A DNA stretch of 64,000 bases from Streptomyces sp. P9-A2 (GCF_036634175.1 NZ_JAZIFX010000001.1:3658001-3722000), one strand, 5' to 3'; shown: positions 1 to 64,000, counted from the stretch's first letter. Made by a program: numbers and translations. Notes: generated by a model from the letters alone, not told the origin.

Positions 1-552
1 GAGTTCTCCGCCGACTTCGTCTCCGGCATCGTCGGCCCCCTGCTCACCGAACCGGACGTGCAGCTGGTGAAGGCCATGTACGACCGGCCCCTGGGCTCCG
101 CGGCCGGCCAGGGGGGCAGGGTCACGGAGCTGATGGCGCGCCCGCTGCTCAACCTGCACTGGCCGCGGCTGGCCGGCTTCGTGCAGCCGCTCGGCGGCGA
201 GTACGCGGCCCGCCGCTCGCTCCTGGAACGGCTGCCCTTCCCCGTCGGCTACGGCGTCGAGCTGGGCATGCTGGTCGACGCCCTGCACCTGGTGGGCCTG
301 GACGCCCTCGCCCAGGTCGACGTCGGTGTCCGCAGACACCGCCACCAGGACGGCCAGGCCCTCGGCCGGATGGCCGCCGCGATCTACCGCACCGCCCACC
401 TCCGCCTGGCCCGCGGCCACCTCGTCCGCCCCGCGCTCACCCAGTTCGAACGCACCGGCGCCGGCTTCGAGCCCCGCACCCACCCGGTGGACACGGAGGA
501 ACGGCCCCCGATGGCGGACATAGCCGAGTACCGGTCCCGCCGGGTGGCCTGA
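1..552 (+). CDS. gpgS: Glucosyl-3-phosphoglycerate synthase, C-terminal part
   Basis: The reading frame is already open at the first base, so this is the C-terminal 183 residues of a gene that starts outside the window. The order of segments (VKAMYDRPL, GGRVTELMARPLL, QPLGGEYAARRSLLE, GYGVELGMLVD, AQVDVGVRRHRHQ) is that of GpgS, the GT2/GT81-type enzyme that moves glucose from a nucleotide sugar to 3-phosphoglycerate. In actinobacteria this starts glucosylglycerate or methylglucose-polysaccharide synthesis. The neighbouring otsA and otsB genes also use activated glucose. The N-terminal nucleotide-binding half cannot be seen. The family call is strong; which end product it serves here is inference. 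Confidence 0.85.
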   Translation, partial: EFSADFVSGIVGPLLTEPDVQLVKAMYDRPLGSAAGQGGRVTELMARPLLNLHWPRLAGFVQPLGGEYAARRSLLERLPFPVGYGVELGMLVDALHLVGLDALAQVDVGVRRHRHQDGQALGRMAAAIYRTAHLRLARGHLVRPALTQFERTGAGFEPRTHPVDTEERPPMADIAEYRSRRVA

Positions 553-715
553 CCACGACGGGCCCGCGCACCCTGCCGCAGTCCTTGCCTCAGCCCTTGC
601 CGCAGCCCTTGACCCGGCATTCCGGGCGGGTCCGGTCGTATACGGCCGGTCCGCCGGTCCACATACGGCTGATCCGCACGTTTGAGCGTTTCGGAGGCGG
701 GCTAGGTTCAGGCGT

Positions 716-2134
716 ATGGCTTCCATGCAGGCTGGTCAGGGTGCTCAGGTGCTGGTCGCGTCGAACCGCGGCCCCGTTTCGTACACGGTGGACGAGGACG
801 GTTCGCTGCGGGCCAGACGGGGCGGCGGCGGACTGGTGTCCGGGCTGTCGGCAATCGGGTCGGACGCGGACTCGCTGTGGGTGTGCTCGGCACTGTCCGA
901 CGGCGACCGCGAAGCCGTGCGGCGCGGGGTCGGCGAGGACGGCGTGCGGATGCTGGACATCCCCGCGGACGTGCACGCCGACGCGTACAACGGCATCGCG
1001 AACTCGGTGCTGTGGTTCGTGCACCACATGCTGTACCAGACACCGCTGGAGCCCGTCTTCGACGCGGAGTTCCGCCGGCAGTGGGCGTCCTACGAGTCCT
1101 ACAACCGGGCGTTCGCCGAGGCGCTGGCCGAGGAGGCGGCCCAGGGGGCCGCGGTCGTGGTGCAGGACTACCACCTGACACTGGTCCCGGGGCTGCTCCG
1201 GGAACTCCGCCCCGACCTGCGCATCGGTCACTTCTCGCACACGCCGTGGGCCCCGCCGGAGTACTTCCGGATGCTGCCCGACGACATCGCCTGGCAGGTG
1301 CTGCGCGGCATGCTGGGCGCGGACCGGCTCGGCTTCCTGACCCGGCGCTGGGCGGACGCGTTCACCGCGTGCTGCGAGCGGTTCGCGGACGGGCTCGGAC
1401 GGACCGCGATCGGGGTGCACGGGCTGGGCGCCGACGCGGACTTCCTGCGCGGCCGCGCGCACGAGACGGACGTCGAGGAACGGATCGTCGCGCTCCGCGA
1501 GGAGATCGGCACGGCCCCCGACGGGACTCCGCGCAAGACCGTCGTCCGGGTCGACCGGACCGAGTTGTCGAAGAACATCGTGCGCGGCCTGCTCGCCTAC
1601 CGGCAGCTCCTCGACGACCGCCCCGAGTGGCGCGAACGCGTCGTGCACGTCGCCTTCGCCTATCCCTCCCGGCAGGATCTCGCCGTGTACCGCGACTACA
1701 CGGCCGAGGTGCAACGGGTCGCCGAGGAGATCAACGAGCGGTACGGGACCCCGGGCTGGCGGCCCGTCGTCCTGCACGTCGAGGACGACTTCGCGCGCTC
1801 CCTGGCCGCGTACCGGCTGGCCGACGTGGCCCTGGTCAACCCCATCCGGGACGGGATGAACCTGGTCGCCAAGGAGATCCCGATCCTGTCCGACGGGGGC
1901 TGCGCGCTGGTGCTGTCCCGGGAGGCGGGCGCGTACGAGGAACTGGGCGAGGACGCCATCGCCGTCAACCCGTACGACGTGGTCGAAACGGCGCGGGCCC
2001 TGCACGAAGGACTCACGATGCGCCCGGCGGAGCGGACCGAGCGCGCCAAGCGCCTGACCGAGGCGGCGACCGCGCTGCCGCCGCAGCAGTGGTTCCTGGA
2101 CCAGCTGAACGCACTGCGGGACGGAATCCGGTGA
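716..2134 (+). CDS. otsA: Trehalose-6-phosphate synthase
   Basis: A 472-residue GT20 enzyme that joins UDP- or GDP-glucose to glucose-6-phosphate to give trehalose-6-phosphate in the cytoplasm. Visible motifs are the N-terminal SNRGPVSY loop near residue 16, QDYHLTLVP near residue 150, the VDRTELSKNI segment and the signature NPIRDGMNLVAKE near residue 375. The length is normal for a bacterial OtsA. The ATG at 716 puts the SNRGP loop at the usual distance from the N-terminus. The phosphatase otsB follows after a 304-bp gap on the same strand, so the two form a functional pair but probably not one tightly coupled operon. Confidence 0.95.
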   Translation: MASMQAGQGAQVLVASNRGPVSYTVDEDGSLRARRGGGGLVSGLSAIGSDADSLWVCSALSDGDREAVRRGVGEDGVRMLDIPADVHADAYNGIANSVLWFVHHMLYQTPLEPVFDAEFRRQWASYESYNRAFAEALAEEAAQGAAVVVQDYHLTLVPGLLRELRPDLRIGHFSHTPWAPPEYFRMLPDDIAWQVLRGMLGADRLGFLTRRWADAFTACCERFADGLGRTAIGVHGLGADADFLRGRAHETDVEERIVALREEIGTAPDGTPRKTVVRVDRTELSKNIVRGLLAYRQLLDDRPEWRERVVHVAFAYPSRQDLAVYRDYTAEVQRVAEEINERYGTPGWRPVVLHVEDDFARSLAAYRLADVALVNPIRDGMNLVAKEIPILSDGGCALVLSREAGAYEELGEDAIAVNPYDVVETARALHEGLTMRPAERTERAKRLTEAATALPPQQWFLDQLNALRDGIR

Positions 2135-2220
2135 CCTGAGCCGGAGATTCCTGGGCGGGTCCTGCCGGCTGCCCGACGCGCCGTCGGCGGCCGGGAGAAG
2201 CCGCGGCCGGCGGCGTTCGT

Positions 2221-2260
2221 GGATGCCGCCGGATGCCGCCGGATCCCGTCGGATCCCGTC
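2221..2260. repeat. Four 10-bp tandem repeats between otsA and otsB
   Basis: Two copies of GGATGCCGCC are followed directly by two copies of GGATCCCGTC. They lie in the 304-bp gap (2135-2438) between otsA and otsB, which otherwise shows no gene. The repeat could be slipped-strand expansion or a protein site. No function is assigned. Confidence 0.8.
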
Positions 2261-2438
2261 GGATGAAGGGCGGCCGACGATCTGCCGGAGAACGTCCGAC
2301 CCGGGTCACTGGAACCGGCCGCCCACTCACCACTCGCCCGTCCGTCCGCCCGCCCGCTCGTTCTCCCGGCCTGCCCGCCGTCCCTGGATGGCCGGTCACG
2401 GATGCGTGCGGACGGGTGTGCGTGGATAGGTTGGCGGT

Positions 2439-3365
2439 ATGGGCAGCTCTACGGATTCCACGGACCCGCACGCCACGCACCCCGACGCCTCCGGCACCGA
2501 CGCCACTGATGCCGGCGCCTCCGCCACCCTGCCGGTGCCCGCCACGCGGGCCGGGCGGGACGGGCTCGACGCGCTGCTCACACGGCCGGGGAAGGCGCTG
2601 ATCGCCCTCGACTTCGACGGGACGCTCTCACCGATCGTGCCCGACCCCGAGCAGGCGCGCGCCCATCCCGGCGCGGTGCGCGCACTCGCCGCGCTCGCCC
2701 CGCGGGTGGCCTCCGTGGCGGTGGTCACCGGCCGGCCTCCCGAGGTCGCGGTGCGGCACGGCGGCTTCGCGGACGTCCCCGGCCTGGAGCACCTGGTCGT
2801 CCTCGGCCACTACGGCACCGAGCGCTGGGACGCCGCCACCGGTGACATCACCGCGCCCGCCCCGCACCCCGGGGTCGCCGCCGTCCGCGCGGAACTGCCG
2901 GGGCTGCTCGACCGGCTCGGTGCGCCGGAGGGCACCTGGACCGAGGAGAAGGGCCGCGCGGTGGCCGTCCACACCCGCAGGGCCGCCGACCCCCAGGCCG
3001 CCCTCGAGGCGCTGCGCGAACCGCTGACCGGCCTGGCACACCGGCACGGGCTGGTCGTCGAGCCCGGCCGCATGGTCCTGGAACTGCGTCCGCCCGGGAT
3101 GGACAAGGGCGTCGCCCTGGCGGAGTACGCCCGCGAGATCGGCGCCGGGTCCGTCCTCTACGCGGGAGACGACCTGGGTGACCTCCCCGCCTACGCCGCC
3201 GTCGACGCACTCCGCTCGGACGGTGTTCCCGGTGTGCTGGTGTGCAGCGGCAGCGACGAGGTCACGGAGCTGCGGGAACGCGCGGACGTGGTGGTCGACG
3301 GCCCCGAGGGTGTCGTCCACCTGCTCGGGGCACTGGCACGGGCCCTGGCTCCGCGAACGGACTGA
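2439..3365 (+). CDS. otsB: Trehalose-6-phosphate phosphatase
   Basis: A 308-residue HAD-superfamily phosphatase that removes phosphate from trehalose-6-phosphate, the second step of the OtsAB route. HAD motif I is ALDFDGTLSPI near residue 55; VVTGRPP follows near residue 95 and the C-terminal metal site GDDLGDLPAY near residue 245. The first 30 residues are low-complexity Thr/Ala/Asp and unlike the core family, so translation may start further in; I kept the ATG at 2439 because it is the first in frame and a GGATAGG stretch lies upstream. A strong hairpin follows the gene. Confidence 0.93.
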   Translation: MGSSTDSTDPHATHPDASGTDATDAGASATLPVPATRAGRDGLDALLTRPGKALIALDFDGTLSPIVPDPEQARAHPGAVRALAALAPRVASVAVVTGRPPEVAVRHGGFADVPGLEHLVVLGHYGTERWDAATGDITAPAPHPGVAAVRAELPGLLDRLGAPEGTWTEEKGRAVAVHTRRAADPQAALEALREPLTGLAHRHGLVVEPGRMVLELRPPGMDKGVALAEYAREIGAGSVLYAGDDLGDLPAYAAVDALRSDGVPGVLVCSGSDEVTELRERADVVVDGPEGVVHLLGALARALAPRTD

Positions 3366-3377
3366 ACGGCCGTCAGC

Positions 3378-3437
3378 CCCGCCGCACGGAACGCTGAACG
3401 CTGAACGCGAGCCGTGTTCAGCGTTCCGTGCGGCGGG
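3378..3437. terminator. 22-bp perfect hairpin between otsB and the convergent gene
   Basis: Positions 3378-3399 and 3416-3437 are perfectly complementary over 22 bp with a 16-nt loop. The hairpin sits between otsB (ending 3365) and a convergent small gene (ending 3418) and overlaps the last codons of that gene. It fits a bidirectional terminator. There is no T-tract, which is common in Streptomyces. Confidence 0.8.
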
Positions 3438-3741
3438 ACTCCCGGACGCGGCGGAGCCGGTTCACGGTGACCGGGTCGTGGGCCAGGGCGCGGGGGTCGT
3501 CGAGCAGGGCGTTGAGGAGCTGGTAGTAGCGCACCGGGGCCAGGCCCAGCTCCTCGCGGATCGCCCGCTCCTTCGCGCCGGGGCCGAGGAAGCCGCGGCG
3601 CTCCAGCGCGAGGATGTCCCGCTCGCGCCGCGCCGGCCACTCCTGGCCCTGTTCCCGCTCCCGCCCCTGTTCCCGCTCCTCGTCCGTGCCCGGGTCCTGG
3701 TCCGTGCCTGGGCCCTCGTCCATGCCTGGGTCGTGGTCCAT
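3418..3741 (-). CDS. DUF3263-type small HTH-like protein
   Basis: A 107-residue protein. The first 35 residues are a charged repeat-like tail (EREQGREREQGQE). The rest matches my memory of the actinobacterial DUF3263 family: RRERDILALERR, then GPGAKERAIREELGLAPVRYYQLLNALLDDPRAL, which looks like a sigma-region-4 or helix-turn-helix fold. It probably binds DNA or RNA polymerase, but no target is known to me. The ATG at 3741 gives the longest sensible form; a second ATG seven codons in would also do. It converges on otsB across a shared hairpin. Confidence 0.75.
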   Translation of the reverse strand: MDHDPGMDEGPGTDQDPGTDEEREQGREREQGQEWPARRERDILALERRGFLGPGAKERAIREELGLAPVRYYQLLNALLDDPRALAHDPVTVNRLRRVRESRRTER

Positions 3742-3937
3742 ACCCCGCACGGTAGCCCCCACCGCCGACAGCCGGCCCACGGGCGGCGGGCGGCGCCCTA
3801 CTGCGCGCTCTCCGCGCGTGTGGCGGTCGCCTGGAGCCGGCCCAGCACGTCCTCGGGGCTGCGCCGCTGCACTGCTTCCTGCCCCAACTCCGGTGCTCCG
3901 CGCCATCCGCTCCGAAAAGTTTCCGATAATCGGATTA

Positions 3938-3949
3938 AGGTCTACACCA
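3938..3949. promoter_or_regulatory. DasR-type dre site 1 upstream of nagK
   Basis: AGGTCTACACCA matches the DasR consensus TGGTCTAGACCA at 10 of 12 positions. It lies about 50 bp before nagK. DasR, the GntR-type GlcNAc regulator, is known to control nagK and nagA in Streptomyces, so the context supports the site. Confidence 0.75.
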
Positions 3950-3955
3950 CGTAAG

Positions 3956-3967
3956 TGGACTAGACCT
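3956..3967. promoter_or_regulatory. DasR-type dre site 2 upstream of nagK
   Basis: TGGACTAGACCT, read on the other strand as AGGTCTAGTCCA, is a second 10-of-12 match to the dre consensus. It begins 18 bp after the first, close to two helical turns, which would allow two DasR dimers side by side. It directly precedes the ATG at 3971, so it probably overlaps the promoter or transcription start. Confidence 0.75.
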
Positions 3968-3997
3968 CTTATGGGTCCCGGGGTCACACTGTCCCCC

Positions 3998-4942
3998 GTG
4001 GAACACGTCATCGCCCTCGATGTGGGCGGCACCGGAATGAAGGCCGCCCTGGTCGGAGCGGACGGCACGCTGCTGCACCGGGCCCGCCGGGCCACCGCGC
4101 GCGAGCGCGGCCCGGACGCGGTGGTCGCCGGAATCCTGGACTTCGCCGCCAATCTCCTGGCCCACGGCGCCGAACACCTCGGCGGGCCCGCGTCCGCCGC
4201 CGGCCTCGCCGTCCCCGGCATCGTCGACGAGACGCGGGGCGTCGCCGTCTACTCCGCCAACCTCGGCTGGCGCGACCTCCCGCTGCGCGCGCTGCTCGCA
4301 CAGCGGCTCGGCGGCATCCCGGTCGCCCTCGGCCACGACGTCCGCACCGGCGGGCTCGCCGAGGGCCGCATCGGGGCGGGCCGGGGCACCGACCGGTTCC
4401 TGTTCGTGGCGCTGGGCACCGGCATCGCGGGCGCCATCGGCATCGACGGCCGGGTGGAGGCGGGCGCGCACGGCTTCGCGGGCGAGATCGGCCACATCGT
4501 CGTACGGCCCGGGGGCCTCCCCTGTCCGTGCGGTCAGCGCGGCTGCCTGGAGCGGTACGCGTCCGCGGCGGCGGTCGGCGAAGCGTGGGCGGCGGTCTGC
4601 GGCGAGGAGGGCGCGGACGCGGCCCACTGCGCCGGGGCCGTGGCCTCGGGCGACGTACGGGCCCGGGAGGTCTGGCAGGAGGCGGTCGAGGCGCTCGCCG
4701 ACGGGCTGGTCACCGCGCTCACCCTGCTGGACCCCCGCACCCTGATCATCGGTGGCGGGCTGGCCGAGGCCGCGGAAACCTTGTTCACACCGCTGCGTGA
4801 GGCCGTCCGGCAGCGGATCACCTTCCAGAAACCGCCGTCCCTGGTCCCCGCGGCCCTCGGGGACAGCGCCGGATGCCTGGGCGCGGGACTCCTCGCCCGG
4901 GATCTCCTCACCACCACTGACCCCTCGGAGGTAACCACCTGA
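3998..4942 (+). CDS. nagK: ROK-family N-acetylglucosamine kinase
   Basis: A 314-residue ROK-family sugar kinase. The ATP loop DVGGTGMKAAL is at the N-terminus, GHDVRTGGLAEGR holds the catalytic region, and GLPCPCGQRGCLE is the ROK zinc motif. With nagA directly behind it (stop and start share one base, TGATG) and two dre sites in front, the likely reaction is phosphorylation of GlcNAc to GlcNAc-6-phosphate. The start is either the ATG at 3971 or the GTG at 3998. I chose GTG because VEHVIALDVGGTG gives the usual short ROK N-terminus. Neither start has a clear ribosome site, so a leaderless message is possible. Confidence 0.88.
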   Translation: MEHVIALDVGGTGMKAALVGADGTLLHRARRATARERGPDAVVAGILDFAANLLAHGAEHLGGPASAAGLAVPGIVDETRGVAVYSANLGWRDLPLRALLAQRLGGIPVALGHDVRTGGLAEGRIGAGRGTDRFLFVALGTGIAGAIGIDGRVEAGAHGFAGEIGHIVVRPGGLPCPCGQRGCLERYASAAAVGEAWAAVCGEEGADAAHCAGAVASGDVRAREVWQEAVEALADGLVTALTLLDPRTLIIGGGLAEAAETLFTPLREAVRQRITFQKPPSLVPAALGDSAGCLGAGLLARDLLTTTDPSEVTT

Positions 4943-6138
4943 TGGCCCCCACCAAGGTTCTCACCGGTGCCCGGGTGGTCCTGCCCACCGGGACCGTGGA
5001 CAACGGCCGTGTGACCGTGGAGGGCACCCGGATCGTCGCCACGGCCCCCGCGAACGCCACCCCCGAGGCCCCCGCGATCGCCTCCCCCGGCGCTCCCGGG
5101 AACGCCGTCGAGACGCTCGACCTGACCGGGCACTGGCTGGTGCCCGGCTTCGTCGACCTCCACAACCACGGCGGCGGCGGCGCGTCCTTCCCCTCCGGGA
5201 CCGTCGACGAGGTCCTCAAGGGCATCCACACCCACCGCCTGCACGGCACCACCACCCTGGTCGCCTCGACCGTCACCGGCGACATGGACGTCCTCGTCCG
5301 GCGCGCGGGCCTGCTGGCGGAACTGGCCGAGCAGGGCGACATCGCCGGCATCCACTTCGAGGGCCCGTTCATCTCGCCGTGCCGCAAGGGCGCGCACTCC
5401 GAGGAACTGCTGCGCGACCCCGACCCGGCGGAGGTCCGCAAACTGATCGACGCCGCCCACGGCCGGGCGAAGATGGTCACCCTCGCCACCGAACTGCCCG
5501 GCGGCCTCGACTCCGTACGCCTGCTCGCCGAACACGGCGTGATCGCGGCCGTCGGCCACACCGACGCGACGTACGAGCAGACCGTGGCGGCCATCGACGC
5601 GGGCGCCACGGTCGCCACCCACCTGTTCAACGCGATGCCGGCGCTCGGCCACCGCGCCCCCGGCCCGATCACCGCCCTGCTGGAGGACGAGCGGGTCACG
5701 GTCGAGCTGATCAACGACGGCACCCATCTACACCCGGCCGCCCTCCAGTTGGCGTTCCACCACGCGGGCCCCGGACGGGTGGCGTTCGTCACGGACGCGA
5801 TGGACGCGGCCGGCTTCGGCGACGGCCGCTACCTGCTCGGCCCGCTGGAGGTCGAGGTCGCCGACGGCGTGGCCCGGCTGGTGGAGGGCGGCTCCATCGC
5901 GGGATCGACGCTCACCCTGGACCGTGCCCTCAAGCGGGCGGTGACCGTCGACGGGCTGCCCGTCGAGCACGCGGTCGCGGCCCTGTCCACCAACCCGGCC
6001 CGGCTGCTGGGCATGGACGACAGGATCGGCTCCCTGGAACCCGGGAAGGACGCCGACCTGGTGGTCCTCGACGCGGACTTCACCCTCAAGGGCGTGATGC
6101 GCCGGGGTGAATGGGTGGTAGCTCCCCAACTGGGCTGA
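4942..6138 (+). CDS. nagA: N-acetylglucosamine-6-phosphate deacetylase
   Basis: A 398-residue amidohydrolase that converts GlcNAc-6-phosphate to glucosamine-6-phosphate and acetate. Metal and substrate motifs are all present: DLHNHGGGGASF near residue 73, HFEGPF near residue 138, GHTDATYE near residue 207, THLFNAMPALGHR, and the catalytic Asp in VTDAMDAAGF. A good ribosome site (GGAGG) lies inside the end of nagK. The protein carries a 20-residue Ala/Pro-rich insert near residue 35 that is absent from the core fold. It completes the chitin and peptidoglycan amino-sugar salvage pair under likely DasR control. Confidence 0.95.
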   Translation: MAPTKVLTGARVVLPTGTVDNGRVTVEGTRIVATAPANATPEAPAIASPGAPGNAVETLDLTGHWLVPGFVDLHNHGGGGASFPSGTVDEVLKGIHTHRLHGTTTLVASTVTGDMDVLVRRAGLLAELAEQGDIAGIHFEGPFISPCRKGAHSEELLRDPDPAEVRKLIDAAHGRAKMVTLATELPGGLDSVRLLAEHGVIAAVGHTDATYEQTVAAIDAGATVATHLFNAMPALGHRAPGPITALLEDERVTVELINDGTHLHPAALQLAFHHAGPGRVAFVTDAMDAAGFGDGRYLLGPLEVEVADGVARLVEGGSIAGSTLTLDRALKRAVTVDGLPVEHAVAALSTNPARLLGMDDRIGSLEPGKDADLVVLDADFTLKGVMRRGEWVVAPQLG

Positions 6139-6157
6139 TCCGTCCCCCCCCTTCTCT

Positions 6158-6208
6158 CCCCGGTCGGGCCCCGGCCGGGCCCGGCCGGGGGAGCGGGGCC
6201 CGACCGGG
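6158..6208 (+). terminator. GC-rich hairpin after nagA
   Basis: The arm at 6158-6172 pairs with 6195-6208 (14 bp, GGGGCCCGACCGGG on the right side). A second GC-rich self-complementary stretch lies in the loop. It follows the nagA stop by 20 bp and precedes pfkB, so it should end the nagKA transcript. Confidence 0.75.
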
Positions 6209-6273
6209 GGGTGGGCCGACGGCCGTCTCTTTGGCATGATCAGGGGCCGGAATGACGGAGGGAGGCCGGCCCG

Positions 6274-7203
6274 GTGATCCTCACCGTCACACTGAACACC
6301 GCTCTCGACATCACCCATCGCGTGCCCGCCCTGCGTCCGGGCGCCTCCCACCGGGTCACCGAGGTGACCGAACGCCCCGGCGGCAAGGGCGTCAACGTGG
6401 CCAGGGTGCTCGCCGCCCTGGGCCACGAGGTGACGGTCACCGGCTTCACCGGCGGCACCACCGGACGGCTCCTGCGTGAGGGGCTCACCGCGATACCGGG
6501 CCTGACGGACGCGCTGCTCCCGGTGTCCGGCACGACCCGGCGCACCCTGGCCGTGGTCGACGAACGCTCCGGCACCACCACTCAGCTCAACGAGCCCGGC
6601 CCGGTCGTATCCCACGCCGAGTGGCACGCCTTCCAGGAGGTCTACGAGGATCTGCTGGACGGCGTCTCGGCGGTGGCCCTGTGCGGCAGCCTGCCCCCGG
6701 GCGTCCCGGTCGGCGCCTACGCCGGGCTGGTCCGCACCGCCCGCGCCGCCAAGGTCCCCGTCCTCCTCGACACCAGCGGGTCACCACTGCGCCGCGGCAT
6801 CGCCGGACGCCCCGACATCCTCAAGCCGAACGCCGAGGAACTGGCTGAACTCACCGGCTCCCACGAGCCGTTGACCGCCACCCAGGACGCCCGCCGACGC
6901 GGCGCCGGCGCGGTGGTCGCTTCCCTGGGCCCGGACGGGCTGCTCGCGGTGACCCCTCAGGGCCACTGGCGCGCCGCGCCGCCGGCCCGTCTGCGCGGCA
7001 ACCCCACCGGCGCCGGCGACTCCCTGGTCGCGGGCCTGCTCTCGGGCCTGGTGGAACACCTGCCGTGGCCGGAACGCCTCGCCCGGGCGGCGGCCCTGTC
7101 GGCGGCGACCGTACTGGCCCCGACAGCGGGCGAGTTCGACCGCGAGACCTACGAGAACCTGTTGCGGCGCACCGTGGTCACGAGCGAGGCCGAGGCGGCG
7201 TAG
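6274..7203 (+). CDS. 1-phosphofructokinase-family (PfkB) sugar kinase
   Basis: A 309-residue PfkB/ribokinase-fold hexose kinase of the FruK/LacC branch. It has the N-terminal MILTVTLNTALD strand, the GGKGVNVARVL sugar-binding motif near residue 37, and the catalytic PTGAGDSLVAG near residue 247. Likely substrates are fructose-1-phosphate or tagatose-6-phosphate; the sequence alone cannot separate these. It stands alone behind the nagA terminator, which fits central sugar metabolism. The GTG at 6274 has an upstream GGAGGC, and the next residues match the family N-terminus. Confidence 0.88.
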   Translation: MILTVTLNTALDITHRVPALRPGASHRVTEVTERPGGKGVNVARVLAALGHEVTVTGFTGGTTGRLLREGLTAIPGLTDALLPVSGTTRRTLAVVDERSGTTTQLNEPGPVVSHAEWHAFQEVYEDLLDGVSAVALCGSLPPGVPVGAYAGLVRTARAAKVPVLLDTSGSPLRRGIAGRPDILKPNAEELAELTGSHEPLTATQDARRRGAGAVVASLGPDGLLAVTPQGHWRAAPPARLRGNPTGAGDSLVAGLLSGLVEHLPWPERLARAAALSAATVLAPTAGEFDRETYENLLRRTVVTSEAEAA

Positions 7204-7245
7204 GGCCTGTCCCGGCGGCCGACGCCGACCGGGGCGGCTCCGCCC

Positions 7246-8199
7246 CTACTCCTTGACCCGGCCTTCCTTCAGCCACAGCTGGTCCAGCAGGACGTTGCAC
7301 TTGTCGCCGTCGTTGCAGGAGACCGAGATCGTGTTGGTGCCCTTGTTGAGGGCGGGCCATGCGTAGGTCTTGGTCCAGCCCTTGGAGAAGTCGCCGTCCT
7401 TGGCGTGGGCCCAGTTGTCCATGTTCAGCTTGTTGCCGAACTCCTTGCCGTTGACGGTGAGCGTCATCGACTGGGGCTCGTCGGTGGTGCTGTAGCGCAC
7501 GAAGACGGTGTAGTCACCGTCCTTCGGGATGCCGTCGACCGTCCAGGTGACCGTGGAACCCGGCTGGTTGAGGTTCGTCACGTAGGTGCCGCCGTCGGAC
7601 TGCGCGCCCTCGACGTCCTGCGCCAGGGCCGCGCCGCCGCCCAGACGCAGCGCCTTGGCATCGATCGTCGGCAGCTCGGCCGCTTCCTCTTCCTTGTCGT
7701 CACCGCTCGCCGAGGGGCTCGGTTCGGTGGTGGTCTGGGACTGGGTCGGGGACGCGTCGGCCTGGTTGCCGCTCTTGTCGTTCTTGTCGTCGTCGCCGCT
7801 GAGCATGGCCACGCTGATGCCGATGACCACCGCGGCGACCACCGCGACGGCGCCGATGAGCAGGCCCTTGGTGTTCGGGCCGCGGCCCCGGCCACCGCCG
7901 CCGTGACCACCACGGCCGCCCGGAAGCTGCGAGGAGACGGTGGGTGCGGCGCCGGGCAGTGTCTCCGGTGCCGCGTAGTTCGCGTTCGGCCGGCCGTGCG
8001 TTCCCTGCTGCGGCGCCTGCGCCGCGGGGCCCTGCTGGCCGTACTGACGCGTGCCGACCGGCCGCACCCGGTTGACCGAGTTCGGGTAGCCGTAGCCCCC
8101 GGACGGCGGCTGGGCTCCGTTGGCCTGACCGTCGGCGTAGAGGTAGCCGAACGGGTCGTCGTCCTCGGGCGTGTTTGCGCCGTTGTTGCCGGACGTCAT
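7246..8199 (-). CDS. Membrane-anchored carbohydrate-binding-module protein
   Basis: A 317-residue protein in three parts. Residues 1-105 are a disordered cytoplasmic tail rich in Gly, Gln and Pro. Residues about 111-133 form one membrane helix (GLLIGAVAVVAAVVIG), followed by an acidic Ser/Thr linker. Residues about 185-317 are a beta-sandwich like CBM35/CBM6 (GGGAALAQDVEG, TVTWTVDGI, YTVFVRYST, NTISVSCNDGDKC, LLDQLWLKEG). The sandwich should lie outside the membrane and bind sugars, perhaps wall or exopolysaccharide chains. There is no enzyme domain. The gene faces pfkB across a 42-bp gap. Confidence 0.8.
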   Translation of the reverse strand: MTSGNNGANTPEDDDPFGYLYADGQANGAQPPSGGYGYPNSVNRVRPVGTRQYGQQGPAAQAPQQGTHGRPNANYAAPETLPGAAPTVSSQLPGGRGGHGGGGRGRGPNTKGLLIGAVAVVAAVVIGISVAMLSGDDDKNDKSGNQADASPTQSQTTTEPSPSASGDDKEEEAAELPTIDAKALRLGGGAALAQDVEGAQSDGGTYVTNLNQPGSTVTWTVDGIPKDGDYTVFVRYSTTDEPQSMTLTVNGKEFGNKLNMDNWAHAKDGDFSKGWTKTYAWPALNKGTNTISVSCNDGDKCNVLLDQLWLKEGRVKE

Positions 8200-8243
8200 C
8201 CCTTGGTACTCCTAGCTGCGGATCGGATGCGGTACGGGTGGTG

Positions 8244-8261
8244 AGGTAGGCGAGCCTACCT
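8244..8261. promoter_or_regulatory. Perfect 8-2-8 palindrome upstream of the CBM protein
   Basis: AGGTAGGC-GA-GCCTACCT is a perfect inverted repeat 45 bp before the start at 8199. It partly resembles iron-box (DmdR/IdeR) half-sites but the spacing differs, so I do not name the regulator. Confidence 0.6.
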
Positions 8262-8352
8262 TCCCCCATTCTCGAATCTACTCGAACAGGGGGACCCCCA
8301 TCCGACCACCCGAACAGGTGACTCGGGCCGCATCAACTCGCCGACCTGGGTC

Positions 8353-10053
8353 TCATCCCGCCCGCCGATGCTGTTTGGGACGAGATCGTTTCTCGATGTA
8401 CATCCGCTCGTCGGCCGACTTCAGCACTTCGTCCGCCGTCATGCCGCAGTGGGCCCACCCGATGCCGAAGCTGGCGCCGACCCGCACGGCCCGGCCCTCG
8501 GCCCGGATGGGCTGGATGATCTCGTTGCGCAGCCGTACGGCGAGGTCCTGGGCGTCGGCCCGGCCGAGCCCGTCGGCGAGGATCACGAACTCGTCGCCGC
8601 CGAGCCGGGCGACGGTGTCGCCGTCCCGGACGCCGTCGCCGAGCCGGCGGGCGACCTCGATGAGCACCGCGTCGCCCGCGTTGTGCCCGAACCGGTCGTT
8701 GATCGACTTGAAGCCGTCGAGGTCGCAGAAGAGCACCGCGAGGCCCTTGGCGCCGTCGTCCTGGTCCTCGTCGGGGGCGATGGCGTGCACATGATGGTCG
8801 TACCCCTCGAACCCCTCGGCCTCGGGCGGGAAGTCGAAATCGTGGCCGCGGTCGAAGGCGGGCGGGCCGAAGGCGGGCGGGCCGTAGCCGGCGTCCTGGG
8901 AGTCGAAGGACTCGAAGGCGGCCATGGCTTCGTCCACGGCGGCGGGCAGTATCGACGGGCGCTTCCGGCACAGGCGTGCGGAGAGCCGGGCGCGCAGCTC
9001 CGCGGAGTTCGGCAGACCGGTGAGGGAGTCGTGGGAGGCGCGGTGGGCGAGGTGCAACTCGCGGCGCTTGCGCTCCTCGATGTCCTCGACGTGGGTGAGC
9101 AGGAAGCGCGGCCCGTCGGCCGCGTCGGCGACCACGGAGTTGCGCAGGGACACCCATACGTAGGTGCCGTCCCGGCGGGCCAGCCGCAGCTCGGCGCGGC
9201 CGCCCTCGGCGGAGGTCCGCAGCAGCGTGCCGATGTCCTCGGGGTGCACGAGGTCGGAGAAGGAGTAGCGGCGCATCGCGGAGGCGGGGCGGCCGAGCAG
9301 CCGGCACAGCGCGTCGTTGGTGCGCAGGACGCGGCCGTGCTGGTCGCCGCCCATCTCCGCGACGGCCATGCCGGACGGGGCGTACTCGAAGGCCTGCCGG
9401 AAACTCTCCTCGCTGGCGCGCAGGGCCTGCTGCTCGCGCTCCAGGCGGACCAGGGCGCGCTGCATGTTGGAGCGCAGCCGGGCGTTGCTGATCGCGATGG
9501 CGGCCTGGAAGGCGTACATCTGGAGCGCTTCGCGGCCCCAGGCGCCGGGCAGCCGGCCGTTGCGCGGGCGGTCCACGGAGAGCACGCCGACCAGTTCGCC
9601 GGCTCCGCCGCCCTGCGGGCCGGGGGCGTACATCGGGGCGAAGAGCCGGTCGGAGGGGTGCCACTCGTCCTCGAAGCGGGGCGGGGGCCCGTCGGTGTAC
9701 CACTGCGGGACGTCGTCGTCGTCGAGGACCCAGCCCTCGGTGTGCGGTATGAAGATCAGGTCGCCCCAGGTCTCGCCCATGGCGAGGCGGCGCTCCCAGG
9801 ACTCGCGCGAACCGACCCGGCCGGTGATGAGGGACTCGGCGGCCGCGTTGCCCGAGAGGGCGGCCACGACCAGGTCACCGTCGGGGCGCACGAGGTTGAC
9901 GCAGGCCAGTTCGTACCCCAGGGCGTGGACGGCGCCGTCGGCGACGGTCTGGAGGGTGTCGGCCAGACTGCGGGCCGTGTTCATGTCGGCCATGCCCTGG
10001 TGCAGTTGCCGCAGGGAAGCAAGACGGACATAGGGCTCCGACTCGGTCTCCAT
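8353..10053 (-). CDS. cdgB: Diguanylate cyclase, GAF-PAS-GGDEF (CdgB-like)
   Basis: A 566-residue cytoplasmic signalling protein. A GAF domain (about 20-200, VADGAVHALGYELACVNLV), a short coiled coil, a PAS/PAC pair (about 235-370, FRQAFEYAPSGMAVAEM and FLLTHVEDIEERKRRELHL) and a C-terminal GGDEF domain follow in order. The active-site motif is intact (ARLGGDEFVIL), so c-di-GMP synthesis is expected. The GGDEF domain has an unusually long acidic insert of about 60 residues before the motif. The domain order and neighbours match S. coelicolor CdgB, a BldD target controlling development. I chose the ATG at 10053 for its GGGAGGGTGAGC ribosome site; a longer frame opens at 10137. Confidence 0.88.
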   Translation of the reverse strand: METESEPYVRLASLRQLHQGMADMNTARSLADTLQTVADGAVHALGYELACVNLVRPDGDLVVAALSGNAAAESLITGRVGSRESWERRLAMGETWGDLIFIPHTEGWVLDDDDVPQWYTDGPPPRFEDEWHPSDRLFAPMYAPGPQGGGAGELVGVLSVDRPRNGRLPGAWGREALQMYAFQAAIAISNARLRSNMQRALVRLEREQQALRASEESFRQAFEYAPSGMAVAEMGGDQHGRVLRTNDALCRLLGRPASAMRRYSFSDLVHPEDIGTLLRTSAEGGRAELRLARRDGTYVWVSLRNSVVADAADGPRFLLTHVEDIEERKRRELHLAHRASHDSLTGLPNSAELRARLSARLCRKRPSILPAAVDEAMAAFESFDSQDAGYGPPAFGPPAFDRGHDFDFPPEAEGFEGYDHHVHAIAPDEDQDDGAKGLAVLFCDLDGFKSINDRFGHNAGDAVLIEVARRLGDGVRDGDTVARLGGDEFVILADGLGRADAQDLAVRLRNEIIQPIRAEGRAVRVGASFGIGWAHCGMTADEVLKSADERMYIEKRSRPKQHRRAG

Positions 10054-10181
10054 GCTCACCCTCCCCCCGGGACCTCGCAGCGAATCAAGCGTTCTCATCG
10101 GCGTATCGTCCTGGCAGCCTCCCCGCCACTGAATCACAGCGCGCTGCCCACCCGGTACACAGGGTCAACAATTGCCACCCC

Positions 10182-10199
10182 TTGTGATTCAAGTCACAA
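10182..10199. promoter_or_regulatory. CRP-like palindrome TTGTGA-N6-TCACAA
   Basis: A perfect 6-6-6 inverted repeat that contains the CRP/FNR-type core GTGA-N6-TCAC. It lies in the 382-bp divergent region (10054-10435) between the cdgB-like gene and the flavin reductase gene, 129 bp upstream of the former. Two CAATTG hexamers flank it. No gene is seen in this region. Streptomyces Crp is the obvious candidate; this is inference. Confidence 0.6.
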
Positions 10200-10435
10200 C
10201 TAAACATGAACAATTGGGAGACCTTTCCGCAGTTTCTCCGGCCGTTCACCGGATATACCGAATGAACGGCATGCGCCTCATGCGCCGCATGCGAATTCCG
10301 CACCCTTTCCACAGGGTTCGGTCCGTGGGCGCCGGCTCACGCCCGTGGAGCGCAGGAGTCCGTCGCTGGTCCTAGGTCCCCGCTCGGGCGGAGGCCCGAT
10401 GCGGGACGTACGGAGCGGAGACTAGCGTTTCCGGT

Positions 10436-11020
10436 GTGCTGAACACTCCCGTACCCCCGCCCACGATCACCGCCGTACCCGCCGCCCGGCATGCTGAGGG
10501 GGTGAGCGACGACGAGTTCCGCGCAGCCATGTCCCGTCTGGCCGCCGGTGTGGTCCTGGTGACCGCGCAAGAGCCGTCGCTGGACCCGGACGACCCGCGG
10601 GCACCGGCCGGCGAGGACGTCGGCATGACCGCGACCGCGTTCCTTTCGGTGTCCCTGGACCCGCCATTGGTGCTGGTCAGCCTGCGCGAGGGCTCCCGCA
10701 TGGACGACCTGCTCGACGAGCAGCCACTGTGGTCGGTGTCGGTCCTGTCCGAGAGCCAGCGGCACATCGCGGGCCGCTTCTCGATGAAGGGCCGGATCAG
10801 CGACCGCCTCCTCTTCGCGGACATCCCGTACGTGCGGGGCGAGTACAGCGGCGCCCCCCTGGTCGGCGGCGCCCTCGCCACCCTGGAGTGCCGCACCGAG
10901 CAGAGGGTGCCGGCCGGCGACCACACCCTGGTGATCGGCCGCGTCCTGACGGCGGACGTACCCAGCGCGGACGGCGGGCCGCTGACCTACTTCCGGGGCC
11001 GTTACCGGCACCTGGCCTGA
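10436..11020 (+). CDS. Flavin reductase-like domain protein
   Basis: A 194-residue protein with the split-barrel flavin reductase fold: EFRAAMSRLAAGVVLVTA, then GMTATAFLSVSLDPPLVLVSL, LLDEQPLWSVSVLSESQ, and a C-terminal HTLVIGRVLTADV. Such proteins bind FMN or FAD and reduce it with NAD(P)H, often to feed a monooxygenase. No partner monooxygenase lies beside it. The first 22 residues are a Pro-rich extension, so a GTG at 10502 is an alternative start. It diverges from the diguanylate cyclase gene. Confidence 0.8.
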   Translation: MLNTPVPPPTITAVPAARHAEGVSDDEFRAAMSRLAAGVVLVTAQEPSLDPDDPRAPAGEDVGMTATAFLSVSLDPPLVLVSLREGSRMDDLLDEQPLWSVSVLSESQRHIAGRFSMKGRISDRLLFADIPYVRGEYSGAPLVGGALATLECRTEQRVPAGDHTLVIGRVLTADVPSADGGPLTYFRGRYRHLA

Positions 11021-11102
11021 GCGTTCCCGGGGCTCTTCACGGAAGCCTCCCGGGCCGGAAATCCCTTTTACCGAAAGGGAATTGCTTCCCTACGCTGCCC
11101 GG

Positions 11103-11576
11103 GTGACAAAGACCACATCTCCCCGCCTCGAAGAGCTCACCCCGAAAAACCTCGACGCCGCCCTCGGCATACGCGTCCGCCCCGACCAGGAGTTCGCGGT
11201 CGCCCCGGTCGTGAAGTCCCTCGCCGAGGCATACGTCCACTCCGGCTCCGCCTGGCCCCGCCTGATCGTGGACGGTGACCGCGCGGTCGGCTTCCTGATG
11301 GCCTTCCTCGACATCGACTGGCACGAGGACGGCGGCAGCCTCGTCCGCTCGGGCCTGTGGCGGCTGAACATCGCCGCCGAGGAACAGGGCAAGGGCTACG
11401 GCCGCTTCGCCGTGGAGTCGGTCGCCGCGGAGATCCGCGCCCGGGGCGGCAAGGAGCTCCACGTCACCTGGCATCCCGGCGAGAACGGCCCGGAGAACTT
11501 TTATCTGGGCCTGGGCTTCCGCAGGAACGGCGAGGTCGTCGGGGAGGAAACGGTCGGAGTGCTGGACCTGGCCTGA
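11103..11576 (+). CDS. GNAT-family N-acetyltransferase
   Basis: A 157-residue acetyltransferase. The acetyl-CoA loop is [20 protein letters not shown] near residue 95, followed by [28 protein letters not shown], the usual GNAT C-terminal strands. The substrate cannot be told. I chose the GTG at 11103 because it gives [12 protein letters not shown] directly before the first strand and follows a promoter-like stretch closely, so a leaderless message is possible. Another frame opens 21 bp earlier. Confidence 0.82.
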
Positions 11577-11721
11577 CACCCGTCCGCCCCGTTCCCGCGC
11601 GGAGGACCCCGCCCCCGCCTGGATCACCCCGGCCCTACCCGGGACACCCCCGGTTCCGTCCGGAGCACCCGGCCCGCGCCGAGGCACCCCGGGACACGGA
11701 GCACCCGGGTCCTGCCCGAGG

Positions 11722-12159
11722 TCACCCCCAGTCGCGCGCGGAGCGCCCCCGCTTCGTCTCCGAGCGCTGCTTCTTCTCCCGTAGCCGGCGCTCGTTGATG
11801 CCGCGGGGGATGCGGGTAGGTTTGCGGGGCCGGGGCGGGGGCGCGGTGGCCTCGGCGAGGAGCGCCGTGAGGCGCACGGCGGCGGTCTCTCGGTTGCGCC
11901 ACTGGGAGCGGTGCTCTGAGGCCCGGACGGTGACGACACCGTCGGTCAGCCGCCCCGCCAGCCGCTCCAGCGCCCGCTCCTTCCACACCTCGGGCAGCGC
12001 TTCGGTGGCGGCGAGGTCGAAACGCAGCTCGACCTGCGAGTCGGTGGTGTTCACGTGCTGCCCGCCGGGCCCCGACGAACGCGAGAAACGCCACATGAGC
12101 TCGGCCTCGGGCAGGAGGACGGAGCCGCGGATGACATGGGGACCGGACATGCCGTCCAT
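11722..12159 (-). CDS. arfB: Alternative ribosome-rescue peptidyl-tRNA hydrolase ArfB
   Basis: A 145-residue class-I-release-factor-like protein. The catalytic GGQ lies in [16 protein letters not shown] near residue 33. The C-terminal 40 residues are very basic ([29 protein letters not shown]), the tail that enters the empty mRNA channel of stalled ribosomes. It hydrolyses peptidyl-tRNA on non-stop complexes without a stop codon. The length is right for ArfB/YaeJ and too short for RF1 or RF2. AGAGGCGGG lies before the first ATG. Confidence 0.92.
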
Positions 12160-12304
12160 GGTCCCGCCTCTGACCGGTCCGCGTCACCCGAATATCCCGG
12201 GTAAAGAAAGTAAAGCCACCTGGAACCTCGCGTACTCCTCTCGCGTTCAAAGGGGTAGCTGTAGCTTCGTAGCCGTACGTACACGAGGGAAGGGACTCCC
12301 AACA

Positions 12305-12880
12305 ATGGCTGTAAGCCTGTCCAAGGGTGGCAACGTCTCGCTCACCAAGGAGGCTCCGGGCCTGACCGCCGTCACCGTGGGCCTCGGCTGGGACGTCCGC
12401 ACCACCACCGGCACGGACTTCGACCTCGACGCCTCCGCGATCGCGGTCAACCCGCAGGGCAAGGTGTACTCGGAGGGTCACTTCGTCTTCTTCAACAACA
12501 AGCAGACCCCGGACAACACCATCGTCCACACCGGCGACAACCGCACCGGTGAGGGCGAGGGCGACGACGAGCAGATCAACGTCAACCTGGCCGGTCTCCC
12601 GGCGGACGTCGAAAAGATCGTCTTCCCGGTCTCGATCTACGACGCCGAGACCCGCAGCCAGAACTTCGGCCAGGTGCGCAACGCGTACATCCGCGTCATC
12701 AACCAGGCCGGCGGCACCGAGATCGCCCGCTACGACCTGTCCGAGGACGCGGCCACCGAGACCGCCATGGTCTTCGGCGAGCTGTACCGCAACGGTGCCG
12801 AGTGGAAGTTCCGCGCCGTCGGCCAGGGCTACGCCTCGGGCCTGACGGGCATCGCCCAGGACTTCGGCGTCGGGGTCTGA
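12305..12880 (+). CDS. terD: TerD-family stress protein
   Basis: A 191-residue TerD/CABP-fold protein. The family core is complete: [25 protein letters not shown], the calcium-binding FDLDASAI and [11 protein letters not shown] segments, and [22 protein letters not shown]. TerD proteins bind calcium and are linked to tellurite and general stress, but their biochemistry is not settled. The gene stands alone with a GGGAAGGGACT ribosome site and its own terminator. Streptomyces have several copies; no other ter gene lies near. Confidence 0.92.
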
Positions 12881-12900
12881 CGGACGCCCCACACCACGTT

Positions 12901-12942
12901 CCGGAGCCCCCGGCCCGCCTTCCCGGCGGCCGGGGGCTCCGG
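12901..12942 (+). terminator. 15-bp hairpin after terD
   Basis: CCGGAGCCCCCGGCC (12901-12915) pairs perfectly with 12928-12942, leaving a 12-nt loop, 20 bp after the terD stop. This is the usual Streptomyces GC-rich terminator form. Confidence 0.85.
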
Positions 12943-13042
12943 CGCGCGCAGGGCACGGGCAGGGCGCACGCAGGGAACGTCCCAGGGCTGCGGGGCTACG
13001 GCCTTCGGCTTCCAGGTCATCGGCTCTCCAGGACTTCAGGCC

Positions 13043-14557
13043 TCAGGGCGTGGAGGGCCGGGCCGGCTTCCCCTCCCCGTACAGCCAGTCCGACCAGATC
13101 CCGTCGAAGTCCTCGTCCGGGGCCGACCTCTCCACGTACGCCGTGAAGTCGGCGGTGTCCGCGTTGCCGTGGCGGTGCTTCGCCGCCCAGCCGCGGAGGA
13201 GGGCGCGGAAGGCGTCGTCGCCGACCGTCCGCCGGATCCTGTGCAGGACCATCGCGCCGCGCTGGTAGACGGGGACGCCGGAGATGTGCGCCGCGTCGGG
13301 CGGCCGCGCGGGTGGGAACGACCAGACCGCCTCGTTCGTCGCCGCGTCGGGGAAGTACGTTCCGGCGTACATCGCGTCGAAGGTCTCCTGGGCGGTGCCG
13401 TCCCCGTGGTCCTCCCGCCACAGCCACTCCGCGTAGGTCGCGAACCCCTCGTTGAGCCACATGTCCCGCCAGGTCTTCGGCGTGACGGAGTTGCCGTACC
13501 ACTGGTGGGCCAGCTCGTGCACCAGGAGCAGGGTGCTGGGCGCCCCGGCGAACACGGGCCGGTTCTGGGTCTCCAGGGCGTACCCGGCGTCCCCGGGACG
13601 CTCGACGATCGCCCCCGCCGAGGAGAAGGGGTACGGGCCGAACCAGCCCTCCGCCCACTCCACGGCCTCCGGGAGCCGGGCCAGCACCGTACGGCTCGCC
13701 GCCGCCTGCCGCGGATCGACTGCGGTGTGAACGGGAAGGCCGCCGCGGGTCGTGGTGCGGCCGGTCTCGTACCGGCCGACGGCGAGCACGGCGAGGTAAC
13801 TCGCCATCGACTCGGTGGTACGCCAGGTGAAGGCCGTCCGGCCCCCCTTCGTCCGCTCCCCCGCGGGCTCGCCGTTGGACACCGCCCGCAGGCCCTTGGG
13901 CACCGTCGCCGTGACGGTGTACGTCGCCTTGTCGAAGGGGTGGTGGTTGCCCGGGAACCACGCCATCGAGCCCGTCGGCTGGCCCAGCGCCAGCGCCCCG
14001 TCCGCGGTGCGCAGCCAGCCCTCCTCGGAGCCGTCCGGGTCGGTGACGGTCACCGGGGCCCCGGAGTAGCGGACGGCCACCCGGAACGTCCGGCCCCGGT
14101 CCAGTCCCTTCGCCGGCCGGACGGTCAGCTCCTGACCGGCGCGCCGCCAGCGGGCGGTGCCGCCGTCGACGGTGACCCGCTCGACGTCCAGGCCCTCGAG
14201 GTCCAGGTTCAGCGCGGTCAGGTCCTCGGTCGCGCGGGCGGTGATCGTCGCGGTGCCGGTGAGGTGATGGGCGGCCGGATCGTAGGCGAGGTCGAGCGCG
14301 TAGTGGGAGACGTCGTACCCGCCGTTGCCGGCCTTCGGGAAGTACGGGTCGCCCGCACCGGCGCTGCCCGGACCACCCGATCCGTCAGAACCCCCAGGTC
14401 CTCCGGACGCACCCCCCGCGCACCCGGCCACTGCCACCGCCACCGCCGCGGTCACGAGGGCGACGGCGGCGAGCGGACGGGGGCCGTGGGGACGGGGGCC
14501 GTGGGAACGAAGGCCGCGGGGACGGCGATGGCCACGGGGCCGGAAGCGGAGGCGCAC
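13043..14557 (-). CDS. Secreted M1-family metallopeptidase lipoprotein
   Basis: A 504-residue lipoprotein. A basic N-terminus, a hydrophobic stretch and the lipobox VAVAGC near residue 46 give a membrane-anchored extracellular enzyme. The N-terminal beta domain is followed by the M1 catalytic core: the exopeptidase-type loop ALETQNRP, the zinc motif HELAHQW with the third ligand in WLNEGFATYAEW. It lacks the large C-terminal helical domain of PepN, so it belongs to the short M1 group. It should cleave N-terminal residues from peptides at the cell surface. The GTG at 14557 is the only start that keeps the basic signal region. It is a useful intact comparison for the zinc-less M1 homologue at 41-43 kb. 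Confidence 0.88.
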   Translation of the reverse strand: MRLRFRPRGHRRPRGLRSHGPRPHGPRPLAAVALVTAAVAVAVAGCAGGASGGPGGSDGSGGPGSAGAGDPYFPKAGNGGYDVSHYALDLAYDPAAHHLTGTATITARATEDLTALNLDLEGLDVERVTVDGGTARWRRAGQELTVRPAKGLDRGRTFRVAVRYSGAPVTVTDPDGSEEGWLRTADGALALGQPTGSMAWFPGNHHPFDKATYTVTATVPKGLRAVSNGEPAGERTKGGRTAFTWRTTESMASYLAVLAVGRYETGRTTTRGGLPVHTAVDPRQAAASRTVLARLPEAVEWAEGWFGPYPFSSAGAIVERPGDAGYALETQNRPVFAGAPSTLLLVHELAHQWYGNSVTPKTWRDMWLNEGFATYAEWLWREDHGDGTAQETFDAMYAGTYFPDAATNEAVWSFPPARPPDAAHISGVPVYQRGAMVLHRIRRTVGDDAFRALLRGWAAKHRHGNADTADFTAYVERSAPDEDFDGIWSDWLYGEGKPARPSTP

Positions 14558-14680
14558 CCCGCGATCCTAGGAAGAACACGGCCGCGCACCACGGAGCGAC
14601 CCCGGCCCCACAGTCGTCGAGCCCGTCCACCGGACCGTCCGCCGCCGCCGCACCGCGTCCGCCGTGACACCATCACCTCC

Positions 14681-15181
14681 GTGCTCGACATCGGCTATGC
14701 CCTCTCCAACCGCTTCCCCGACCCCCCGCAGACCGACTACCGCCGTGCGGACGTCCACGCCCTGCGGCACGACCTCTTCTGCGGCGACGTCTACCTCGCC
14801 GACACCAAGGAGGACCGGGAACTGTCCACAGCCTGGGGATGGGTGCCGGTGCTCGACTTCGCCTGGGCCCTGTGCGACATCGTGGAACGCGTCGACCGGG
14901 ACCCGGCGGGCTCCCGTGCCTCCCGCCCCCAGTACGCGGAACTGGACTTCACCGAATCCACCGACCGGCTGCTCTTCGAACGCCGCTTCGGCTGGGTCGA
15001 CATCGAGGCCGAGTGGCTGCCGGCGGACGAACCGCCCCTGACCTTCTCCCACTCCGAACTCCGCCGCGAGGCCCGCGACTTCCTGCACGACCTGCTCGCC
15101 GACCTCATCGACCTGCACGAGGACCTGGGAGAGAACCCGGCCATCTGGACCCTCCAAGCCCGCCACCCGCGCCTCGACTGA
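14681..15181 (+). CDS. Conserved hypothetical protein, 166 aa
   Basis: I do not recognise a named domain. The protein is soluble and acidic, rich in Trp and aromatic residues (ELSTAWGWVPVLDFAWALCDIVERVDRD), with a C-terminal helix pattern (ELRREARDFLHDLLADLIDLHEDLGENPAIWTL). The regular composition and clean codon use support a real gene. Similar proteins are common in Streptomyces, sometimes near immunity or contact systems, but nothing here proves a role. The GTG at 14681 is the first start in frame after the divergent peptidase gene. Confidence 0.7.
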   Translation: MLDIGYALSNRFPDPPQTDYRRADVHALRHDLFCGDVYLADTKEDRELSTAWGWVPVLDFAWALCDIVERVDRDPAGSRASRPQYAELDFTESTDRLLFERRFGWVDIEAEWLPADEPPLTFSHSELRREARDFLHDLLADLIDLHEDLGENPAIWTLQARHPRLD

Positions 15182-15248
15182 CCCACCGCGCGCGCCCCGG
15201 CCCTCCTCCCCCTCCGCCCACGCCCTTTCCGCCCCGCTCCCCCGCCCC

Positions 15249-15932
15249 TCAGTCCTCCACCCGGATCCCCAGCTCCCCCGCCAGCACCGGTGCCAGATCC
15301 AGCAACTGCCCCGTACTGATCACCGCCCCCGCCAGCCGGTCCACACCCCGGGCGATCTCCAGCGAAGCGGCCCCGCGCAGATCGACGTCCGTCAGCGTGG
15401 CCCCGCTGAGATCCGCGCCCTTCAGCGCGCAGTCCACGAACTCCACCCGCTCCAGCCGCGCCCCGCCGAAGTCCGGCTCGACCAGCACACAGTTCTCGAA
15501 GACGACGTCCCTGAGCCGCGCGGACCGCAGATTCAGGAAATCGATCTTCCCGCCCCGGACCAGCACCCGCTCCAGCTCCGCCCCGTGCAACTGAGTCCCC
15601 CCGAGACGCGCGTCCGTCAGCTCGACGTCGCGCAGCGTCGCCCCGGAGAGATCCGTGCCCACCCCCCGCACACCGGCGAGGACCGAGTCCAGCACCCGGG
15701 CCCTGGACAGCCGCGTCCCGTCCAGCGCGCATCCCGTCAGCACGCAGTCCATGAACCGCGCCCCCGCGCCGTCCTGCGCCGAGAGATCCGCCTCGAAGAA
15801 CTCCAGCCCGTCGTAGTCCCCGTCCGGCTCCAGCTCACCCCCCTCGTACCGCTCGGGCACCGGCAGCCGCAGCTCCGGACGCCGAGCGCCCTTCACCCCC
15901 GTACCGCCCGCCGACACCGCTCGCCTCACCAT
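15249..15932 (-). CDS. Pentapeptide-repeat protein
   Basis: A 227-residue protein with about 20 pentapeptide repeats of the A(D/N)LXX type from residue 50 to 200, for example FEADLSAQD, LSGATLRDVELTDARLGGTQLHGAELERV and CALKGADLSGATLTDVDLRGA. These build a right-handed quadrilateral beta-helix. Some members protect gyrase from quinolones by mimicking DNA; most have unknown partners. The ATG at 15932 has GAGGAC just before it. The 3' end converges on the 14681 gene with a 67-bp gap. Confidence 0.85.
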   Translation of the reverse strand: MVRRAVSAGGTGVKGARRPELRLPVPERYEGGELEPDGDYDGLEFFEADLSAQDGAGARFMDCVLTGCALDGTRLSRARVLDSVLAGVRGVGTDLSGATLRDVELTDARLGGTQLHGAELERVLVRGGKIDFLNLRSARLRDVVFENCVLVEPDFGGARLERVEFVDCALKGADLSGATLTDVDLRGAASLEIARGVDRLAGAVISTGQLLDLAPVLAGELGIRVED

Positions 15933-16100
15933 GTCCTCATCCTGCACTCCCCCACTGACAATCGGCCTGACCTGCGAAGACCTCGGGCCTGTCACATCCT
16001 GGAGCCCTGGGCCGTCGTAGCCACGAGTGACCGGGGCCATCGGAGACCGGACCGTCTCCGAAACCACCGGGCGCGACCCCGACCGAGGGAGAACCCAGCC

Positions 16101-17261
16101 ATGCACCGCATCACCGTCATCGGCGGCGGTTTCGCCGGACTGACCGCGGCCATCACCGCCGCCGAGGCAGGAGCCGAAGTCACCCTCCACGAAGCGCACC
16201 ACACCCTCGGTGGCCGTGCCCGCACCGCCGAGGGCCCCTACCGGACCAACGAGGGCCCGCACGCCCTCTACAGCGGCGGCCCGCACTGGTCCTGGCTCCG
16301 GCAACGCGACCTCATCGGCCCCCTCGCTCCCCTCCCGCCCCTGGAAGCCGCCCGCCTCCGGCTCCGCCACCACGGCACCCTGCACCGCGTCCCGCCCCTC
16401 GCCATGCTGAAACTGCTGCGCCGCGCCCCTGCCCACGCCCCCGTCGACACCGACTTCCGTACCTGGGCCACCGGTATCGCCGGCGAGGAGGGCGCGCTCG
16501 CCGCCGCCCACTACTCCGCCGTCGCCCTCTTCCACCACGACCCCGGCTCCCTCTCCGCCGCCTTCGTCCAGGAACGCCTGCGCCGCGCCGCCAAGCTGCC
16601 GCCGGAGGCCCATTACCCGCGCGGCGGCTGGGGCGGCCTCATCGACCGCATGGCCTCCCGCGCCTGGAACCTGGGCGTCCGCATGGAGACCCTGTCCCGC
16701 GCGGACACCCTCCCCACGGACGCCCCGGTCGTCGTCGCCACCTCCCTGGACTCCGCCCGCCGTCTCCTCGGCGACCCCGCCCTCACCTGGCCGAGCGGCC
16801 GCACCGTCCTCGTCGACCTCGCCCTGCGCACCCGGCGCGGCGACGCGTTCGTCGTCTCCGACCTGGACGCGCCCGGCTGGCTGGAACGGTTCACCGCCCA
16901 GGACCGCACCCTCGCCCCCGCCGGCGAACAGCTCCTCCAGGGCCAGATCCCCATCGCCCCGCACGAGACCAGGGCCGACGGCGTGGCCCGCGCCGAGGAA
17001 CTGCTGGACCTGGGCCACCCGGGCTGGCGGGAACGCGTCACCTGGCGGCGGGAGGCGGTGGCGAACGGGCGGACCGGCGCCGTCGACCCGCCCGGCACCA
17101 GCTGGCACGACCGGCCCGCCGTCGACCGCGGCGACGGCGTCTACCTCGCGGGCGACCAGGTCGCCGCCCCCGGTGTGCTCTCCGAGGTCTCCTTCAACAG
17201 CGCCCTCACGGCCGTCTCCCTCGCCCTCGGCCGGCACGAGCTTGACCTCAAGCGAGCTTGA
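16101..17261 (+). CDS. FAD-dependent oxidoreductase, phytoene-desaturase/amine-oxidase type
   Basis: A 386-residue flavoprotein. The N-terminal dinucleotide fold is MHRITVIGGGFAGLTAAITAAEAGAEVTLHE, followed by the GGRA motif typical of the amine oxidase/desaturase group. A C-terminal FAD segment DGVYLAGDQVAAPGVLSEVSFNSAL closes the site. The substrate is unknown; there are no carotenoid genes near. The ATG at 16101 is preceded by GAGGGAGAA. The end of the gene overlaps a SoxR-type operator that serves the next gene. Confidence 0.82.
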   Translation: MHRITVIGGGFAGLTAAITAAEAGAEVTLHEAHHTLGGRARTAEGPYRTNEGPHALYSGGPHWSWLRQRDLIGPLAPLPPLEAARLRLRHHGTLHRVPPLAMLKLLRRAPAHAPVDTDFRTWATGIAGEEGALAAAHYSAVALFHHDPGSLSAAFVQERLRRAAKLPPEAHYPRGGWGGLIDRMASRAWNLGVRMETLSRADTLPTDAPVVVATSLDSARRLLGDPALTWPSGRTVLVDLALRTRRGDAFVVSDLDAPGWLERFTAQDRTLAPAGEQLLQGQIPIAPHETRADGVARAEELLDLGHPGWRERVTWRREAVANGRTGAVDPPGTSWHDRPAVDRGDGVYLAGDQVAAPGVLSEVSFNSALTAVSLALGRHELDLKRA

Positions 17262-17264
17262 GGT
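17245..17264. promoter_or_regulatory. SoxR-type box, perfect 9-2-9 palindrome
   Basis: ACCTCAAGC-GA-GCTTGAGGT agrees with the SoxR operator of actinobacteria (CCTCAAG...CTTGAGG). It lies at the very end of the upstream coding region and 161 bp before the quinone-reductase-like gene. In S. coelicolor a NADPH:quinone reductase gene of this same neighbourhood is a known SoxR target, so both site and target fit. Confidence 0.85.
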
Positions 17265-17425
17265 TGAACAGTGGGCCCACCACAGTGACCACGCCGAGCC
17301 GACACCCGGTCCGGTACACCGGCCCGGGCGTCCCCCGGGCCGGCGCCTCGGACCGGTGTCCCGGACCAGCGCCTCGGACCGGTGTCCCGAGCCGACTTCC
17401 CGGACCGCGCCCACAGGAGACACCC

Positions 17426-18400
17426 ATGCACGCCATCCGCCTGCACGCCTTCGGCCCCGCCGAGAACCTCACCCACGAACAGGTCCCGGATCCGCGGCCG
17501 GGCCCCGGCCAGGTGCGTATCACCGTCCGGGCCGCCGGGGTCCACCTCCTGGACACCGCCCTGCGCCAAGGCCACCAGGGGCCCGCGCCCACGCCCACCG
17601 CCCTGCCCACCGTCCCCGGCCGCGAGGTCGCCGGGGTCGTCGACGCCCTCGGCGACGGCACGCCCGCGAACTGGCTCGGCAGGCGCGTCGTCGCCCACCT
17701 CGGATTCGCCCCCGGAGGCTACGCGGAGCTGGCCGTCACCGACGCCGACCGCCTGCACGAGATCCCGGAACGCCTGGACTTCGCCCAGGCCGTCGCCATG
17801 ATCGGCACCGGCCGCACGGCCATGGGCGTCGTGCAGTTCGCCGAACCCGGCCCCGGGGACGTGGTCGTCGTCCCCGCCGCGGCCGGCGGCATCGGCACCC
17901 TCCTCGTGCAGTACGCCAAGAACGCGGGCGCCACCGTCATCGGCCTCGCCGGCGGCCCTGACAAGGCCGCCCGGGTCTCGGCGAACGGCGCCGACCTCGC
18001 CGTCGACTACACGGCCCCGGCCTGGCCCGCACGGCTCGCCGCTCACGAGGGCAAGGCGACCCTGGTCTACGACGGCGTGGGCGGCGACACCGCCCGCACG
18101 CTCGTCGCCCTGCTCGCCCCCGGCGGCCGCCACGTCGTCTTCGGCTGGTCCGCCCAGGGCCTCGACAGCACCGACCCCTACCTCGTCGACGGCGTCTCCC
18201 TCAACGTCCTCGGCCCCGAGATGATGCGCCGAGCGGGCGGCCCCCACCCCGTACGCACCCTCGAACTGCGCGCCCTCGCCGAAGCCGCCGAAGGCCGGCT
18301 CACCCCCGCCGTCCACCGCTTCCCCCTCGCCGACGCCGCAGCCGCCCACCACGCCCTGGAGAACCGGGGCACGACCGGAAAGGTCATCCTGGAGCCGTGA
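17426..18400 (+). CDS. Zinc-type alcohol dehydrogenase-like quinone reductase
   Basis: A 324-residue MDR-superfamily oxidoreductase. A GroES-like domain (PTVPGREVAGVVDALGDG) is followed by a Rossmann domain with VVVPAAAGGIGTLLVQYAKNAGATVIGLAGGPDK. The catalytic zinc ligands of true alcohol dehydrogenases are missing, which places it with NADPH:quinone reductases (QOR type). With the SoxR box upstream, it probably detoxifies redox-cycling quinones or phenazines. The start at 17426 follows AGGAGACACCC. A direct repeat of about 25 bp built on GCCTCGGACCGGTGTCCC lies in the leader (17344-17392). Confidence 0.88.
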   Translation: MHAIRLHAFGPAENLTHEQVPDPRPGPGQVRITVRAAGVHLLDTALRQGHQGPAPTPTALPTVPGREVAGVVDALGDGTPANWLGRRVVAHLGFAPGGYAELAVTDADRLHEIPERLDFAQAVAMIGTGRTAMGVVQFAEPGPGDVVVVPAAAGGIGTLLVQYAKNAGATVIGLAGGPDKAARVSANGADLAVDYTAPAWPARLAAHEGKATLVYDGVGGDTARTLVALLAPGGRHVVFGWSAQGLDSTDPYLVDGVSLNVLGPEMMRRAGGPHPVRTLELRALAEAAEGRLTPAVHRFPLADAAAAHHALENRGTTGKVILEP

Positions 18401-18422
18401 ACGCCGTGAGCGCCGTACTACG

Positions 18423-19316
18423 GTGCCCACCGTGATCCACGTACCCGAGGAACTCGCGGCGGCACAGGAGAAGTTCAACGGGGAGGCGGGCCGCGCCTTC
18501 GTCGCCCGGCTGCCCGGGCTGGCCACCGCCTTCCTCGATCGCTGGCACCTGCATCTCACCGGCGCACCGATGCACGGTGTGAGCGCCCTGGTCCTCCCCG
18601 TCGACCGCGCGGACGGCACACCGGCCGTGCTGAAGCTCCAGATCCTGGACGGGGAGACCGAGGGCGAACCGGTCGCCCTGCGGATCTGGGACGGCGACGG
18701 AGCGGTCCGCCTGCTGGAGCACGACGCGGCCACCGGCACGATGCTCCTGGAACGCCTCGACCCCTCCCGGATGCTCTCCCGCCTCCCGGACGCCCACGAG
18801 GCCGTCCTGGTGATCGCCCGCCTCCTCGCCCACCTCACCGCCACCCCCGCCCCGGCGGGCATGCGCCGCCTCGGCGACATCGCCCGCACCCTGCTGGAGC
18901 GGACCCCCCGGGCCCTGGACCGCGTCCCGGACCCGGCGGCCCGCCGCGTCCTCGCCGACTGCGCGGCGGCCGTACGGGAGGTCGTGGACGAGCCCGGCGA
19001 CCGCCTCCTGCACTGGGACCTGCACGAGGAGAACGTCCTGGCCGCCGAACGTGCCGACTGGCTCGCCATCGACCCCAAGCCGCTGGCCGGCGACCCCGGC
19101 TTCGAACTGTGGCCGGCCCTGTACAACCGCTTCGACGCCGACGACGTCCACTGGCGCTTCGACGCGATGACCGACGTCCTCGGCCTGGACCGCGAGCGGG
19201 CCCGCGCGTGGACGTACGGCCGGCTGCTGCAGAACTGCCTCTGGGACCTCGAGGACGGCCGCCCTTTGGAGGACCGCCAACTGGAGATCGCCCGCCGCCT
19301 GGACGGCCGGACATGA
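18423..19316 (+). CDS. Aminoglycoside/hydroxyurea phosphotransferase-like kinase
   Basis: A 297-residue APH-fold kinase of the APH(6)/hydroxyurea group. A VLKLQILDGETEGEPVALRIWDGDGAVRLLEHD segment gives the nucleotide lobe, and LLHWDLHEENVLAAE with LAIDPKPLAGDPGFELWP gives the catalytic and metal-binding Asp residues. It should phosphorylate a small molecule; resistance is a guess, since such genes are common in the Streptomyces core genome. It begins 22 bp after the quinone-reductase gene and is probably in the same SoxR-type transcript. GTG at 18423 or 18432 may be used. Confidence 0.82.
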   Translation: MPTVIHVPEELAAAQEKFNGEAGRAFVARLPGLATAFLDRWHLHLTGAPMHGVSALVLPVDRADGTPAVLKLQILDGETEGEPVALRIWDGDGAVRLLEHDAATGTMLLERLDPSRMLSRLPDAHEAVLVIARLLAHLTATPAPAGMRRLGDIARTLLERTPRALDRVPDPAARRVLADCAAAVREVVDEPGDRLLHWDLHEENVLAAERADWLAIDPKPLAGDPGFELWPALYNRFDADDVHWRFDAMTDVLGLDRERARAWTYGRLLQNCLWDLEDGRPLEDRQLEIARRLDGRT

Positions 19317-19321
19317 AAAAC

Positions 19322-19347
19322 CCCGGGCCGGAGAAACCCGGCCCGGG
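19322..19347 (+). terminator. 10-bp hairpin after the kinase gene
   Basis: CCCGGGCCGG (19322-19331) pairs with 19338-19347 around a 6-nt loop, six bases after the stop codon. It ends the quinone-reductase/kinase transcript. Confidence 0.75.
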
Positions 19348-19483
19348 CCGGCAGAAATGGTTCGGACGCGGTCCTGCGCTCACTGCTCGCCGATGACGGC
19401 GACGGCCCGGCGGTGGACTCGGTCGGTGGTCCGCCGCCCGGCGCCGTCCCGGTCGGTGTCCCCGGGCAGGCGGCCCCGTCTCG

Positions 19484-19840
19484 TCACCCTTCGCCCTGCA
19501 GTGACTCCAGGTAAGGGACGGCGACGGACTTCGGGACCGCCATGAGCCAGGCGTCCAGGACCAGGGGAGCCAGGTCCTTCGGGGTGAACGCCGGCATACG
19601 CAGGGAGACCCAGTTGTAGCGCAGGTCGGAGGTACGGGGGAGGTGGAATTTTTCGGGGGCGGAGGCGATCAGCAGGTCGCGTTCCTCGCGGGGGAAGGCG
19701 AAGCCCATCGTCGTCTCGTCCGGGGAGACCGAGGCGTACACGATCCGCCCGACCTTGAACTTCACGTACTCCCTGATCAGATGTTCCTCGGTGCGGGGCA
19801 GACGCAGTGCCGCCGCGCGGACGTCGTCGAGGGTGATCAC
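19484..19840 (-). CDS. MmcQ/YjbR family protein
   Basis: A 118-residue protein of the MmcQ/YjbR double-wing fold: ITLDDVRAAALRLPRTEEHLI, KFKVGRIVYASVSPDETTMGF, and the C-terminal TSDLRYNWVSLRMPAF with an Asp-rich closing helix. The function of the family is not settled; DNA binding has been proposed. Its GTG overlaps the stop of the VOC gene by 4 bp (GTGA), and it is the last gene of a four-gene operon headed by the APC permease. Confidence 0.82.
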   Translation of the reverse strand: MITLDDVRAAALRLPRTEEHLIREYVKFKVGRIVYASVSPDETTMGFAFPREERDLLIASAPEKFHLPRTSDLRYNWVSLRMPAFTPKDLAPLVLDAWLMAVPKSVAVPYLESLQGEG

Positions 19841-20271
19841 ACGCCGCTCCCGCGGTCCGGTGCGTAGTGGACCAGCTCGATCAGCAGGTTGGCCGGTGCC
19901 GGGGCGTACAGGAAGGTCACCGTCATTCCGTCGCGTGCGCCCTTGCAGGGCTGGGCGTCGACCGCCGTGTAGCCTTCGCCGCGCAGCCGGGCCGTCTCGT
20001 TGTCGAGGTCGTCCACCTCGAAGGCCAGGTGGTACAGGCCGGGGCCCTGCCGTTCGAGGCGGCCGTCGATGGCGGAACACTCCTGGGCCGGGGAGACGAT
20101 TTCCACGGCCGGGTTGCCGAGGCCGCCGCCGAACTGCCAGAACTCGCAGGCCACCCCGTAGTCGTCGGCGTGCCCCTCGTCGTACTTGCGCATGCCCAGT
20201 GTGGTCATGAAGGCGGCAACACCGTCGGGGTCCTCGGTGGCCAGCCCGATGTGGTCTATGCGAAGGATCAC
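19837..20271 (-). CDS. VOC-superfamily protein, methylmalonyl-CoA-epimerase-like
   Basis: A 144-residue vicinal-oxygen-chelate protein. ILRIDHIGLATEDPDGVAAFM holds the first metal His, GLYHLAFEVDDLDNETARL the second pairing, and NLLIELVHY the C-terminal Glu. The layout is closest to methylmalonyl-CoA epimerase or glyoxalase-like proteins. The housekeeping epimerase is normally linked to acyl-CoA genes, which are absent here, so a different substrate is likely. Start and stop overlap both neighbours by 4 bp. Confidence 0.78.
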   Translation of the reverse strand: MILRIDHIGLATEDPDGVAAFMTTLGMRKYDEGHADDYGVACEFWQFGGGLGNPAVEIVSPAQECSAIDGRLERQGPGLYHLAFEVDDLDNETARLRGEGYTAVDAQPCKGARDGMTVTFLYAPAPANLLIELVHYAPDRGSGV

Positions 20272-21059
20272 CGTATGTCCGATCGAGTCAGTGTGAGGTA
20301 CGTGTAGTCATCCAGCATCTTGGCCAGGGGGCGTCCTGGACACCCGTACAGGACGGCTAGTTGTTCCTCGTCCAGGCCGCTGTCGGCCAGGACGTGCCGG
20401 GCCCAGTCCCGGTTGAGGCGCTGGTGGGCCGTGTAGGCCGCCGCGTCCCGGGCGCCGTGCAGCTTGCGGGCGATGGCCTCGTCCCAGGGGACCAGGGTGC
20501 GCGGGCGCAGGCCGTGCAGGAGTTTCGAGGCGGCGGTCGCGCCCAGGGCGCGGGGGCGCTCCGGCGGTCCGACGCGGAGCGCGGCCAGGTCGGCGTAGCA
20601 GGCGCCGAGGGGCGCGACGGCGTCGTCGGTGAGGTCGCCGATCCGGGTTTCCGGGCCCGGGAGCCGCGCGTACCAGCGGGACGCCCAGGCACGCAGCCCC
20701 GGGCCGAAGGTGTCCGGCTCGCCGGGGCGGGGATAACGGATCCTGCATCCCCAGGAGTTCAGCCATCTCAGCGCGGCGTCCGGATCGTCGTGCGCCAGCG
20801 GTTCGTACGAGGCCGGTGCGGGCGGGGCCTGCGTGGGCCGTGCGGGCGGGGCCGGTGCATCGGTGTCCGGACCCGGCCCCGCGTCCAGGCCCGCGTCCAG
20901 GCCCACGTCCGCGCTCAGGCCCAGGAATGCGGCCACCGCGCGGTGCAGGCTCTCGGCGGTCGGTGGCCCGCACGCGGCAGGTGTCGCGGTCGCGGCGGCC
21001 GGCAGCCCGCGCACGGCGGATTCCGTGGTCGCGGCGTCCGGTGGAGGGGGCACGGTCAC
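20268..21059 (-). CDS. DUF6308-like hypothetical protein, 263 aa
   Basis: The first 90 residues are a Pro/Ala-rich low-complexity tail. The rest is a helical domain with a glycosylase-like look: RIGDLTDDAVAPLGACYADLAALRV, GATAASKLLHGLRPRTLVPWDEAIARKLHGARDAAAYTAHQRLNRDWARHVLADSGL. This resembles the DUF6308 family as I remember it, whose HhH-like part hints at nucleic-acid contact, but no activity can be claimed. The GTG at 21059 overlaps the permease stop by 4 bp, so it is translationally coupled. Confidence 0.7.
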   Translation of the reverse strand: MTVPPPPDAATTESAVRGLPAAATATPAACGPPTAESLHRAVAAFLGLSADVGLDAGLDAGPGPDTDAPAPPARPTQAPPAPASYEPLAHDDPDAALRWLNSWGCRIRYPRPGEPDTFGPGLRAWASRWYARLPGPETRIGDLTDDAVAPLGACYADLAALRVGPPERPRALGATAASKLLHGLRPRTLVPWDEAIARKLHGARDAAAYTAHQRLNRDWARHVLADSGLDEEQLAVLYGCPGRPLAKMLDDYTYLTLTRSDIR

Positions 21060-22411
21060 AAGCCTGCTTCCCGGGTGCCGGGGGCCTTCTCCAGCGGCGG
21101 CGCGGCGGTTTCCGCGGCCTGACCCGTCGCCCGGCCCGCGGCCTCGCGGCGGCGCCGGTTCAGCCGCAGGTAGAGGAGGGCGGCGCCGGCCACGGTGAGC
21201 GGCCAGAGCAGATAGGGGCCGGCCATGACCAGCAGGGCCGCGACGGCGACGCACGCGCCCAGTGCGGAGGCCCTGCCCTTGGTTCCCTTCGGGAGCAGCC
21301 GCAGGGCGGCGGCCACACCGACCGCGTAGACGGCCACGAACGAGCCGGTGGTGAGCAGGACGAGCGGCTCGGCGCCGAGGCCGGTGAGGCCCACGCCGAG
21401 CAGGGCGAGGAAGGACAGGCCCGACACGACGGCGAGGCTGCGCCGCGGCACCTCTCCGGCGACACTGCCGCGGGACATCCACCCGGGCAGCGCGCCGTCG
21501 CGGGCGAGGGCGGCGCCGAGGTTGGCGGCCCCGGCGTAGTAGGCGTTCATGGCGCCGGTGGTGAGCAGCAGCGCGGCGCCCGCGGCGAGGTAGCGGGCGT
21601 GGCCGCCCAGGCCCTGGGCCATCAGGTCGCCGAGCGGGGCGTCCGAGCGCGAGGCGCTGTCGCCGAGGACGACGATGACCGCGAAGGCGACCAGCAGGTA
21701 CAGCCCGCCCACGATCACCACGGCCGAGTAGGTGGCCCGGGGCAGGTCCCGTTCCGGGCGCCGGAACTCACCGGCCAGGTGCGTGATCGCCTCCCAGCCC
21801 GCGAAGCTCCAGACGAGCAGCGCGGCCGCCGGCAGGACCGCGGACCAGCCGTGCGGGGCGAACGGTTCGAGGTTGGCGGTGTCCGCCTTCGGCAGCGACA
21901 GCGCGACGGCGAGCAGCAGCAGCGTGACGAGCAGCCCGGCCAGCATGAACTGGAACCGCCCCGTCACTCGCAGGCCCAGGGTGTTGGCGGCGGTGACCAC
22001 GAGCATCAGCCCGACGGCGGTGACCATCGTGGTCGTGGTTCCGCCGCCCACCGCGGAGGAGACGTACGCGCCGCCGAACAGTGCCGCGGCGGCCGCGCCC
22101 GGCGGTACGGCGAGGTAGAAGCACCAGCCGACGACGGCGGAGGCCCGCTCCCCGAACGCCTTCATGGCGTACGTGGCGACCCCGCCCGCGTCCGGGTAGC
22201 GGGCGCCCAGCGCGGCGAAGGCGGCGGCCAGCGGCGCCGACAGGACGACGAGGGCCAGCCAGGCCAGCAGCGACGCGGGGCCCGCCTTCTCCGCGGCGAG
22301 CGCGGGCAGGGCGATGACACCGGTGCCGAGCACCGCGCCCACGTACATGGCGGTGCCCTGGGCCGCGCTGAGGGTTCCCCCGGAGGGTTGGGGCGTTGCT
22401 GCTTCGCTCAT
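21056..22411 (-). CDS. APC-family amino-acid permease
   Basis: A 451-residue transporter with about 12 membrane helices. It opens with GTLSAAQGTAMYVGAVLGTGVIALPALAAEKAGPASLLAW, the APC substrate-binding first helix with the broken GTGVI segment, followed by the typical loop FGERASAVVGWCFYL. It probably moves amino acids or amines by proton symport. It is the first gene of a four-gene coupled operon and diverges from the AraC-type regulator gene 72 bp away, which may control it. Confidence 0.85.
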   Translation of the reverse strand: MSEAATPQPSGGTLSAAQGTAMYVGAVLGTGVIALPALAAEKAGPASLLAWLALVVLSAPLAAAFAALGARYPDAGGVATYAMKAFGERASAVVGWCFYLAVPPGAAAAALFGGAYVSSAVGGGTTTTMVTAVGLMLVVTAANTLGLRVTGRFQFMLAGLLVTLLLLAVALSLPKADTANLEPFAPHGWSAVLPAAALLVWSFAGWEAITHLAGEFRRPERDLPRATYSAVVIVGGLYLLVAFAVIVVLGDSASRSDAPLGDLMAQGLGGHARYLAAGAALLLTTGAMNAYYAGAANLGAALARDGALPGWMSRGSVAGEVPRRSLAVVSGLSFLALLGVGLTGLGAEPLVLLTTGSFVAVYAVGVAAALRLLPKGTKGRASALGACVAVAALLVMAGPYLLWPLTVAGAALLYLRLNRRRREAAGRATGQAAETAAPPLEKAPGTREAGL

Positions 22412-22483
22412 GCGGGTCAGCTTGGCCCGCGGGCTCCCCTGCGCACCATCGGCAGTTTTGACATCGTGCGCTAAATTACCGAC

Positions 22484-23506
22484 ATGCGTCCCCATGTGAT
22501 CGCGATCGCCCTGACGGATGCCACCCCCATGTTCGAACTGGCCGTTCCCTACGAGGTGTTCGGGAACGACCGCTCCGATCTGGTCGACCCCTGGTACGAA
22601 CTGCGCATGTGCGGGGACCCGTCCGGCCCGCTGCGCACAGCGGCCGGTCTGCAGGTGCACACCCCCTACGGGTTCGACGATCTGCTCGACGCCGACACCG
22701 TCCTCGTCTCGGCGTGCGCCCGGCCCGTCCAGCTCGACCCGCCCGCGCGGCTGGTCGAGGTACTGCGCGAGGCCCACGCCGCGGGGAAGCGGATCGTCTC
22801 GATCTGCACCGGCGCCTACGTACTGGCCACGGCGGGGATCCTGACGGGGCGTACGGCGACGACGCACTGGATGAACGCCGGGGACTTCGCCCACCGTTTC
22901 CCCGAGGTCGACTTCGTCCCCTCCGCGCTCTACACCGACGACGGCGACATCCTCACCTCGGCAGGCACCGGCTCGGCCATCGACCTCTGCCTGCATCTGG
23001 TGCGCCAGGACCACGGCGCGGCGGTCGCCAACGAGGTGGCCCGCCGGATGGTCGTGCCTCCGCACCGGGAGGGCGGCCAGTCGCAGTACACCAAGCCGGT
23101 GGTGCGGGCGGAGACGAGCGACGACCTCGGCCCGGTGCTGCAGTGGGCGCAGGAGCGGCTGCACGAGCCGCTGACCGTTCCGCAGCTCGCGCGCGCCGCG
23201 CGGCTGGGCGAGCGCACGTTCGCGCGGCGCTTCCGGGACCGGCTCGGCATCACCCCGCTGCAGTGGCTGCTCCAGCAGCGGGTCCGGCTCGCGCAGGAGC
23301 TGTTGGAGACGACGGACGAACCGGTGGAGCACATCGCGCGGAACACCGGGTTCGGCACGGCGGCCAACCTCCGCTACCACTTCGGCCGGGTCACGACCGT
23401 GTCCCCGCAGACGTACCGGCACGTCTTCCGCCACCGCGCCGAACAGCAGGCCCACAACGCGGCGGCCGGCCGCGCGGAACGTCCCGGCGCCGTGAAGGTG
23501 CCGTGA
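22484..23506 (+). CDS. GlxA-type AraC-family regulator
   Basis: A 340-residue two-domain regulator. Residues 1-190 form a DJ-1/PfpI (class I amidotransferase-like) domain with the nucleophile-elbow region VSICTGAYVLATAGIL, used as a ligand sensor. Residues about 215-320 hold two helix-turn-helix motifs of the AraC type (LTVPQLARAARLGERTFARRFRDRLGITPLQWL and PVEHIARNTGFGTAANLRYHF). The 72-bp divergent gap to the permease gene suggests direct control of that operon. Confidence 0.88.
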   Translation: MRPHVIAIALTDATPMFELAVPYEVFGNDRSDLVDPWYELRMCGDPSGPLRTAAGLQVHTPYGFDDLLDADTVLVSACARPVQLDPPARLVEVLREAHAAGKRIVSICTGAYVLATAGILTGRTATTHWMNAGDFAHRFPEVDFVPSALYTDDGDILTSAGTGSAIDLCLHLVRQDHGAAVANEVARRMVVPPHREGGQSQYTKPVVRAETSDDLGPVLQWAQERLHEPLTVPQLARAARLGERTFARRFRDRLGITPLQWLLQQRVRLAQELLETTDEPVEHIARNTGFGTAANLRYHFGRVTTVSPQTYRHVFRHRAEQQAHNAAAGRAERPGAVKVP

Positions 23507-23594
23507 CGGTGCCGTGAAGGTGCCGGTCCCCTCAGGCACAACATGCCTTTCCCGAACGCCCGTTGCTCCGGGAGACCCTCTTTGGTTTGCTCCC

Positions 23595-23660
23595 TGGGAC
23601 ATCCACGTACGGGGACATTCGCGTACGGGGACATTCGCGCACCGGACATTCGGGCGACCG
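23595..23660. repeat. Four 16-bp tandem repeats before the NIPSNAP gene
   Basis: The unit GGGGACATTCGCGTAC occurs four times head to tail with small changes, ending 15 bp before the ATG at 23675. One unit per 1.5 helical turns could act as a regulator array; slipped-strand expansion is the alternative. Confidence 0.75.
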
Positions 23661-23674
23661 GCCGAGGGGACGAC

Positions 23675-24076
23675 ATGAGCGACGGCACGAACGACGAGGC
23701 GAGCGACGGCACGGGCGACGACACCGACGCACCGTGGCTGCTGGAGATCCGGCTGTTCACCGTGAAGCCGGGCGCCCGGGAGGAGTTCCACCGCGTCAGC
23801 CGGGACGGCACGATCCCGCTGATGCGTGACTGCGGCATCACCGTGGTCGCCCACGGCCCGTCCCTGAACGACGAGGACGGGTACTACCTGCTGCGGGCCT
23901 TCCGCTCCGAACAGGAGCGCGTCGAGCTCTCGCAGTCCGTGTACGCCACGGACGTGTGGCTGCGGAAGTACGACGACGTGGTGCCGGAGATGATGACGGA
24001 CCACCGGACCTCGGTGCTGCCCGTACCGCGCCCGGCGCTCGAGGAGTTCGCCCGGAACCTGGCCGCCGTCGGCTGA
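23675..24076 (+). CDS. NIPSNAP-family protein
   Basis: A 133-residue protein with the NIPSNAP ferredoxin-like fold: LLEIRLFTVKPGAREEFHRVSRDGTIPLMRDCGI, then DGYYLLRAFRSEQERVELSQSVY. The first 18 residues are an acidic low-complexity tail. Small NIPSNAP proteins in bacteria act as dimeric enzymes or binding proteins with unknown ligands. The ATG at 23675 follows GAGGGGACGAC. Tandem repeats lie directly upstream. Confidence 0.75.
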   Translation: MSDGTNDEASDGTGDDTDAPWLLEIRLFTVKPGAREEFHRVSRDGTIPLMRDCGITVVAHGPSLNDEDGYYLLRAFRSEQERVELSQSVYATDVWLRKYDDVVPEMMTDHRTSVLPVPRPALEEFARNLAAVG

Positions 24077-24099
24077 CCGCCCGACCGCTCCGGCAGCAC

Positions 24100-24133
24100 G
24101 ACGGCCGCCGCCCCTCGGGGGACGGCGGCCGTC
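24100..24133. terminator. Bidirectional hairpin between region 1 and the gene cluster
   Basis: GACGGCCGCCG (24100-24110) pairs with 24123-24133, and CCCC/GGGG closes the inside. It lies between the NIPSNAP stop (24076, plus) and the MFS stop (24212, minus). It probably ends both transcripts and marks the left edge of the biosynthetic cluster. Confidence 0.75.
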
Positions 24134-24211
24134 TTCGTGAAGGATCCGGTTTCCCGTGAAAGGGGATCCGGCGAACGGCCGGATACCCGGATACCCGGCA
24201 CCCGGCACTCG

Positions 24212-25480
24212 CTACGCGTCCGCCGGCTGTGCGGCCACCTTGTCGGTCGGCTCCGTCGGTGTCCTGGGCGGAGTGCGGACGGCGACGAAGCCCAGTGCCG
24301 CCGCGGCCAGGCCGATCACACCGAGGATCGGCCAGACGTCGTGGCCGAGCCGGACGAACAGCAGGCCGCCGAGGACCGGGCCGATGGCGGTGCCGAGCGC
24401 GTGCATGAACTGGAAGGCGCCGATGTAGCGGCTGCGCAGATGCGCCGGGCCCGCCGTCGCCGGGTGGGCGAAGACCGCGGGGCCGCCGATGACCTCACCG
24501 ATCGTCCACACCAGGGTGGCGCCCATGATCACGGCGGCGCCCATCGGCATGCCGTACAGCGCCACGCCCACGCCGACCAGGCCGAAGGAGACGCCCACCG
24601 TGATCTTCGTCCGCCACTGCTGGGTCACCTTGGTGAGCGGGAGCTCGAAGGCGATCACCATGAAACCGTTGAGGGAGACCGCGGCCGTGTACCAGAACAG
24701 GTCGAGGTCGTGGGCCTCCACGTCCAGCGGGAGCGTCGAGAGGTACTGCACGTAGATGATCGCGTTGAGCAGGGTGGCCGTCAGGAACAGCACGTACCGG
24801 CGGTCGCGGAGCATCGCCCTGTACCCCCCTGCCGTGCCCCCCTCCTCCTCGGGGGCCTCCTCCACCGCCTCCGCGGACCTGCGGGGCAGGGCGAGGGCCG
24901 CGACGACGGCGTAGGCCAGCGCGATCGCCGCCTCGCCCCAGAACAGCAGGGTGTAGCTCTCCCCGTCGAGGTGGTAGAGCCCGAGGCCGACCATGGGCGC
25001 CGCCATGGCCCCCACGTTCAGGCACCACCGGTACATGCCGAAGACGACGACCTGGGAGCTGCCCGTGGTGAGCCCGGACAGCAGGGAGGCCGCGGCCGGC
25101 CGGTAGAGCTGGGCCATGAGGCTGGCCAGGAACACGGCCGCGACGAGGGTCGGGTAGTTGGGCAGGTAGAGCAGCGCCGCGGTGAGGACCGCGGTGCCGC
25201 CCATGCCCACGACCGTGGCGTTGCGGGCCCCGAGGCGGTCGGCGAGGGTACCGCCGAGCAGGACACCGGCCACGGCGCCGGCTCCGTAGCCGCCCAGCGC
25301 GTAGGCCGCCTCGCTCTCGGAGTAGCCGCGGTAGGTCAGGTAGAGCACGATGAACACATTGAGGAATCCGCCGAGTTTGCTCAGCAGCACACCCGCGAGG
25401 ATCGTCTTGACCGCGACCGACGAATCCCTGAACGTGGCCCAGATCGCCGCGTTCTCGTCCTTCTTCTCCTCAGTGGCCAT
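24212..25480 (-). CDS. MFS exporter of the hydrazine-type cluster
   Basis: A 422-residue major-facilitator transporter with 12 predicted helices. The loop between helices 2 and 3 has the MFS A-motif form GGTLADRLGARNATVVG. It is the last gene of the cluster's long minus-strand operon; its start overlaps the ATP-grasp gene by 11 bp, so translation is coupled. By position it should export the product or confer self-resistance. No substrate can be read from the sequence. The ATG at 25480 gives a short charged tail (MATEEKKDENAAIWATFRDSS) before helix 1. Confidence 0.85.
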   Translation of the reverse strand: MATEEKKDENAAIWATFRDSSVAVKTILAGVLLSKLGGFLNVFIVLYLTYRGYSESEAAYALGGYGAGAVAGVLLGGTLADRLGARNATVVGMGGTAVLTAALLYLPNYPTLVAAVFLASLMAQLYRPAAASLLSGLTTGSSQVVVFGMYRWCLNVGAMAAPMVGLGLYHLDGESYTLLFWGEAAIALAYAVVAALALPRRSAEAVEEAPEEEGGTAGGYRAMLRDRRYVLFLTATLLNAIIYVQYLSTLPLDVEAHDLDLFWYTAAVSLNGFMVIAFELPLTKVTQQWRTKITVGVSFGLVGVGVALYGMPMGAAVIMGATLVWTIGEVIGGPAVFAHPATAGPAHLRSRYIGAFQFMHALGTAIGPVLGGLLFVRLGHDVWPILGVIGLAAAALGFVAVRTPPRTPTEPTDKVAAQPADA

Positions 25481-26849
25481 GCGCGTGCACCTCGTCTCCC
25501 GCACGGTCGGCGTCCGGGGCGTCCGGGGCTTCCCGATCGTCCCGGGCGCCGCGTACGTCCAGTGCCGATTCGGCGGCGTCCAGGGCTGCCCCGCACGCCT
25601 CGACGGAGTCGCCGGTGGCGATCGCGAAGGCGATCCGCCCCCACACCGTGCCCTTCGGCGGCGGCGAGACCACGGCACCGGGCCGGGCCACGGCCACCAC
25701 CTGCTCGACCGCGTCGGGAAGCTCGTCCTCGCGGAACGCGACGGATTCGATCCGGGTGTCGTCGTGGTCGACGTAGAAGAAGCGGATGCCCGCGACCCGG
25801 TGGTGGGCCGGGGTCGTGGCGGGGGCGATGCCGCAGGCGGCGCGCGCCGCGGCGAGTCCCGGGTCGATGCCCGTGGCCAGCACGCCCAGATACGGGATCA
25901 TGTCGCCGCCGAGCCGGCCGTTCACCTCGATCAGGCGCGGGCCGTCGGTGGTCAGCATGAATTCGCTGTGGGTCCAGCCGTCCCGGAAACCCAGCGCGGT
26001 GTGGGTGTCCTGGAGGGCGTCCAGCAGCCGCGGGTCGGTGAGCAGCGGATCGTCGCCGTCCACGAAGTGGCCGGTCTCCTCCGCGTACGGCGGGTAGCCC
26101 ACGACCTTGCGGCCGACGAACAGCGGGGTCACCACGCCGTCCCGGACGACCGCGTCGACACTGATCTCCTCGCCGGTCACCAGCTCCTCGACGAGCACCG
26201 GCTGATCGGTGCTGAAGGGCAGCGGATCGGGGTCGGGACCCTGCGCCCCGGCGGTGAACGCGAACTTCTCCGCGAGCTGTACGGCGTCGTCGACGCGGAC
26301 GACGCCGAGGCTGGCCCCGAGTCCGCGCGGTTTGAGGATCGCGGGGTAGCCGATCCGGTCGGCGGCGGCCAGTGCCTCCTCCAGCGTCCGGACCGGTATG
26401 GAGCGGGGCTGCGCCACGCCTGCGGCGTCCAGGGCCTCGCGGGTCTGGCCCTTGTCGCGCAGCCGCCAGATCACGTCCGGCGCCCCGTTGCGCAGCCCGA
26501 GCGCCTCGGCCACATAGGAGGCGGCGTGGATGCGGCCCTCGTCCCAGCACAGGACGCCGGCGACGGGTGTGGCCGCGTGCACCTCACGGGCGGCGTCGGC
26601 CATCGCCGGGCCGTCCAGGGTGGTGGGCAGCACCGTCCAGCCGGAGATGTACTCCTTCTCCCAGGTGGGTTCGTCCACATGGAAGAGGTGGATGTCGAAC
26701 TCGCCGCGAATGGAACGCAGCAGATACTCACGGTACGTCCGCATGCCCGTGGCCACCACGAGCAACAGCGGCCGCTGCCCTTGCACCGCCTGACCTTGCA
26801 CCGCCTGACCTTGCACCGTCTGTCCTTGCACCGTCTGCACTGTCCTCAT
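25470..26849 (-). CDS. ATP-grasp carboxylate-amine ligase 2
   Basis: A 459-residue ATP-grasp enzyme. The nucleotide site is YPAILKPRGLGASLGVVRV near residue 165 and VLVEELVTGEEISVDAVV near residue 215, and the metal site is LIEVNGRLGGDMIPY near residue 310. Such enzymes make an acyl phosphate and join it to an amine, as in dipeptide synthesis. A short perfect repeat, VQGQ(T/A) four times, lies at residues 7-26 (15-bp DNA repeats at 26782-26840) before the first domain. The ATG at 26849 has AGGTGAC in front. Substrates are unknown; with the second ligase at 31.5 kb it suggests two amide or hydrazide bonds. Confidence 0.87.
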   Translation of the reverse strand: MRTVQTVQGQTVQGQAVQGQAVQGQRPLLLVVATGMRTYREYLLRSIRGEFDIHLFHVDEPTWEKEYISGWTVLPTTLDGPAMADAAREVHAATPVAGVLCWDEGRIHAASYVAEALGLRNGAPDVIWRLRDKGQTREALDAAGVAQPRSIPVRTLEEALAAADRIGYPAILKPRGLGASLGVVRVDDAVQLAEKFAFTAGAQGPDPDPLPFSTDQPVLVEELVTGEEISVDAVVRDGVVTPLFVGRKVVGYPPYAEETGHFVDGDDPLLTDPRLLDALQDTHTALGFRDGWTHSEFMLTTDGPRLIEVNGRLGGDMIPYLGVLATGIDPGLAAARAACGIAPATTPAHHRVAGIRFFYVDHDDTRIESVAFREDELPDAVEQVVAVARPGAVVSPPPKGTVWGRIAFAIATGDSVEACGAALDAAESALDVRGARDDREAPDAPDADRAGDEVHAHGH

Positions 26850-26970
26850 GTCACCTTTTCTTTCCAGGAGTTGGGGTGGCCGAGCGCGCACAGGGGTGGA
26901 CGGGCCGGCCTCACGGTAGTGCCGGATTCGGGGAAGGAATCCGGAGCGTCGGAAATTCGGTGCGCATGCG

Positions 26971-28299
26971 TCAGGAATTCGACTCCACCCCCGGGCCACC
27001 GGCCGTGACCCGCTCCCGCAGCCGTTCCTCCGCGGTGACGGGCATGCGGCGTACGGCGAGACGCATCAGCGGCGCGGCCATCACGGAGGTCACGATCGCC
27101 ACCAGGACGACGATCGTGTACATCTCGGCGGTGAGGACCCCGAGCCGCAGCCCGACCATCGCGATGATCACCCCGATCACCCCGCGGGCGTTCATCCCCG
27201 CGCCGAGCGCGAGTCCCTCCCAGTGCCCGAGCCGGCCCGCCCTGGCCCCCGCGTACACGCCGGCGTACTTGCCGGCGACGGCGACGAACAGCACGAGCAG
27301 CGCCGACCCGGCGACCTCGGGCCTGACCAGCGCCGTCAGGTCGATACGCAGACCCGCGGTGGCGAAGAACAGCGGGGCGAGGACGGTGACGGCGACCACC
27401 CGCAGCGGGGCCGCCCGCTCGCGGTCGAACTCCGCGCAGGAGCCGATCAGGACACCGACGAGGAAGGCTCCGATGACCGCCTCCATGTGGAGCGCGTGAC
27501 CGGCCGCGGCGCCCAGGAGGATCAGCACGGTGCACACGGCGGGCACCGAGTCGCCGCCGCCGGAGCGTGCCGACCACCGCAGTGCGCGGCGCACCAGCGG
27601 CCCGCCCACGAACCGGGCGCAGGCGAGGAAGGCGGCCAGGGACGCCACGGACCACAGGACGTCCGGACCGTGCACGCCGGTGGTGGCCATCGCCGAGACG
27701 ACGGACAGCAGGAGCCAGCCCGCGAGGTCGTCCACCAGGGACGCGCCGATGGTCAGCTGCCCGATGTCGCGGTGCAGCAGCCCCATGTCGAGCAGGGTCC
27801 TGGCGATCACCGGCAGCGCGCTGACGCAGAGCGCGACGCCGGTGAACAGGGCGAAGACAGTGCGGTCCACTCCGTCGACGAGCAGGGTGGCCGGGATCGC
27901 CAGGGCGGCGGCCGCCCCGCAGACGAGGGGCACCACGAGTCCGCCGGCGCTGACCAGGAGAGCGGCCTTCCCCTTGCGGCGCACCAGCCCGAGGTCGACG
28001 CCCATGCCCGTGACGCCGACCAGCAGCAGCACACCGAGTTGTCCCACCGCGTCGAGCAGGTGCATCGGGCCCGGCCGCTGGGGCAGCAGCCAGGCCGCGA
28101 GGCCGGGGGCCAGCGGGGCCAGCAGCGACGGCCCCAGCAGCACCCCCGCGCACAGCTCGCCGGCGACCGCGGGCATGCCCAGCCGCTGGGCCAGCCGGCC
28201 CAGCAGCACGGCCGTACCGAGCAGCACACCGATCTGGAGCAGGAACATCAGCAGGTCGTGCGCGGCCAGGGGAGCCACCGGGGATGCGGACAGGGACAC
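26971..28299 (-). CDS. Kef/CPA2-type cation:proton antiporter
   Basis: A 442-residue membrane protein with 12-13 helices of the monovalent cation:proton antiporter 2 family. Typical pieces are LQIGVLLGTAVLLGRLAQRLGMPAVAGELCAGVLLGP, the conserved SLVDDLAGWLLL with the charged Asp pair in the membrane, and AGMNARGVIGVI. Such transporters occur in several antibiotic clusters and may couple export or pH balance. The GTG lies one base after the stop of the binding-protein homologue, so it is in the same operon. Confidence 0.85.
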   Translation of the reverse strand: MSLSASPVAPLAAHDLLMFLLQIGVLLGTAVLLGRLAQRLGMPAVAGELCAGVLLGPSLLAPLAPGLAAWLLPQRPGPMHLLDAVGQLGVLLLVGVTGMGVDLGLVRRKGKAALLVSAGGLVVPLVCGAAAALAIPATLLVDGVDRTVFALFTGVALCVSALPVIARTLLDMGLLHRDIGQLTIGASLVDDLAGWLLLSVVSAMATTGVHGPDVLWSVASLAAFLACARFVGGPLVRRALRWSARSGGGDSVPAVCTVLILLGAAAGHALHMEAVIGAFLVGVLIGSCAEFDRERAAPLRVVAVTVLAPLFFATAGLRIDLTALVRPEVAGSALLVLFVAVAGKYAGVYAGARAGRLGHWEGLALGAGMNARGVIGVIIAMVGLRLGVLTAEMYTIVVLVAIVTSVMAAPLMRLAVRRMPVTAEERLRERVTAGGPGVESNS

Positions 28300-28300
28300 G

Positions 28301-30124
28301 TCACACGTCCCCGCGGTAGTACCAGTTCTCGGGGTTGATCATCCCGAACGGGTTCACCGGCCCGAACCCCCCGATCTCGTGGGCCACTTCGAAGAGCCGG
28401 ATGGGGAAGTTCGGGGTGAAGACGACCGGTACCTGCTCCGCCACGAAGTCCTGGTAGGCGTAGAGGTCCTCCAGATCGTCGGAGGTGACGGACGCCTCGA
28501 TGAGCCGGTCGGCCCTGGGGTCGCTGTAGTGGCCGAAGTTGCCGCCCGCGTCCGTCCGGAAAAGGATCTCGCCGCTGGGGTAGTGGTAGGCCCAGCCGCC
28601 GTTCCAGCAGGTCAGCTCCCACAGGCAGTCCGGCCCTGCGGCGCAGGGCCCGTCCTCGGCGACGAGCACCGAGCCGTACACCTCCTCCATGCGCAGCTCG
28701 ATTCCGGCGGCCGCGGCGTCCTTGCGGTACTTCTCCATCAGCCGGGTCAGTGCCGGGCGCCCCTCCACATAGCGCAGCGAGAGACTCAGCTTCGTGCCCG
28801 CCGGTATGCCCTCGCCCGCCTGGCCGGACCCGGTGCCGGGGTTCACGCAGACGGCCGGTGTGGTGCTGGTGTCCCATCCGTTGGCGGCCAGGAGCGCACG
28901 GGCACGGTCGATGTCGAAGGGCAGTGGCCAGGCCCCCTCGCGCTGTCGCGGGGAGACGAGGTCGGTCGCCGGGATCATCGGGACGGGGCCGTTCTGCCGG
29001 TAGGCGTAGCCCTGGTAGATGTCGCGTACGGCGGAGTCCTGGTCGAGCGTGCTCTGCAGCGCCTGCCGGAAGTAGGTCTGCCGGAAGATCTTCCCGGCCA
29101 CCGTGGGGTTGTTGTAGTTGAGGCAGAAGTAGCGGATGCAGAAGGCGACCTGCGGTATCAGGGTGTAGTGCTCGGCCAGCGGATTGGGTCCGCCCACGGT
29201 GGGGTCGGTGGCCGGCTCGGAGGCGAAGCTCAGCGGCAGGTAGCCGACCTGGATGCCGCCCTCGGCGTGCGGTCCGGCCTTGAGCAGTTCGTACTCCTCG
29301 CCGTCCGAGAACGTCGGCACCTGGCGGAACTCGTCCAGATAGGGCTTGTCGGGCCCTGAGTAGTGCACGTTGGGCACGAAGGTGACCAGACCCTCGAGCG
29401 TGTAGCTCTTCAGCCGCCAGGGGCCGCTGACCACGCTCCAGACGGGGCTGCCGGCCCACCGGGTGCGGTGCTTGTTGCCCTCGTCGACGATGTCGCCCTG
29501 CTCCGCCATCAGGTAGTCGTAGACGGCGGGCACGTCGGCCAGGCCGCCCGACGCGTCGGCGGGTCCCTCGGCGGTACGGTCCCAGGCCCTGGGAAGCGGG
29601 GTGATGGTGCTGAGCTGGTTCATCAGCACCCACTTCTTCGAGTAGGCCTTGTCGAAGGTGAAGTAGACGGTGTCCTCGGCGAGTTTGCCGTACGAGGTGA
29701 GGTTGTCCGGGAAGTATCCGGGCACGTACTCGCCGTACCGGTCGCCCTTGACCTTCATCAGGTTCACCCAGAACAGCACGTTGTCCGCGCACAGGGTCTC
29801 GCCGTTGGACCACTTCCACGGCTTGATCCTCACCGTGACGGTCAGCCCGTCGTCGCTCCACCGCGGGGGTTCGCCGATGCTCTGGTCGTAGTCCACGTCC
29901 GGCGTCCCGCGGCTGCCGAAGTAGTACAGCGGCCGGTACATCAGCATCTGGAACTCGTAGATGTTGCGGGTGCCCATCCGCTCGGCCGGCGTGAACGGGA
30001 AGATCACCGCGGGCGGGAACCCGGGGGCGCACGCCCAGGTCACCGTGCCGCCCTTCCGGGGGACGGACGACCGGACGGGCTCCGGCGCGGGCGACGGGGT
30101 GGGCGACGGGGTGGGCGGCTCCAT
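28301..30124 (-). CDS. Family 5 solute-binding protein homologue without signal peptide
   Basis: A 607-residue protein with the complete SBP_bac_5 fold of oligopeptide-binding proteins (RKGGTVTWACAP, YRPLYYFGS, LTVTVRIKPWKWSNGETLCADNVLFW, YFCLNYNNPTVAGKIFRQTYFRQALQ, SGEILFRTDAGGNFGHYSDPRADRLI). These are normally lipoproteins feeding an ABC importer. Here the N-terminus is MEPPTPSPTPSPAPEPVRSS: no hydrophobic helix and no lipobox, and no ABC permease or ATPase gene lies in the cluster. The start is fixed by a one-base overlap with the upstream stop (TGATG). It may work in the cytoplasm, binding a peptide-like intermediate. That role is inference. Confidence 0.82.
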   Translation of the reverse strand: MEPPTPSPTPSPAPEPVRSSVPRKGGTVTWACAPGFPPAVIFPFTPAERMGTRNIYEFQMLMYRPLYYFGSRGTPDVDYDQSIGEPPRWSDDGLTVTVRIKPWKWSNGETLCADNVLFWVNLMKVKGDRYGEYVPGYFPDNLTSYGKLAEDTVYFTFDKAYSKKWVLMNQLSTITPLPRAWDRTAEGPADASGGLADVPAVYDYLMAEQGDIVDEGNKHRTRWAGSPVWSVVSGPWRLKSYTLEGLVTFVPNVHYSGPDKPYLDEFRQVPTFSDGEEYELLKAGPHAEGGIQVGYLPLSFASEPATDPTVGGPNPLAEHYTLIPQVAFCIRYFCLNYNNPTVAGKIFRQTYFRQALQSTLDQDSAVRDIYQGYAYRQNGPVPMIPATDLVSPRQREGAWPLPFDIDRARALLAANGWDTSTTPAVCVNPGTGSGQAGEGIPAGTKLSLSLRYVEGRPALTRLMEKYRKDAAAAGIELRMEEVYGSVLVAEDGPCAAGPDCLWELTCWNGGWAYHYPSGEILFRTDAGGNFGHYSDPRADRLIEASVTSDDLEDLYAYQDFVAEQVPVVFTPNFPIRLFEVAHEIGGFGPVNPFGMINPENWYYRGDV

Positions 30125-30450
30125 CACTTGACCTCCTTCAGATACGAGACGCCCCGTGCCGCGCGGGCCCCGTAGCGCTCCCACTCCTCGCGCAGGTCCA
30201 CTCCGCCGTCCTCCCGGATCTCCGGTGTGCTGCGGCAACGCCCGGACACGACCTCGCCGTCGTCCAGGACCATGGAGTAGGCGAAGTGCAGCGAGCCGTC
30301 GGGGGCGCAGACGCCGGTCAGGGAGCCGCGCCGGGCCCGGCCGCCGGAGAAGGTGCCCCACAGCAGGTTGCCGTCCTGCCGGTAGACCGCCGTACGGCCC
30401 TGGGCCTCCGCCTCGGCGGGGCGGAACCGGCGTCCGTCATAATCGATCAT
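30124..30450 (-). CDS. Small beta-rich protein, 108 aa
   Basis: A short protein with a repeated strand pattern (RTAVYRQDGNLLWGTFSGGRARRGSLTGVCAPDGSLHFAYSMVLDDGEVVSGRCRSTPEI, then LREEWERYG). It resembles a family of about 110-residue proteins with inconsistent database names, some called N-acetylglutamate synthase without proof, probably with an avidin- or lipocalin-like barrel. Its ATG overlaps the stop of the DDAH-like gene by 4 bp (ATGA). It may bind a small ligand; no catalytic residues stand out. Confidence 0.7.
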   Translation of the reverse strand: MIDYDGRRFRPAEAEAQGRTAVYRQDGNLLWGTFSGGRARRGSLTGVCAPDGSLHFAYSMVLDDGEVVSGRCRSTPEIREDGGVDLREEWERYGARAARGVSYLKEVK

Positions 30451-31328
30451 GCGCCGGCCCCCGGCACCCGGTCACGGATCTCGAGCGTGCAGCACTTGGA
30501 GCTTCCGCCCGACTTCAGCAGCTCGGACAGGTCCACGCCGATCGGCACGAAGCCGCGGCTCCAGAGCCGGTCGACGAGGTGGGTGGCCTGCTCGGGCAGC
30601 AGCACGTGCCGGCCGTCCGAGACCGCGTTCAGCCCGAACACCGCCGCGTCGTCCTCGGTCGCCTCGATCGCGTCCGGGTACAGCTCGCGCAGGGTCCGGC
30701 GACTGTCGGCGGTGAAGGCCGCCGGGTAGTACATGATCTCCTCGTGGTCGAGCACGGCCAGCGCGGTGTCGAGGTGGTAGAAGCGCGGGTCGACCAGTTC
30801 CAGCGTCACCACCGGGCGGCCCAGGACACGTTCGGCCTCCGTGTGCGAGCGCCGGTCGGTACGGAAGCCGGTGCCGGCCAGGATCCTGTCGCCCGTGACG
30901 AGGTAGTCGCCCTCGCCCTCGTTGATGTGGACGGCGTCGTGGACCTCGTAGCCGTGCGCGCGGAACCAGTCGGCGTAGGCCGGGCCCTCGTCGGCGCGCT
31001 GCGGGTGACGGAACCGGGCAGCCAGCACCGTGCCGTCGAGGACGGTGGCGCCGTTGGCCGCGAAGACCATGTCGGGCAGGCCGGGGACCGGGTCGATCAG
31101 CTCGACCTGATGGCCGAGGCCCAGGTAGAGGCTGCGCAGCCGTTCCCACTGGGCGACGGCGAGCGCGGGGTCGGTGGGCTTGGCCGGCTCCATCCAGGGG
31201 TTGATGGAGTAGACGACGTCGAAGTGGACCGGTGAGCACATCAGATAGCGCCGGGGCCGCACCCCGCGTACCCGCCGGCCGCTCGTGGCCGCGGTGGGGC
31301 GGGGTGCGGACATGGTGTCTTGCTGCAC
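30447..31328 (-). CDS. Arginine-deiminase/DDAH-superfamily hydrolase
   Basis: A 293-residue enzyme with the guanidino-group-modifying fold. The catalytic His is in RFYHLDTAL near residue 170 and the nucleophilic Cys in GGSSKCCTLE near residue 278, with the substrate Asp region in LPDMVFAANGATVL. Family members hydrolyse arginine, dimethylarginine or similar guanidines, or move amidino groups. In this cluster it may make citrulline or ornithine, or trim a guanidine on an intermediate. I chose GTG at 31328 because AAGGAG lies 8 bases ahead; an ATG at 31313 is possible. Confidence 0.83.
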   Translation of the reverse strand: MQQDTMSAPRPTAATSGRRVRGVRPRRYLMCSPVHFDVVYSINPWMEPAKPTDPALAVAQWERLRSLYLGLGHQVELIDPVPGLPDMVFAANGATVLDGTVLAARFRHPQRADEGPAYADWFRAHGYEVHDAVHINEGEGDYLVTGDRILAGTGFRTDRRSHTEAERVLGRPVVTLELVDPRFYHLDTALAVLDHEEIMYYPAAFTADSRRTLRELYPDAIEATEDDAAVFGLNAVSDGRHVLLPEQATHLVDRLWSRGFVPIGVDLSELLKSGGSSKCCTLEIRDRVPGAGA

Positions 31329-31385
31329 TGTCGTTTCTCCTTGCGCGAAAGCGGACGGAAGGCGTCGCACGGTGTCGGTCGCACG

Positions 31386-31444
31386 GTGAGGGACCGGACC
31401 GTGAGGGACCGGACCGTGAGGGACCGGACGGTGGGAACCGGACG
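31386..31444. repeat. 15-bp tandem repeats between ligase 1 and the DDAH-like gene
   Basis: GTGAGGGACCGGACC occurs three times in a row, followed by a shortened fourth copy. It fills the 122-bp gap between the ATP-grasp stop (31451) and the start at 31328, the largest gap inside this part of the operon. It may hold an internal promoter or operator; expansion by slippage is equally possible. Confidence 0.8.
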
Positions 31445-31450
31445 GTGGGA

Positions 31451-32767
31451 TCAGGTGGCCGCGACGGCGCCCTGCGACGCCGGGGTGCCCTTCAACTCCG
31501 GGGTGTCCTTCGGCTCCGGGGTGTCCTGGCGGAACGTCACCTCGATCCGGGAGGCGAAGTCGTTCATCGTGGCGAACGCCTCCTCCTGCGTCGCCCCGGT
31601 CGTCCCCAGGAAACCGAGGATGGTGTTGCCGTCCGGGGGCCGGCGGATCACGTCGCCCGGCCGGGCGGTGATCTTGAGGAGGAAGACCTCGTCCGCCTCC
31701 GCGACCTCCGGCGGCACCTCCACCCTGTCGACCACGCCCGCCTCGCTGATCAGGCACATGGCGGTGACATGCACACCGGTCGGCCGGAAGTGCCGTACGC
31801 CGGGACGCACCCCGCGTCCGATGTCCACGACGGCCCTGATCGGGTCGTGGTCGGCCGTTCTGCGCGCGATGAGGTCGAGGCCGCCCCCGCCGACCCGGGC
31901 GGCGATCTCCAGCAGGTGGGGTTCGCCGTCGTGGTACCGGACCTCGGCGTGCAGGACGCTGCGCCGCAGCCCCTGGGCGTGTGCCCCGGCCCGGACGGCA
32001 CGGCGGACCTTCTCCATCTCCTCGGGCGGCAGCGAGGTGGGCGCGTGGTGGACGTCGTCGTCGAAGGTGCCGCCCTCCGCGGTGATCCGGTCCACCACCG
32101 AGCCGAGGTAGACGTCGTCGTCCCAGACGACGGCCTCCATCAGGTACTCGCGGCCGTCCAGGAAGGACTCGACGAGCAGTCCGTTCGGGCCGAGGTCCAC
32201 CCCGTCGGCCTCGGAGTTGACCCAGAACAGATCCCGGATACCGTCGGCCGCCCGGGCGTACCGTTCGGCCATCTCCCCGGGGGTGTCGATCCGGAAGACG
32301 AAGTGGCTGCCCGCGCCCAGGGTCGGCTTCAGGACGACCGGGTAGCCGAAGTCGCTCGCGGCGCCCAGAGCGTCGTCCAGGCTCTCCACCAGCCGGTACG
32401 AGGGGATCGGTGCGCCCGCACGCTCATAGGCCTGCCGCATCAGGTACTTGTTTCTGCTGCACACGGCGGCCGGCACGCCGATGCCCGGCAGGCCCAGCGC
32501 GTCGGCGACCGCGGCGACGGTGATCACGGAGGACTCGGAGAAGGTGATGACCCCGTCGAAGTGCTCCTCCGCGTGCCATTCCCGGGCCGCGGCGACGATG
32601 TCGTCGATCTTCCGGGAACCCGCCAGCCGATAGCGTCCGGCCGGCCAGAAGTCCTCCGTGCCCTCCCCGTTGAGCACGTGGAGCTCGACGCCCAGGTCCT
32701 CCACCTGCCGGTAACGGCCGTGGTAGTAGTTCAGGTACTGCACCGTCTCCATCGTGAGCAGTTTCAC
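31451..32767 (-). CDS. ATP-grasp carboxylate-amine ligase 1
   Basis: A 438-residue ATP-grasp ligase, only distantly like the one at 25.5 kb. Nucleotide-binding segments are YPVVLKPTLGAGSHFVFRI near residue 140 and GLLVESFLDGREYLMEAVV near residue 195; the metal motif is LLEIAARVGGGG near residue 280. The N-terminal domain (ITFSESSVITVAAVADALGLPG) is the usual substrate lobe. The GTG at 32767 overlaps the MetRS-like stop by 4 bp and has GGAGG 7 bases ahead, so it is made together with the hydrazine synthetase. It could join the hydrazino acid to another residue. Confidence 0.87.
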   Translation of the reverse strand: MKLLTMETVQYLNYYHGRYRQVEDLGVELHVLNGEGTEDFWPAGRYRLAGSRKIDDIVAAAREWHAEEHFDGVITFSESSVITVAAVADALGLPGIGVPAAVCSRNKYLMRQAYERAGAPIPSYRLVESLDDALGAASDFGYPVVLKPTLGAGSHFVFRIDTPGEMAERYARAADGIRDLFWVNSEADGVDLGPNGLLVESFLDGREYLMEAVVWDDDVYLGSVVDRITAEGGTFDDDVHHAPTSLPPEEMEKVRRAVRAGAHAQGLRRSVLHAEVRYHDGEPHLLEIAARVGGGGLDLIARRTADHDPIRAVVDIGRGVRPGVRHFRPTGVHVTAMCLISEAGVVDRVEVPPEVAEADEVFLLKITARPGDVIRRPPDGNTILGFLGTTGATQEEAFATMNDFASRIEVTFRQDTPEPKDTPELKGTPASQGAVAAT

Positions 32768-34380
32768 GCCGCTGCCTCCTCCTGCCGGGCTCCGTCCCGG
32801 ACGGCCTGCGGCAGCCGCGGCAGGGCGAACGGGGTGATCTTCTCGGGCTGTACGACGTCCAGGGCCAGCTCCACGCCCGCGGCGTCCGCCTCGGCCGCCG
32901 CGTCGACGAGCAGCGGGGCGGCCGAGGCCAGCAGCGCCCGCACCTGGAGCAGCAGATCGCCGACGGCGAGGGCGTCGTCCCCCTCGCTCACGTCGCGGGC
33001 CGTCGCGGCCAGCCGGGCGACCACCGCGGTGACGTTCTCGGCGGTGCGGCCCAGGCTGAACGCCTCCAGCTCGTAGGTGAGCCGGAACCGCTCGATGATT
33101 CCGGCGGCCCGCTCCCGGCCCACCGCGGTGGTCGGCAGCGGGACGGCCGGGCCGGCCGGGGCGAGGGCGTCGAGGGTGCGCGCGAGCCGGTTCCACGGCT
33201 CGGTCAGCCGCCGTGCGGTCACCTCGGTCAGCGCGGCCGTACTGAAGTTGGTGCGCTGGAACTCCGGTGCGGTCAGCGCCAGATAGAAGCGGACGAGGTC
33301 TCTGGGCACCTCGGCCAGCAGATCCGCCGACCAGATCAGATGGTTACGGCTGGTGGAGAACTTCTCGCCCTCCAGGTCGTAGAACTCGTTGCTGATGTTG
33401 GCCTCGGGCAGCGCGTAACGGTCGCCGTGCGCCATCAGCAGCACGAGATCCATCAGGCCCCAGTGGTAGACGTTGTCGAAGCCGTGGAAGTACACGAGCC
33501 GCGTCCCGCTGTCCGCACGCCACAGCTCGTCGACGCTCCCGGGGGTCTCGCCGCGCCGGACGGCCGACCACCAGGTGCTGTACATGACGGCGGGCATGGC
33601 CTCCACCCACGGGTAGAGGATCTGCCCCGGCGTCTCGGGGAAGGGCGCCGCGATGCCCCGGTCACCGGGCACCGTCACCGGTATCTCCGGCAGCGGACGG
33701 GCCAGCAGCTCGCGCACGAGTTGCGCCGCGTGCGGGCGCCAGCGGCCGAGCCGTTCGGCGAAGTAGGAGGTCAGCCGGTCCCGGTACTCCTCCATGGGCA
33801 GTACCAGGAGGGTGGCCTCGCGGGTGGTCACCGGGGAGTCGGGGTCCAGGACCGAGCTCGGGCCGAGCAGTTCGTCGGCGTTGTTGGGGTGCCCGCACCC
33901 CTCGCACACCCCGCCGCTGCTGCCGGCCAGGCAGACGGGGCAGTGACCGGTCATCAGGCCGTCGTACAGGTACCGGCCGGTGCGCTGTACGTACGGCAGT
34001 CGTACGGTGCGCTCGCGCAGGCGGCCCGTCTCGTGCAGCCGGGTGAAGAACTCCAGCACCGTCGCCCGGTAACGGTCGTCGACCGGCGGCAGTCCTTCCA
34101 TCGACAGGCCCATCGAGGCCAGCGTCCGCCCGATCCGCGCGGTGGAGGTGGCGCACAGTTGCTCCGGCTCCACGCCGAGGCGGCGGGCTGTGGTGGTGAC
34201 GTAGGTCTGGCTGTCGTCCGTGCAGGTCGTGTAGATCACGTCCCGGCCGTCGGCCGACAGATACCGGCTGTAGACGTCGCCCGCGAGATACGGGCCGGCC
34301 ATGTGGCCGATGTGCAGGTCCCCGTTGGGGGTGGGCGTCGCCGCCACAACGACCGCACGGCCCCCGCCACGCGCGCTCAT
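32764..34380 (-). CDS. MetRS-like component of a hydrazine synthetase
   Basis: A 538-residue class I tRNA-synthetase-like protein. It has the HIGH motif (GDLHIGHMAG, residue 23), a CPVC...CEGC zinc knuckle near residue 165, the catalytic core YFHGFDNVYHWGLM, and KFSTS in place of KMSKS near residue 325. In known hydrazine synthetases of the Spb40/Tri28 type, a MetRS-like domain activates an amino acid, which is passed to N6-hydroxylysine, and a cupin domain completes the N-N bond. Here the two parts are separate genes joined by an ATGA overlap. Position next to the N-hydroxylase makes a housekeeping MetRS role unlikely. Glycine is the best guess for the activated amino acid. Confidence 0.85.
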   Translation of the reverse strand: MSARGGGRAVVVAATPTPNGDLHIGHMAGPYLAGDVYSRYLSADGRDVIYTTCTDDSQTYVTTTARRLGVEPEQLCATSTARIGRTLASMGLSMEGLPPVDDRYRATVLEFFTRLHETGRLRERTVRLPYVQRTGRYLYDGLMTGHCPVCLAGSSGGVCEGCGHPNNADELLGPSSVLDPDSPVTTREATLLVLPMEEYRDRLTSYFAERLGRWRPHAAQLVRELLARPLPEIPVTVPGDRGIAAPFPETPGQILYPWVEAMPAVMYSTWWSAVRRGETPGSVDELWRADSGTRLVYFHGFDNVYHWGLMDLVLLMAHGDRYALPEANISNEFYDLEGEKFSTSRNHLIWSADLLAEVPRDLVRFYLALTAPEFQRTNFSTAALTEVTARRLTEPWNRLARTLDALAPAGPAVPLPTTAVGRERAAGIIERFRLTYELEAFSLGRTAENVTAVVARLAATARDVSEGDDALAVGDLLLQVRALLASAAPLLVDAAAEADAAGVELALDVVQPEKITPFALPRLPQAVRDGARQEEAAA

Positions 34381-34826
34381 GCCGTGCCCTCCGGGTTCTC
34401 CGCGTTCTCCCGGTTCTCCGGGTTCTCCGGGTGCGTCTGGCGCGTCTGGTGCTCCGGGTTCTTCTCGTTCTGCTGGTGCCGGGTGCCGAACCGCTCGGCC
34501 AGCTCGGCGTCCCACCAGACCGCGTACATCTGGAAGTCGGCGTCGCCCTCGTTGACGACCTGGTGGCGGACACCGGGCCGGAAGTGGACGACGTCACCGG
34601 CGGCGAACGGCACCTTCCTGCCCTCGCTGACGATCGCCGCCGCACCGGTCATGGCGATCCACACCTCGTACTCGTGGTGCTGGTGCGGACCGGACTCCGC
34701 GCCGGGCGGCACGACGCACCAGGAGCCCTCGAAGGGCGCGTTCAACTCCGGCCAGGGGAACAGGCGCTGGGCGCGCAGTCCGTTGTCGGGGGCGAGGTTG
34801 TCCCGGTCGAGTTCTCGGATGTCCAC
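34377..34826 (-). CDS. Cupin component of a hydrazine synthetase
   Basis: A 149-residue protein. Residues 1-115 form one cupin barrel with the metal-binding segment PHQHHEYEVW near residue 47 and the second motif FRPGVRHQVVNEGD near residue 82. The C-terminal 35 residues are a Asn/Glu/Pro-rich low-complexity tail (HPENPENRENAENPEG), perhaps the remnant of a linker. In characterised hydrazine synthetases this cupin is fused to the MetRS-like domain and catalyses the rearrangement that forms the N-N bond. The stop overlaps the MetRS-like start by 4 bp. Confidence 0.83.
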   Translation of the reverse strand: MDIRELDRDNLAPDNGLRAQRLFPWPELNAPFEGSWCVVPPGAESGPHQHHEYEVWIAMTGAAAIVSEGRKVPFAAGDVVHFRPGVRHQVVNEGDADFQMYAVWWDAELAERFGTRHQQNEKNPEHQTRQTHPENPENRENAENPEGTA

Positions 34827-34893
34827 GTGTGTCTCCTCTGCTGGTCGTATCCGCTCTGCCGTCGGTCGCGCCGGCGGATTCGGTGGGTCCCGG

Positions 34894-36189
34894 TCACAGG
34901 GACCGGGCGAGCAGGGACTCGTCGGCGGCCGCGCCGCGGCGGGCCAGCAGGTCGGTCACGATGTCCCGGGAACGCATGGCGAGCACGCTGAGCAGGGAGT
35001 CGGCAATGCCGTGGGTGGCCTCGTTGACGCCCTGGAGGTAGCAGTTGGCGGTGTACGACTCCGGCAGCACCATCCGGTAGTCGCGGTCGACGGTGGCCTG
35101 GCCGGCGCCGGTCGCGGCCGCCAGCTCCCGCACCATGGCGGGCATGTCCCCCACGAAGCCGGTGCCGAGCAGCACCAGGTCGCAGCGCAGCTCCTCGCGG
35201 TCTCCGGTCCTGCGGTCGACGGTGGTGAGGACGACCTCGTCGCCGTCCATGCGGGCCCCCGCCACATCGGTCAGGGTGAGCATCCGCAGCCGCTCGGTGC
35301 CCTGCAGCCGCTCCTGGTACATCTCGCGGTAGAGCGTCTCCAGCATGGCGGGGGCGAGCCCCGCGTAGTTGGTGACGTGCATTTCGCGCAGTACCTGGTG
35401 GCGGATCTCGGAGCGCGTCGCGTAGAAGTCGTCGATGAAGGACGGATAGAACAGCTCGTTGGTGAACTTGCTGCTCTGGTAGGCGTTCAGCCCGATCGAG
35501 CGCATCAGCATCGTGCACTGCGCCTCGGGGAAGCGCCGGTGGGCGGCCCACAGCAGTTCGGCGGCGCTCTGCGCGCCCCCGACCACCACGATCCGCCGCG
35601 TCCTGTCCGGGTCGACCTGCTCGATCCGGTCGGAGTAGCGGGTGCTGTGGATGACCCGGTGGCCGGGCAGCCCGGTGAACTCCGCGGGCACGTGCGCGTC
35701 CCGGCCCGCGCCGATCACCAGGTTCCGGCTGGAGAGGACCGACCCGTCGGCGGTCCGCGCCAGCCAGTGGGTGACCTCGCCGTCCCGGGCCGGACCGGGC
35801 TCGATCGACACGCACCGGCGGCCGTACTCGACCCGTACCTCGCGCAGCGAGGAGGCCACCCACTGCAGATATCCGGAGATCTCCGAGCGGTAGGGCGTGA
35901 ACGTGCCGAGATTGATGAACTCGTCCAGCCTGCCGATCGAGTGCAGGTAGTTGATGAAGGAGTACTCACTGCGCGGATTGCGCAGCGTCACCAGGTCCTT
36001 GAGGAAGGAGACCTGGCTCTGGGTCCAGGGCAGCAGCATGCCCCGCTGCCACACGGTGTCGTCGTGCTGTTCGATGATCAGCGTGCTCGCGGCGAGTTCC
36101 TTGGGTGCCAGTTCCTCCAGCGCGATACCGAGCGCCAGATTGGCCGGGCCGGCGCCTATGGCGAGAACTTCGACTTCCTGGTGACGCAA
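34894..36189 (-). CDS. Lysine/ornithine N-monooxygenase, likely L-lysine N6-hydroxylase
   Basis: A 431-residue class B flavin monooxygenase of the IucD/SidA family. The FAD site is LAIGAGPANLALGIAL near residue 9, the substrate loop is LPWTQSQVSFLKDLVTLRNPRSEYSFINYL, the NADPH site is IVVVGGAQSAAELLWA near residue 205, and the C-terminal FAD motif is LVLLGTGF. Partnership with the cupin and MetRS-like genes points to L-lysine and N6-hydroxylysine as product. I chose TTG at 36189: GGGAGG lies 6 bases ahead, while the ATG at 36249 would add a basic 20-residue tail encoded by repeats. Confidence 0.88.
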   Translation of the reverse strand: MRHQEVEVLAIGAGPANLALGIALEELAPKELAASTLIIEQHDDTVWQRGMLLPWTQSQVSFLKDLVTLRNPRSEYSFINYLHSIGRLDEFINLGTFTPYRSEISGYLQWVASSLREVRVEYGRRCVSIEPGPARDGEVTHWLARTADGSVLSSRNLVIGAGRDAHVPAEFTGLPGHRVIHSTRYSDRIEQVDPDRTRRIVVVGGAQSAAELLWAAHRRFPEAQCTMLMRSIGLNAYQSSKFTNELFYPSFIDDFYATRSEIRHQVLREMHVTNYAGLAPAMLETLYREMYQERLQGTERLRMLTLTDVAGARMDGDEVVLTTVDRRTGDREELRCDLVLLGTGFVGDMPAMVRELAAATGAGQATVDRDYRMVLPESYTANCYLQGVNEATHGIADSLLSVLAMRSRDIVTDLLARRGAAADESLLARSL

Positions 36190-36193
36190 GGGG

Positions 36194-36227
36194 TTCCTCC
36201 CTGAGTTACCTGAGTTACCTGAGTTCT
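36194..36227. repeat. Triple GAGTTACCT-type repeat before the N-monooxygenase
   Basis: CTGAGTTAC is repeated with a 9-bp period, the last copy reading GAGTTCTTG. It overlaps the leader and ribosome site of the TTG-started gene. It may tune translation; simple slippage is possible. Confidence 0.6.
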
Positions 36228-36245
36228 TGGTACGACGACATCGCC

Positions 36246-36518
36246 TCACGGACGATGCTGATCACCGGCCCGGACTTTCTCGATCAGTGCGACCATTTCG
36301 GCGACGGTGTGGGCGTCGTGGAAGGAGCGCAGGTCGAGGCCGACGGCGAACCGCTTTTCCAGCCGCAGCAGCGCTTCCATCGAATTCATGCTGTCCCAGC
36401 CGAGCGCGGCGAGGGCCGTGTCCGGCGGGACGTCGGCGGGGTCGGCGCCCAGCACGTCGGCGATGATGTCGGTCACCGTCTCCTCGATCGAAACCGGATC
36501 GTTCATGGGGGGATTCAT
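36246..36518 (-). CDS. Acyl carrier protein
   Basis: A 90-residue carrier protein. The phosphopantetheine Ser lies in LGWDSMNSMEALLRLEKRF near residue 43, a slightly altered form of the usual DSL motif (DSM). Helices 1 to 4 are complete. It lies 19 bp after the FkbH-type gene, which in known pathways loads a glyceryl group from 1,3-bisphosphoglycerate onto such an ACP. Two starts are possible: ATG at 36518 sits almost on the GGAAGGA site, ATG at 36506 is 12 bases from it. Confidence 0.9.
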   Translation of the reverse strand: MNPPMNDPVSIEETVTDIIADVLGADPADVPPDTALAALGWDSMNSMEALLRLEKRFAVGLDLRSFHDAHTVAEMVALIEKVRAGDQHRP

Positions 36519-36537
36519 TCCTTCCGTTCAGTGCCTG

Positions 36538-38433
36538 CTAGTTCCGGCCGTTCAGTGCGATCCATTCCGGTGCGGTCCGTGCCGCACCGGCCGCGTCGAG
36601 GGTGAAGAACCGGGTGTCGTCCGCGGCCGTTTCCCCGGACGAGGCGGCCGGGACCGGGGTGAATCCGGCACCGGTCCAGAAATCCGCGGCCACGCCGTTT
36701 CGGTCGGAGCGCCGGAAACGGCCTTCGAGCGTGCCGACGCCGGCTTTCACCGCCTGTCCGGCGAGGTGTGCGACGGCCGCCCGCTCCACGCCGCGGCTGA
36801 GCACCCGGCAGCTCAGGACGAAGTTGAGGACCCGCCACACGTCGGGGGTGCGCTGCACCCACAGGGCGCCGACGACTCCCTCGTCGCCGAAGCGGTCGGT
36901 CACCGACACGGACAGCACCAGATGGCCGGCGTCCTCGCTCATCCGCAGGGTGGCCGCCTCGTCGTACCGGATCCCGGTCAGGTTGAACTGGTTGGTCCGG
37001 GCGGCGAGCTGGGCGATCCGGCCGATCGTGTACCCGGTCGCGGGCGTCACCTCGACGGCGAGGTCCAGGGCGCGCAGGAAGTCCTCCGAGGAATCGAACC
37101 CGGACGAGAAGTCCCCGCGCAGCGCGCGGCCGCGGTACAGCTCGGGTCGCTCCCGGTCGGTGTCGGTAAGCGCCAGGACGTCGAACCAGCCGTCCCGGAG
37201 CAGCGAGTCCACCAGGTGGGCGGGGTCGCCGGCCGCGGAGACCACCGCGACCTCCGGCAGTTCGTCCTCGACCTGCGCGCGCTCGAAGTCGGAGTCGTCC
37301 ATGAAGACGAACGACCCGGTCGACAGTGACAGCGCCTCGGCGGCCCGGCGCAGATTGCCCGCCTTGGCCGACCAGTCGACCATCCGCGCGGAGAACGCGT
37401 CGGGCCGCAGCACCACGTCCGGATGCCCGGCGAGGACCCGCTCCACCTCGTCCCCGTCGTTCTTGCTGGCCAGGACCAGGACGACGCCCTGCTCCCGCAG
37501 CCGTGCCACGGTGCGCTGCAACTCCGTGTAGCAGTTGCCCGGGTACAGGCCGCCCAACTGGACGCCCTGGGCGCCGACCTCCCCGAGCACGCCGCCCCAC
37601 AGGGTGTTGTCCAGGTCGAGGGCCAGAACCTTGCGGGACAGCCCCGCCCGCGCCTGGGCGACCCGGCGCACCAGCCGGGCCAGCAGCAGCAGGGCGTCGT
37701 CGCCGTAGGCCAGATCGCCGTACCGGTGCAGCCGTACGTCGCACGCCCGCACCGGTGCCTCGGCCAGCTCGCCGACGAGGTCGACGGCGACCACCTGGGC
37801 GTGTTCCTCCGCGAGGCCGAGCAGCGCCGCGTTGAGCCGGTACCAGGCCCGGACCACCTGGGACCGGGCCCGCACGCTGACGATCCCGTTGCGTACCTGT
37901 GCGGGCAGCGGGACGGTGTGCACGACCACGGTGGCGGCCGTCCGGCCGAGGGCGCCGGCCACCAGGGTGCGGAACTCCTCCAGCCGCGCCTCGACGTACT
38001 TCTCCAGCCCGCCCGGCTCCGCCGCGTTCCAGTCGCCCGGCAGGAAGTACCCGGCGTCCATCAGGAGCGTGACCAGGCCGGGATCGTCACCGACTCCCGC
38101 GCTCTCACCGTCGCCGATGAACGATCCGGTGGCCAGGGTCATGTCGAAGGTGCCGTAGTCCGCGACGTGCAGGACGGGCAGGAGCCCGGCGCCCACCAAC
38201 TGGGCGCGCAGCAGCGGCTCGAACGGGCCGACGGTGCCGGTCGCCAGTACGGCCACCGCGACTTCGCGGGGCCGTTCCCCGTCCACGGCCAGGGTCTTCA
38301 GGATCCGGCCGGCCTGCCGGGCCACGGCCGGGTCGTCACTCTGCAGCAGGACCCGGCGGGTGCGGGGACCGGGCATACGCCGTTCCCGTACGGCAGCGCG
38401 CAGGGCGGCCTTCGGGGTCTCGCTCTCACTCAC
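36538..38433 (-). CDS. FkbH-type HAD glyceryl-transferase/phosphatase
   Basis: A 631-residue protein of the FkbH family. The N-terminal 260 residues form an SGNH-like domain; residues about 262-410 are a HAD phosphatase core with LALDLDNTLWGGVLGE, LVLASKND and FVFMDDSDFERAQV; the C-terminal 150 residues look like a GNAT domain (LVLSVSVTDRFGDEGVVGALWV). Known members take 1,3-bisphosphoglycerate, remove phosphate and load glycerate on an ACP, which later becomes methoxymalonyl, tetronate or glyceryl units. No dehydrogenase pair for methoxymalonyl-ACP is nearby, so an unmodified glyceryl unit is more likely. GTG start with GGAAGG 10 bases ahead. Confidence 0.87.
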   Translation of the reverse strand: MSESETPKAALRAAVRERRMPGPRTRRVLLQSDDPAVARQAGRILKTLAVDGERPREVAVAVLATGTVGPFEPLLRAQLVGAGLLPVLHVADYGTFDMTLATGSFIGDGESAGVGDDPGLVTLLMDAGYFLPGDWNAAEPGGLEKYVEARLEEFRTLVAGALGRTAATVVVHTVPLPAQVRNGIVSVRARSQVVRAWYRLNAALLGLAEEHAQVVAVDLVGELAEAPVRACDVRLHRYGDLAYGDDALLLLARLVRRVAQARAGLSRKVLALDLDNTLWGGVLGEVGAQGVQLGGLYPGNCYTELQRTVARLREQGVVLVLASKNDGDEVERVLAGHPDVVLRPDAFSARMVDWSAKAGNLRRAAEALSLSTGSFVFMDDSDFERAQVEDELPEVAVVSAAGDPAHLVDSLLRDGWFDVLALTDTDRERPELYRGRALRGDFSSGFDSSEDFLRALDLAVEVTPATGYTIGRIAQLAARTNQFNLTGIRYDEAATLRMSEDAGHLVLSVSVTDRFGDEGVVGALWVQRTPDVWRVLNFVLSCRVLSRGVERAAVAHLAGQAVKAGVGTLEGRFRRSDRNGVAADFWTGAGFTPVPAASSGETAADDTRFFTLDAAGAARTAPEWIALNGRN

Positions 38434-38457
38434 GGTGCGTGCCTTCCTGTCTGCGGG

Positions 38458-39492
38458 TCAGGCCCGGACGAGAGAGCAGTACCAGCGCATCCCGATGGAG
38501 ATCCCGGTCAGCGCGACCAGGTCGCCGGGAGCGACGACCCCCTGCTCGATCAGCTCGCCGAGCGCGGTGAGCTGGTCGGCGGAGCCCATGTGCCCGTGGA
38601 CCTTGGCCCGTTCGTAGCTGGTGCGTTCCAGCGGGATGCCGAGCGGTCCGGCGATGTCGGCGATGCCGTCCGGGTCGTTGATGTAGATCAGGTGCGTCAC
38701 CTCGCCGCGCCCGACCCCGGCCCGCTCGCACGCACCGTCGAGGGCGTCGACGATGCGGGTGACGGCCGCCTCGCCGAACTCACGCAGCCGGGCGGGGTCC
38801 CGCCGGAAGTGCTCCTGCACCCGCACGTGACCGGGGTCCGCCGTCCGGCTCGACCACCCCTCGGGGGGCAGCGGGGCCACCGCGCCGCCGTAGTCGGTAC
38901 GGAACCAGTCGCACAGGTCCGGGACGGTGAACTGCTCGGTGGACAGCCAGGCGTTGCGCTCGTGGCCGCGCCGCAGGACCGTGGCCACGGCGCCGTCGCT
39001 GTGCACCGCGTTGTTGACGGTCATCCGGTTGCGGTGGAATTCGCTGACCCGGTTCACCGCGACGAACAGCACGGTGTCGATCTCCGGCTGCACGGCGAGG
39101 ACGCCGGCCACGATGCCCAGTCCGGTGACGCCCGAGGCGCAGCCCTCGTTCAGCAGCAGGGTCTGACGCTTCTCCATGCCCAGGGCCCGGCCCAGCGCCG
39201 CCGACCCGTCCCAGTGCGGGTACTCGGGGTGCTCGGAGGTGGCCAGCACCAGCAGGTCGATGTCGTCGGCGTCGACCGAGGTACGGGCGAGGGCGTCGCG
39301 CGCGGCCTCGGCCGCCAGATCGGTCGTGGTGATCTCGTCGGGGGCCCGGTGAAAGGTCTGGTAGCCCCACTGGAGAACACGTTCCGGGTCGGGGACATAT
39401 GTTCCCGCCACTTCTTCGACCTTCTGGTCGGCACCAAAGGCGTAACCGAAACCAGTAATTCCGAAACCATACGGAAGATCCGCCATGGACAT
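38458..39492 (-). CDS. Atypical KAS III-like acyltransferase
   Basis: A 344-residue thiolase-fold protein of the KAS III group. The nucleophile lies in LLNEGCASGVTGLGIVAGVL near residue 117. The usual HQAN-type His motif is replaced by YINDPDGIADIAG, and the GN(T/S) Asn motif by HGHMGSADQL, so the Cys-His-Asn triad for decarboxylative condensation is not complete. It may instead transfer the ACP-bound glyceryl group to an amine, hydrazine or hydroxyl. Start: ATG at 39492 fits the family N-terminus; a TTG at 39555 with a perfect GGAGG 7 bases ahead would add a basic 21-residue tail. Confidence 0.82.
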   Translation of the reverse strand: MSMADLPYGFGITGFGYAFGADQKVEEVAGTYVPDPERVLQWGYQTFHRAPDEITTTDLAAEAARDALARTSVDADDIDLLVLATSEHPEYPHWDGSAALGRALGMEKRQTLLLNEGCASGVTGLGIVAGVLAVQPEIDTVLFVAVNRVSEFHRNRMTVNNAVHSDGAVATVLRRGHERNAWLSTEQFTVPDLCDWFRTDYGGAVAPLPPEGWSSRTADPGHVRVQEHFRRDPARLREFGEAAVTRIVDALDGACERAGVGRGEVTHLIYINDPDGIADIAGPLGIPLERTSYERAKVHGHMGSADQLTALGELIEQGVVAPGDLVALTGISIGMRWYCSLVRA

Positions 39493-39573
39493 CTCTCTCT
39501 CGCTGCGATTCCTGCGGCCGCGTGGAATCTTCGCCGGTATGGATGGCTGAATCAACCCCCTTCCTCCAGAGCG

Positions 39574-39624
39574 GAGTTGCACGTTAAAACCAAGTTGAAC
39601 GCGCATAGAACGGCCAAGTTGAAC
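39574..39624. promoter_or_regulatory. Array of GTTCAACTT-type half-sites before the KAS III gene
   Basis: AAGTTGAAC occurs at 39592-39600 and 39616-39624 (24 bp apart), with the weaker GAGTTGCAC at 39574-39582. Read on the minus strand each is close to the GTTCAACTG half of the StrR-type palindrome found inside the cluster regulator gene. The array lies downstream of the terminator after the oxidase gene, where the promoter of the KAS III operon should be. Confidence 0.6.
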
Positions 39625-39631
39625 GGGCATG

Positions 39632-39673
39632 AAAAATGAGTGCGGGGCCGGAAAACAACCCGGCCCCGCACTC
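39632..39673 (-). terminator. 14-bp hairpin with T-tract after the DAO-type oxidase gene
   Basis: GAGTGCGGGGCCGG (39638-39651) pairs perfectly with 39660-39673 around an 8-nt loop. On the minus strand it is followed by ATTTTT. It is a textbook intrinsic terminator 33 bp after the oxidase stop and splits the cluster into an M1-like/oxidase unit and the KAS III-to-exporter unit. Confidence 0.9.
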
Positions 39674-39705
39674 GGCGCATACGTCTGCGATATCACGTAT
39701 GCCCA

Positions 39706-40848
39706 TCACTCCAGCAATGCGGCGGCTGCCTTCCTGCTCGCGAAGACCACGGTTTTGGCGGCGCCTCCGCTGCCGCCGGTGAAGGTGTACAGCCCCGGTC
39801 CGAGGGACCGCAGTTCCAGGCCTCCCGGATCGTGGTAACAGTCGCAGGACGCGACGGTGCGCACGACGGTGACGGTGACACCGAAGACCTGCCGTACACG
39901 CTCGGCGAGCCGCTCCGCGGTCTCCGTGTCCGGTGTCACCGCGTCGGGGTCGACGTCCCACCGGTCGCACGGGATGCCGAGCAGGAAGGTGCCGTCACCC
40001 CAGGGCCGGCCGTAGAGCCCGGAGTTCTCGTCGACGAAGGGCACGAGCCCGCCCAGCACCGCCCCGCCCGGCGACACCCCGTCCGGCGACGCCCGGCACA
40101 GGCTGTACTGGATGTGCTTGGTGCGCAGTCCCGCGTCCGGTAGCCCGCCGCGGGCCAGCAGCCCCGGTGTCCAGGCGCCCGTCGCGACGACGACCCGGTC
40201 GTAGCGCAGGGTGCGGCCGTCCGCCGTGCGCACCGTCGGGTCCGGGGTGACCGCGTCGACCGCCGCGGCGTGCACGGTGGCCCCCGCCCCGGCCGCCGCC
40301 CGCAGGGCCGCGCCGCGCAGCCGGTGCGGGGAGATGTATCCGGCGTACCGCTCCACCACGGCGACGGAGCCGGGCGGTAGTTCCCGGAACGGGAAGGCCC
40401 GTAGTATCCCGTCCCGGCCGACCACCTCGGCCGAGCCCGGCAGCCGGACGTCGACGACGTCCACCGGCGCCCGGACGTCGGCGTCGCCGGACAGGACGTA
40501 CAGCGAGCCGGTCTCCCGGTACCCGGACCACTCGCGCAACCGGTCGCTGCCCCTGATCTCGGCGAGGCTCTCCGCCGCCGGCCCGGCCGCGGCCGCCGTG
40601 GGCTCGAACCCCCGGACCAGCCCGCCGGATACCCTCGACGCGTCCGTCCGCCCCACGGCGTTCCCGGCACTCCCGGCGCCCCCGCCGCCTTCCGTGCCCA
40701 CGGGACCCTCACCGCCCGCGGCACCCCCGGTGAACAGATCCACCGAAGCCGCGCCCCGCGCCCGCACGGTCCGCCAGGCGAGCAGCGTGCCCGCGATCCC
40801 GCCGCCGACGATCGCGATCCGCGGGCCGCCCCCGGCCACCCCCCTCAC
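39706..40848 (-). CDS. DAO-family FAD oxidase, likely hydrazine-intermediate cleaving
   Basis: A 380-residue flavoprotein of the glycine-oxidase/D-amino-acid-oxidase group. The FAD motif is IAIVGGGIAGTLLAW near residue 10; the barrel part RYDRVVVATGAWTPGLL and the C-terminal LGPGLYTFTGGSGGAAKTV are typical. A Gly-rich loop of about 25 residues follows the first helix. In the s56-p1 pathway a similar oxidase cleaves N6-(carboxymethylamino)lysine to release hydrazinoacetic acid. The same role is inferred here. The GTG start overlaps the M1-like stop by 4 bp. Confidence 0.82.
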   Translation of the reverse strand: MRGVAGGGPRIAIVGGGIAGTLLAWRTVRARGAASVDLFTGGAAGGEGPVGTEGGGGAGSAGNAVGRTDASRVSGGLVRGFEPTAAAAGPAAESLAEIRGSDRLREWSGYRETGSLYVLSGDADVRAPVDVVDVRLPGSAEVVGRDGILRAFPFRELPPGSVAVVERYAGYISPHRLRGAALRAAAGAGATVHAAAVDAVTPDPTVRTADGRTLRYDRVVVATGAWTPGLLARGGLPDAGLRTKHIQYSLCRASPDGVSPGGAVLGGLVPFVDENSGLYGRPWGDGTFLLGIPCDRWDVDPDAVTPDTETAERLAERVRQVFGVTVTVVRTVASCDCYHDPGGLELRSLGPGLYTFTGGSGGAAKTVVFASRKAAAALLE

Positions 40849-43328
40849 TTCCCGCCCGCCCGTACCGCGACGACCCGTCGCAGGTCGTGGGTGTGGTCGG
40901 CGGCCCGGCGGCGCAGCGTCACCGGAAGTGTGTCGAGCGCGAGCATCCGCTCGGCCGCCTCGAGGGTCTCCGGGGTGGCGGCGTAACGCGGGTAGAGGAA
41001 GCGGAGCAGCTGGTCCAGCACCAGATCACCCCGGTCGCGGGCGGCGGTGGGCATGTCCGTGAAGAACCGTTCGACGTACGGCCGGGTCAGCACCGTCTGT
41101 TCGGGCTGCCAGAACCCCTCGGCCAGGGACCACAGTTCGTAGTGGGACAGATCGGCGCCGCGCATGATCGCGGTCCACGCCGCTTCCTTGGCGCCCGCCT
41201 CGGGCAGCGCCGCCCGGCACTTGGCCGCGAACTGTTCGGCGACGGCGCCCGGCCCCGCCTCCAGGGCCGCGGCGACGCCGGTGGCGTCCACGCCCCCGAG
41301 TACGGCGAGCCGGTAGCGGACGCGCCAGCTCATGTCGGTGTCGAGGACCAGCCCGGAAGGCAGTCCGTCGCCGGCCAGCCAGCCGGACAACTCCTCGGGG
41401 TCCGCGGTGAAGTCGACCAGGCCCCGGAAGAGCGTGATCATCCGCTCGTCCTCCGCACCGGTGCGGGCGAGCCGGCCACGCAGTGCCTCGGCGACCCGGG
41501 CCATCGCCTCGGGGCGCTCCGGTGGCGCGAGGAACCGGTCGGCGACGTCGTGCCGGGCCTGTTCGAGGACCTCGGCCAGGATCGACAGCTCGCTTTCCTC
41601 CCCAACCATGTCGCCGACCAGCGCCAGATGCGCGGCGGCCGGGTACGTCCCGTCCTGGACGCCGAGCAGCAGGGCACACCACACCATCGCCCGGTTCAGC
41701 GCGGACAGCCCGGGGAGCGTGCCGGGCAGCGCGGCCAGTGAGCCGGGGTCGAATCCGATCTTGGCGTAGGTGAGGTCGCCGTCGTTGAGGAGGAGGAAGG
41801 AGGGCGCGGGACGGCCCACGAGCTCGGGCAGTTCGGTGCGTTCGCCCTCGATCCGGACCCGGACGGTGGTGCTGTCGTGCGGGGAGTGGAGGCCCACGTC
41901 CATGGTGTGCGTGCGCAGCACCGGATGACTGGCGGGGGCGCCCTGCAGGACTGCGGCGGCGCTGATGCGTCCGTCGGTGACGGTGATCTCGGGGGTGAGC
42001 GTGTTCACGTTGGCCGTGTGCAGCCAGGTGTCGGCCCAGTCGGTGAGATCGGTGCCGGCCGCCTCGCTCATCGCGTCGAGGAAGTCCGCGGCGGTCGCCG
42101 TGGAGTAGGCGTGCCGGTCGAAGTAGACGCGCAGTCCGGCGCGCAGCGCCTCGTCGCCCACGTGCGCGGCGAGCTGGCGCAGCGCGGAGTGGCCCTTGAA
42201 GTACGAGATCCGGTCCAGCTCCAGCTGCACGGTGCGGACGTCGGGGCCCTCGATGCCGACCGGGTGCGTGGAGGGACGCTGGTCGGGCAGATACGCCTGG
42301 CCCTTGCGACGGGCGGCGAACGTCGTGGGCGGTCCGGGAAACCGGGTGACCTCGCTGGTGACGCGGTGCGCCATGTAGTCGGCGAGCGACTGGCCCAGCC
42401 ACAGGTCGTTCCACCATGTGTGGGTCACGAGTCCGGCCAGCCACAGCAGGGAGATGCCGTGGGCGAGGACGACGGCCCTGGTCTCGCGTTCGCTGTCGGT
42501 GGCGGCCGAGCTGAAGAGGTACTGCTCGCGCAGCAGTACGCAGCCGGGGTGGTCGAGCGAGAGCACGCTGAACTCGGGCACGAAGACCTGGTCGAGTTTG
42601 GCGAACGGATGCCCCACTCCGAAGAGTTCGGCGTAGGCGTCCAGACACTGGGCGGTGATCTCGAAGACCTCGTCGACGTCGGCCTTCAGGGCGTCCGCGA
42701 GCGAGGCCCGGCAGTGCAGCCCGAGGGGGATGCCGTGGTGCTCGGTCCGGAAGGAGGCATACGGCCCGGCGACGAGCGCGGTGAGGTAGGTGGCCAGGGC
42801 CGGCGACTCTGTCAGCCTCCAGCGGCCCGGCCCGGTCCGTACCGCTTCGCTGTTCCCCAGGACCTGCCAGGTCTCGGGCACCCGCAGCTCGAACCGGTAC
42901 GGGGCCTTCAGGTCGGGCTGGTCGAAGCAGGCGAAGACGCGCGGCGCGTTGTCGAGGTAGACGAAGGAATAGACGTACGTCTCGCCGTCGGCGGGATCGA
43001 CATAGCGGTGGAGCCCTTCGCATTCCTGCGAATAACCCATGTCGGCCACCACGACGACTTCGTTTTCCGCAGCGAGTCCGGTAAGCGGGAACCTGCCGTC
43101 ACGCAACGCCGCGACGTCGAGTCCGCGGCCGTTCAGTGTGATCGAGCGGAGTTCCTCCGGATCGATGTCGACGAAGGTTTCCGCACCGGATTCACGGGCG
43201 TCGAAGCGGATGGTCGTCGTCGAGCAGAAAGTTTCCGGTCCGGTGGTCAGATCGAGCTCGACGTCATAGGAACGGACCAGGAGCAGGGCACCACGTCCCC
43301 CTGCTTCCTCCCGGGTCAGGCTTGGCAT
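40845..43328 (-). CDS. M1 aminopeptidase N homologue with a lost zinc site
   Basis: An 827-residue protein that follows actinobacterial PepN from end to end, with no signal peptide. The catalytic motifs are gone: the GAMEN loop reads VPEFSVLSLDH (250-260), HEXXH reads HGISL (290-294) and the third ligand motif NESFA reads GQSLA (312-316). The framework around them is intact (WWNDLWL, ADYMAHRV) and the Tyr of YFKG remains. It cannot bind zinc in the usual way and should be inactive as a peptidase. It is translationally coupled to the oxidase gene. A new catalytic role or a binding and chaperone role is possible. Start ATG has AAAGGA ahead. Confidence 0.9.
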   Translation of the reverse strand: MPSLTREEAGGRGALLLVRSYDVELDLTTGPETFCSTTTIRFDARESGAETFVDIDPEELRSITLNGRGLDVAALRDGRFPLTGLAAENEVVVVADMGYSQECEGLHRYVDPADGETYVYSFVYLDNAPRVFACFDQPDLKAPYRFELRVPETWQVLGNSEAVRTGPGRWRLTESPALATYLTALVAGPYASFRTEHHGIPLGLHCRASLADALKADVDEVFEITAQCLDAYAELFGVGHPFAKLDQVFVPEFSVLSLDHPGCVLLREQYLFSSAATDSERETRAVVLAHGISLLWLAGLVTHTWWNDLWLGQSLADYMAHRVTSEVTRFPGPPTTFAARRKGQAYLPDQRPSTHPVGIEGPDVRTVQLELDRISYFKGHSALRQLAAHVGDEALRAGLRVYFDRHAYSTATAADFLDAMSEAAGTDLTDWADTWLHTANVNTLTPEITVTDGRISAAAVLQGAPASHPVLRTHTMDVGLHSPHDSTTVRVRIEGERTELPELVGRPAPSFLLLNDGDLTYAKIGFDPGSLAALPGTLPGLSALNRAMVWCALLLGVQDGTYPAAAHLALVGDMVGEESELSILAEVLEQARHDVADRFLAPPERPEAMARVAEALRGRLARTGAEDERMITLFRGLVDFTADPEELSGWLAGDGLPSGLVLDTDMSWRVRYRLAVLGGVDATGVAAALEAGPGAVAEQFAAKCRAALPEAGAKEAAWTAIMRGADLSHYELWSLAEGFWQPEQTVLTRPYVERFFTDMPTAARDRGDLVLDQLLRFLYPRYAATPETLEAAERMLALDTLPVTLRRRAADHTHDLRRVVAVRAGGK

Positions 43329-43413
43329 ACGAATTTCCTTTCGCGAGGGGCCAAAGGATCGTCGTACGACGGGAAGCGAGCGTCAAGGAGAGCAAGAAGC
43401 TAAATGAGGGAAG

Positions 43414-43464
43414 GGGAATGCCGGTGACCGAGAACCTGCTCGCCCCCCGGTCACCGGCATTTCC
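43414..43464 (-). terminator. Hairpin between the regulator and the M1-like gene
   Basis: The arms 43414-43430 and 43448-43464 pair over 17 bp with one mismatch (core AATGCCGGTGACCG/CGGTCACCGGCATT). It lies 13 bp after the regulator stop at 43477, so the regulator is a separate transcript from the biosynthetic genes. Confidence 0.85.
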
Positions 43465-43476
43465 TTCGAACGCGGA

Positions 43477-44556
43477 TCAGGCCTCCTGCAACTGCCCTTC
43501 GACCTCTTGCGCTATGTACATCCAGATCTCCCCGCAGGAACGCGCCACGGCCGCGATCTCATTCACCCAGTGCGGCGGAACGCCCTTGACCCCCGCCACC
43601 ACGTCCTGTGTGCTGATCGCGTGCATGTCGTACCAGCGGAACAGGATCCTGCCCGCCTCCGAGTACCTCAGCAGGGGGTCCTGCAGGAGCTTGGCCCGCA
43701 GCCTCGACCAGTCGGCGGTGCCGAGGACGGCCGGCTGCGCACCGTCCGCCGGCCGCACACCGCCCACGTGGTCGGCGGGCGGGGCCGACCGGTTCTCTCC
43801 GCCCGGCCCGTCATCCGGTCCGTCACCCGGTCCGGCCAGACGGAGCTTGGGCGGGAGCGGGTCGGCGCCCCGCTGGACCCGCTGCCGGACGTCGCGCGCG
43901 GTGGCGACCGACACCCCGGCCTGACGTGCCACCTCCCGCAGCGGCATCTCCGGGTAGGCCGTGACCACCTCGCTGGCGCGCAGTCGCCCCTGGCTGTAGT
44001 TGACCGGCCGGTAGCGGCCGTCCCTGCCCAAACGCACGTTCAACTGCGCCGGCTGCACAGTTGAACCGTCCACGACCACCTTGCGCAGTGCGGCCACGGT
44101 CCTCGGCGCGAGCCCGGTCACCGCGGCGACCGCCCGGTCCGACCAGAGGGGCTGCGCGGAGAGCACCCGGCGCACGGCCGCCTCACGGTCCGCCCGCGAC
44201 AGAGGGAGACCGTGCGTCACGTTCTCCTGCACCGCCACGAGGAAAGCCAGTCCCTCGGGGCCGTCGAAGAACCGGACGTCAATCGCCTCCCTGCCTTTCA
44301 TCCGCGCCGCCAGAAGACGATGCGATCCATCGATCACCCGCATCGACCGGCGGTGCACGATAATCGGCGGCAGCGAGTGTTCGACCTCCGCGAGTGCCTG
44401 GGCGTGCGCAGGGTCCTCTCCGTCCAAACGAGGAGAGTCACCGGGCTTTATCGACGCTATCGGAACGGATTCGACCCGACTCAGTTCCACCGCTAATCCG
44501 CGATGCCCCCCAAAGGGTCCACCAGAACTTTCGTCACCATGCTCTCGAGTTTCCAT
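43477..44556 (-). CDS. StrR/ParB-like cluster activator
   Basis: A 359-residue regulator. Residues about 30-115 form a ParB/Srx-like domain (VESVPIASIKPGDSPR, IIVHRRSMRVIDGSHRLLAARMKGREAIDVRFF), followed by helix-turn-helix motifs (LWSDRAVAAVTGLAPRTVAALRK and MPLREVARQAGVSVATARDVRQRV). This is the layout of StrR, NovG and KasT, the pathway activators of antibiotic clusters. Codon 21 is TTA (44494-44496), so translation should depend on the bldA tRNA. A perfect StrR-type palindrome lies inside the coding region. The ATG at 44556 is the most family-like start, but the ribosome site is poor and a longer frame opens at 44664. Confidence 0.85.
   Translation of the reverse strand: METREHGDESSGGPFGGHRGLAVELSRVESVPIASIKPGDSPRLDGEDPAHAQALAEVEHSLPPIIVHRRSMRVIDGSHRLLAARMKGREAIDVRFFDGPEGLAFLVAVQENVTHGLPLSRADREAAVRRVLSAQPLWSDRAVAAVTGLAPRTVAALRKVVVDGSTVQPAQLNVRLGRDGRYRPVNYSQGRLRASEVVTAYPEMPLREVARQAGVSVATARDVRQRVQRGADPLPPKLRLAGPGDGPDDGPGGENRSAPPADHVGGVRPADGAQPAVLGTADWSRLRAKLLQDPLLRYSEAGRILFRWYDMHAISTQDVVAGVKGVPPHWVNEIAAVARSCGEIWMYIAQEVEGQLQEA
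44038..44066. promoter_or_regulatory. StrR-type operator inside the regulator gene
   Basis: GTTCAACTG-N11-CAGTTGAAC is a perfect 9-11-9 palindrome. The known StrR-family consensus is GTTCGACTG-N11-CAGTCGAAC, so only one base per arm differs and the spacing is exact. It lies within the regulator's own coding sequence and suggests autoregulation. Confidence 0.8.
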
Positions 44557-44924
44557 CACAGCAAGTACGCCCCCCGCGTGATCGATCAAGATTCCTCTGC
44601 AAGGAATCACGAACACCCTCACCTGCGCCGTTCCTAGGAATACGGAACCCACCCGCCGCGCCACTTCTCCGCACCGAGAAGTTGAATATCAAGTTCCATG
44701 AAGCGGAACATAGGCAGGGGTGCCGTTGGCCTGCCGCGAAGGCTACTGCCCCATCCGTCCGATGTCACCGGCAATTGCGCTCTCCCCAGACATGGCATGG
44801 GCATGATTTTCATGGTATAGAGACGACACCGTGCGGCGCGGCCGGCAATGCGCTCGAGCAACGACGTGAACACGCCGGAAAAGAAGGAGCCCAGGCCGGA
44901 TCCATCCCGACCTGGGCTTCGCCC
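44557..44924. other. Gap between regulator and tRNA fragment
   Basis: No gene is seen from the regulator start to the tRNA-Thr fragment. It should hold the regulator promoter. A hairpin at 44888-44918 closes it. A TATAGA box follows ATTTTCATGG near 44812 on the plus strand, but no gene follows it. Confidence 0.5.
44888..44918. terminator. Hairpin next to the left tRNA-Thr fragment
   Basis: AGCCCAGGCCGG (44888-44899) pairs with 44907-44918 with one G-T type mismatch. It lies just beyond the 3' end of the tRNA half and probably was the terminator of the original tRNA-Thr gene. Confidence 0.7.
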
Positions 44925-44968
44925 GAGCCCCCTGTCGGATTCGAACCGACGACCTACGCATTACAAGG
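44925..44968 (-). repeat. tRNA-Thr(TGT) 3'-half, attachment site copy 1
   Basis: On the minus strand these 44 bp read from the anticodon loop (CTTGTAA, anticodon TGT) through the variable region and T arm (GTCGG-TTCGAAT-CCGAC) to the acceptor strand AGGGGGC. The 5' half is absent: the bases before the anticodon do not pair with TGCGT. It is identical to 55595-55638. Integrases that use tRNA genes leave such displaced 3' halves, so this is the chromosomal end of the element. Confidence 0.85.
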
Positions 44969-45086
44969 GCCCGCAAGATCATCCTGGCTGATGCTGCCGA
45001 GTGTCACGTAATCCCGTTTCCCCAGTTCAGAGCCCTATGCGCCTGAACCCGCGTACCACCCTATCCACCCCTGTGCCATCCCGTCC

Positions 45087-45106
45087 GCTCACGCACCGCT
45101 CACGCA
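45087..45106. repeat. Two GCTCACGCA repeats near the left attachment site
   Basis: GCTCACGCA occurs at 45087-45095 and 45098-45106, and again at 55495-55503 close to the right attachment site. Repeats flanking both ends of an integrated element could be arm-type integrase sites. Confidence 0.45.
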
Positions 45107-45141
45107 ATACGAGCTGGCTCTTGCTCCACCACCAGCACGCC

Positions 45142-45328
45142 TCATGCCGCGTCGCCCTTCTGATCATTTGCGCGCAGGAACTCTGTACCGACGGCAGCAA
45201 CGACCGCAGGGTCGAGGCGCAGTAGTGCTGGCAAGCAGATACTCCAATGACCGATCGACAGCGCTTGCGCGAGCAAGACCCTCGAACTGTCGGTCTCAAA
45301 GTCGACAGCCAGTGCCGTCAGGGTCCTA
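45142..45328 (-). pseudogene. 3' part of an IS-interrupted repeat-protein gene
   Basis: The minus-strand frame RTLTALAVDFETDSSRVLL...ANDQKGDAA ends in a stop at 45142. It begins exactly at the left edge of the IS5-type element. Removing the IS and one copy of the TA duplication joins it in frame to the fragment at 46612-46810 (TDPYECA-RTLTALA). It is the C-terminus of a helical-repeat protein. Confidence 0.8.
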
Positions 45329-45394
45329 AGAGCTGTCCCGTAATTGATCTCTGAGTGGCCTCGGGCATGGTGGGCTGCTGTACGGCTGGGTGGT

Positions 45395-46192
45395 CTATCC
45401 GGCGAGGGCGAGGTTGTGCATCCGTGCGATGCCGAGCATGGCGTAGTGGACGCCATCGCCTTTGAGACGGCAGTCGCGGAGGATCTTCCAGGTCTTCATG
45501 CGGGCGAAGACGTGCTCGACACGGGCGCGAACCTGCTTGTGGGACGTGTTATGGGCCTGCTTCCAGTCGGACAGTTCTTCCCCTTTGCGTCGTCGGTGGG
45601 GCATCACGAGCCCGGTGCCCGGATAACCGCCGTCGGCGATGGTCAGGGTCGTGCCGACGGCGGCCTTCGCGCCGGACTCCTCCCACGCCTTGCAGTCGTT
45701 GCGGTTGCCGGGCAGGGGCCGGCCGACCATCACGACCAGGCGGATGTCGGCGTCGATGACGACCTGGTGGTTGGTGGAGTACCGGTAGTTCTTGGACTGC
45801 TCGGCGATGGTGTGATCGCGGGTGGGCACCAGGGTGCCGTCCACGATCAGCACGGTGTCCTTCGCGAACCGCTTGCGGGGCTGAAGGGCGAGCATCGGGC
45901 CGAGGTGATCGATAATCCGGTCCGCCGCGGATTTGGAAATTCCGAAGAGCGGGGCCAGCTGGCGCATGGTCAGGTTCGTGCGCCAGTAGGCCGCGACCAG
46001 CAGCGCCCGGTCCTCCAGCGGCAGGCTCCACGGCCGGCCCCTGCGGACCGCGTCCGCACCCTCGCGCCGCAGAACCGTCACCAGCTTCCCGAACTGCCGC
46101 GGGCTCAGCCCGGTGAACGGGGCTATCCAGGACGGCTCCGACGCCGTGATCACACCAGCCACCGCAAGATCGTTCCATGACGTCCGGCACAA
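45395..46192 (-). CDS. IS5-family DDE transposase
   Basis: A 265-residue single-frame transposase. The N-terminal helix-turn-helix is LSPRQFGKLVTVLRR with TMRQLAPLFGISKSAADRII. The DDE residues lie in LIVDGTLVPT, TIADGGYPG and RARVEHVFARMK. The length is normal for the IS427/IS1031 side of IS5. The start is uncertain: the frame opens at a TTG (46192), and a GTG a few codons in may be used. The gene looks intact, so the element may still move. Confidence 0.9.
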   Translation of the reverse strand: MCRTSWNDLAVAGVITASEPSWIAPFTGLSPRQFGKLVTVLRREGADAVRRGRPWSLPLEDRALLVAAYWRTNLTMRQLAPLFGISKSAADRIIDHLGPMLALQPRKRFAKDTVLIVDGTLVPTRDHTIAEQSKNYRYSTNHQVVIDADIRLVVMVGRPLPGNRNDCKAWEESGAKAAVGTTLTIADGGYPGTGLVMPHRRRKGEELSDWKQAHNTSHKQVRARVEHVFARMKTWKILRDCRLKGDGVHYAMLGIARMHNLALAG

Positions 46193-46208
46193 CGTCGAGA
46201 ATGCTCAT

Positions 46209-46526
46209 ATGACTGTCGAACTGGTGAGGTTCCTTGAGGCGCGGCTGGATGAGGAGGCCGACTTGGCCCGGCGCTGCGACGGTGACGGATGCGGGGAGTG
46301 GTCTGCCCACGGACACACGGTCGACTTCTGCCAGGTTGACCTCTCCGGCTTTCACCCCACGATTGCTCTGCACGTGGCTCTGCACGACCCGGCCCGCGTC
46401 CTGCGCGAGATCGAGGCCAAGCGGCGCATCCTGGCCCGTCACGCTCGCGACCCCTGGCCGTGCCACAACTTGCGCGACCTTGCTTCGCCCTACACCGCCC
46501 ATCCTGACTTCCCCGCCCGGTCCTGA
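46209..46526 (+). CDS. DUF6221-like protein carried inside the IS
   Basis: A 105-residue protein (MTVELVRFLEARLDEEADLARRC, then HVALHDPARVLREIEAKRRILARH) with the pattern of the Streptomyces DUF6221 family, common in integrative elements and plasmids. Function is unknown. It lies between the transposase gene and the right inverted repeat and is transcribed away from the transposase, so it is a passenger of the IS. Confidence 0.8.
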   Translation: MTVELVRFLEARLDEEADLARRCDGDGCGEWSAHGHTVDFCQVDLSGFHPTIALHVALHDPARVLREIEAKRRILARHARDPWPCHNLRDLASPYTAHPDFPARS

Positions 46527-46611
46527 AGCGCAGCAGATGAGCTGAGCGCCCGACGAGGCTGCGAGCCTGAACCGAGCCTCGCCCACTGAAGATCATTTAC
46601 GGGACAGCCCT

Positions 46612-46810
46612 TAGCGCATTCATAGGGGTCGGTGATCGCAGTAGCGATAGCCTCGGCACGTGCAAAATCGCCCATGCCTGCACAGGCATGGGCGACGGTG
46701 CCGAGAGCGCGCGACCGCCTGAGCGGATCGGCGATCGACTGAGCCATGCGCTCCGCCTCATCCAAGGCACCAGCCCCCGCTGCAATCTGCACGATGGCGG
46801 CCAGCGTCTT
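46612..46810 (-). pseudogene. Middle part of the IS-interrupted repeat-protein gene
   Basis: A frame of about 66 codons with helical repeats (TLAAIVQIAAGAGALDEAERMAQSIADPLRRSRAL and TVAHACAGMGDFARAEAIATAITDP), about 35 residues per repeat. It is cut on the left by the IS5-type element and on the right by the IS3-type element. The N-terminal part of the gene is missing beyond the second IS. Confidence 0.78.
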
Positions 46811-46842
46811 GGGACTGCTGCATGATCGGGTGACAGCGGGGT

Positions 46843-47733
46843 TTATGCAGCCAGGGCTGCGGGTGGGGTCATGATGGTCTCGTACTCGACAGGGGTCAAT
46901 CGGGCCAGGCGTCTCTGGCGCCGGCGTCGGTGGTAGGTGCGCTCGATCCAGGTGACGATCACGATCCGCAGCTCCTGGCGGGTGGCCCAGGTACGGCGGT
47001 CGAGGACGTTCTTCTGCAGCAGCGCGAAGAAGCTCTCCATTGCCGCGTTGTCGCCGGCCGCACCGACCCGGCCCATGGAGCCGATCATGTCGTGACGTCC
47101 GAGAACGGACACGAACTTCCGTGAGCGGAATTGCGACCCGCGATCGGAATGAACAGTGCATCCGGCGACCTGGCCGCGACGGGCCACCGCGGATTCAAGG
47201 GCTGTCACCGCGAGGCTGGACTTCATCCGGGCGTCGATGGAATAGCCCACGATACGGCCGGAGTACACGTCCTTGACCGCGCACAGGTACAGCTTTCCCT
47301 CGCCGGTTGCGTGCTCGGTGATGTCCGTCAGCCACAACCGGTTCGGCTCGTCCGCGGTGAAGTCCCGCCGCACCAGGTCGTCGTGGACCGGCGGCCCGGC
47401 CTTGGCGTTCTTCCCGCGGCCCTTGCGCTTGCCGAAGGCACTCCACCAGCCGTTGTCCCTGCAGATCCGCCAGGCGGTCCGCTCAGCCATCGGCTCACCG
47501 GCGGCGCGGGCCTCGTCGAGGAGGAAGCGGTGACCGAACTCGGGATCGTCGCGATGCGCGTCGAACAGGGCGTTGGCCCGGTGTGCCTCGGCGAGCTCCG
47601 AACCGGTGACCGGTGAGGCCAGCCACCGGTAGTAGGGCTGGCGGGCCAGCCCGAGCACCCGGCACGTCACCGCCACCGGCACCCGGTGAGGGGCAGTGGC
47701 GGCGGCCAGCTCGCGGACGAGCGGGTACATCAT
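46843..47733 (-). CDS. IS3-family transposase OrfB
   Basis: A 296-residue integrase-core transposase. The N-terminal part has YPLVRELAAATAPHRVPVAVTCRVLGLARQPYYRW; the DDE residues lie in LWLTDITEHAT, CTVHSDRGSQFRS and DNAAMESFFALLQ. The start ATG overlaps the orfA stop by 4 bp, and an AAAATGA run at the junction could also serve a minus-one frameshift to make the OrfAB fusion. It appears intact. Confidence 0.9.
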   Translation of the reverse strand: MMYPLVRELAAATAPHRVPVAVTCRVLGLARQPYYRWLASPVTGSELAEAHRANALFDAHRDDPEFGHRFLLDEARAAGEPMAERTAWRICRDNGWWSAFGKRKGRGKNAKAGPPVHDDLVRRDFTADEPNRLWLTDITEHATGEGKLYLCAVKDVYSGRIVGYSIDARMKSSLAVTALESAVARRGQVAGCTVHSDRGSQFRSRKFVSVLGRHDMIGSMGRVGAAGDNAAMESFFALLQKNVLDRRTWATRQELRIVIVTWIERTYHRRRRQRRLARLTPVEYETIMTPPAALAA

Positions 47734-48023
47734 TTTGACGGCAGGTTCGCCTGCGACAGATACGCCGCAGCCCTCCGCAGAACCTCGTTCTCCTCCTCCA
47801 GCAGGCGGATGCGCTTGCGGGCCTCGCGCAGCTCGGCCGACTCACCCGACGCTGCCGCGGGCTTGGCGCCCTCGTCGGTGTCGGCACGGCGCAGCCACTT
47901 CGAGAGCGTAATCGGGTGGACGCCGAAGTCGGTGGCGATCTGTTCCAGTGTGACGCCGGGCTCACGGTTGCGCGCGACCCGCACGACGGCCTCGCGGAAC
48001 TCCTTCGGATACGGCTTGGGCAC
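47730..48023 (-). CDS. IS3-family transposase OrfA
   Basis: A 97-residue protein with an HTH_Tnp_1 domain (PKEFREAVVRVARNREPGVTLEQIATDFGVHPITLSKWLRRAD) and a leucine-zipper coiled coil at the C-terminus (ELREARKRIRLLEEENEVLRRAAAYL). It binds the IS ends as part of the OrfAB transposase. Confidence 0.9.
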   Translation of the reverse strand: MPKPYPKEFREAVVRVARNREPGVTLEQIATDFGVHPITLSKWLRRADTDEGAKPAAASGESAELREARKRIRLLEEENEVLRRAAAYLSQANLPSK

Positions 48024-48112
48024 TGCAACATCCTTCCAGGCCGCCTCTCAGCAAGCCAGGTCAGGTGTCACTCATCCGTGCAGCAGTCCCGTGCCACGGT
48101 TGGTTGGCTCGA

Positions 48113-48640
48113 CTACAACTCGCATAGGCCGGTCAGGACTCTCCCGATGAGCATCGGGGTGGCTTGCCAACCGCCGATGCCTGGCTCACCAAGAGCGCTG
48201 CTGGGACAAGCGGGAACCTCTGCCCAGACGGCCTTCCCAGAGTGTGGCTGTGTGGGGAAGTAGCCCCAGCGGTTGGCCATGGCCTGGATGAGGACGAGTC
48301 CGCGGCCCCCGGTGGGGCTGGCGTCGCCGGCGCGAGGTGCCGGCGGTCGCGGGTCGGGGTCGCTGACCGCGAGGATGATGCCGCCGTCGGTGGGCCAGAG
48401 CTTGAGAGCGATCGTGCCGAGGCCGGCGTATTCGGTGGCCGTTTCAGACGGCTCCGTGGGCTGGGCGTGCCGGATGGCGTTGGTGGCCAGTTCCGAGATG
48501 AGGAGTCGGGCAACCTCGATGCCCTCAGCGGGGAAGCGCCAGCGCTGGAGGATGTCGACGGTGTGGCCGCGGGCCCAGGCGACGGCGTTGGGGGTGGCAG
48601 CGAGGGTAAGTTCGCTGATGGACGGGGGGACCTGGTTCAT
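48113..48640 (-). CDS. Anti-sigma-type ATP-binding protein (HATPase_c)
   Basis: A 175-residue protein of the RsbW/SpoIIAB-like ATPase group that is very common in Streptomyces. The N box is ARLLISELATNAIRHA near residue 45, the G1 box is GIILAVSDPDPRPP near residue 88 and the G2 region is TGGRGLVLIQAMANRWGY near residue 112. It may phosphorylate or bind an antagonist of a sigma factor. The C-terminal 35 residues end only 22 bp from the IS3 end but look natural. Confidence 0.83.
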   Translation of the reverse strand: MNQVPPSISELTLAATPNAVAWARGHTVDILQRWRFPAEGIEVARLLISELATNAIRHAQPTEPSETATEYAGLGTIALKLWPTDGGIILAVSDPDPRPPAPRAGDASPTGGRGLVLIQAMANRWGYFPTQPHSGKAVWAEVPACPSSALGEPGIGGWQATPMLIGRVLTGLCEL

Positions 48641-48700
48641 GCGGGTGGCTCCCTCGGCGGCATGGCCGGGCGGGTGCGGGGCGCTGTGGCGTAGGAGAAG

Positions 48701-48749
48701 GCCCGCGAGTCCGGGGCGGCTAGCGGCGGGGCGTCCCGGACTCGCGGGC
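48701..48749 (-). terminator. 15-bp hairpin after the methyltransferase gene
   Basis: GCCCGCGAGTCCGGG (48701-48715) pairs perfectly with 48735-48749. It lies 12 bp after the methyltransferase stop and ends the six-gene operon. Confidence 0.85.
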
Positions 48750-48760
48750 TGCTTGGAGGG

Positions 48761-49501
48761 CTACTTCGTGGCGACGACGTAGACGCTGCCCCAGCGGCGC
48801 TTCGGGTTCGCCATGGCGGGGTCGAACGTCCAGGGCTCGACGGTGGTGAAGCCGGCCTCGGTGAAGAGCTGGACGAGCTTCTCGTGGTCGTAGGCCCACA
48901 GGTGCGGGGTGTACGTGGGGTCGTCGTCCTGGTCGCGGAAGACAAGGTTGACGAGGTCGAGCCGCGTGTTGATGTCGCCGCGGCAGTCGCGCTTGGCGTA
49001 CCAGCGCTCGATCGTCTCGTCGGTGGCTTCCAGGGGGCGGGGGTATTGGCTCAGAGCGAAGGCGGCATCGGGTACGCCGGTGATGATCCGACCGCCCTCC
49101 GCGAGGACGCGGTGCGCCTCGCGGACGTAGTACTTGGCCGAGCGCGGGTAGTCGATGTGCTCCAGGAAGTGCTCGGAGAAGATTTCGTCGGTGCTGTCGT
49201 CATGGAGGGGGATGCCCTCGCGGATGTCCCAGAGGAGGTCGGCCGGCGGGACGAGGTCGATGTTGAAGAAGCCGTCGATGCGGTGCGCTCCGCCGCCGAT
49301 CTGGACCTTGGCAGGCTTGTCGTCGATCCGACCGTTGGGCCAGGCGCGCCGGTTGGCGTGGTGGTAGCGGTGGAGTTCGATCTCCTTGGCGGCAGCCCGG
49401 AGGATGCGGGAGAGGCCATGGGTGGTGGCGGGGTCGGCAAGGACGGCGTCGATCTGCTCGCCGAGGAGGTCGACAGAAGGCATGCCGGAGGGACTCATCA
49501 T
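48761..49501 (-). CDS. SAM-dependent methyltransferase, class I
   Basis: A 246-residue protein. The glycine-rich SAM loop is weak (VQIGGGAHRIDGFFNIDLVPP); the rest is clear: DEIFSEHFLEHIDYPRSAKYYVREAHRVLAEGGRIITGVPDA, then a C-terminal LVQLFTEAGFTTVEPW. It resembles methyltransferases acting on sugars or small molecules. It is the last gene of the NDK-to-methyltransferase operon. ATG at 49501 follows GGAGACCC. Confidence 0.8.
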   Translation of the reverse strand: MMSPSGMPSVDLLGEQIDAVLADPATTHGLSRILRAAAKEIELHRYHHANRRAWPNGRIDDKPAKVQIGGGAHRIDGFFNIDLVPPADLLWDIREGIPLHDDSTDEIFSEHFLEHIDYPRSAKYYVREAHRVLAEGGRIITGVPDAAFALSQYPRPLEATDETIERWYAKRDCRGDINTRLDLVNLVFRDQDDDPTYTPHLWAYDHEKLVQLFTEAGFTTVEPWTFDPAMANPKRRWGSVYVVATK

Positions 49502-49563
49502 GGGTCTCCTGCGTGTGAGGTTGCTCGGGGCGGGGTAGGGGCCGCGGATGGCGGCGGCGATGA

Positions 49564-50958
49564 TCAGACGACGCTGGGCGCGGGGGCGGTCCACTGGTTG
49601 TTGCGCATCAGGGTGTACTTGATGTCCACCAGCCGCGGGGCGATGGTCAGCGAGAGTTCCTCGGCCGGGTGGAGGTGGCCGGCATCGTCCTGCTCGGCGC
49701 GCCAGACGCGGTAGTCGAGGTTGGGATAGGCCGGGTTGATGCCGATCTCGCCCTTGGGCATCGTGCCGTTGAACGGGGCGACGATGTCCATGTGGTTCCA
49801 GTAGTTCCAGGCTTGCAGTGCCTTGTGCTGGTCGAAGTAGAAGTAGAAGTCGGGGTAGCGGCCGAAGGTGCGTAGTTCCCGGTGGATGAGGTGGCCGAGG
49901 AGCGGTCCGAGCTGGGTGGCCAGGGAGTCGAACTCCCAGCGCTTGTGGTGCCAGGCTTCGGGGGTGTCGCCGGGTGCGAAGAGGCGAGCGGCGGCGAGGT
50001 AGCTGATCCGATCGACCAGGTACTCACTCGCGTGGGTGGTGTCGATGGTCGGGTCGACCCGGTGGATGAGCGCGGCCAGATGCTTCGGGCGAGGCCGGAA
50101 CCTCGCGAGGTCGAACTTGCCGGCCATGGCGGGGAAGGAAGCGAACAGCATCTCCTTGTAGAGCCAGTTGTTCAGTTCTCCGAGCTCGGCCAGGCGCCGG
50201 GTGTGGTGGGAAGTCGAGTGGAGCATCAGGTACTCGGCGACCGCTTCGAAGTACAGGTAGCCGAGGATCGGCAAGCGGGGGATCGTCTCGTCGAGCAACT
50301 TGAGGAACGGCTCGGCGTCGACACGGGAGCCCTGATAGGCGACGGCGGCAGCGGTGGCGAGGAACGCGGCCGAGTTCTTGACCCGGCTGACGACGGTCTC
50401 GCGCAGCTGGTGCCGTTCGTTCTTGCTCAGCAGGTATTCGAGGTGGCTGTAGATCTGCAGGTGGATGAGGCCCAGCCGCAGGTAGTCCACGCCGGCGAGC
50501 CCGCGGTACGCCTGCGGCGGGGTGTCGATCTCGAAGATCAGCGGAGTGGGGATGCGGTCGGTCACGCCGAGCTTGGCCAGGAAGGCCGGCGCTTCCTTGG
50601 TCAGGACGTACGAGCCCAGATTGTGCATGCGGAAGCCCTGATCGGTCGCGGTGAGCGGCGCGCAGTAGATGCTTCCGACGAGGCAGCCACCCGACGGATA
50701 GAGCACTCCCTGCCGGCTGATCTCCTCCAAGGCGTGGGTGACGTGCAGCAGGTGCAACTTGCCGCTGCCGCTCAGAGCCTCGAAGAGGGCGTTCTGCCGG
50801 AGCAGGTGGCCGTTCGGGGTCTCCTCGGCGAGCCGTCTGTCCCAGCTCGCGGCCGGGGCGGCGAGGGGATCGGTGTGGTCGGTAGGGCTGGGGATGAGGG
50901 TGGAGTCGAAGAAGGCGTGGGCATCGGCCCACAGGTGGTAGGCGTCGAGGAAGTCCAC
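49564..50958 (-). CDS. Unknown conserved protein, 464 aa
   Basis: I do not recognise a family. The protein is soluble, helix-rich and aromatic-rich, with His/Asp/Glu-rich stretches (MDFLDAYHLWADAHAFFD, LHLLHVTHALEEISRQG, YLMLHSTSHHTRRLAELGELNNWLYKEM, YFYFDQHKALQAWNYWNHMD). No Walker, zinc or SAM motif is visible. It starts (GTG 50958) one base after the HD-domain gene stop, so both are made together. With the phosphohydrolase, CYTH and NDK genes beside it, it may act on nucleotides or a phosphorylated small molecule. Confidence 0.78.
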   Translation of the reverse strand: MDFLDAYHLWADAHAFFDSTLIPSPTDHTDPLAAPAASWDRRLAEETPNGHLLRQNALFEALSGSGKLHLLHVTHALEEISRQGVLYPSGGCLVGSIYCAPLTATDQGFRMHNLGSYVLTKEAPAFLAKLGVTDRIPTPLIFEIDTPPQAYRGLAGVDYLRLGLIHLQIYSHLEYLLSKNERHQLRETVVSRVKNSAAFLATAAAVAYQGSRVDAEPFLKLLDETIPRLPILGYLYFEAVAEYLMLHSTSHHTRRLAELGELNNWLYKEMLFASFPAMAGKFDLARFRPRPKHLAALIHRVDPTIDTTHASEYLVDRISYLAAARLFAPGDTPEAWHHKRWEFDSLATQLGPLLGHLIHRELRTFGRYPDFYFYFDQHKALQAWNYWNHMDIVAPFNGTMPKGEIGINPAYPNLDYRVWRAEQDDAGHLHPAEELSLTIAPRLVDIKYTLMRNNQWTAPAPSVV

Positions 50959-50959
50959 G

Positions 50960-51724
50960 TCACACCAGGCCCTTCTCAGCCAACGCGTAGAAAACGGCCT
51001 CGGGGCTGCTGGCACCGGCGAGGTGGGCCTTCTCGGAGATCAGCACGAGGTCGAAGGCGAGGCTTCGCACCTGGTCGAAAGCGAGCTCACGGATGTACTG
51101 GGCATCCGGCCACCACTTCAGCTTCGGCAGGCGGTAGCGGTCCAGGGCGTCGGCGGCCTTGACCACGTCGGTGATGCGCTCCGCCCGTGTGTGGTCGGTT
51201 CTGTCGTCCGCGGTGAACGCCTCGTACGGGATGTCGTGGAGGCGAATGGCGGTGGCGGCCTGCACGATCCGGCGTGGTGTGGCGGTGAGGCCGAAGTGGC
51301 CCCAGACGGTGTCGGCGTTCGCGGCGAGCCAGATGGCCGCACGGGCGCCGTGTCCGCGGTCGTCCTTGTCGTGACGTCGCTGGCAGTCGTGCACGGCGGC
51401 GGCGACGATCGTCGTGGCGGTGTCGGCGTCGTCCAGGCCGTTGGCCTCCGCGAGGACGGCGGCGAGCGCCGCCGTCCTCATGGCGTGCCGGACGCCGTGG
51501 AGCGACGTGTACAGGCGGGGGTCGGCCAACCACAGGGTGGGCAGCCCGCTCCGGGTGAGGAGCCCCTGCGACGGCGGGCGCAGGGCCGGTCGCGTCGCCT
51601 GCGGGAGGTCGGGCCTGTTGTCGCTGATCCACGCGATGGTGGCCTGGTCCATGTGCTGGTGGAGCGGCAGCTGCCCTTGGGCAGCCAGGTCGATCAGACT
51701 TGCGGTCAACGGGGTCGTGCTCAT
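50960..51724 (-). CDS. HD-domain phosphohydrolase-like protein
   Basis: A 254-residue protein. The HD motif residues are spread as SLHGVRHAMRTA near residue 75, VHDCQRRHDKDDRGHG near residue 110 and a later AADALDRYRLP near residue 195, which fits H...HD...D metal binding. HD proteins of this size cleave nucleotides or phosphate esters. It is coupled to the unknown 464-residue protein downstream and lies 37 bp after the CYTH gene. Confidence 0.8.
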   Translation of the reverse strand: MSTTPLTASLIDLAAQGQLPLHQHMDQATIAWISDNRPDLPQATRPALRPPSQGLLTRSGLPTLWLADPRLYTSLHGVRHAMRTAALAAVLAEANGLDDADTATTIVAAAVHDCQRRHDKDDRGHGARAAIWLAANADTVWGHFGLTATPRRIVQAATAIRLHDIPYEAFTADDRTDHTRAERITDVVKAADALDRYRLPKLKWWPDAQYIRELAFDQVRSLAFDLVLISEKAHLAGASSPEAVFYALAEKGLV

Positions 51725-51761
51725 TTGTGCCCACCCCTTGGTGGTCTCCGCGGTGATGTCC

Positions 51762-52346
51762 CTACCGGATGGGCGCGGCCTGCTGCTCGCGCTCCTTGCG
51801 CTCCTTCTCGCCAGCCTCGAAGGCGGCGGTGAAGTCGGCCAGCTCCTGCTCCGTCATCAAGGTCACTCCCAGCGCCGTGGCGACGTCCGTGATCTTGGCT
51901 TCCGCCTCGTCGCGGGCCGCCTCAGAGGCGTCGTCCTCCAGCAGGACCTCGAACTCGGCGTGGTAGCCCCACGCCTCACTCCACTTGACCGCGATCTCGA
52001 CGTCGTCGAAGCGGAAGTTGTGACGGAAGTTGAACGCCTCGTGCATCGCCGTCTCGAACCCCAGGGCGTTGAACACCTTCACCGCGGCGGGAACGTCGGC
52101 GGGCGCGATGGCGAACTCGGTCTCCGCGAAGGCCGCACCCTGCCCGATCTTGCTCCCCTTGAGAGTGATCTTGGCGGTGCCGGTGGCGGTGTTGTCGGTG
52201 ACCTTCAGGAGCTGGTCGGGGAACACGTAGAAGTAGATGTGCTTGTCGTCGGGACCCAGGTCCTCCCCGTCCGCCATCAGGCGGGTGACAAGCTGATCGT
52301 GGGCTTCCTTGGTAAAGCGGGCGCGCATCTCGATCTCGACGGCCAC
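51762..52346 (-). CDS. CYTH-domain protein (triphosphate tunnel type)
   Basis: A 194-residue protein of the CYTH fold. It starts with VEIEMRARF, a variant of the ExExK signature with Arg as the last residue, then DKHIYFYVFP, LKVTDNTATGTAKITLKG, FAETEFAIAPADV, and a KWSEAWGYHAEFEVLLED segment. Members bind or cleave triphosphates such as thiamine triphosphate or polyphosphate, or make cyclic AMP. The last 20 residues are a charged tail. GTG at 52346 has GAGGAG ahead. It belongs to the six-gene operon. Confidence 0.8.
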   Translation of the reverse strand: MAVEIEMRARFTKEAHDQLVTRLMADGEDLGPDDKHIYFYVFPDQLLKVTDNTATGTAKITLKGSKIGQGAAFAETEFAIAPADVPAAVKVFNALGFETAMHEAFNFRHNFRFDDVEIAVKWSEAWGYHAEFEVLLEDDASEAARDEAEAKITDVATALGVTLMTEQELADFTAAFEAGEKERKEREQQAAPIR

Positions 52347-52503
52347 GGGGTGCTGTCTCCTCGGTTCAGGCATGGCGAAGCCAGCCGGACCCTTGCCGTA
52401 GGGGGCCTGTCCGGTCGGGCGATCGCTGTGAGGTTGGTGGTCAGGCGTGGGGTAATGCGGCCGAGCCGGTGCCGGCCGCATCACCCGAGGTGGATCTGTG
52501 GCG

Positions 52504-52803
52504 TCAGCCGAGGTCGCCGAAGCGGTCCTGGACGACACCGGCGTGCAGGTAGGTCGGCAGCTGAACGCCTCCGACCGACGTGCGGTTGGTGGCGACCTGC
52601 TCTTCCGTCTCGCTGGGGAAGCCCTCCAGGAGACGCAGGCACTGCTGCACCCATTCGCGCGACTTGAACCAGTCGCCCAGGTCGCGGTGGCGTGCCGCCA
52701 GGGCGTACGCGGTCTCGGTGGCCGCCCACCGGTCGGTCACCAGCTCACGCTGGAAGAGCGACTCCAGTTCGTCGGCGGAGGCCAGGCGGGTTTGGTTGGT
52801 CAT
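52504..52803 (-). CDS. Hypothetical protein, 99 aa
   Basis: A small helical protein (ADELESLFQRELVTDRWAATETAYALAARHRDLGDWFKSREWVQQCLRLLEGFP), with a TPR-like single helix pair and a C-terminal segment ending in VVQDRFGDLG. No family is recognised. It lies between the NDK and CYTH genes with short gaps and the same strand, so it is part of the operon. Confidence 0.65.
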   Translation of the reverse strand: MTNQTRLASADELESLFQRELVTDRWAATETAYALAARHRDLGDWFKSREWVQQCLRLLEGFPSETEEQVATNRTSVGGVQLPTYLHAGVVQDRFGDLG

Positions 52804-52883
52804 GCTGCCCTCTCAGATCAGACGGTCGTGCCCCAGTGATGATCAACGCCCCGGCGTCCGCGCAGTGACGCCATGACCCGCTG

Positions 52884-53393
52884 TCAGTAGGTGTAGATCT
52901 CGGCCAGCGTCTTGTAGTCCTGCAGCTCGTCCTTGTCGAACCACAGCTCCACCTCCTGCTTGGCCTCCTCCGCGTTGCCGGATGCGTGCACGAGGTTCGC
53001 GACTGCCTTGCCCGAGGAAATGCTGGCTGTCGCGCTGTAATGCGAGAGATCGCCTCGCACCGTGCCGGCAGGAGCCTGGTTCGGGTACGTGCTGCCGACG
53101 ATCTTGCGGACGGTGGCAATGGCGTCGAAGCCTTCCAGCACCAGAGCGATAACGGGTCCCTGCTGCATGAAGGTCGACGTGACGTTGTAGACCTCCGAAC
53201 CCAGCCGTTCCTCAAGGTCGAAGTAGTGCCGACGGGTGAACTCCTCGTCCATCCACTTCATTTTGGTGCCAACGATCTTCAGCGCGGCGTCCTCGAACCG
53301 CGTGATGATCCTTCCTGCCAAGCCACGCGCCAGCGCATCGGGCTTGAGCAGGACGAGCGTGCGCTCGACAGTGTGTGCCTGAACCTCGGCCAT
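52884..53393 (-). CDS. Nucleoside diphosphate kinase-like protein
   Basis: A 169-residue NDK-fold protein. The N-terminal strand TLVLLKPDALARGLAGRII and the catalytic His in AVANLVHASGNAEEAKQEVELWF (residue 136) are intact. It is about 30 residues longer than the usual 135-140 and diverged in the loops (YPNQAPAGTVRGDLSHYSATASISS), so it is not the housekeeping copy. It should balance nucleoside triphosphates for the pathway of its operon or act on a modified nucleotide. ATG at 53393 follows GAAAGGGAGTCA. Confidence 0.88.
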   Translation of the reverse strand: MAEVQAHTVERTLVLLKPDALARGLAGRIITRFEDAALKIVGTKMKWMDEEFTRRHYFDLEERLGSEVYNVTSTFMQQGPVIALVLEGFDAIATVRKIVGSTYPNQAPAGTVRGDLSHYSATASISSGKAVANLVHASGNAEEAKQEVELWFDKDELQDYKTLAEIYTY

Positions 53394-53396
53394 TGA

Positions 53397-53801
53397 CTCC
53401 CTTTCGCCTTTCTAGCAAACGAACATGACGGTCGATCAGCCGTCATCTGCTGAGGTTACCGGCGTTGGCAGGGCGGTTCGGGCGTGCGGGCAATGCCCCG
53501 GACGGGCGAAAGTCGGCATTCGTGCCGCCGACCAGCCGGCCGAGAGGCCAGATTCAGCCAACTTCACTGTTCTTCTTATCCGCTGGGCATACGCACCTAG
53601 AATCTCCTGGTGGTTGTCTGGCTCTCTGGCGCCTGTTACGCGCCTCCCAGGGACTGAGCCTTCGGCGGGTGATTCCGTGGCCCCTGGTGACTCCAAATTC
53701 TTCCGGGGCTTCTCCTGCGCGACCATGAAGCGCCAGTGCAGTAGGAGTGCACTTTTAGCGCGCGGGTTCCTGCACTGGAGCAGCGACGAGAGGGCAGTTC
53801 T
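53397..53801. other. Divergent promoter region between NDK and Nudix genes
   Basis: This 405-bp stretch separates the minus-strand operon from the plus-strand Nudix genes. I see no credible gene in it. It should hold two divergent promoters; no clear operator palindrome is visible. Confidence 0.5.
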
Positions 53802-54461
53802 GTGGACGTGATCGAGCGCTGGAGCGGCCGCTACGCTTGTCTGCTGCAGTCCGCGCTACGCCTCGGCAACGAACAGTTCGCCGCTCACCTGGGCATCGCC
53901 GTGAGGACCGTGGCCACCTGGCACTCCGACGCTGCTGTCGTGCCTCGCAGAGAAATGCAGCAGCTCCTCGACACGGCCCACGAACAGGCCCCCGCAGCTG
54001 CGCGTCAGCGCTTCGCGCTCCTGCTGGCGAAGGAGCAGGCTCCGGCGGACTCGACACCGCCTGGCGCGCAGGCACTGCGCGTGGCCATCGCGGTGGTCGT
54101 CCGCGATAGCGACGTGCTGCTGGTGTGCCGGCGCGACGACGACGCTGCGGGGATTACCTGGCAGTTCCCGGCCGGGGTCATCAAGCCGGGAGGCAAGGCA
54201 GAGACCACCACCGTGCGGGAGACCCTGGATGAGACGGGTGTCCACTGCGCGGTCCGCCAGCACCTCGGGAACCGGCTCCACCCCGTGACCGGTGTGCTGT
54301 GCGAGTACTTCCTGTGCGAGTACCTGGCCGGCGAGGCCATCAACAGCGACGCAGCCGAGAACATCCACGTCATGTGGGTCCCCAGAAACGCGGTGCCCCG
54401 CTTCATCCCCGTCGTTACGATCTTCCCACCCGTCCTGGCCGTCCTGGAGGAGCAGACGTGA
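53802..54461 (+). CDS. HTH-Nudix fusion protein
   Basis: A 219-residue protein. Residues 1-65 carry a helix-turn-helix (LRLGNEQFAAHLGIAVRTVATWHSDAA), residues about 85-215 a Nudix hydrolase domain. The Nudix box GVIKPGGKAETTTVRETLDETGV has two changes from GX5EX7REUXEEXGU: the first Glu is Gly and one Glu of the EE pair is Asp, so catalysis may be weak. It may sense a nucleotide and regulate. GTG at 53802. Its stop overlaps the next Nudix start by 4 bp. Confidence 0.8.
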   Translation: MDVIERWSGRYACLLQSALRLGNEQFAAHLGIAVRTVATWHSDAAVVPRREMQQLLDTAHEQAPAAARQRFALLLAKEQAPADSTPPGAQALRVAIAVVVRDSDVLLVCRRDDDAAGITWQFPAGVIKPGGKAETTTVRETLDETGVHCAVRQHLGNRLHPVTGVLCEYFLCEYLAGEAINSDAAENIHVMWVPRNAVPRFIPVVTIFPPVLAVLEEQT

Positions 54462-54871
54462 CGCAGCAGAACACGGACGAGCGGCCGGGCATCGCAGCTG
54501 CCATCGTCGTGAACGAGAGGCGCGTGCTGATGGTGCGCCGCCGGGTTAGCGAGGGACAGCTCTCCTGGCAGTTCCCAGCAGGTGAGGTCGAGCCCGGCGA
54601 GGCCCGCGAGGACGCCGCCGTGCGGGAGACCCAGGAGGAGACCGGCCTGGACGTGGCCGCCATCAAGCTGCTCGGCGAGCGGGTCCACCCGAAGACGGGC
54701 CGACTGATGTCGTACACGGCCTGCGAGGTGGTAGGTGGCACCGCCTATGTCGCGGACGCCGAGGAGCTGGCCGAGCTCGCATGGATCGCCCATGGCGAGA
54801 TTCCGCAGTACGTGCCGTACGGGCTGTTCGAGCCCGTACAGGACTACCTCGACGCCGCCTTACTGCCCTGA
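54458..54871 (+). CDS. Nudix hydrolase
   Basis: A 137-residue Nudix hydrolase with a perfect box, GEVEPGEAREDAAVRETQEETGL. The front part IAAAIVVNERRVLMVRRR and the LSWQFPAGE segment resemble pyrophosphatases for nucleotide-type substrates. It is coupled to the HTH-Nudix gene by a GTGA overlap. The pair diverges from an operon with NDK, CYTH and HD genes, all of which act on phosphorylated nucleotides or similar compounds. Confidence 0.88.
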   Translation: MTQQNTDERPGIAAAIVVNERRVLMVRRRVSEGQLSWQFPAGEVEPGEAREDAAVRETQEETGLDVAAIKLLGERVHPKTGRLMSYTACEVVGGTAYVADAEELAELAWIAHGEIPQYVPYGLFEPVQDYLDAALLP

Positions 54872-54914
54872 GCGGCCCAGCACCAGACCATGGGAACAGG
54901 GGGGACATGAACCG

Positions 54915-55009
54915 CCCCGGGTTTGATGGAGACATCGAAGACCCGGAAGGATCCCGAGCATGGCTGCTCCCATCGAAACCAGCTAACCGACTCTCCACCA
55001 AACTCGGGG
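54915..55009. mobile_element. 95-bp MITE-like IS remnant
   Basis: Imperfect inverted repeats bound it: CCCCGGGTTTGATGGAGACAT at the left and, read inward, CCCCGAGTTTGGTGGAGAGTC at the right (17 of 21 match). Inside is a start context and eight codons (ATG...TAA), the look of an IS with its transposase deleted. It lies directly before the integrase stub and probably caused or followed its truncation. Confidence 0.6.
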
Positions 55010-55015
55010 CTTGAC

Positions 55016-55467
55016 AGCAGGAGGCGGACCGTGACGAGTGGGGATCGGCCTGGGTGGACACCGGCCTCGTCTTCACCCAGGAGGACGGCTCCTGGCTACA
55101 CCCCGGCAAGGTCACTGATCTCTTCGAACGACTCGTCGCCGCCTCCGGTCTCCCACCGATCCGGCTGCACGACCTCCGCCACGGTGCGGCCACGCTCATG
55201 CTCGCCGCCGGCATCGACGTCAAGATCGTGTCGGACACCCTCGGGCACAGCGACACCCGGATCACGCGGGACATCTACCAGAGTGTCCTGCCCCACGTCG
55301 GCAAGAGCGCCGCCGAGGCCACCGCCAAGCTGGTCCCGCTCCAGCGGAAGGCGGAAGCGGAGGAAGCCGCCCGCCAGGCGGAGAAGGCCCGGAAGAAGGC
55401 CAAACGCGCCGAGAAGACCCCGGCCGAGGGCAGGAAGAAGGCCCGACGGAAGAAGCCCAGGAAGTAG
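55016..55467 (+). pseudogene. C-terminal stub of a tyrosine integrase
   Basis: The frame QQEADRDEWGSAWVDTGLVFTQEDGS...RLHDLRHGAATLMLAAGIDVKIVSDTLGHSDTRITRDIYQSVLP holds the RHDLRH box, the LGH motif and the catalytic Tyr (DIYQ), followed by a long basic Lys/Arg/Ala tail. The catalytic-domain start and the whole N-terminal arm-binding domain are missing; a stop lies just upstream at 55013. It ends 128 bp before the right tRNA-Thr half, the usual place for an integrase gene. The element between the two tRNA halves cannot excise itself. Confidence 0.85.
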
Positions 55468-55554
55468 GGCCGAGTCCTCCTCCGCTCACTCATCGCTCAC
55501 GCAAGCCACCCCGCGGCACCCGGGCCGTGTGACGTGTCACGCCCCGAGTAACAC

Positions 55555-55591
55555 AAAAGGCCAGGTCACGGGCTATGTGACCTGGCCTTTT
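55555..55591. terminator. 15-bp perfect hairpin with A/T runs
   Basis: AAAAGGCCAGGTCAC (55555-55569) pairs with 55577-55591 around GGGCTAT. The T-run on the plus strand fits an intrinsic terminator for the integrase, and the A-run makes it work in the other direction too. It directly adjoins the tRNA fragment. Confidence 0.9.
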
Positions 55592-55594
55592 CCG

Positions 55595-55638
55595 GAGCCC
55601 CCTGTCGGATTCGAACCGACGACCTACGCATTACAAGG
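55595..55638 (-). repeat. tRNA-Thr(TGT) 3'-half, attachment site copy 2
   Basis: Identical over 44 bp to 44925-44968. Again only the part from the anticodon loop to the acceptor end is present; the preceding bases (AAAGAC) cannot form the anticodon stem. The tRNA reads on the minus strand, so displaced 3' halves lie at lower coordinates and the complete gene should be to the right of the window. This copy separates two tandem elements. Confidence 0.85.
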
Positions 55639-55845
55639 TCTTTAACGCTCTCGCGGTGACCAGCGACAGAACCACCATAGGCCGGTTGACCTGCGGATTT
55701 GGCATCCCGCTAGATCCCAAGTAATCCCGGCTCATCCTGTTCTCACGTGTACGGAATGTGTACGAGAACGGGGCGGCCCCGGGCGGTGTCCTACCACCGA
55801 CCACGGGGCCTACGGCCGGACCCTTCCAAAGCAAGGAACCCGACC

Positions 55846-56436
55846 ATGCAGCACAACGTACAGCCCTTGTGCGGCGCCCGCCGTCCCGGCTGGGAGCGTC
55901 CCGGCCCCGGACGTCGTCGCCTCCCCTGCATACTCCCCGCCGGCCACAACGGCGACCACCGCGACGCCTTCGCCCAGACCTGGGACGGCCCTTCCCCCGC
56001 ATCCGGTGATGCGGACCTGATGCGCGTTGATGCGCCGCAGGTCAACGGTCCGCGCGTCCACACGGTCCGGCTGCTCGACGCCCCCGGCGCCACCCTCACG
56101 GTCACCTGCCCCGACTGGTGCGTGTCCGACCACGCCGACGAGAAGACCCACGGGACGTTCGCGCCCGACTTCACCCACCACGGGGAGGAACTGGCCCTCC
56201 CCTCCCCCACCGACGGCGAGCCCACGCTGTCCGCCCGGATCTCGCACGCCCCGTTCAGCAGCATCCAGCGCGAGCCCGTCATGGGCGTCTGGCCGGCCAA
56301 CGGAGACATGGGCCCGGACCAGGTCCACGAGTTCGCCGACCGGCTGCGCGCCTACGCGGACGCCCTCGACTGCATGAGCGTCGACCTGGACGACGCCCGA
56401 CTGAACGCACGCGACACCCACGAGGGGGACCGGTGA
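55846..56436 (+). CDS. CPxWC-motif element protein, 196 aa
   Basis: The C-terminal half has TVTCPDWCVSDHADEKTHG and a pattern like DUF6907, common in Streptomyces integrative elements. The N-terminal part has CGARRPGWERPGPGRRRLPCILPAGHNGDHRDAF, which looks like a small zinc site. Function unknown. ATG at 55846 follows AAGGAACC. Its stop overlaps the HNH gene start by 4 bp, so both are made together. Confidence 0.75.
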   Translation: MQHNVQPLCGARRPGWERPGPGRRRLPCILPAGHNGDHRDAFAQTWDGPSPASGDADLMRVDAPQVNGPRVHTVRLLDAPGATLTVTCPDWCVSDHADEKTHGTFAPDFTHHGEELALPSPTDGEPTLSARISHAPFSSIQREPVMGVWPANGDMGPDQVHEFADRLRAYADALDCMSVDLDDARLNARDTHEGDR

Positions 56437-57074
56437 ACGCTCGTCCACTGAACATCGTCACCGAGTGCCCGAAGTGGTGCACCGAGGACCACAGCGTCCA
56501 GGCCGGGGAGGACCGCGAGCACCACGCCGGCGCGGAGCGGGAACTCCGTCTCCCTGACGGCCGCCTGGTCCTCGAGGCGTCCCTGACGCTGGAGCCGGGT
56601 GCGTCCGCGCCCCAGCTCGTCGTCAGCGGCTCCATCGAGTCGTTCGTCGACGACGTGCAGCTGCTCGGCGCGGCTGAGGCGAAGAGGTTCGACGAGGCGC
56701 TGCAGCGGTTCTCTTCGCACGTGAGCCGGATGACGGCCACGGTCCGTGCCGAACAGCCGCGGCCGCCGAGGGGGCGGCCGAGTAAGAAGCGGCGGACGCT
56801 GCCCGCGAGCATGCAGCACGCCGGACCGGAGACGCGCCTGTACCTCGCGGAGCGGGACGGCCGGCACTGCTTCTACTGTCGAGCCCCGTTCGACAGCCTG
56901 AAGCAGGCGACGACGGACCACTACGTCCCCCGGTCGGTGTGGGCGTGCAACCTGCCCGCGAACCTCGTGCTCGCCTGCGAGCCGTGCAACCGGGCGAAGG
57001 ACAACCGGTTGCCGTGGCCGCTGGTCTGGTTGCTGCTCACCCAGCACCACCAGGCGCCGGCGCTCGCGGCCTGA
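56433..57074 (+). CDS. HNH endonuclease with CPxWC N-terminus
   Basis: A 213-residue protein. Residues 1-95 repeat the CPKWCTEDH-type motif of the gene before it; residues about 125-205 are an HNH nuclease with CFYC, TTDHYVPRSVWACNLPANLVLACEPCNRAKDNR: the zinc-binding CxxC pairs, the catalytic DH and the Asn/His positions. HNH genes in phages and satellites cut DNA for packaging, replication or exclusion. GTG start within the GTGA overlap. Confidence 0.85.
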   Translation: MNARPLNIVTECPKWCTEDHSVQAGEDREHHAGAERELRLPDGRLVLEASLTLEPGASAPQLVVSGSIESFVDDVQLLGAAEAKRFDEALQRFSSHVSRMTATVRAEQPRPPRGRPSKKRRTLPASMQHAGPETRLYLAERDGRHCFYCRAPFDSLKQATTDHYVPRSVWACNLPANLVLACEPCNRAKDNRLPWPLVWLLLTQHHQAPALAA

Positions 57075-57081
57075 CACGAGG

Positions 57082-57153
57082 GAGGGAGGCCCGGCAGGGG
57101 AGGGGGAGACGGCGTTCCAGGCCGTTTCCCCGCTTCCTTGCCGGGCCTCCCTC
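57082..57153. terminator. Bidirectional hairpin after the HNH gene
   Basis: GAGGGAGGCCCGGCA (57082-57096) pairs perfectly with 57139-57153; the loop holds a second small hairpin (ACGGC/GCCGT). It lies between convergent genes. Confidence 0.85.
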
Positions 57154-57234
57154 GCATCCCCGCCCCGGTCTTCCCCCAGCTCATCCCGGGGGAAGCCGGT
57201 CGGGGAGGCCCGCGGGGAGAACTCCCCGCCTCCC

Positions 57235-57438
57235 TCACTGCTCCGTGCGGCACGCCTCCCGCAGCGTCCGCACCAGCGCCCGGCCCGTCCCGCACCCGCG
57301 GACGTCGTCCACGCACTGCTTACACATCTGCGTGTGCTCCAGCAGCGCCCGGTACGCCAGTCCCGCCGGCCCTTCCCGGTAGGTGCCTGCCGCCGCAGAG
57401 TTCGGTGAGCGAGACGACCGCCGACTCGCCGCGTTCAC
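57235..57438 (-). CDS. Small Cys-rich protein, 67 aa
   Basis: A short protein with EHTQMCKQCVDDVRGCGTGRALVRTLREACR, a possible zinc site. No family named. Its GTG overlaps the stop of the upstream small gene by 4 bp, which supports a real gene. Similar small proteins are found in actinobacterial integrative elements. Confidence 0.6.
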   Translation of the reverse strand: MNAASRRSSRSPNSAAAGTYREGPAGLAYRALLEHTQMCKQCVDDVRGCGTGRALVRTLREACRTEQ

Positions 57439-57638
57439 GGCTGGTCCGCGAACGGCACCAGGCCGTGGACGCCGCGGCACGGGGCGCAGGCGAAGTGCGT
57501 GATGCCAGACCCCGAGCCCTGCTCGATGACGTCGATGAGCCGGATGCCGTCGGTGTTGCCCTGGTGCCAGTGGCACCAGCCGAACGCCGTAGGAACGGTC
57601 TCTTCCTCGGTGGTCTCGGTCTGCGTAGGCTCTGCCAT
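57435..57638 (-). CDS. Small protein with CHWHQ/CAPC motifs, 67 aa
   Basis: An acidic N-terminus (MAEPTQTETTEEETVP) is followed by GWCHWHQGNTDGIRLIDVIEQGSGSGITHFACAPCRGVHGL, with Cys and His spaced as for a zinc site. The ATG at 57638 has GGGAGCGAC ahead. Function unknown; it is coupled to the next small gene. Confidence 0.65.
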   Translation of the reverse strand: MAEPTQTETTEEETVPTAFGWCHWHQGNTDGIRLIDVIEQGSGSGITHFACAPCRGVHGLVPFADQP

Positions 57639-57807
57639 GTCGTCGCTCCCTCGTAGCGGTGGCCATACCCCCGGGCCCGTCACGGCCGCGGGGGCTTCTT
57701 CGTGCTGGTCGGACCGTACCGCTACAGTCCACTACAGGGCACCCCATACGGCCACATGGCGCCACCTACGGGTGCCCGTCGCGGGGTGTCGCCCTACGTT
57801 CCGGAGC

Positions 57808-58041
57808 ATGAGCGAGGACCCGTTCGTCTACGTCTACGTGCGCGTTGCCAACGAGGTGGAAGTCGAGATCCGGGCCGGCCGCCTGCCGCACGGTGCGCGC
57901 CTGCCGAACGAGCGGGACATGGGCGCGCAGTACGGCGTAGCCCCGGGCACCGCCCGGCGGGCCGTCCAGGAACTGCGGGAGCGCGGACTGGTCGTCACGC
58001 TGCCCAACAAGGGCACGTTCGTCGTCGCACCCAGTGAGTGA
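57808..58041 (+). CDS. GntR-type HTH regulator
   Basis: A 77-residue protein that is only the winged helix domain of GntR: VANEVEVEIRAGRLPHGARLPNERDMGAQYGVAPGTARRAVQELRERGLVVTLPNKGTFVV. No ligand domain is present. In pSAM2-type elements a GntR protein (KorSA) represses the element. The ATG at 57808 follows GGAGC. It diverges from the two small zinc-type genes. Confidence 0.88.
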   Translation: MSEDPFVYVYVRVANEVEVEIRAGRLPHGARLPNERDMGAQYGVAPGTARRAVQELRERGLVVTLPNKGTFVVAPSE

Positions 58042-58515
58042 GGCAGCGAGCAGGCGCGGCCCCGCCGTATGACCACCTCTAGCAGCGCGACATGACCACC
58101 TCACTGCCTCACTGAACGGCCGTTCCCGCAGGTCAACGCCAGTGACCCAAGTCAGTGAGGTGACCAGTGGAAAGTCACTGCCCACGCACGCCCTCACTGG
58201 TTTCGCCCCGGCCCCCTGGTTTCGGGTCGACCCGAAACCGGTTTCGCCCCCGATGTCGGGGGTGACCTGCGAAGTTTCGGGTTTCGGGGGTCGTCGCAGC
58301 ACCCCCTCTACCCCCTCTACAGCGCAGGCCAGAGGGCACTACCCACCCCGCTACCGGGGTAGAGGGGCCGCTCTACCGGGCGGCAGCAGGAAGGGGGGCC
58401 CGTAGACCCCCCCTTTGTTTTACTGAGCACGCACGCGCGCTGCTGACAGCGCCGGGCCCCCGACGATTCAGTCTGAAGACTGAGACTCCCTATCCCCCGG
58501 GGGCCCGACGCAGGA
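58042..58515. other. Gene-free stretch after the GntR gene
   Basis: No supported gene. It is rich in short repeats: TCACTGCCTCACTG, several copies of (G)TTTCG(G)GT with CCCGAAAC around 58199-58286, and CCCCCTCTACCCCCTCTAC near 58303. Repeats and inverted GTTTCGGG/CCCGAAAC blocks could be a replication or transfer origin, but this is not proven. A CCCCCGGGGG block at 58495-58504 may close a transcript. Confidence 0.5.
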
Positions 58516-58624
58516 TCAGCCGGCCGTCAGGTCGACGGTGGCGAGCGCTCCGGGCCGCTTGAACGCGACACCGATCCGCGCCTCAGCGCGGAACTTCACC
58601 TGGTTCTTCTCGAAGAGTGGGCCT
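58516..58624 (-). pseudogene. Second copy of the capsid gene 3' end
   Basis: On the minus strand it encodes PLFEKNQVKFRAEARIGVAF and on to VDLTAG before a stop, nearly identical to the last 34 residues of the complete capsid gene at 58929-60053 (one Leu/Gln change, one extra Gly). The sequence to its right is unrelated. It is a remnant of another capsid gene or of a recombination. Confidence 0.85.
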
Positions 58625-58892
58625 CCCTGGACAGCCACGTCGGAGGCTTCGGCGGAAGGCGCCGGAACGCCGGCGTCGGGGCCACCTTGCGGCCGCCGGA
58701 GTCCCGTCCTTCACCCCTACCGGTCAGCAACTTCAGCGCTGCAGGCTGTGCGGTGCGCGCCATGCCTACCCCCTGACCTGCGGATTCACTGGTGACGCTG
58801 CGTCATTTCCCCAGTTTCGATTTCACAATTCTGAGCGTGTATGTGCCGAGCTGACAGCGCCGGGCCCCCAGACGATCGCTCCGCAGATCTGA
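58625..58892. other. Stretch between capsid fragment and capsid gene
   Basis: No supported gene. The sequence CTGACAGCGCCGGGCCCCC occurs here (58850-58868) and at 58443-58461, so the duplication that made the capsid fragment also took in the region after its stop. Confidence 0.5.
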
Positions 58893-58922
58893 CCTCCCCT
58901 ACCCCCGGGGGGGCAGGGGAGG
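58893..58922 (-). terminator. Hairpin after the capsid gene
   Basis: CCTCCCCTACCCCC (58893-58906) pairs with 58909-58922 with one mismatch. It lies 6 bp after the capsid stop and should end the long minus-strand transcript of the element. Confidence 0.8.
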
Positions 58923-58928
58923 CCGCGG

Positions 58929-60053
58929 TCAGGCCGTCAGGTCGACGGTGGCGAGCGCCCCGGGCCGCTTGAACGCGACACCGATGCGCGCCTCAGCGCG
59001 GAACTTCACCAGGTTCTTCTCGAACAGGGCTCCGGCCTCGGACCAGTCCATCTTCACGCCCTGCCGGGTGAGCAGGGTGACGGTGGACCAGTCGCCGACG
59101 AGCCCGGTCCCGGCTTCCATACCGGCGTCCAGGACGACGGGCACGCTCCACAGCTGGAGCGGCGCGCGGCCGGACGGTGTGCCGGACAGTTCGGGTTGGT
59201 CCTGCTCGTTGCGCAGTAGCTCGATGGTCTCCCAGTCGTTCGGGTTGAAGACCCACGCGGTCGGCTTCTCTCCGGCGAGCTGCAGCGTGGTGAGCACCTT
59301 CCGCGTCGTGATGAGCGGGTTGGTGACGTAGGCCTGCGAGCGGACGCCGGTGGTGCCGAGCAGTCCGGCGACCGCGGTGCCGTCCTCGGCGGTGCCGCCG
59401 TTGAGGATGACCGAGTGCGCCTCGAGCTGGAGGCCGGCGGTCATCTCGGAGCGGAGGAAGTCCTGGAGGGCGGGCATGTCCGCAAGCCACTGCTTGGGGA
59501 TCTCCTCGGAGAGGTGGGCCAGGGTCATGACCCCCCCGGGGACCCTCTCCAGGGAGTAGGGGGAGGTGGGCTTTTGGGCCCCCCGGGGGACGGTGGCCGC
59601 GTTGTGGGTGCGGGCCGTCTGCCGCATGTAGGTGAAGGCGTCGCCCCCGGTCATCTCCTGACTGCTGATGACCTGGGCGAGCCCGTTGGAGGCGTAGGGC
59701 AGAACGACGGTGCCGATGTCGACGGGCAGCATGACGGAGCCGGAGGTGGGGAGCAGCGCCTTCTGTCCGTGGGTCATGCCGCGCTGGGTGATGGCGTCGG
59801 TGAAGGCGCGGGCCAGGCCGTCGGGCTGTTCGGCCTTCATCTGTCCTGCGTCCCGCTTCCCGGCGTGCTTGGCAGCCAGTTCCTGCGCATCGTCCGCGGC
59901 CTTCACCCTCGCCGCAACATCGTCGGTCTCGGTCTTCAGCTCGTTGATGCGGGTCATCTCGGCCTCGGTGAAGTCCCGGTTCTCTTCCTTCGCCTTGGCG
60001 ACGATGTCCGCCGCTTCCTTCAGCAGTGCCTGGAGCTTCTCGCGCAGCGTCAT
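58929..60053 (-). CDS. HK97-fold phage major capsid protein
   Basis: A 374-residue protein. Residues 1-100 form a charged coiled-coil delta/scaffold domain (LREKLQALLKEAADIVAKAKEENRDFTEAEMTRINELK). Residues about 115-374 are the HK97-type capsid core: LPVDIGTVVLPYASNGLAQVISSQ, YSLERVPGGVMTLAHLSEEIPKQWLADMPALQDFLRSEM, WVFNPNDWETIELLRNE, VVLDAGMEAGTGLVGDW and the end RIGVAFKRPGALATVDLTA. Terminase, portal, protease and tail genes are absent from the window. The ATG at 60053 gives the usual scaffold start. In a satellite it could build its own small capsid or redirect a helper's. Confidence 0.9.
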   Translation of the reverse strand: MTLREKLQALLKEAADIVAKAKEENRDFTEAEMTRINELKTETDDVAARVKAADDAQELAAKHAGKRDAGQMKAEQPDGLARAFTDAITQRGMTHGQKALLPTSGSVMLPVDIGTVVLPYASNGLAQVISSQEMTGGDAFTYMRQTARTHNAATVPRGAQKPTSPYSLERVPGGVMTLAHLSEEIPKQWLADMPALQDFLRSEMTAGLQLEAHSVILNGGTAEDGTAVAGLLGTTGVRSQAYVTNPLITTRKVLTTLQLAGEKPTAWVFNPNDWETIELLRNEQDQPELSGTPSGRAPLQLWSVPVVLDAGMEAGTGLVGDWSTVTLLTRQGVKMDWSEAGALFEKNLVKFRAEARIGVAFKRPGALATVDLTA

Positions 60054-60261
60054 GATGGTCCGTTCTGGCCGCGGCGTGCGGCCTCGGTGTGGAGTGCTGG
60101 TTGTCTCCACCACGGGGCGGCGTTGAGGGCTTCGCGGCGGCCGGCGGAAGCCTGGCAGCGGCGGCCTCACACGACTTCGCGTCGTGGGGCTGGGCCCCCT
60201 GACGGCGGTCTACGCGGGCGCCTCGCAGGCGATGGCGGACCGGCCCGTCAGGGGCTCGTGA

Positions 60262-60543
60262 TCAGTCTCGCACGCCCTGATGGGCGGCTTCAATGAGCGC
60301 GGCCAACTGCTCGCGGGCGGACGGCTGGACGTGCCCACCGGCGGTGGCCTTGTCGCCGATGCGGACCATGTCGGCGACGGTGCCGCACAGGGAGATCAGC
60401 AGCCGGGCGGCCTCGCCGAACGTGACGGTGGCGAGCATGGCTTGCGCCCCGTTGGGGTTGTCGGCCCAGGCGAGGGCGAGGCCTGCGGCGTCGGCGCGGC
60501 CCTGGAGCAACTCGGCTTCCTGCTCGGGGGTCATGTCGTTCAC
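60262..60543 (-). CDS. Small helical element protein, 93 aa
   Basis: A protein with a helical pattern (MTPEQEAELLQGRADAAGLALAWADNPNGAQAMLATVTFGEAARLLISLCGTVADMVRI). No family recognised. Its ATG overlaps the stop of the upstream gene by 4 bp. The 208-bp gap to the capsid gene shows nothing else. Confidence 0.65.
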   Translation of the reverse strand: MNDMTPEQEAELLQGRADAAGLALAWADNPNGAQAMLATVTFGEAARLLISLCGTVADMVRIGDKATAGGHVQPSAREQLAALIEAAHQGVRD

Positions 60544-60791
60544 GGGGTGCCTCCGGGGTGCAGGGGGATGGGGAGCATCTCGGGGCGGCCGGCCTCACCG
60601 CTGCCGTCCGCCGGGAACCAACAGGTGGCGTCCCACTGGTCGACGGTGTCCGCGGGGAGGCTGGCCCAGTCGTCGGGGTCGCCCTCCCAGTGCTCGGTGC
60701 GGTCGGTGTTCGTGGCGACGACGGAACGGCCGTCGTCGTTGATGAACCGCAGGGGCACGCGGCGCCCGCTGCTCGGTGTGCTGTCGTCCAT
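60540..60791 (-). CDS. Small acidic element protein, 83 aa
   Basis: Strand-rich: VPLRFINDDGRSVVATNTDRTEHWEGDPDDWASLPADTVDQWDATCWFP. Function unknown. It lies 17 bp after the zinc-ribbon gene in the same transcript. Confidence 0.65.
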   Translation of the reverse strand: MDDSTPSSGRRVPLRFINDDGRSVVATNTDRTEHWEGDPDDWASLPADTVDQWDATCWFPADGSGEAGRPEMLPIPLHPGGTP

Positions 60792-60808
60792 GGGTGGGTC
60801 CTCTCGTG

Positions 60809-60985
60809 TCAGGCGACGTTGGCGAGGTGCTGGGTTCGGATGGCCCAGACGAGTTCGCAGGACGGGTCGGGGCAGCGGACGAGTTCGACAGGCGTTCCGC
60901 TGACGGTGGCGGTGCCGACGGTGCGGACGTTCCGCGGGCGGCGGCAGCTGGGGCAGTGCACGGCGCGAGCCTTGGTGGTGGGCAT
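60809..60985 (-). CDS. Zinc-ribbon protein, 58 aa
   Basis: A short gene from ATG at 60985 to TGA: MPTTKARAVHCPSCRRPRNV, then TPVELVRCPDPSCELVWAIRTQH. Two Cys pairs (CPSC, CPDPSC) form a zinc ribbon of the kind found beside phage and plasmid replication genes. It starts 9 bp after the RepA-like stop, which itself encodes a C-terminal zinc ribbon. Confidence 0.7.
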   Translation of the reverse strand: MPTTKARAVHCPSCRRPRNVRTVGTATVSGTPVELVRCPDPSCELVWAIRTQHLANVA

Positions 60986-60994
60986 GGGCGACTC

Positions 60995-62332
60995 CTACGC
61001 GGCGTCTCGGGCTCGGTTGAGCGGGTCGAAGCAGGAGGGGCAGGTGGTCTCTCCGTTGGCGGCGTGCAGGGGGTCGAGCGGGTCACCGCACACCGTGCAA
61101 CGCGCCCCACCGTTGGTCACGGTGGGTGACTGGGATTCCGAAGGTGACCCCGAAGGTGACGAAGGTGACGAAGGTTCTGAGCTCGGTTTCGCTGCCATCT
61201 TCGTCACCTTCGAGTCACCTTCGGATTCGTCGGTCACGCTGAGTACCCAGACCCAGCCCTTCCCGAAGCCCGACTTCTGGGACGTCACGCCGACCTTGGA
61301 GCGCGCGCGCTGGATGGTGTGCTTCGCGAAGCCGTCCTTCTCCGCGGCCTTGATGACGTCACCAGCGGACGCCTCCCCGCCGTTGTCCATGAGGTAGTCG
61401 ACGAGCCAGGCTCCGGCCTCATCGCGCTCGCCGCGGTCTGTGTCCTGCCCCTGCGCGAGGATCTCGGAGACGCTGCGGGCCGACTGGCCGGTGAACTCGA
61501 ACCGGCCCACGGACGCGATGCCCTTCTTCGTGGGGACCTCGGTCGTTTCGATGTTGTACGAGAGCGACGGGAGGTCGGAGCGGCCAAGGCTGTTCTTGGA
61601 CTGGCTCATCACCCGACAGTCGTTGTCGTCGTCACGGGCGAACCCGAACACGGCCCGGGGGACGTTCTTGAACGCGCCAGATCCCGTGATGAGTGCGGAC
61701 GGGTCGGTGCCGGCGCCCTTGCCGAAGTGGGCGATGCCGAGCAGTACGGCCCCGGTGCGGTCGGCCATGCTGGCGAGCGGGTCCAGGGCGGTGCGCACGT
61801 CCCGTTCACGGTGGGTGTCGATGCCCTTGCCGATGCACGACATGAGCGGGTCGAGGACGACCAGGGCGACGTCATGCTCCGCGATGGCCTTCTCCATCAG
61901 GCTGTTGTCCTGCGGCAGGCTCAACGTCGTCTCGCCGTACTCGGCTTCGACCGCTTCGACGCGGTACACGAGGTCGAGGTCCGCGCCGGCCCCGATGAGC
62001 CGGGGCACGATGGTCTGCTTCCACGAGTCCTCGATGGCCACGTAGAAGACGGCGCGCGGGCGGCCGTGGAAGTTGCCGGGCAAGGCCCCGCGGGTGATCT
62101 GCGCGGCCATCCACATGCCGAACGACGACTTGCCGGTGCCCTCGCGTCCAGCGGCGACGGACAGGGCGCCGGCGGGGATGCGGCCCTCGCCCTCGTCGAG
62201 CCACGCCCACACCACAGGCTCCGGCTCGATGTCCGAGGCGCGGGTGATCCGCAGGGTTCGGGCAGGCTGCGGCTCGTCCAGCGTGATCCCCGCATTGCGC
62301 AAGATCTCCTCGGCCTGGTCGTGCTCGTTCAA
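60995..62332 (-). CDS. RepA-like AAA/RecA-fold ATPase
   Basis: A 445-residue replication ATPase. Walker A is SVAAGREGTGKSSFGMWMA near residue 65, Walker B is VALVVLDPLMSCIG near residue 160, followed by GAVLLGIAHFGKG. This is the RepA/RSF1010-type hexameric helicase fold used with prim-pol proteins in mobile elements. Residues about 320-365 look like a winged helix, then a Ser/Pro linker and a C-terminal zinc ribbon (CTVCGDPLD...CPSC). Its ATG overlaps the prim-pol stop by 4 bp. Confidence 0.87.
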   Translation of the reverse strand: MNEHDQAEEILRNAGITLDEPQPARTLRITRASDIEPEPVVWAWLDEGEGRIPAGALSVAAGREGTGKSSFGMWMAAQITRGALPGNFHGRPRAVFYVAIEDSWKQTIVPRLIGAGADLDLVYRVEAVEAEYGETTLSLPQDNSLMEKAIAEHDVALVVLDPLMSCIGKGIDTHRERDVRTALDPLASMADRTGAVLLGIAHFGKGAGTDPSALITGSGAFKNVPRAVFGFARDDDNDCRVMSQSKNSLGRSDLPSLSYNIETTEVPTKKGIASVGRFEFTGQSARSVSEILAQGQDTDRGERDEAGAWLVDYLMDNGGEASAGDVIKAAEKDGFAKHTIQRARSKVGVTSQKSGFGKGWVWVLSVTDESEGDSKVTKMAAKPSSEPSSPSSPSGSPSESQSPTVTNGGARCTVCGDPLDPLHAANGETTCPSCFDPLNRARDAA

Positions 62333-63186
62333 AGGGTGCCTCCGGCCGATCGGTAGGCGGAGGCGATCGTCGTGCGCGCCTCCGCCTCAGTGAGTCCTGC
62401 ATGGGTGGCCGCGTCGACCAGAGCACCGGCGACCGCGCGCACGTCGAGCTGCGCTTTACTGGCCTGCTCGAACGCGCGGCAGGCCGCCCAGTACAGGCAG
62501 CTGTTGCGGTTGCCCTGACGGGCGTTGAGGACGGAGCGCACCAGGCCGACGAGGGCGCCGCCGCCCTCGCGGGGCGGGGCGCCGGCGGGCCGCGGTACGG
62601 GCGGTGCGGCCGGTGCTTGTATGGCGGTGAGTAGCCAGGCGGGGGCGGGCACGGGCGGCTGCTCGGGGTCGACGAGTTCGTAAATCACGCCGGTGGCGTG
62701 GACGGAGCCGGGGCCGATGACGTACCCGCGCGGGCCGCGCACGTCCCCATCGAACTTGCCGCGCAGTGCACCGAGCCCGTTGCCGAGCTGGAGACTGCCG
62801 GGCGACCAGTAGTAGTCGTGGTGCCCCTTTGCCGTGGTGACGCGCATCGTCGGCGTGTGCCGGTAGCCGAAGGCGCCGGCGGCGTCCTCGAGGGCTCCCG
62901 GCCGGTCGCTGTCGACGACCAGGAGTCGGGCGCCGTCCGGGCCGTCGACTCCGCCGATGGCCACGCCGACGTTGCGCAGCTGCTCGCCGAAGGTGCGGCG
63001 CACCTGGTCCTCGTCGAGGGTGTGCGCGCGGGTGAAGGGCACGCACGGGTGCTTGCCCCGGTCCGTGCAGACGGCGGGGTCGTGGCCCTGCCCGATGCCC
63101 GCGCACCGCTCAAGGCCGGGGTGGTCGGTGGAGAAGACGGCGAAGCCGTGGCGGACGAGCCACAGGGCGCCGTCGAGCGGGGTCAC
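62329..63186 (-). CDS. Bifunctional DNA primase/polymerase
   Basis: A 285-residue prim-pol. The N-terminal catalytic domain has GFAVFSTDHPG, a zinc-type stretch with CAGIGQGHDPAVCTDRGKHPC, LLVVDSDRPGALE with the metal Asp pair, and YYWSPGSLQLGNGLGALRGKFDGDVRGPRGYVIGPGS. The C-terminal part (NSCLYWAACRAFEQ) resembles the PriCT helical domain. It primes and probably copies the element for replication together with the RepA-like ATPase. GTG start in a GTGA overlap. Confidence 0.9.
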   Translation of the reverse strand: MTPLDGALWLVRHGFAVFSTDHPGLERCAGIGQGHDPAVCTDRGKHPCVPFTRAHTLDEDQVRRTFGEQLRNVGVAIGGVDGPDGARLLVVDSDRPGALEDAAGAFGYRHTPTMRVTTAKGHHDYYWSPGSLQLGNGLGALRGKFDGDVRGPRGYVIGPGSVHATGVIYELVDPEQPPVPAPAWLLTAIQAPAAPPVPRPAGAPPREGGGALVGLVRSVLNARQGNRNSCLYWAACRAFEQASKAQLDVRAVAGALVDAATHAGLTEAEARTTIASAYRSAGGTL

Positions 63187-63482
63187 CGGGTCTCCTCGGT
63201 GGGCTTCAGCCAGTAGCCGCCGCCGGGGGCGGTGGTGCAGTGGGAGGTGCGGTGCCCGTAGAACGGCTCGTCGCCGGATCCGCCGCCGTGGGTGTGCGAC
63301 CGCCGGCAGAACGGGCACCTGCGGATGACGAGCAGCCACACGTGTCCGCCGCCGATGGTGCGGGTCCTCTTGGGGCGGCACAGTGCGACGGGGTCCGGTA
63401 CGGTGTCGGAAGACCCGGTCATCAGCTGGTCTTCCTCGTTCGCCCCCGTTGCTGCGGGGGCGTTCGTCTTTTCGGTCGTCAT
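63183..63482 (-). CDS. Small Cys/His-rich element protein, 99 aa
   Basis: The first 45 residues are low-complexity; then VWLLVIRRCPFCRRSHTHGGGSGDEPFYGHRTSHCTTAPGGGYWL with CPFC and spaced His/Cys, a likely zinc site. It overlaps both neighbours by 4 bp, between the excisionase-like and prim-pol genes. Function unknown. Confidence 0.7.
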   Translation of the reverse strand: MTTEKTNAPAATGANEEDQLMTGSSDTVPDPVALCRPKRTRTIGGGHVWLLVIRRCPFCRRSHTHGGGSGDEPFYGHRTSHCTTAPGGGYWLKPTEETR

Positions 63483-63676
63483 GCCGCGGCCCCGCACTCC
63501 CGCGCCGTCAGCCACGCGTCGACGTCCGCGCGCCGGTAGCGGACGCGAGCGGTGCGCCCGTCCCCGAGCTTGGTGTAGCGGGGGCCCACCCCCGACCAAC
63601 GCCAGTTCGCCAGCGTCCGGGTGCTCACCCCCAGTTCCTCTGCCAGCTGTCGCGGCGACAGCCTCACTTCCGCCAT
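63479..63676 (-). CDS. Excisionase-like HTH_17 protein
   Basis: A 65-residue winged-helix protein: VRLSPRQLAEELGVSTRTLANWRWSGVGPRYTKLGDGRTARVRYRRADVDAWL. This is the excisionase/MerR-like form used by actinobacterial integrative elements as Xis or replication-module activator. The ATG at 63676 is the first gene of the minus-strand operon, facing the XRE gene across a control region. Confidence 0.85.
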   Translation of the reverse strand: MAEVRLSPRQLAEELGVSTRTLANWRWSGVGPRYTKLGDGRTARVRYRRADVDAWLTARECGAAA

Positions 63677-63700
63677 GCAAGCCCACCCCTTAGATGCACG

Positions 63701-63719
63701 ACGCATCATCATGATGCGT
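63701..63719. promoter_or_regulatory. Perfect 9-1-9 operator in the element switch region
   Basis: ACGCATCAT-C-ATGATGCGT is a perfect palindrome 25 bp upstream of the excisionase-like gene. It is the likely binding site for the XRE repressor encoded next to it. Confidence 0.75.
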
Positions 63720-63774
63720 GAACGATCAAGAGTGACGATACATGTGTAACGCGAGACATCCAAGGGGTTGCGTT

Positions 63775-63791
63775 CACATCATTTTGATGCG
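63775..63791. promoter_or_regulatory. Second, weaker operator next to the XRE start
   Basis: CACATCA-TTT-TGATGCG has half-sites like the palindrome at 63701 with wider spacing. It lies 13 bp before the XRE GTG, so binding here would give autoregulation. Two operators between divergent genes is the typical phage-switch layout. Confidence 0.6.
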
Positions 63792-63803
63792 ACGGTTTCT
63801 TTC

Positions 63804-64000
63804 GTGGCAGACGAACGAACAACATCGCTCGGCCCGACCGGGGAGCAGGTGCGCGCCAACGTGCAGCGACTCCGCGAGTCCGCCGGCCTGACGAAGAAGC
63901 AGCTCTCTGACCGCGTCGGCGAACTCGGACGTACCATCCCGCCCCTGGGTATCTCCAGGATCGAGATGGGCACGCGCCGGGTCGACGCCGACGACTTGGT
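63804..64000 (+). CDS. XRE-family regulator, N-terminal part
   Basis: The frame runs off the window end. MADERTTSLGPTGEQVRANVQRLRESAGLTKKQLSDRVGELGRTIPPLGISRIEMGTRRVDADDLV is a Cro/CI-type helix-turn-helix. It is the likely repressor of the element. GTG at 63804 has no clear ribosome site and may be leaderless. The integrase probably follows it to the right. Confidence 0.85.
   Translation, partial: MADERTTSLGPTGEQVRANVQRLRESAGLTKKQLSDRVGELGRTIPPLGISRIEMGTRRVDADDL

Follow-up and report, generated by a model that had tools for sequence, protein, structure and literature searches.

A predicted hydrazine-type biosynthetic cluster in Streptomyces sp. P9-A2 encodes a signal-less family-5 solute-binding protein and a neighbour with a predicted avidin fold

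The 64-kb stretch of the Streptomyces sp. P9-A2 genome analysed here (the window) contains a compact minus-strand operon (positions 24212-44664) that, judging from sequence, makes a hydrazine-containing, peptide-like secreted metabolite by the pathway proposed below, with a probability of about 0.6; the likeliest product is a small peptide that contains a hydrazine and bears a glyceryl group. An N-hydroxylase, a cupin, a methionyl-tRNA-synthetase-like (MetRS-like) protein and a DAO-family oxidase compose the N-N core of the operon. Further genes encode two ATP-grasp ligases, a DDAH-like enzyme, an FkbH-ACP-KASIII (glycerate) module, exporters, a family-5 solute-binding protein (SBP5) and an M1 pseudo-peptidase. 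All cluster genes named in a sequence-only reading of this DNA were recovered as intact, GC-biased ORFs on a single strand. No product for this cluster family was described in the open literature searched.

The sequence-only reading had proposed looking for the same gene set in other genomes, and the scan yielded 60 named relatives. The P9-A2 cluster is no one-off: it belongs to a broad family, represented in Streptomyces, Saccharothrix, Actinomadura, Streptosporangium, Winogradskya and other genera, whose members share a core and differ in exchangeable modules. The MetRS clade of the window comprises 26 tree rows (support 100/100); the clade counts rest on 19 full-flank loci, and 30 full-flank loci served as the comparison outside the clade. 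The N-hydroxylase, cupin, MetRS-like protein, second ATP-grasp ligase, SBP5 and a 108-aa protein, whose ORF had been left unnamed in the earlier reading, are kept in 19/19 clade loci, and therefore the conservation of the core exceeds chance. The DAO-family oxidase is found in 18 of the 19. The glycerate module occurs in nine of the clade loci and in none of the 30 loci outside; since it is missing from the flanks of the other 10, it is regarded as a decoration and not as part of the core. Of this module, loci L038 and L040 contain no more than a short FkbH-like fragment, and L037 contains the ACP alone.

The flavin N-hydroxylase (NMO, 34894..36189; this and the following features lie on the minus strand unless stated otherwise) belongs to PF13434 (9e-88), and its closest solved relatives are the ornithine enzyme PvdA (257.3 bits) and the lysine enzyme MbtG (255.5 bits). 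The MetRS-like half of the presumed hydrazine synthetase (32764..34380; PF09334, 5e-64, 217 bits) contains zinc-knuckle residues C147, C150, C159 and C162 and a HIGH-type motif that are invariant in nine aligned sequences; the pocket of the window clade differs from that of the sister clades. The predicted zinc-cupin half (34377..34826) scores 188 bits against 4RD7 and 44.6 bits against RHS1 (5UQP), and it is related to this zinc cupin, for which an N-N-forming activity was tested according to the accessible part of PMC8664883. The gene of the DAO-family flavin oxidase (39706..40848; PF01266, 6.9e-24 on the shorter start) overlaps the M1 gene by 4 bases; for these two genes, as well as for KASIII and FkbH, the relatives support longer starts than the first gene call. 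A MetRS domain with the knuckle, a cupin and a linked NMO are all present, as in MetRS/cupin hydrazine synthetases, and N-N bond formation is predicted. The earlier reading had identified these genes as the set that joins N6-hydroxylysine to an amino acid; the hydrazine-type core was borne out, but lysine had been assumed, and the NMO is nearly equidistant from the ornithine and lysine enzymes.

The NMO, cupin and MetRS-like protein are common to the s56-p1, triacsin, azaserine, pyrazomycin, dob and albofungin pathways, and the DAO-family oxidase is also shared with those making hydrazinoacetic acid (s56-p1, triacsin, azaserine). Unlike the known MetRS/cupin pathways, the conserved block (22 proteins, scanned with Pfam) has no acyl-ligase, N-acyltransferase or hydrazone oxidase, and it adds an L-amino-acid ligase, DDAH, FkbH, the signal-less SBP5, the avidin-fold protein and the pseudo-M1. 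The claim that no described pathway has such a gene set holds for the open literature searched, but a KASIII-like AzsD and an ATP-grasp AzsJ for azaserine and a KASIII-like Tri13 for triacsin are already reported in the accessible part of PMC10445470, where the participation of AzsJ is doubted by its authors; KASIII and ATP-grasp proteins are therefore not new by themselves.

What the sequences show directly is gene identity, conservation, motifs, the predicted fold of the 108-aa protein and one fusion. In the proposed pathway, each reaction of which is predicted by homology, the flavin enzyme would N-hydroxylate a diamino acid, either lysine or ornithine. The MetRS-like protein would activate a second amino acid by adenylation and attach it as an ester at the N-OH; rearrangement of this ester by the zinc cupin would create the N-N bond, and the DAO oxidase would cleave the N-N product to a hydrazino acid. 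The identities of the hydroxylated diamine and of its partner amino acid are likewise predictions. One or both ATP-grasp ligases may then join the hydrazine unit with amino acids. In the subtype represented by the window, FkbH would move a glyceryl unit from 1,3-bisphosphoglycerate to the ACP, and the KASIII-fold enzyme would pass it to a hydroxyl or nitrogen of the product, acyl transfer being likelier than Claisen condensation. The substrate of the DDAH-like enzyme is probably arginine or an intermediate with a guanidino group. Inside the cell, SBP5 and its avidin-fold partner probably bind either the peptide-like product or a pathway intermediate, so that it can be handed over or the producer is protected, and the MFS and CPA2 carriers would act in export after this binding step. 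A pathway in which L-amino-acid ligases and, probably, glyceryl transfer are linked to N-N bond formation would offer a route to new hydrazine peptides.

SBP5 (28301..30127; PF00496, 4.1e-32) shows a mean identity to the window protein of 79.8% across 17 clade loci, the highest among the 19 cluster proteins compared, and the sharp question is why a binding protein of a normally extracellular family is the best conserved protein inside the pathway. It had been described as signal-less, and the N-termini agreed: read by eye in the window protein and in 28 relatives, and checked by hydropathy in those 28, they revealed no signal peptide or lipobox; L033, L055 and L080, where the called start lies inside the fold, were left out of this comparison of N-termini. 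SBP5 is probably cytosolic, and we infer a binding role from its fold only. AppA-type family-5 proteins of oligopeptide ABC importers are similar in family and length but differ in the signal or lipobox and in their transport partners, as none of the 22 block proteins was identified by Pfam as an ABC permease or ATPase. Unlike importer proteins, copies with at least 60% identity were confined in the genus sample to genomes with the MetRS-like gene (8 of 246 genomes, all eight among the 15 that possess this gene).

The adjacent 108-aa protein (30124..30450), a conserved part of the core, is predicted to form an avidin barrel, but it shares 8-16% identity with avidins among the matches listed, and a PDB sequence search gave no match up to E 1. 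The two proteins are fused in the homologue P0107. The avidin-fold gene also occurs with no SBP5 in the flanks in L052, L057, L060, L062, L064, L066, L070 and L071. We tentatively suggest that the solute-binding protein of an oligopeptide importer was recruited to the cytosol, with the avidin-fold barrel, to carry or sequester a reactive hydrazine peptide there, and that the glyceryl subtype also recruited the dead M1 protein, which would be one more scaffold for binding or for an acceptor. If this is true, small intermediates could stay free and be retained by binding proteins that replace carrier-protein thioesters.

A reading with a comparable, still minor, chance of being right is that SBP5 and the avidin-fold protein together provide immunity in the cytosol by sequestering the finished product, with no role in synthesis. 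A peptide-binding fold that has lost its export signal, with no ABC partner genes in the cluster, would suit such a device, as would the fused pair; moreover, all six outside relatives examined are lipoproteins, and complete importer operons, confirmed with Pfam, lie beside two of them (L098, L101). Against this, both genes are located in the middle of the core operon, adjoining the ligase and DDAH genes, and L052 and L070 have the other core genes with no SBP5 in their flanks, so immunity there would need another route.

The third component of the suggested carrier device, the M1 aminopeptidase-like protein (40845..43328, 827 aa), is homologous to PepN and other M1 aminopeptidases over its full length (TIGR02412, 688 bits on the shorter start), but its zinc site is broken. 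As the earlier reading of a pseudo-peptidase implied, HEXXH-18-E is replaced by HGISL-18-Q in the window protein; the substitutions affect the catalytic Glu and two of the three zinc ligands and spare the first His. The motif is lost in 10 of 14 aligned family members, including the window protein, and kept in L047, L056, L059 and L073.

The two ligases differ in their relation to L-amino-acid ligases. Ligase 2 (31451..32767; PF13535, 1.2e-16) combines ATP-grasp (61.1 bits) and LAL_C2 (54 bits) domains, both above the cut-offs, and its best solved relative is the L-amino acid ligase BL00235; it shares this architecture with BL00235 and BacD and differs from them in its setting in a hydrazine cluster. 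Ligase 1 (25470..26786; PF13535, 3.3e-12), present in 18/19 clade loci, is more divergent from these enzymes: its LAL_C2 score of 23.3 bits is below the cut-off of 29.4, and it was not classed as an L-amino-acid ligase.

The gene of the DDAH-like enzyme (30447..31328) lies in the core operon, and an alignment with Sll1336 revealed that the residues N, N, E, H and C, which we take to be the ArgZ-type site with its residue roles, are retained in 42/42 copies. These features, and the hair's-breadth lead of PvdA over MbtG among the relatives of the NMO, are consistent with the suggestion that the DDAH-like enzyme converts arginine locally into ornithine, which would then be the hydroxylated diamine, all other steps being as proposed above. 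This variant is nevertheless unlikely: the enzyme passes the NCBIfam cut-off for Mycobacterium tuberculosis-type dimethylargininase (NF045659, 449.6 bits vs. 300) but not that for arginine dihydrolase (NF052232, 202.8 vs. 450), matching the cyanobacterial arginine dihydrolases Sll1336 and Alr4995 with about 160 bits. DDAH was not found within the flanks of L033 and L034, and the genome contains a second DDAH-like gene (56% identity). In addition, pathways with a plainly named diamine use lysine or DABA in the accessible part of a review (PMC11705231).

The preferred reading assigns the glycerate module to glyceryl transfer. The FkbH glyceryl loader (36538..38433) scores 288 bits against TIGR01686 on the shorter start (cut-off 147) and has the motif DLDNTLWGG; the ACP (36246..36506; PF00550, 5e-15) has a WDS site conserved in the alignment. 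The KASIII-fold acyltransferase-like enzyme (38458..39486) shares with ChlB3, in 15/15 sequences, a Cys-His-Asp triad whose Asp lies five residues after the His; for ChlB3 the accessible part of PMC9573744 gives Cys113/His296/Asp301. Its best solved relative is 9Z38, followed by ChlB3, with CerJ at rank 9; DpsC is also a close match, with a different triad. The comparison with ChlB3 and CerJ predicts acyl transfer without condensation, with glyceryl-ACP as the predicted substrate; the enzyme may instead form a C-C bond, the comparison having covered ChlB3, CerJ and DpsC among KASIII-fold enzymes. The module has FkbH, a stand-alone ACP and a FabH-like enzyme in common with tetromadurin Mad7/Mad8/Mad16 (Mad16 being likened by description). 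Unlike tetronate operons, the block contains no polyketide synthase and no recognised acyltransferase or dehydratase of the Agg4/Agg5 type, as indicated by the Pfam results for its 22 proteins. The KASIII also occurs without such clusters, since 14 of 18 genomes with matches at E 1e-40 had no MetRS-like gene at the search threshold. Among seven homologues taken from genomes outside the MetRS-bearing set (L090-L096), that of L092 adjoins FkbH and ACP inside an NRPS cluster, and those of L090 and L094 adjoin an AMP-ligase as well as what looks by eye like a carrier protein.

The same NMO/cupin/MetRS/DAO set with an ACP and a KASIII-like enzyme could also be expected from a hydrazinoacetic-acid pathway of the azaserine, triacsin or dob type, where a carrier-bound hydrazine becomes a hydrazone and possibly a diazo group; KASIII would then be an acyl shuttle like AzsD and Tri13, which shift a hydrazineylideneacetyl group between carriers (PMC10445470, accessible part). 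This is improbable, as the Pfam scans of the block found no GNAT N-acetyltransferase, AMP-ligase or acyl-CoA-dehydrogenase-type oxidase and did not name a C45 peptidase, and FkbH is the sole visible loader of the ACP. The NMO family serves siderophores too, but a hydroxamate siderophore or other N-hydroxy-amino-acid cluster without N-N chemistry is very improbable here, given the linked MetRS-like and cupin genes in 19/19 clade loci and the Pfam scan of the 22 block proteins, in which no siderophore synthetase appeared.

Two carriers may serve the export proposed above: an MFS exporter (24212..25480; PF07690, 1e-40), present in 13/19 clade loci, and a CPA2-type cation/proton antiporter (26971..28278; PF00999, 9e-47), present in 15/19 clade loci and in 0/30 outside at 50% identity or more, for which an export or pH role is likely. 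An HTH regulator (43477..44664; HTH_23, 5e-6; start uncertain, 44301 or 44664) has an N-terminal part that resembles ParB/StrR, by eye only.

The bounds given earlier, 24212-44556, proved too narrow: a BLASTN comparison with a 39.5-kb stretch of genome G207 (4740001-4779500) revealed 84-90% similarity in nine pieces spanning 19498-44669 of the window and none outside it. This extent adds six genes, homologues of which were each found in the flanks of 1 to 7 of the 19 clade loci. An amino-acid permease (21056..22348; PF13520, 2.4e-45; 88% in G207) also adjoins the cluster in L043 and L044. Two genes lie on the plus strand: an FtrA-like DJ-1/AraC regulator (22496..23506; NF006902, 350 bits, below the cut-off of 425; 91% in G207) and a gene for a NIPSNAP-like protein (23675..24076; PF07978, 20.3 bits, below the cut-off of 22.3; 6/19 clade loci). 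A glyoxalase-fold protein of 144 aa (19837..20271; PF13669, 1.2e-19) occurs in 4/19 clade loci. The putative DUF6308-like protein (20268..20936, 222 aa; PF19827, 20.1 bits, below the cut-off of 27.3) has homologues in 7/19 clade loci and 13/30 loci outside the clade. The YjbR-like protein (19484..19840, 118 aa; PF04237, 29.0 bits, just below the cut-off of 30.1; 82% in G207) has counterparts fused with the DUF6308-like part in L048, L049, L053 and other loci.

The minus-strand operon of the window (G000:C1:3658001-3722000, in a genome of 8.39 Mb) begins at 44664 or 44301, ends at 24212 and encodes, in this order, an HTH regulator, an M1 aminopeptidase-like protein, a DAO oxidase, KASIII, FkbH, ACP, a flavin N-hydroxylase (NMO), a cupin, a MetRS-like protein, ATP-grasp 2, a DDAH-like enzyme, a 108-aa protein, a signal-less family-5 solute-binding protein (SBP5), a CPA2 antiporter, ATP-grasp 1 and an MFS exporter. 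The 4-base overlaps at M1/DAO, cupin/MetRS, MetRS/ATP-grasp 2, DDAH/108-aa and 108-aa/SBP5 form a pattern resembling that of a co-translated operon. Profile searches confirmed the gene set that a sequence-only reading had placed at 24212..44556, with matches for NMO (PF13434, 9e-88), the MetRS-like protein (PF09334, 5e-64), cupin (PF07883, 3e-15), DAO oxidase (PF01266, 7e-24), FkbH (TIGR01686, 288 bits), DDAH (NF045659, 449.6 bits against a cut-off of 300) and M1 (TIGR02412, 688 bits). The hydrazine-type pathway proposed in that reading is well supported by homology, but the proposed product is an inference. The cluster is a variant of a known pathway type, joined to a probably cytosolic pair of binding proteins, SBP5 and the 108-aa protein; this pair is the one truly odd element of the pathway.

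Hydrazine synthetases and their pathways have been reviewed (PMC11705231). According to the available portions of the respective papers, the gene sets of dob (PMC13061610), N-nitroglycine (PMC13274452) and the heme hydrazine family (PMC12154649), and the overall gene set of azaserine (PMC10445470), are other than that of the window cluster, and no close match to a characterised cluster or product was found in the openly accessible literature, a description in a subscription journal being possible. The azaserine cluster contains its own KASIII-like AzsD and ATP-grasp AzsJ (PMC10445470, in the part available), so the KASIII and ATP-grasp parts of the window cluster are not unique. The claim that no described pathway adds such parts is therefore not fully right as to these two, but holds for FkbH, DDAH, signal-less SBP5 and pseudo-M1, none of which was found alongside a MetRS/cupin enzyme in the available portions of the open literature. 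Pyridazomycin, for which ornithine is given as a proposed precursor in the available text of PMC7347517, was considered as a product; no gene cluster was found for comparison, and it remains a guess that is not claimed here.

A search for the same gene set in other genomes, suggested by the sequence-only reading, revealed related clusters. MetRS-like matches at E 1e-80 or better were found in 15 of 246 genomes sampled from the genus, where searches with MetRS-like, SBP5, KASIII and M1 proteins scored 4 to 8 candidates per genome, and 60 loci were obtained by scanning named genomes with an alignment of nine sequences. In the MetRS-like tree (57 rows) the window lies inside a 26-row clade with support 100/100; L065, L068, L083 and L084, with broken or missing gene calls, stand outside the tree; for the gene-content count, identity and gene order placed the first two in the window clade. 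Loci shorter than 21 kb (8/27 in the clade, 3/33 elsewhere) were excluded from this count, leaving 19 and 30 full-flank loci, and a gene counts as absent when none reached the identity threshold used at a distance of up to 10 kb from the match. All 19 clade loci contain NMO, cupin, MetRS, ATP-grasp 2, the 108-aa protein and SBP5; ATP-grasp 1 and a DAO-family gene are present in 18 each, DDAH in 17, CPA2 in 15, MFS in 13, FkbH and KASIII in nine and M1 in eight. For the conservation comparison of the cluster proteins, 17 of the 27 loci assigned to the clade were used. Among the 30 loci not in the clade, SBP5 occurs in 10, the 108-aa protein in 16 and DDAH in 17; FkbH, KASIII, M1 and CPA2 were found in none of the 30 at a 50% identity threshold and with flanks of 10 kb. 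All 14 FkbH-bearing rows of the tree belong to the window clade, and the glycerate module (FkbH, ACP and KASIII) was probably gained or lost repeatedly, since the FkbH label changes five times on the tree, at least four changes being forced by supported branches, with flanks ending at 10 kb.

FkbH enzymes transfer glyceryl from 1,3-bisphosphoglycerate to ACP, and in tetronates a FabH-like enzyme uses this glyceryl (PMC7489565, available part). The closest solved relatives of the window KASIII are, in order, 9Z38, ChlB3 and DpsC, with CerJ ranking ninth. All 15 sequences compared keep the Cys, the His and, at His+5, the Asp; as described in the accessible part of PMC9573744, ChlB3, an acyltransferase with CerJ-like sites, has the same triad (Cys113, His296, Asp301), whereas DpsC has Ser-His-His in its place. 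Because the triad of the acyltransferase ChlB3 is kept, KASIII likely performs acyl transfer and the module is read as one for glyceryl transfer; C-C bond formation is a possible alternative. KASIII matches at E 1e-40 were found in 18/246 genomes, 14 of them not among the 15 MetRS-bearing ones, so homologues of this enzyme also occur outside hydrazine clusters. Seven loci (L090-L096) were fetched from genomes outside the MetRS-bearing set: in L092, KASIII, FkbH and ACP lie within an NRPS cluster; in L090 and L094, KASIII has an AMP-ligase as a neighbour, as well as a carrier protein recognised by eye; L091 resembles L090, and L093 and L095 resemble L094; in L096, KASIII was the sole window homologue seen. 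These neighbours support ACP-dependent acyl transfer as the putative job of the subfamily.

In the window M1 protein, the zinc motif HEXXH-18-E is changed to HGISL-18-Q, with the first His kept and the catalytic Glu and two of the three zinc ligands replaced. This protein is probably a conserved non-peptidase and not a recent wreck, since the motif is lost in 10 of 14 aligned family members (window included; intact in the other four), matches at E 1e-220 are found in 3/246 genomes, all three with the cluster, and the window's genome encodes three further full-length M1 proteins (38-43% identity). FkbH accompanies nine of the ten pseudo-M1 copies, the tenth (L045) lying on a 12-kb piece, and none of the four intact ones; L073, a window-clade locus, has an intact motif and no FkbH within its flanks, and in L080 FkbH is present while the flanks contain no M1. 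In these few loci, with related sequences, M1 loss and the glycerate module appear to go together.

Four regions of the MetRS pocket separate the window clade, which mostly has [AP]ATPT, T-x-TDD, YPW.EA and DNVYHWG..D, from its sisters, which mostly have xPPPT, SGTDD or TGTDD, NAW.EG and DNxYFWG..H; these differences suggest a different partner amino acid. In the DDAH-like enzyme, the residues that align with the ArgZ-type site (N43, N92, E137, H185, C279) are kept in 42/42 sequences, and a second copy (56% identity) is present in the genome. That the hydroxylated diamine is ornithine, produced from arginine by the DDAH-like enzyme, seems rather unlikely, since the protein scores above the dimethylargininase cut-off but below that for arginine dihydrolase (202.8 against 450).

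The 24212..44556 extent proposed earlier contains the core, but the borders are wider: blastn against 39.5 kb of G207, a genome with the same cluster, gave nine pieces with 84-90% similarity over window positions 19498-44669 and none outside this range. The cluster therefore also takes in a YjbR protein, a glyoxalase, a DUF6308-like protein, an amino-acid permease, an FtrA-like regulator and a NIPSNAP-like protein. The predicted model of the whole YjbR/DUF6308 fusion best matched YjbR-type structures, with no usable match for its second half. Between the regulator and NIPSNAP genes, G207 has an amidohydrolase-family gene (PF01979 at 9.6e-42 in its L031 counterpart), absent from the window at 23506-23675, the best match in the window's genome having 31% identity over about half the length; this gene lies at 9809-11038 in L018, and in further loci, among them L027 and L030, a homologue adjoins the cluster. 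Next to the left border and not part of the conserved block is an APH_6_hur (aminoglycoside/hydroxyurea kinase family) gene at 18423-19316. The right flank appears mobile, with genes for IS5-type and rve-type transposases at 45395-47733, directly beyond the block. At 49564-51724 lie two ORFs of 464 and 254 aa that look coding and have no Pfam match at E 0.001.

Other architectures share the core, including two Serratia loci; Pfam was applied to one representative per family. L048, L049, L053 and L076 have a YbaK-like tRNA-editing domain and two DDAH genes. The stand-alone YbaK-type aminoacyl-tRNA editing gene (L048 17154-17657; Pfam on homologue L025:140-643) is found inside related hydrazine clusters at ten other loci; its role might be to remove tRNAs wrongly charged with the product. 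L057, L060, L062, L064, L066 and also L071 encode a PEP-mutase-family protein, a berberine-bridge-type oxidase, DUF885 and an additional ATP-grasp. The PEP-mutase-family gene (L057 16515-17351, and eight other loci of related hydrazine clusters) probably does not serve phosphonate chemistry, an assignment dropped because the EDK motif is missing in all nine proteins (EDQ in L075). A lean group (L046, L050, L054, L061, L069) combines NMO-cupin-MetRS with a TauD-type oxygenase, an FAD/NAD(P)-binding protein and an ATP-grasp, with no DDAH/SBP5 core within the flanks. L026 (G199:C1:7948001-7968000), a second, different MetRS-like locus in its genome, gave no cupin match in the scan and contains two NMO genes.
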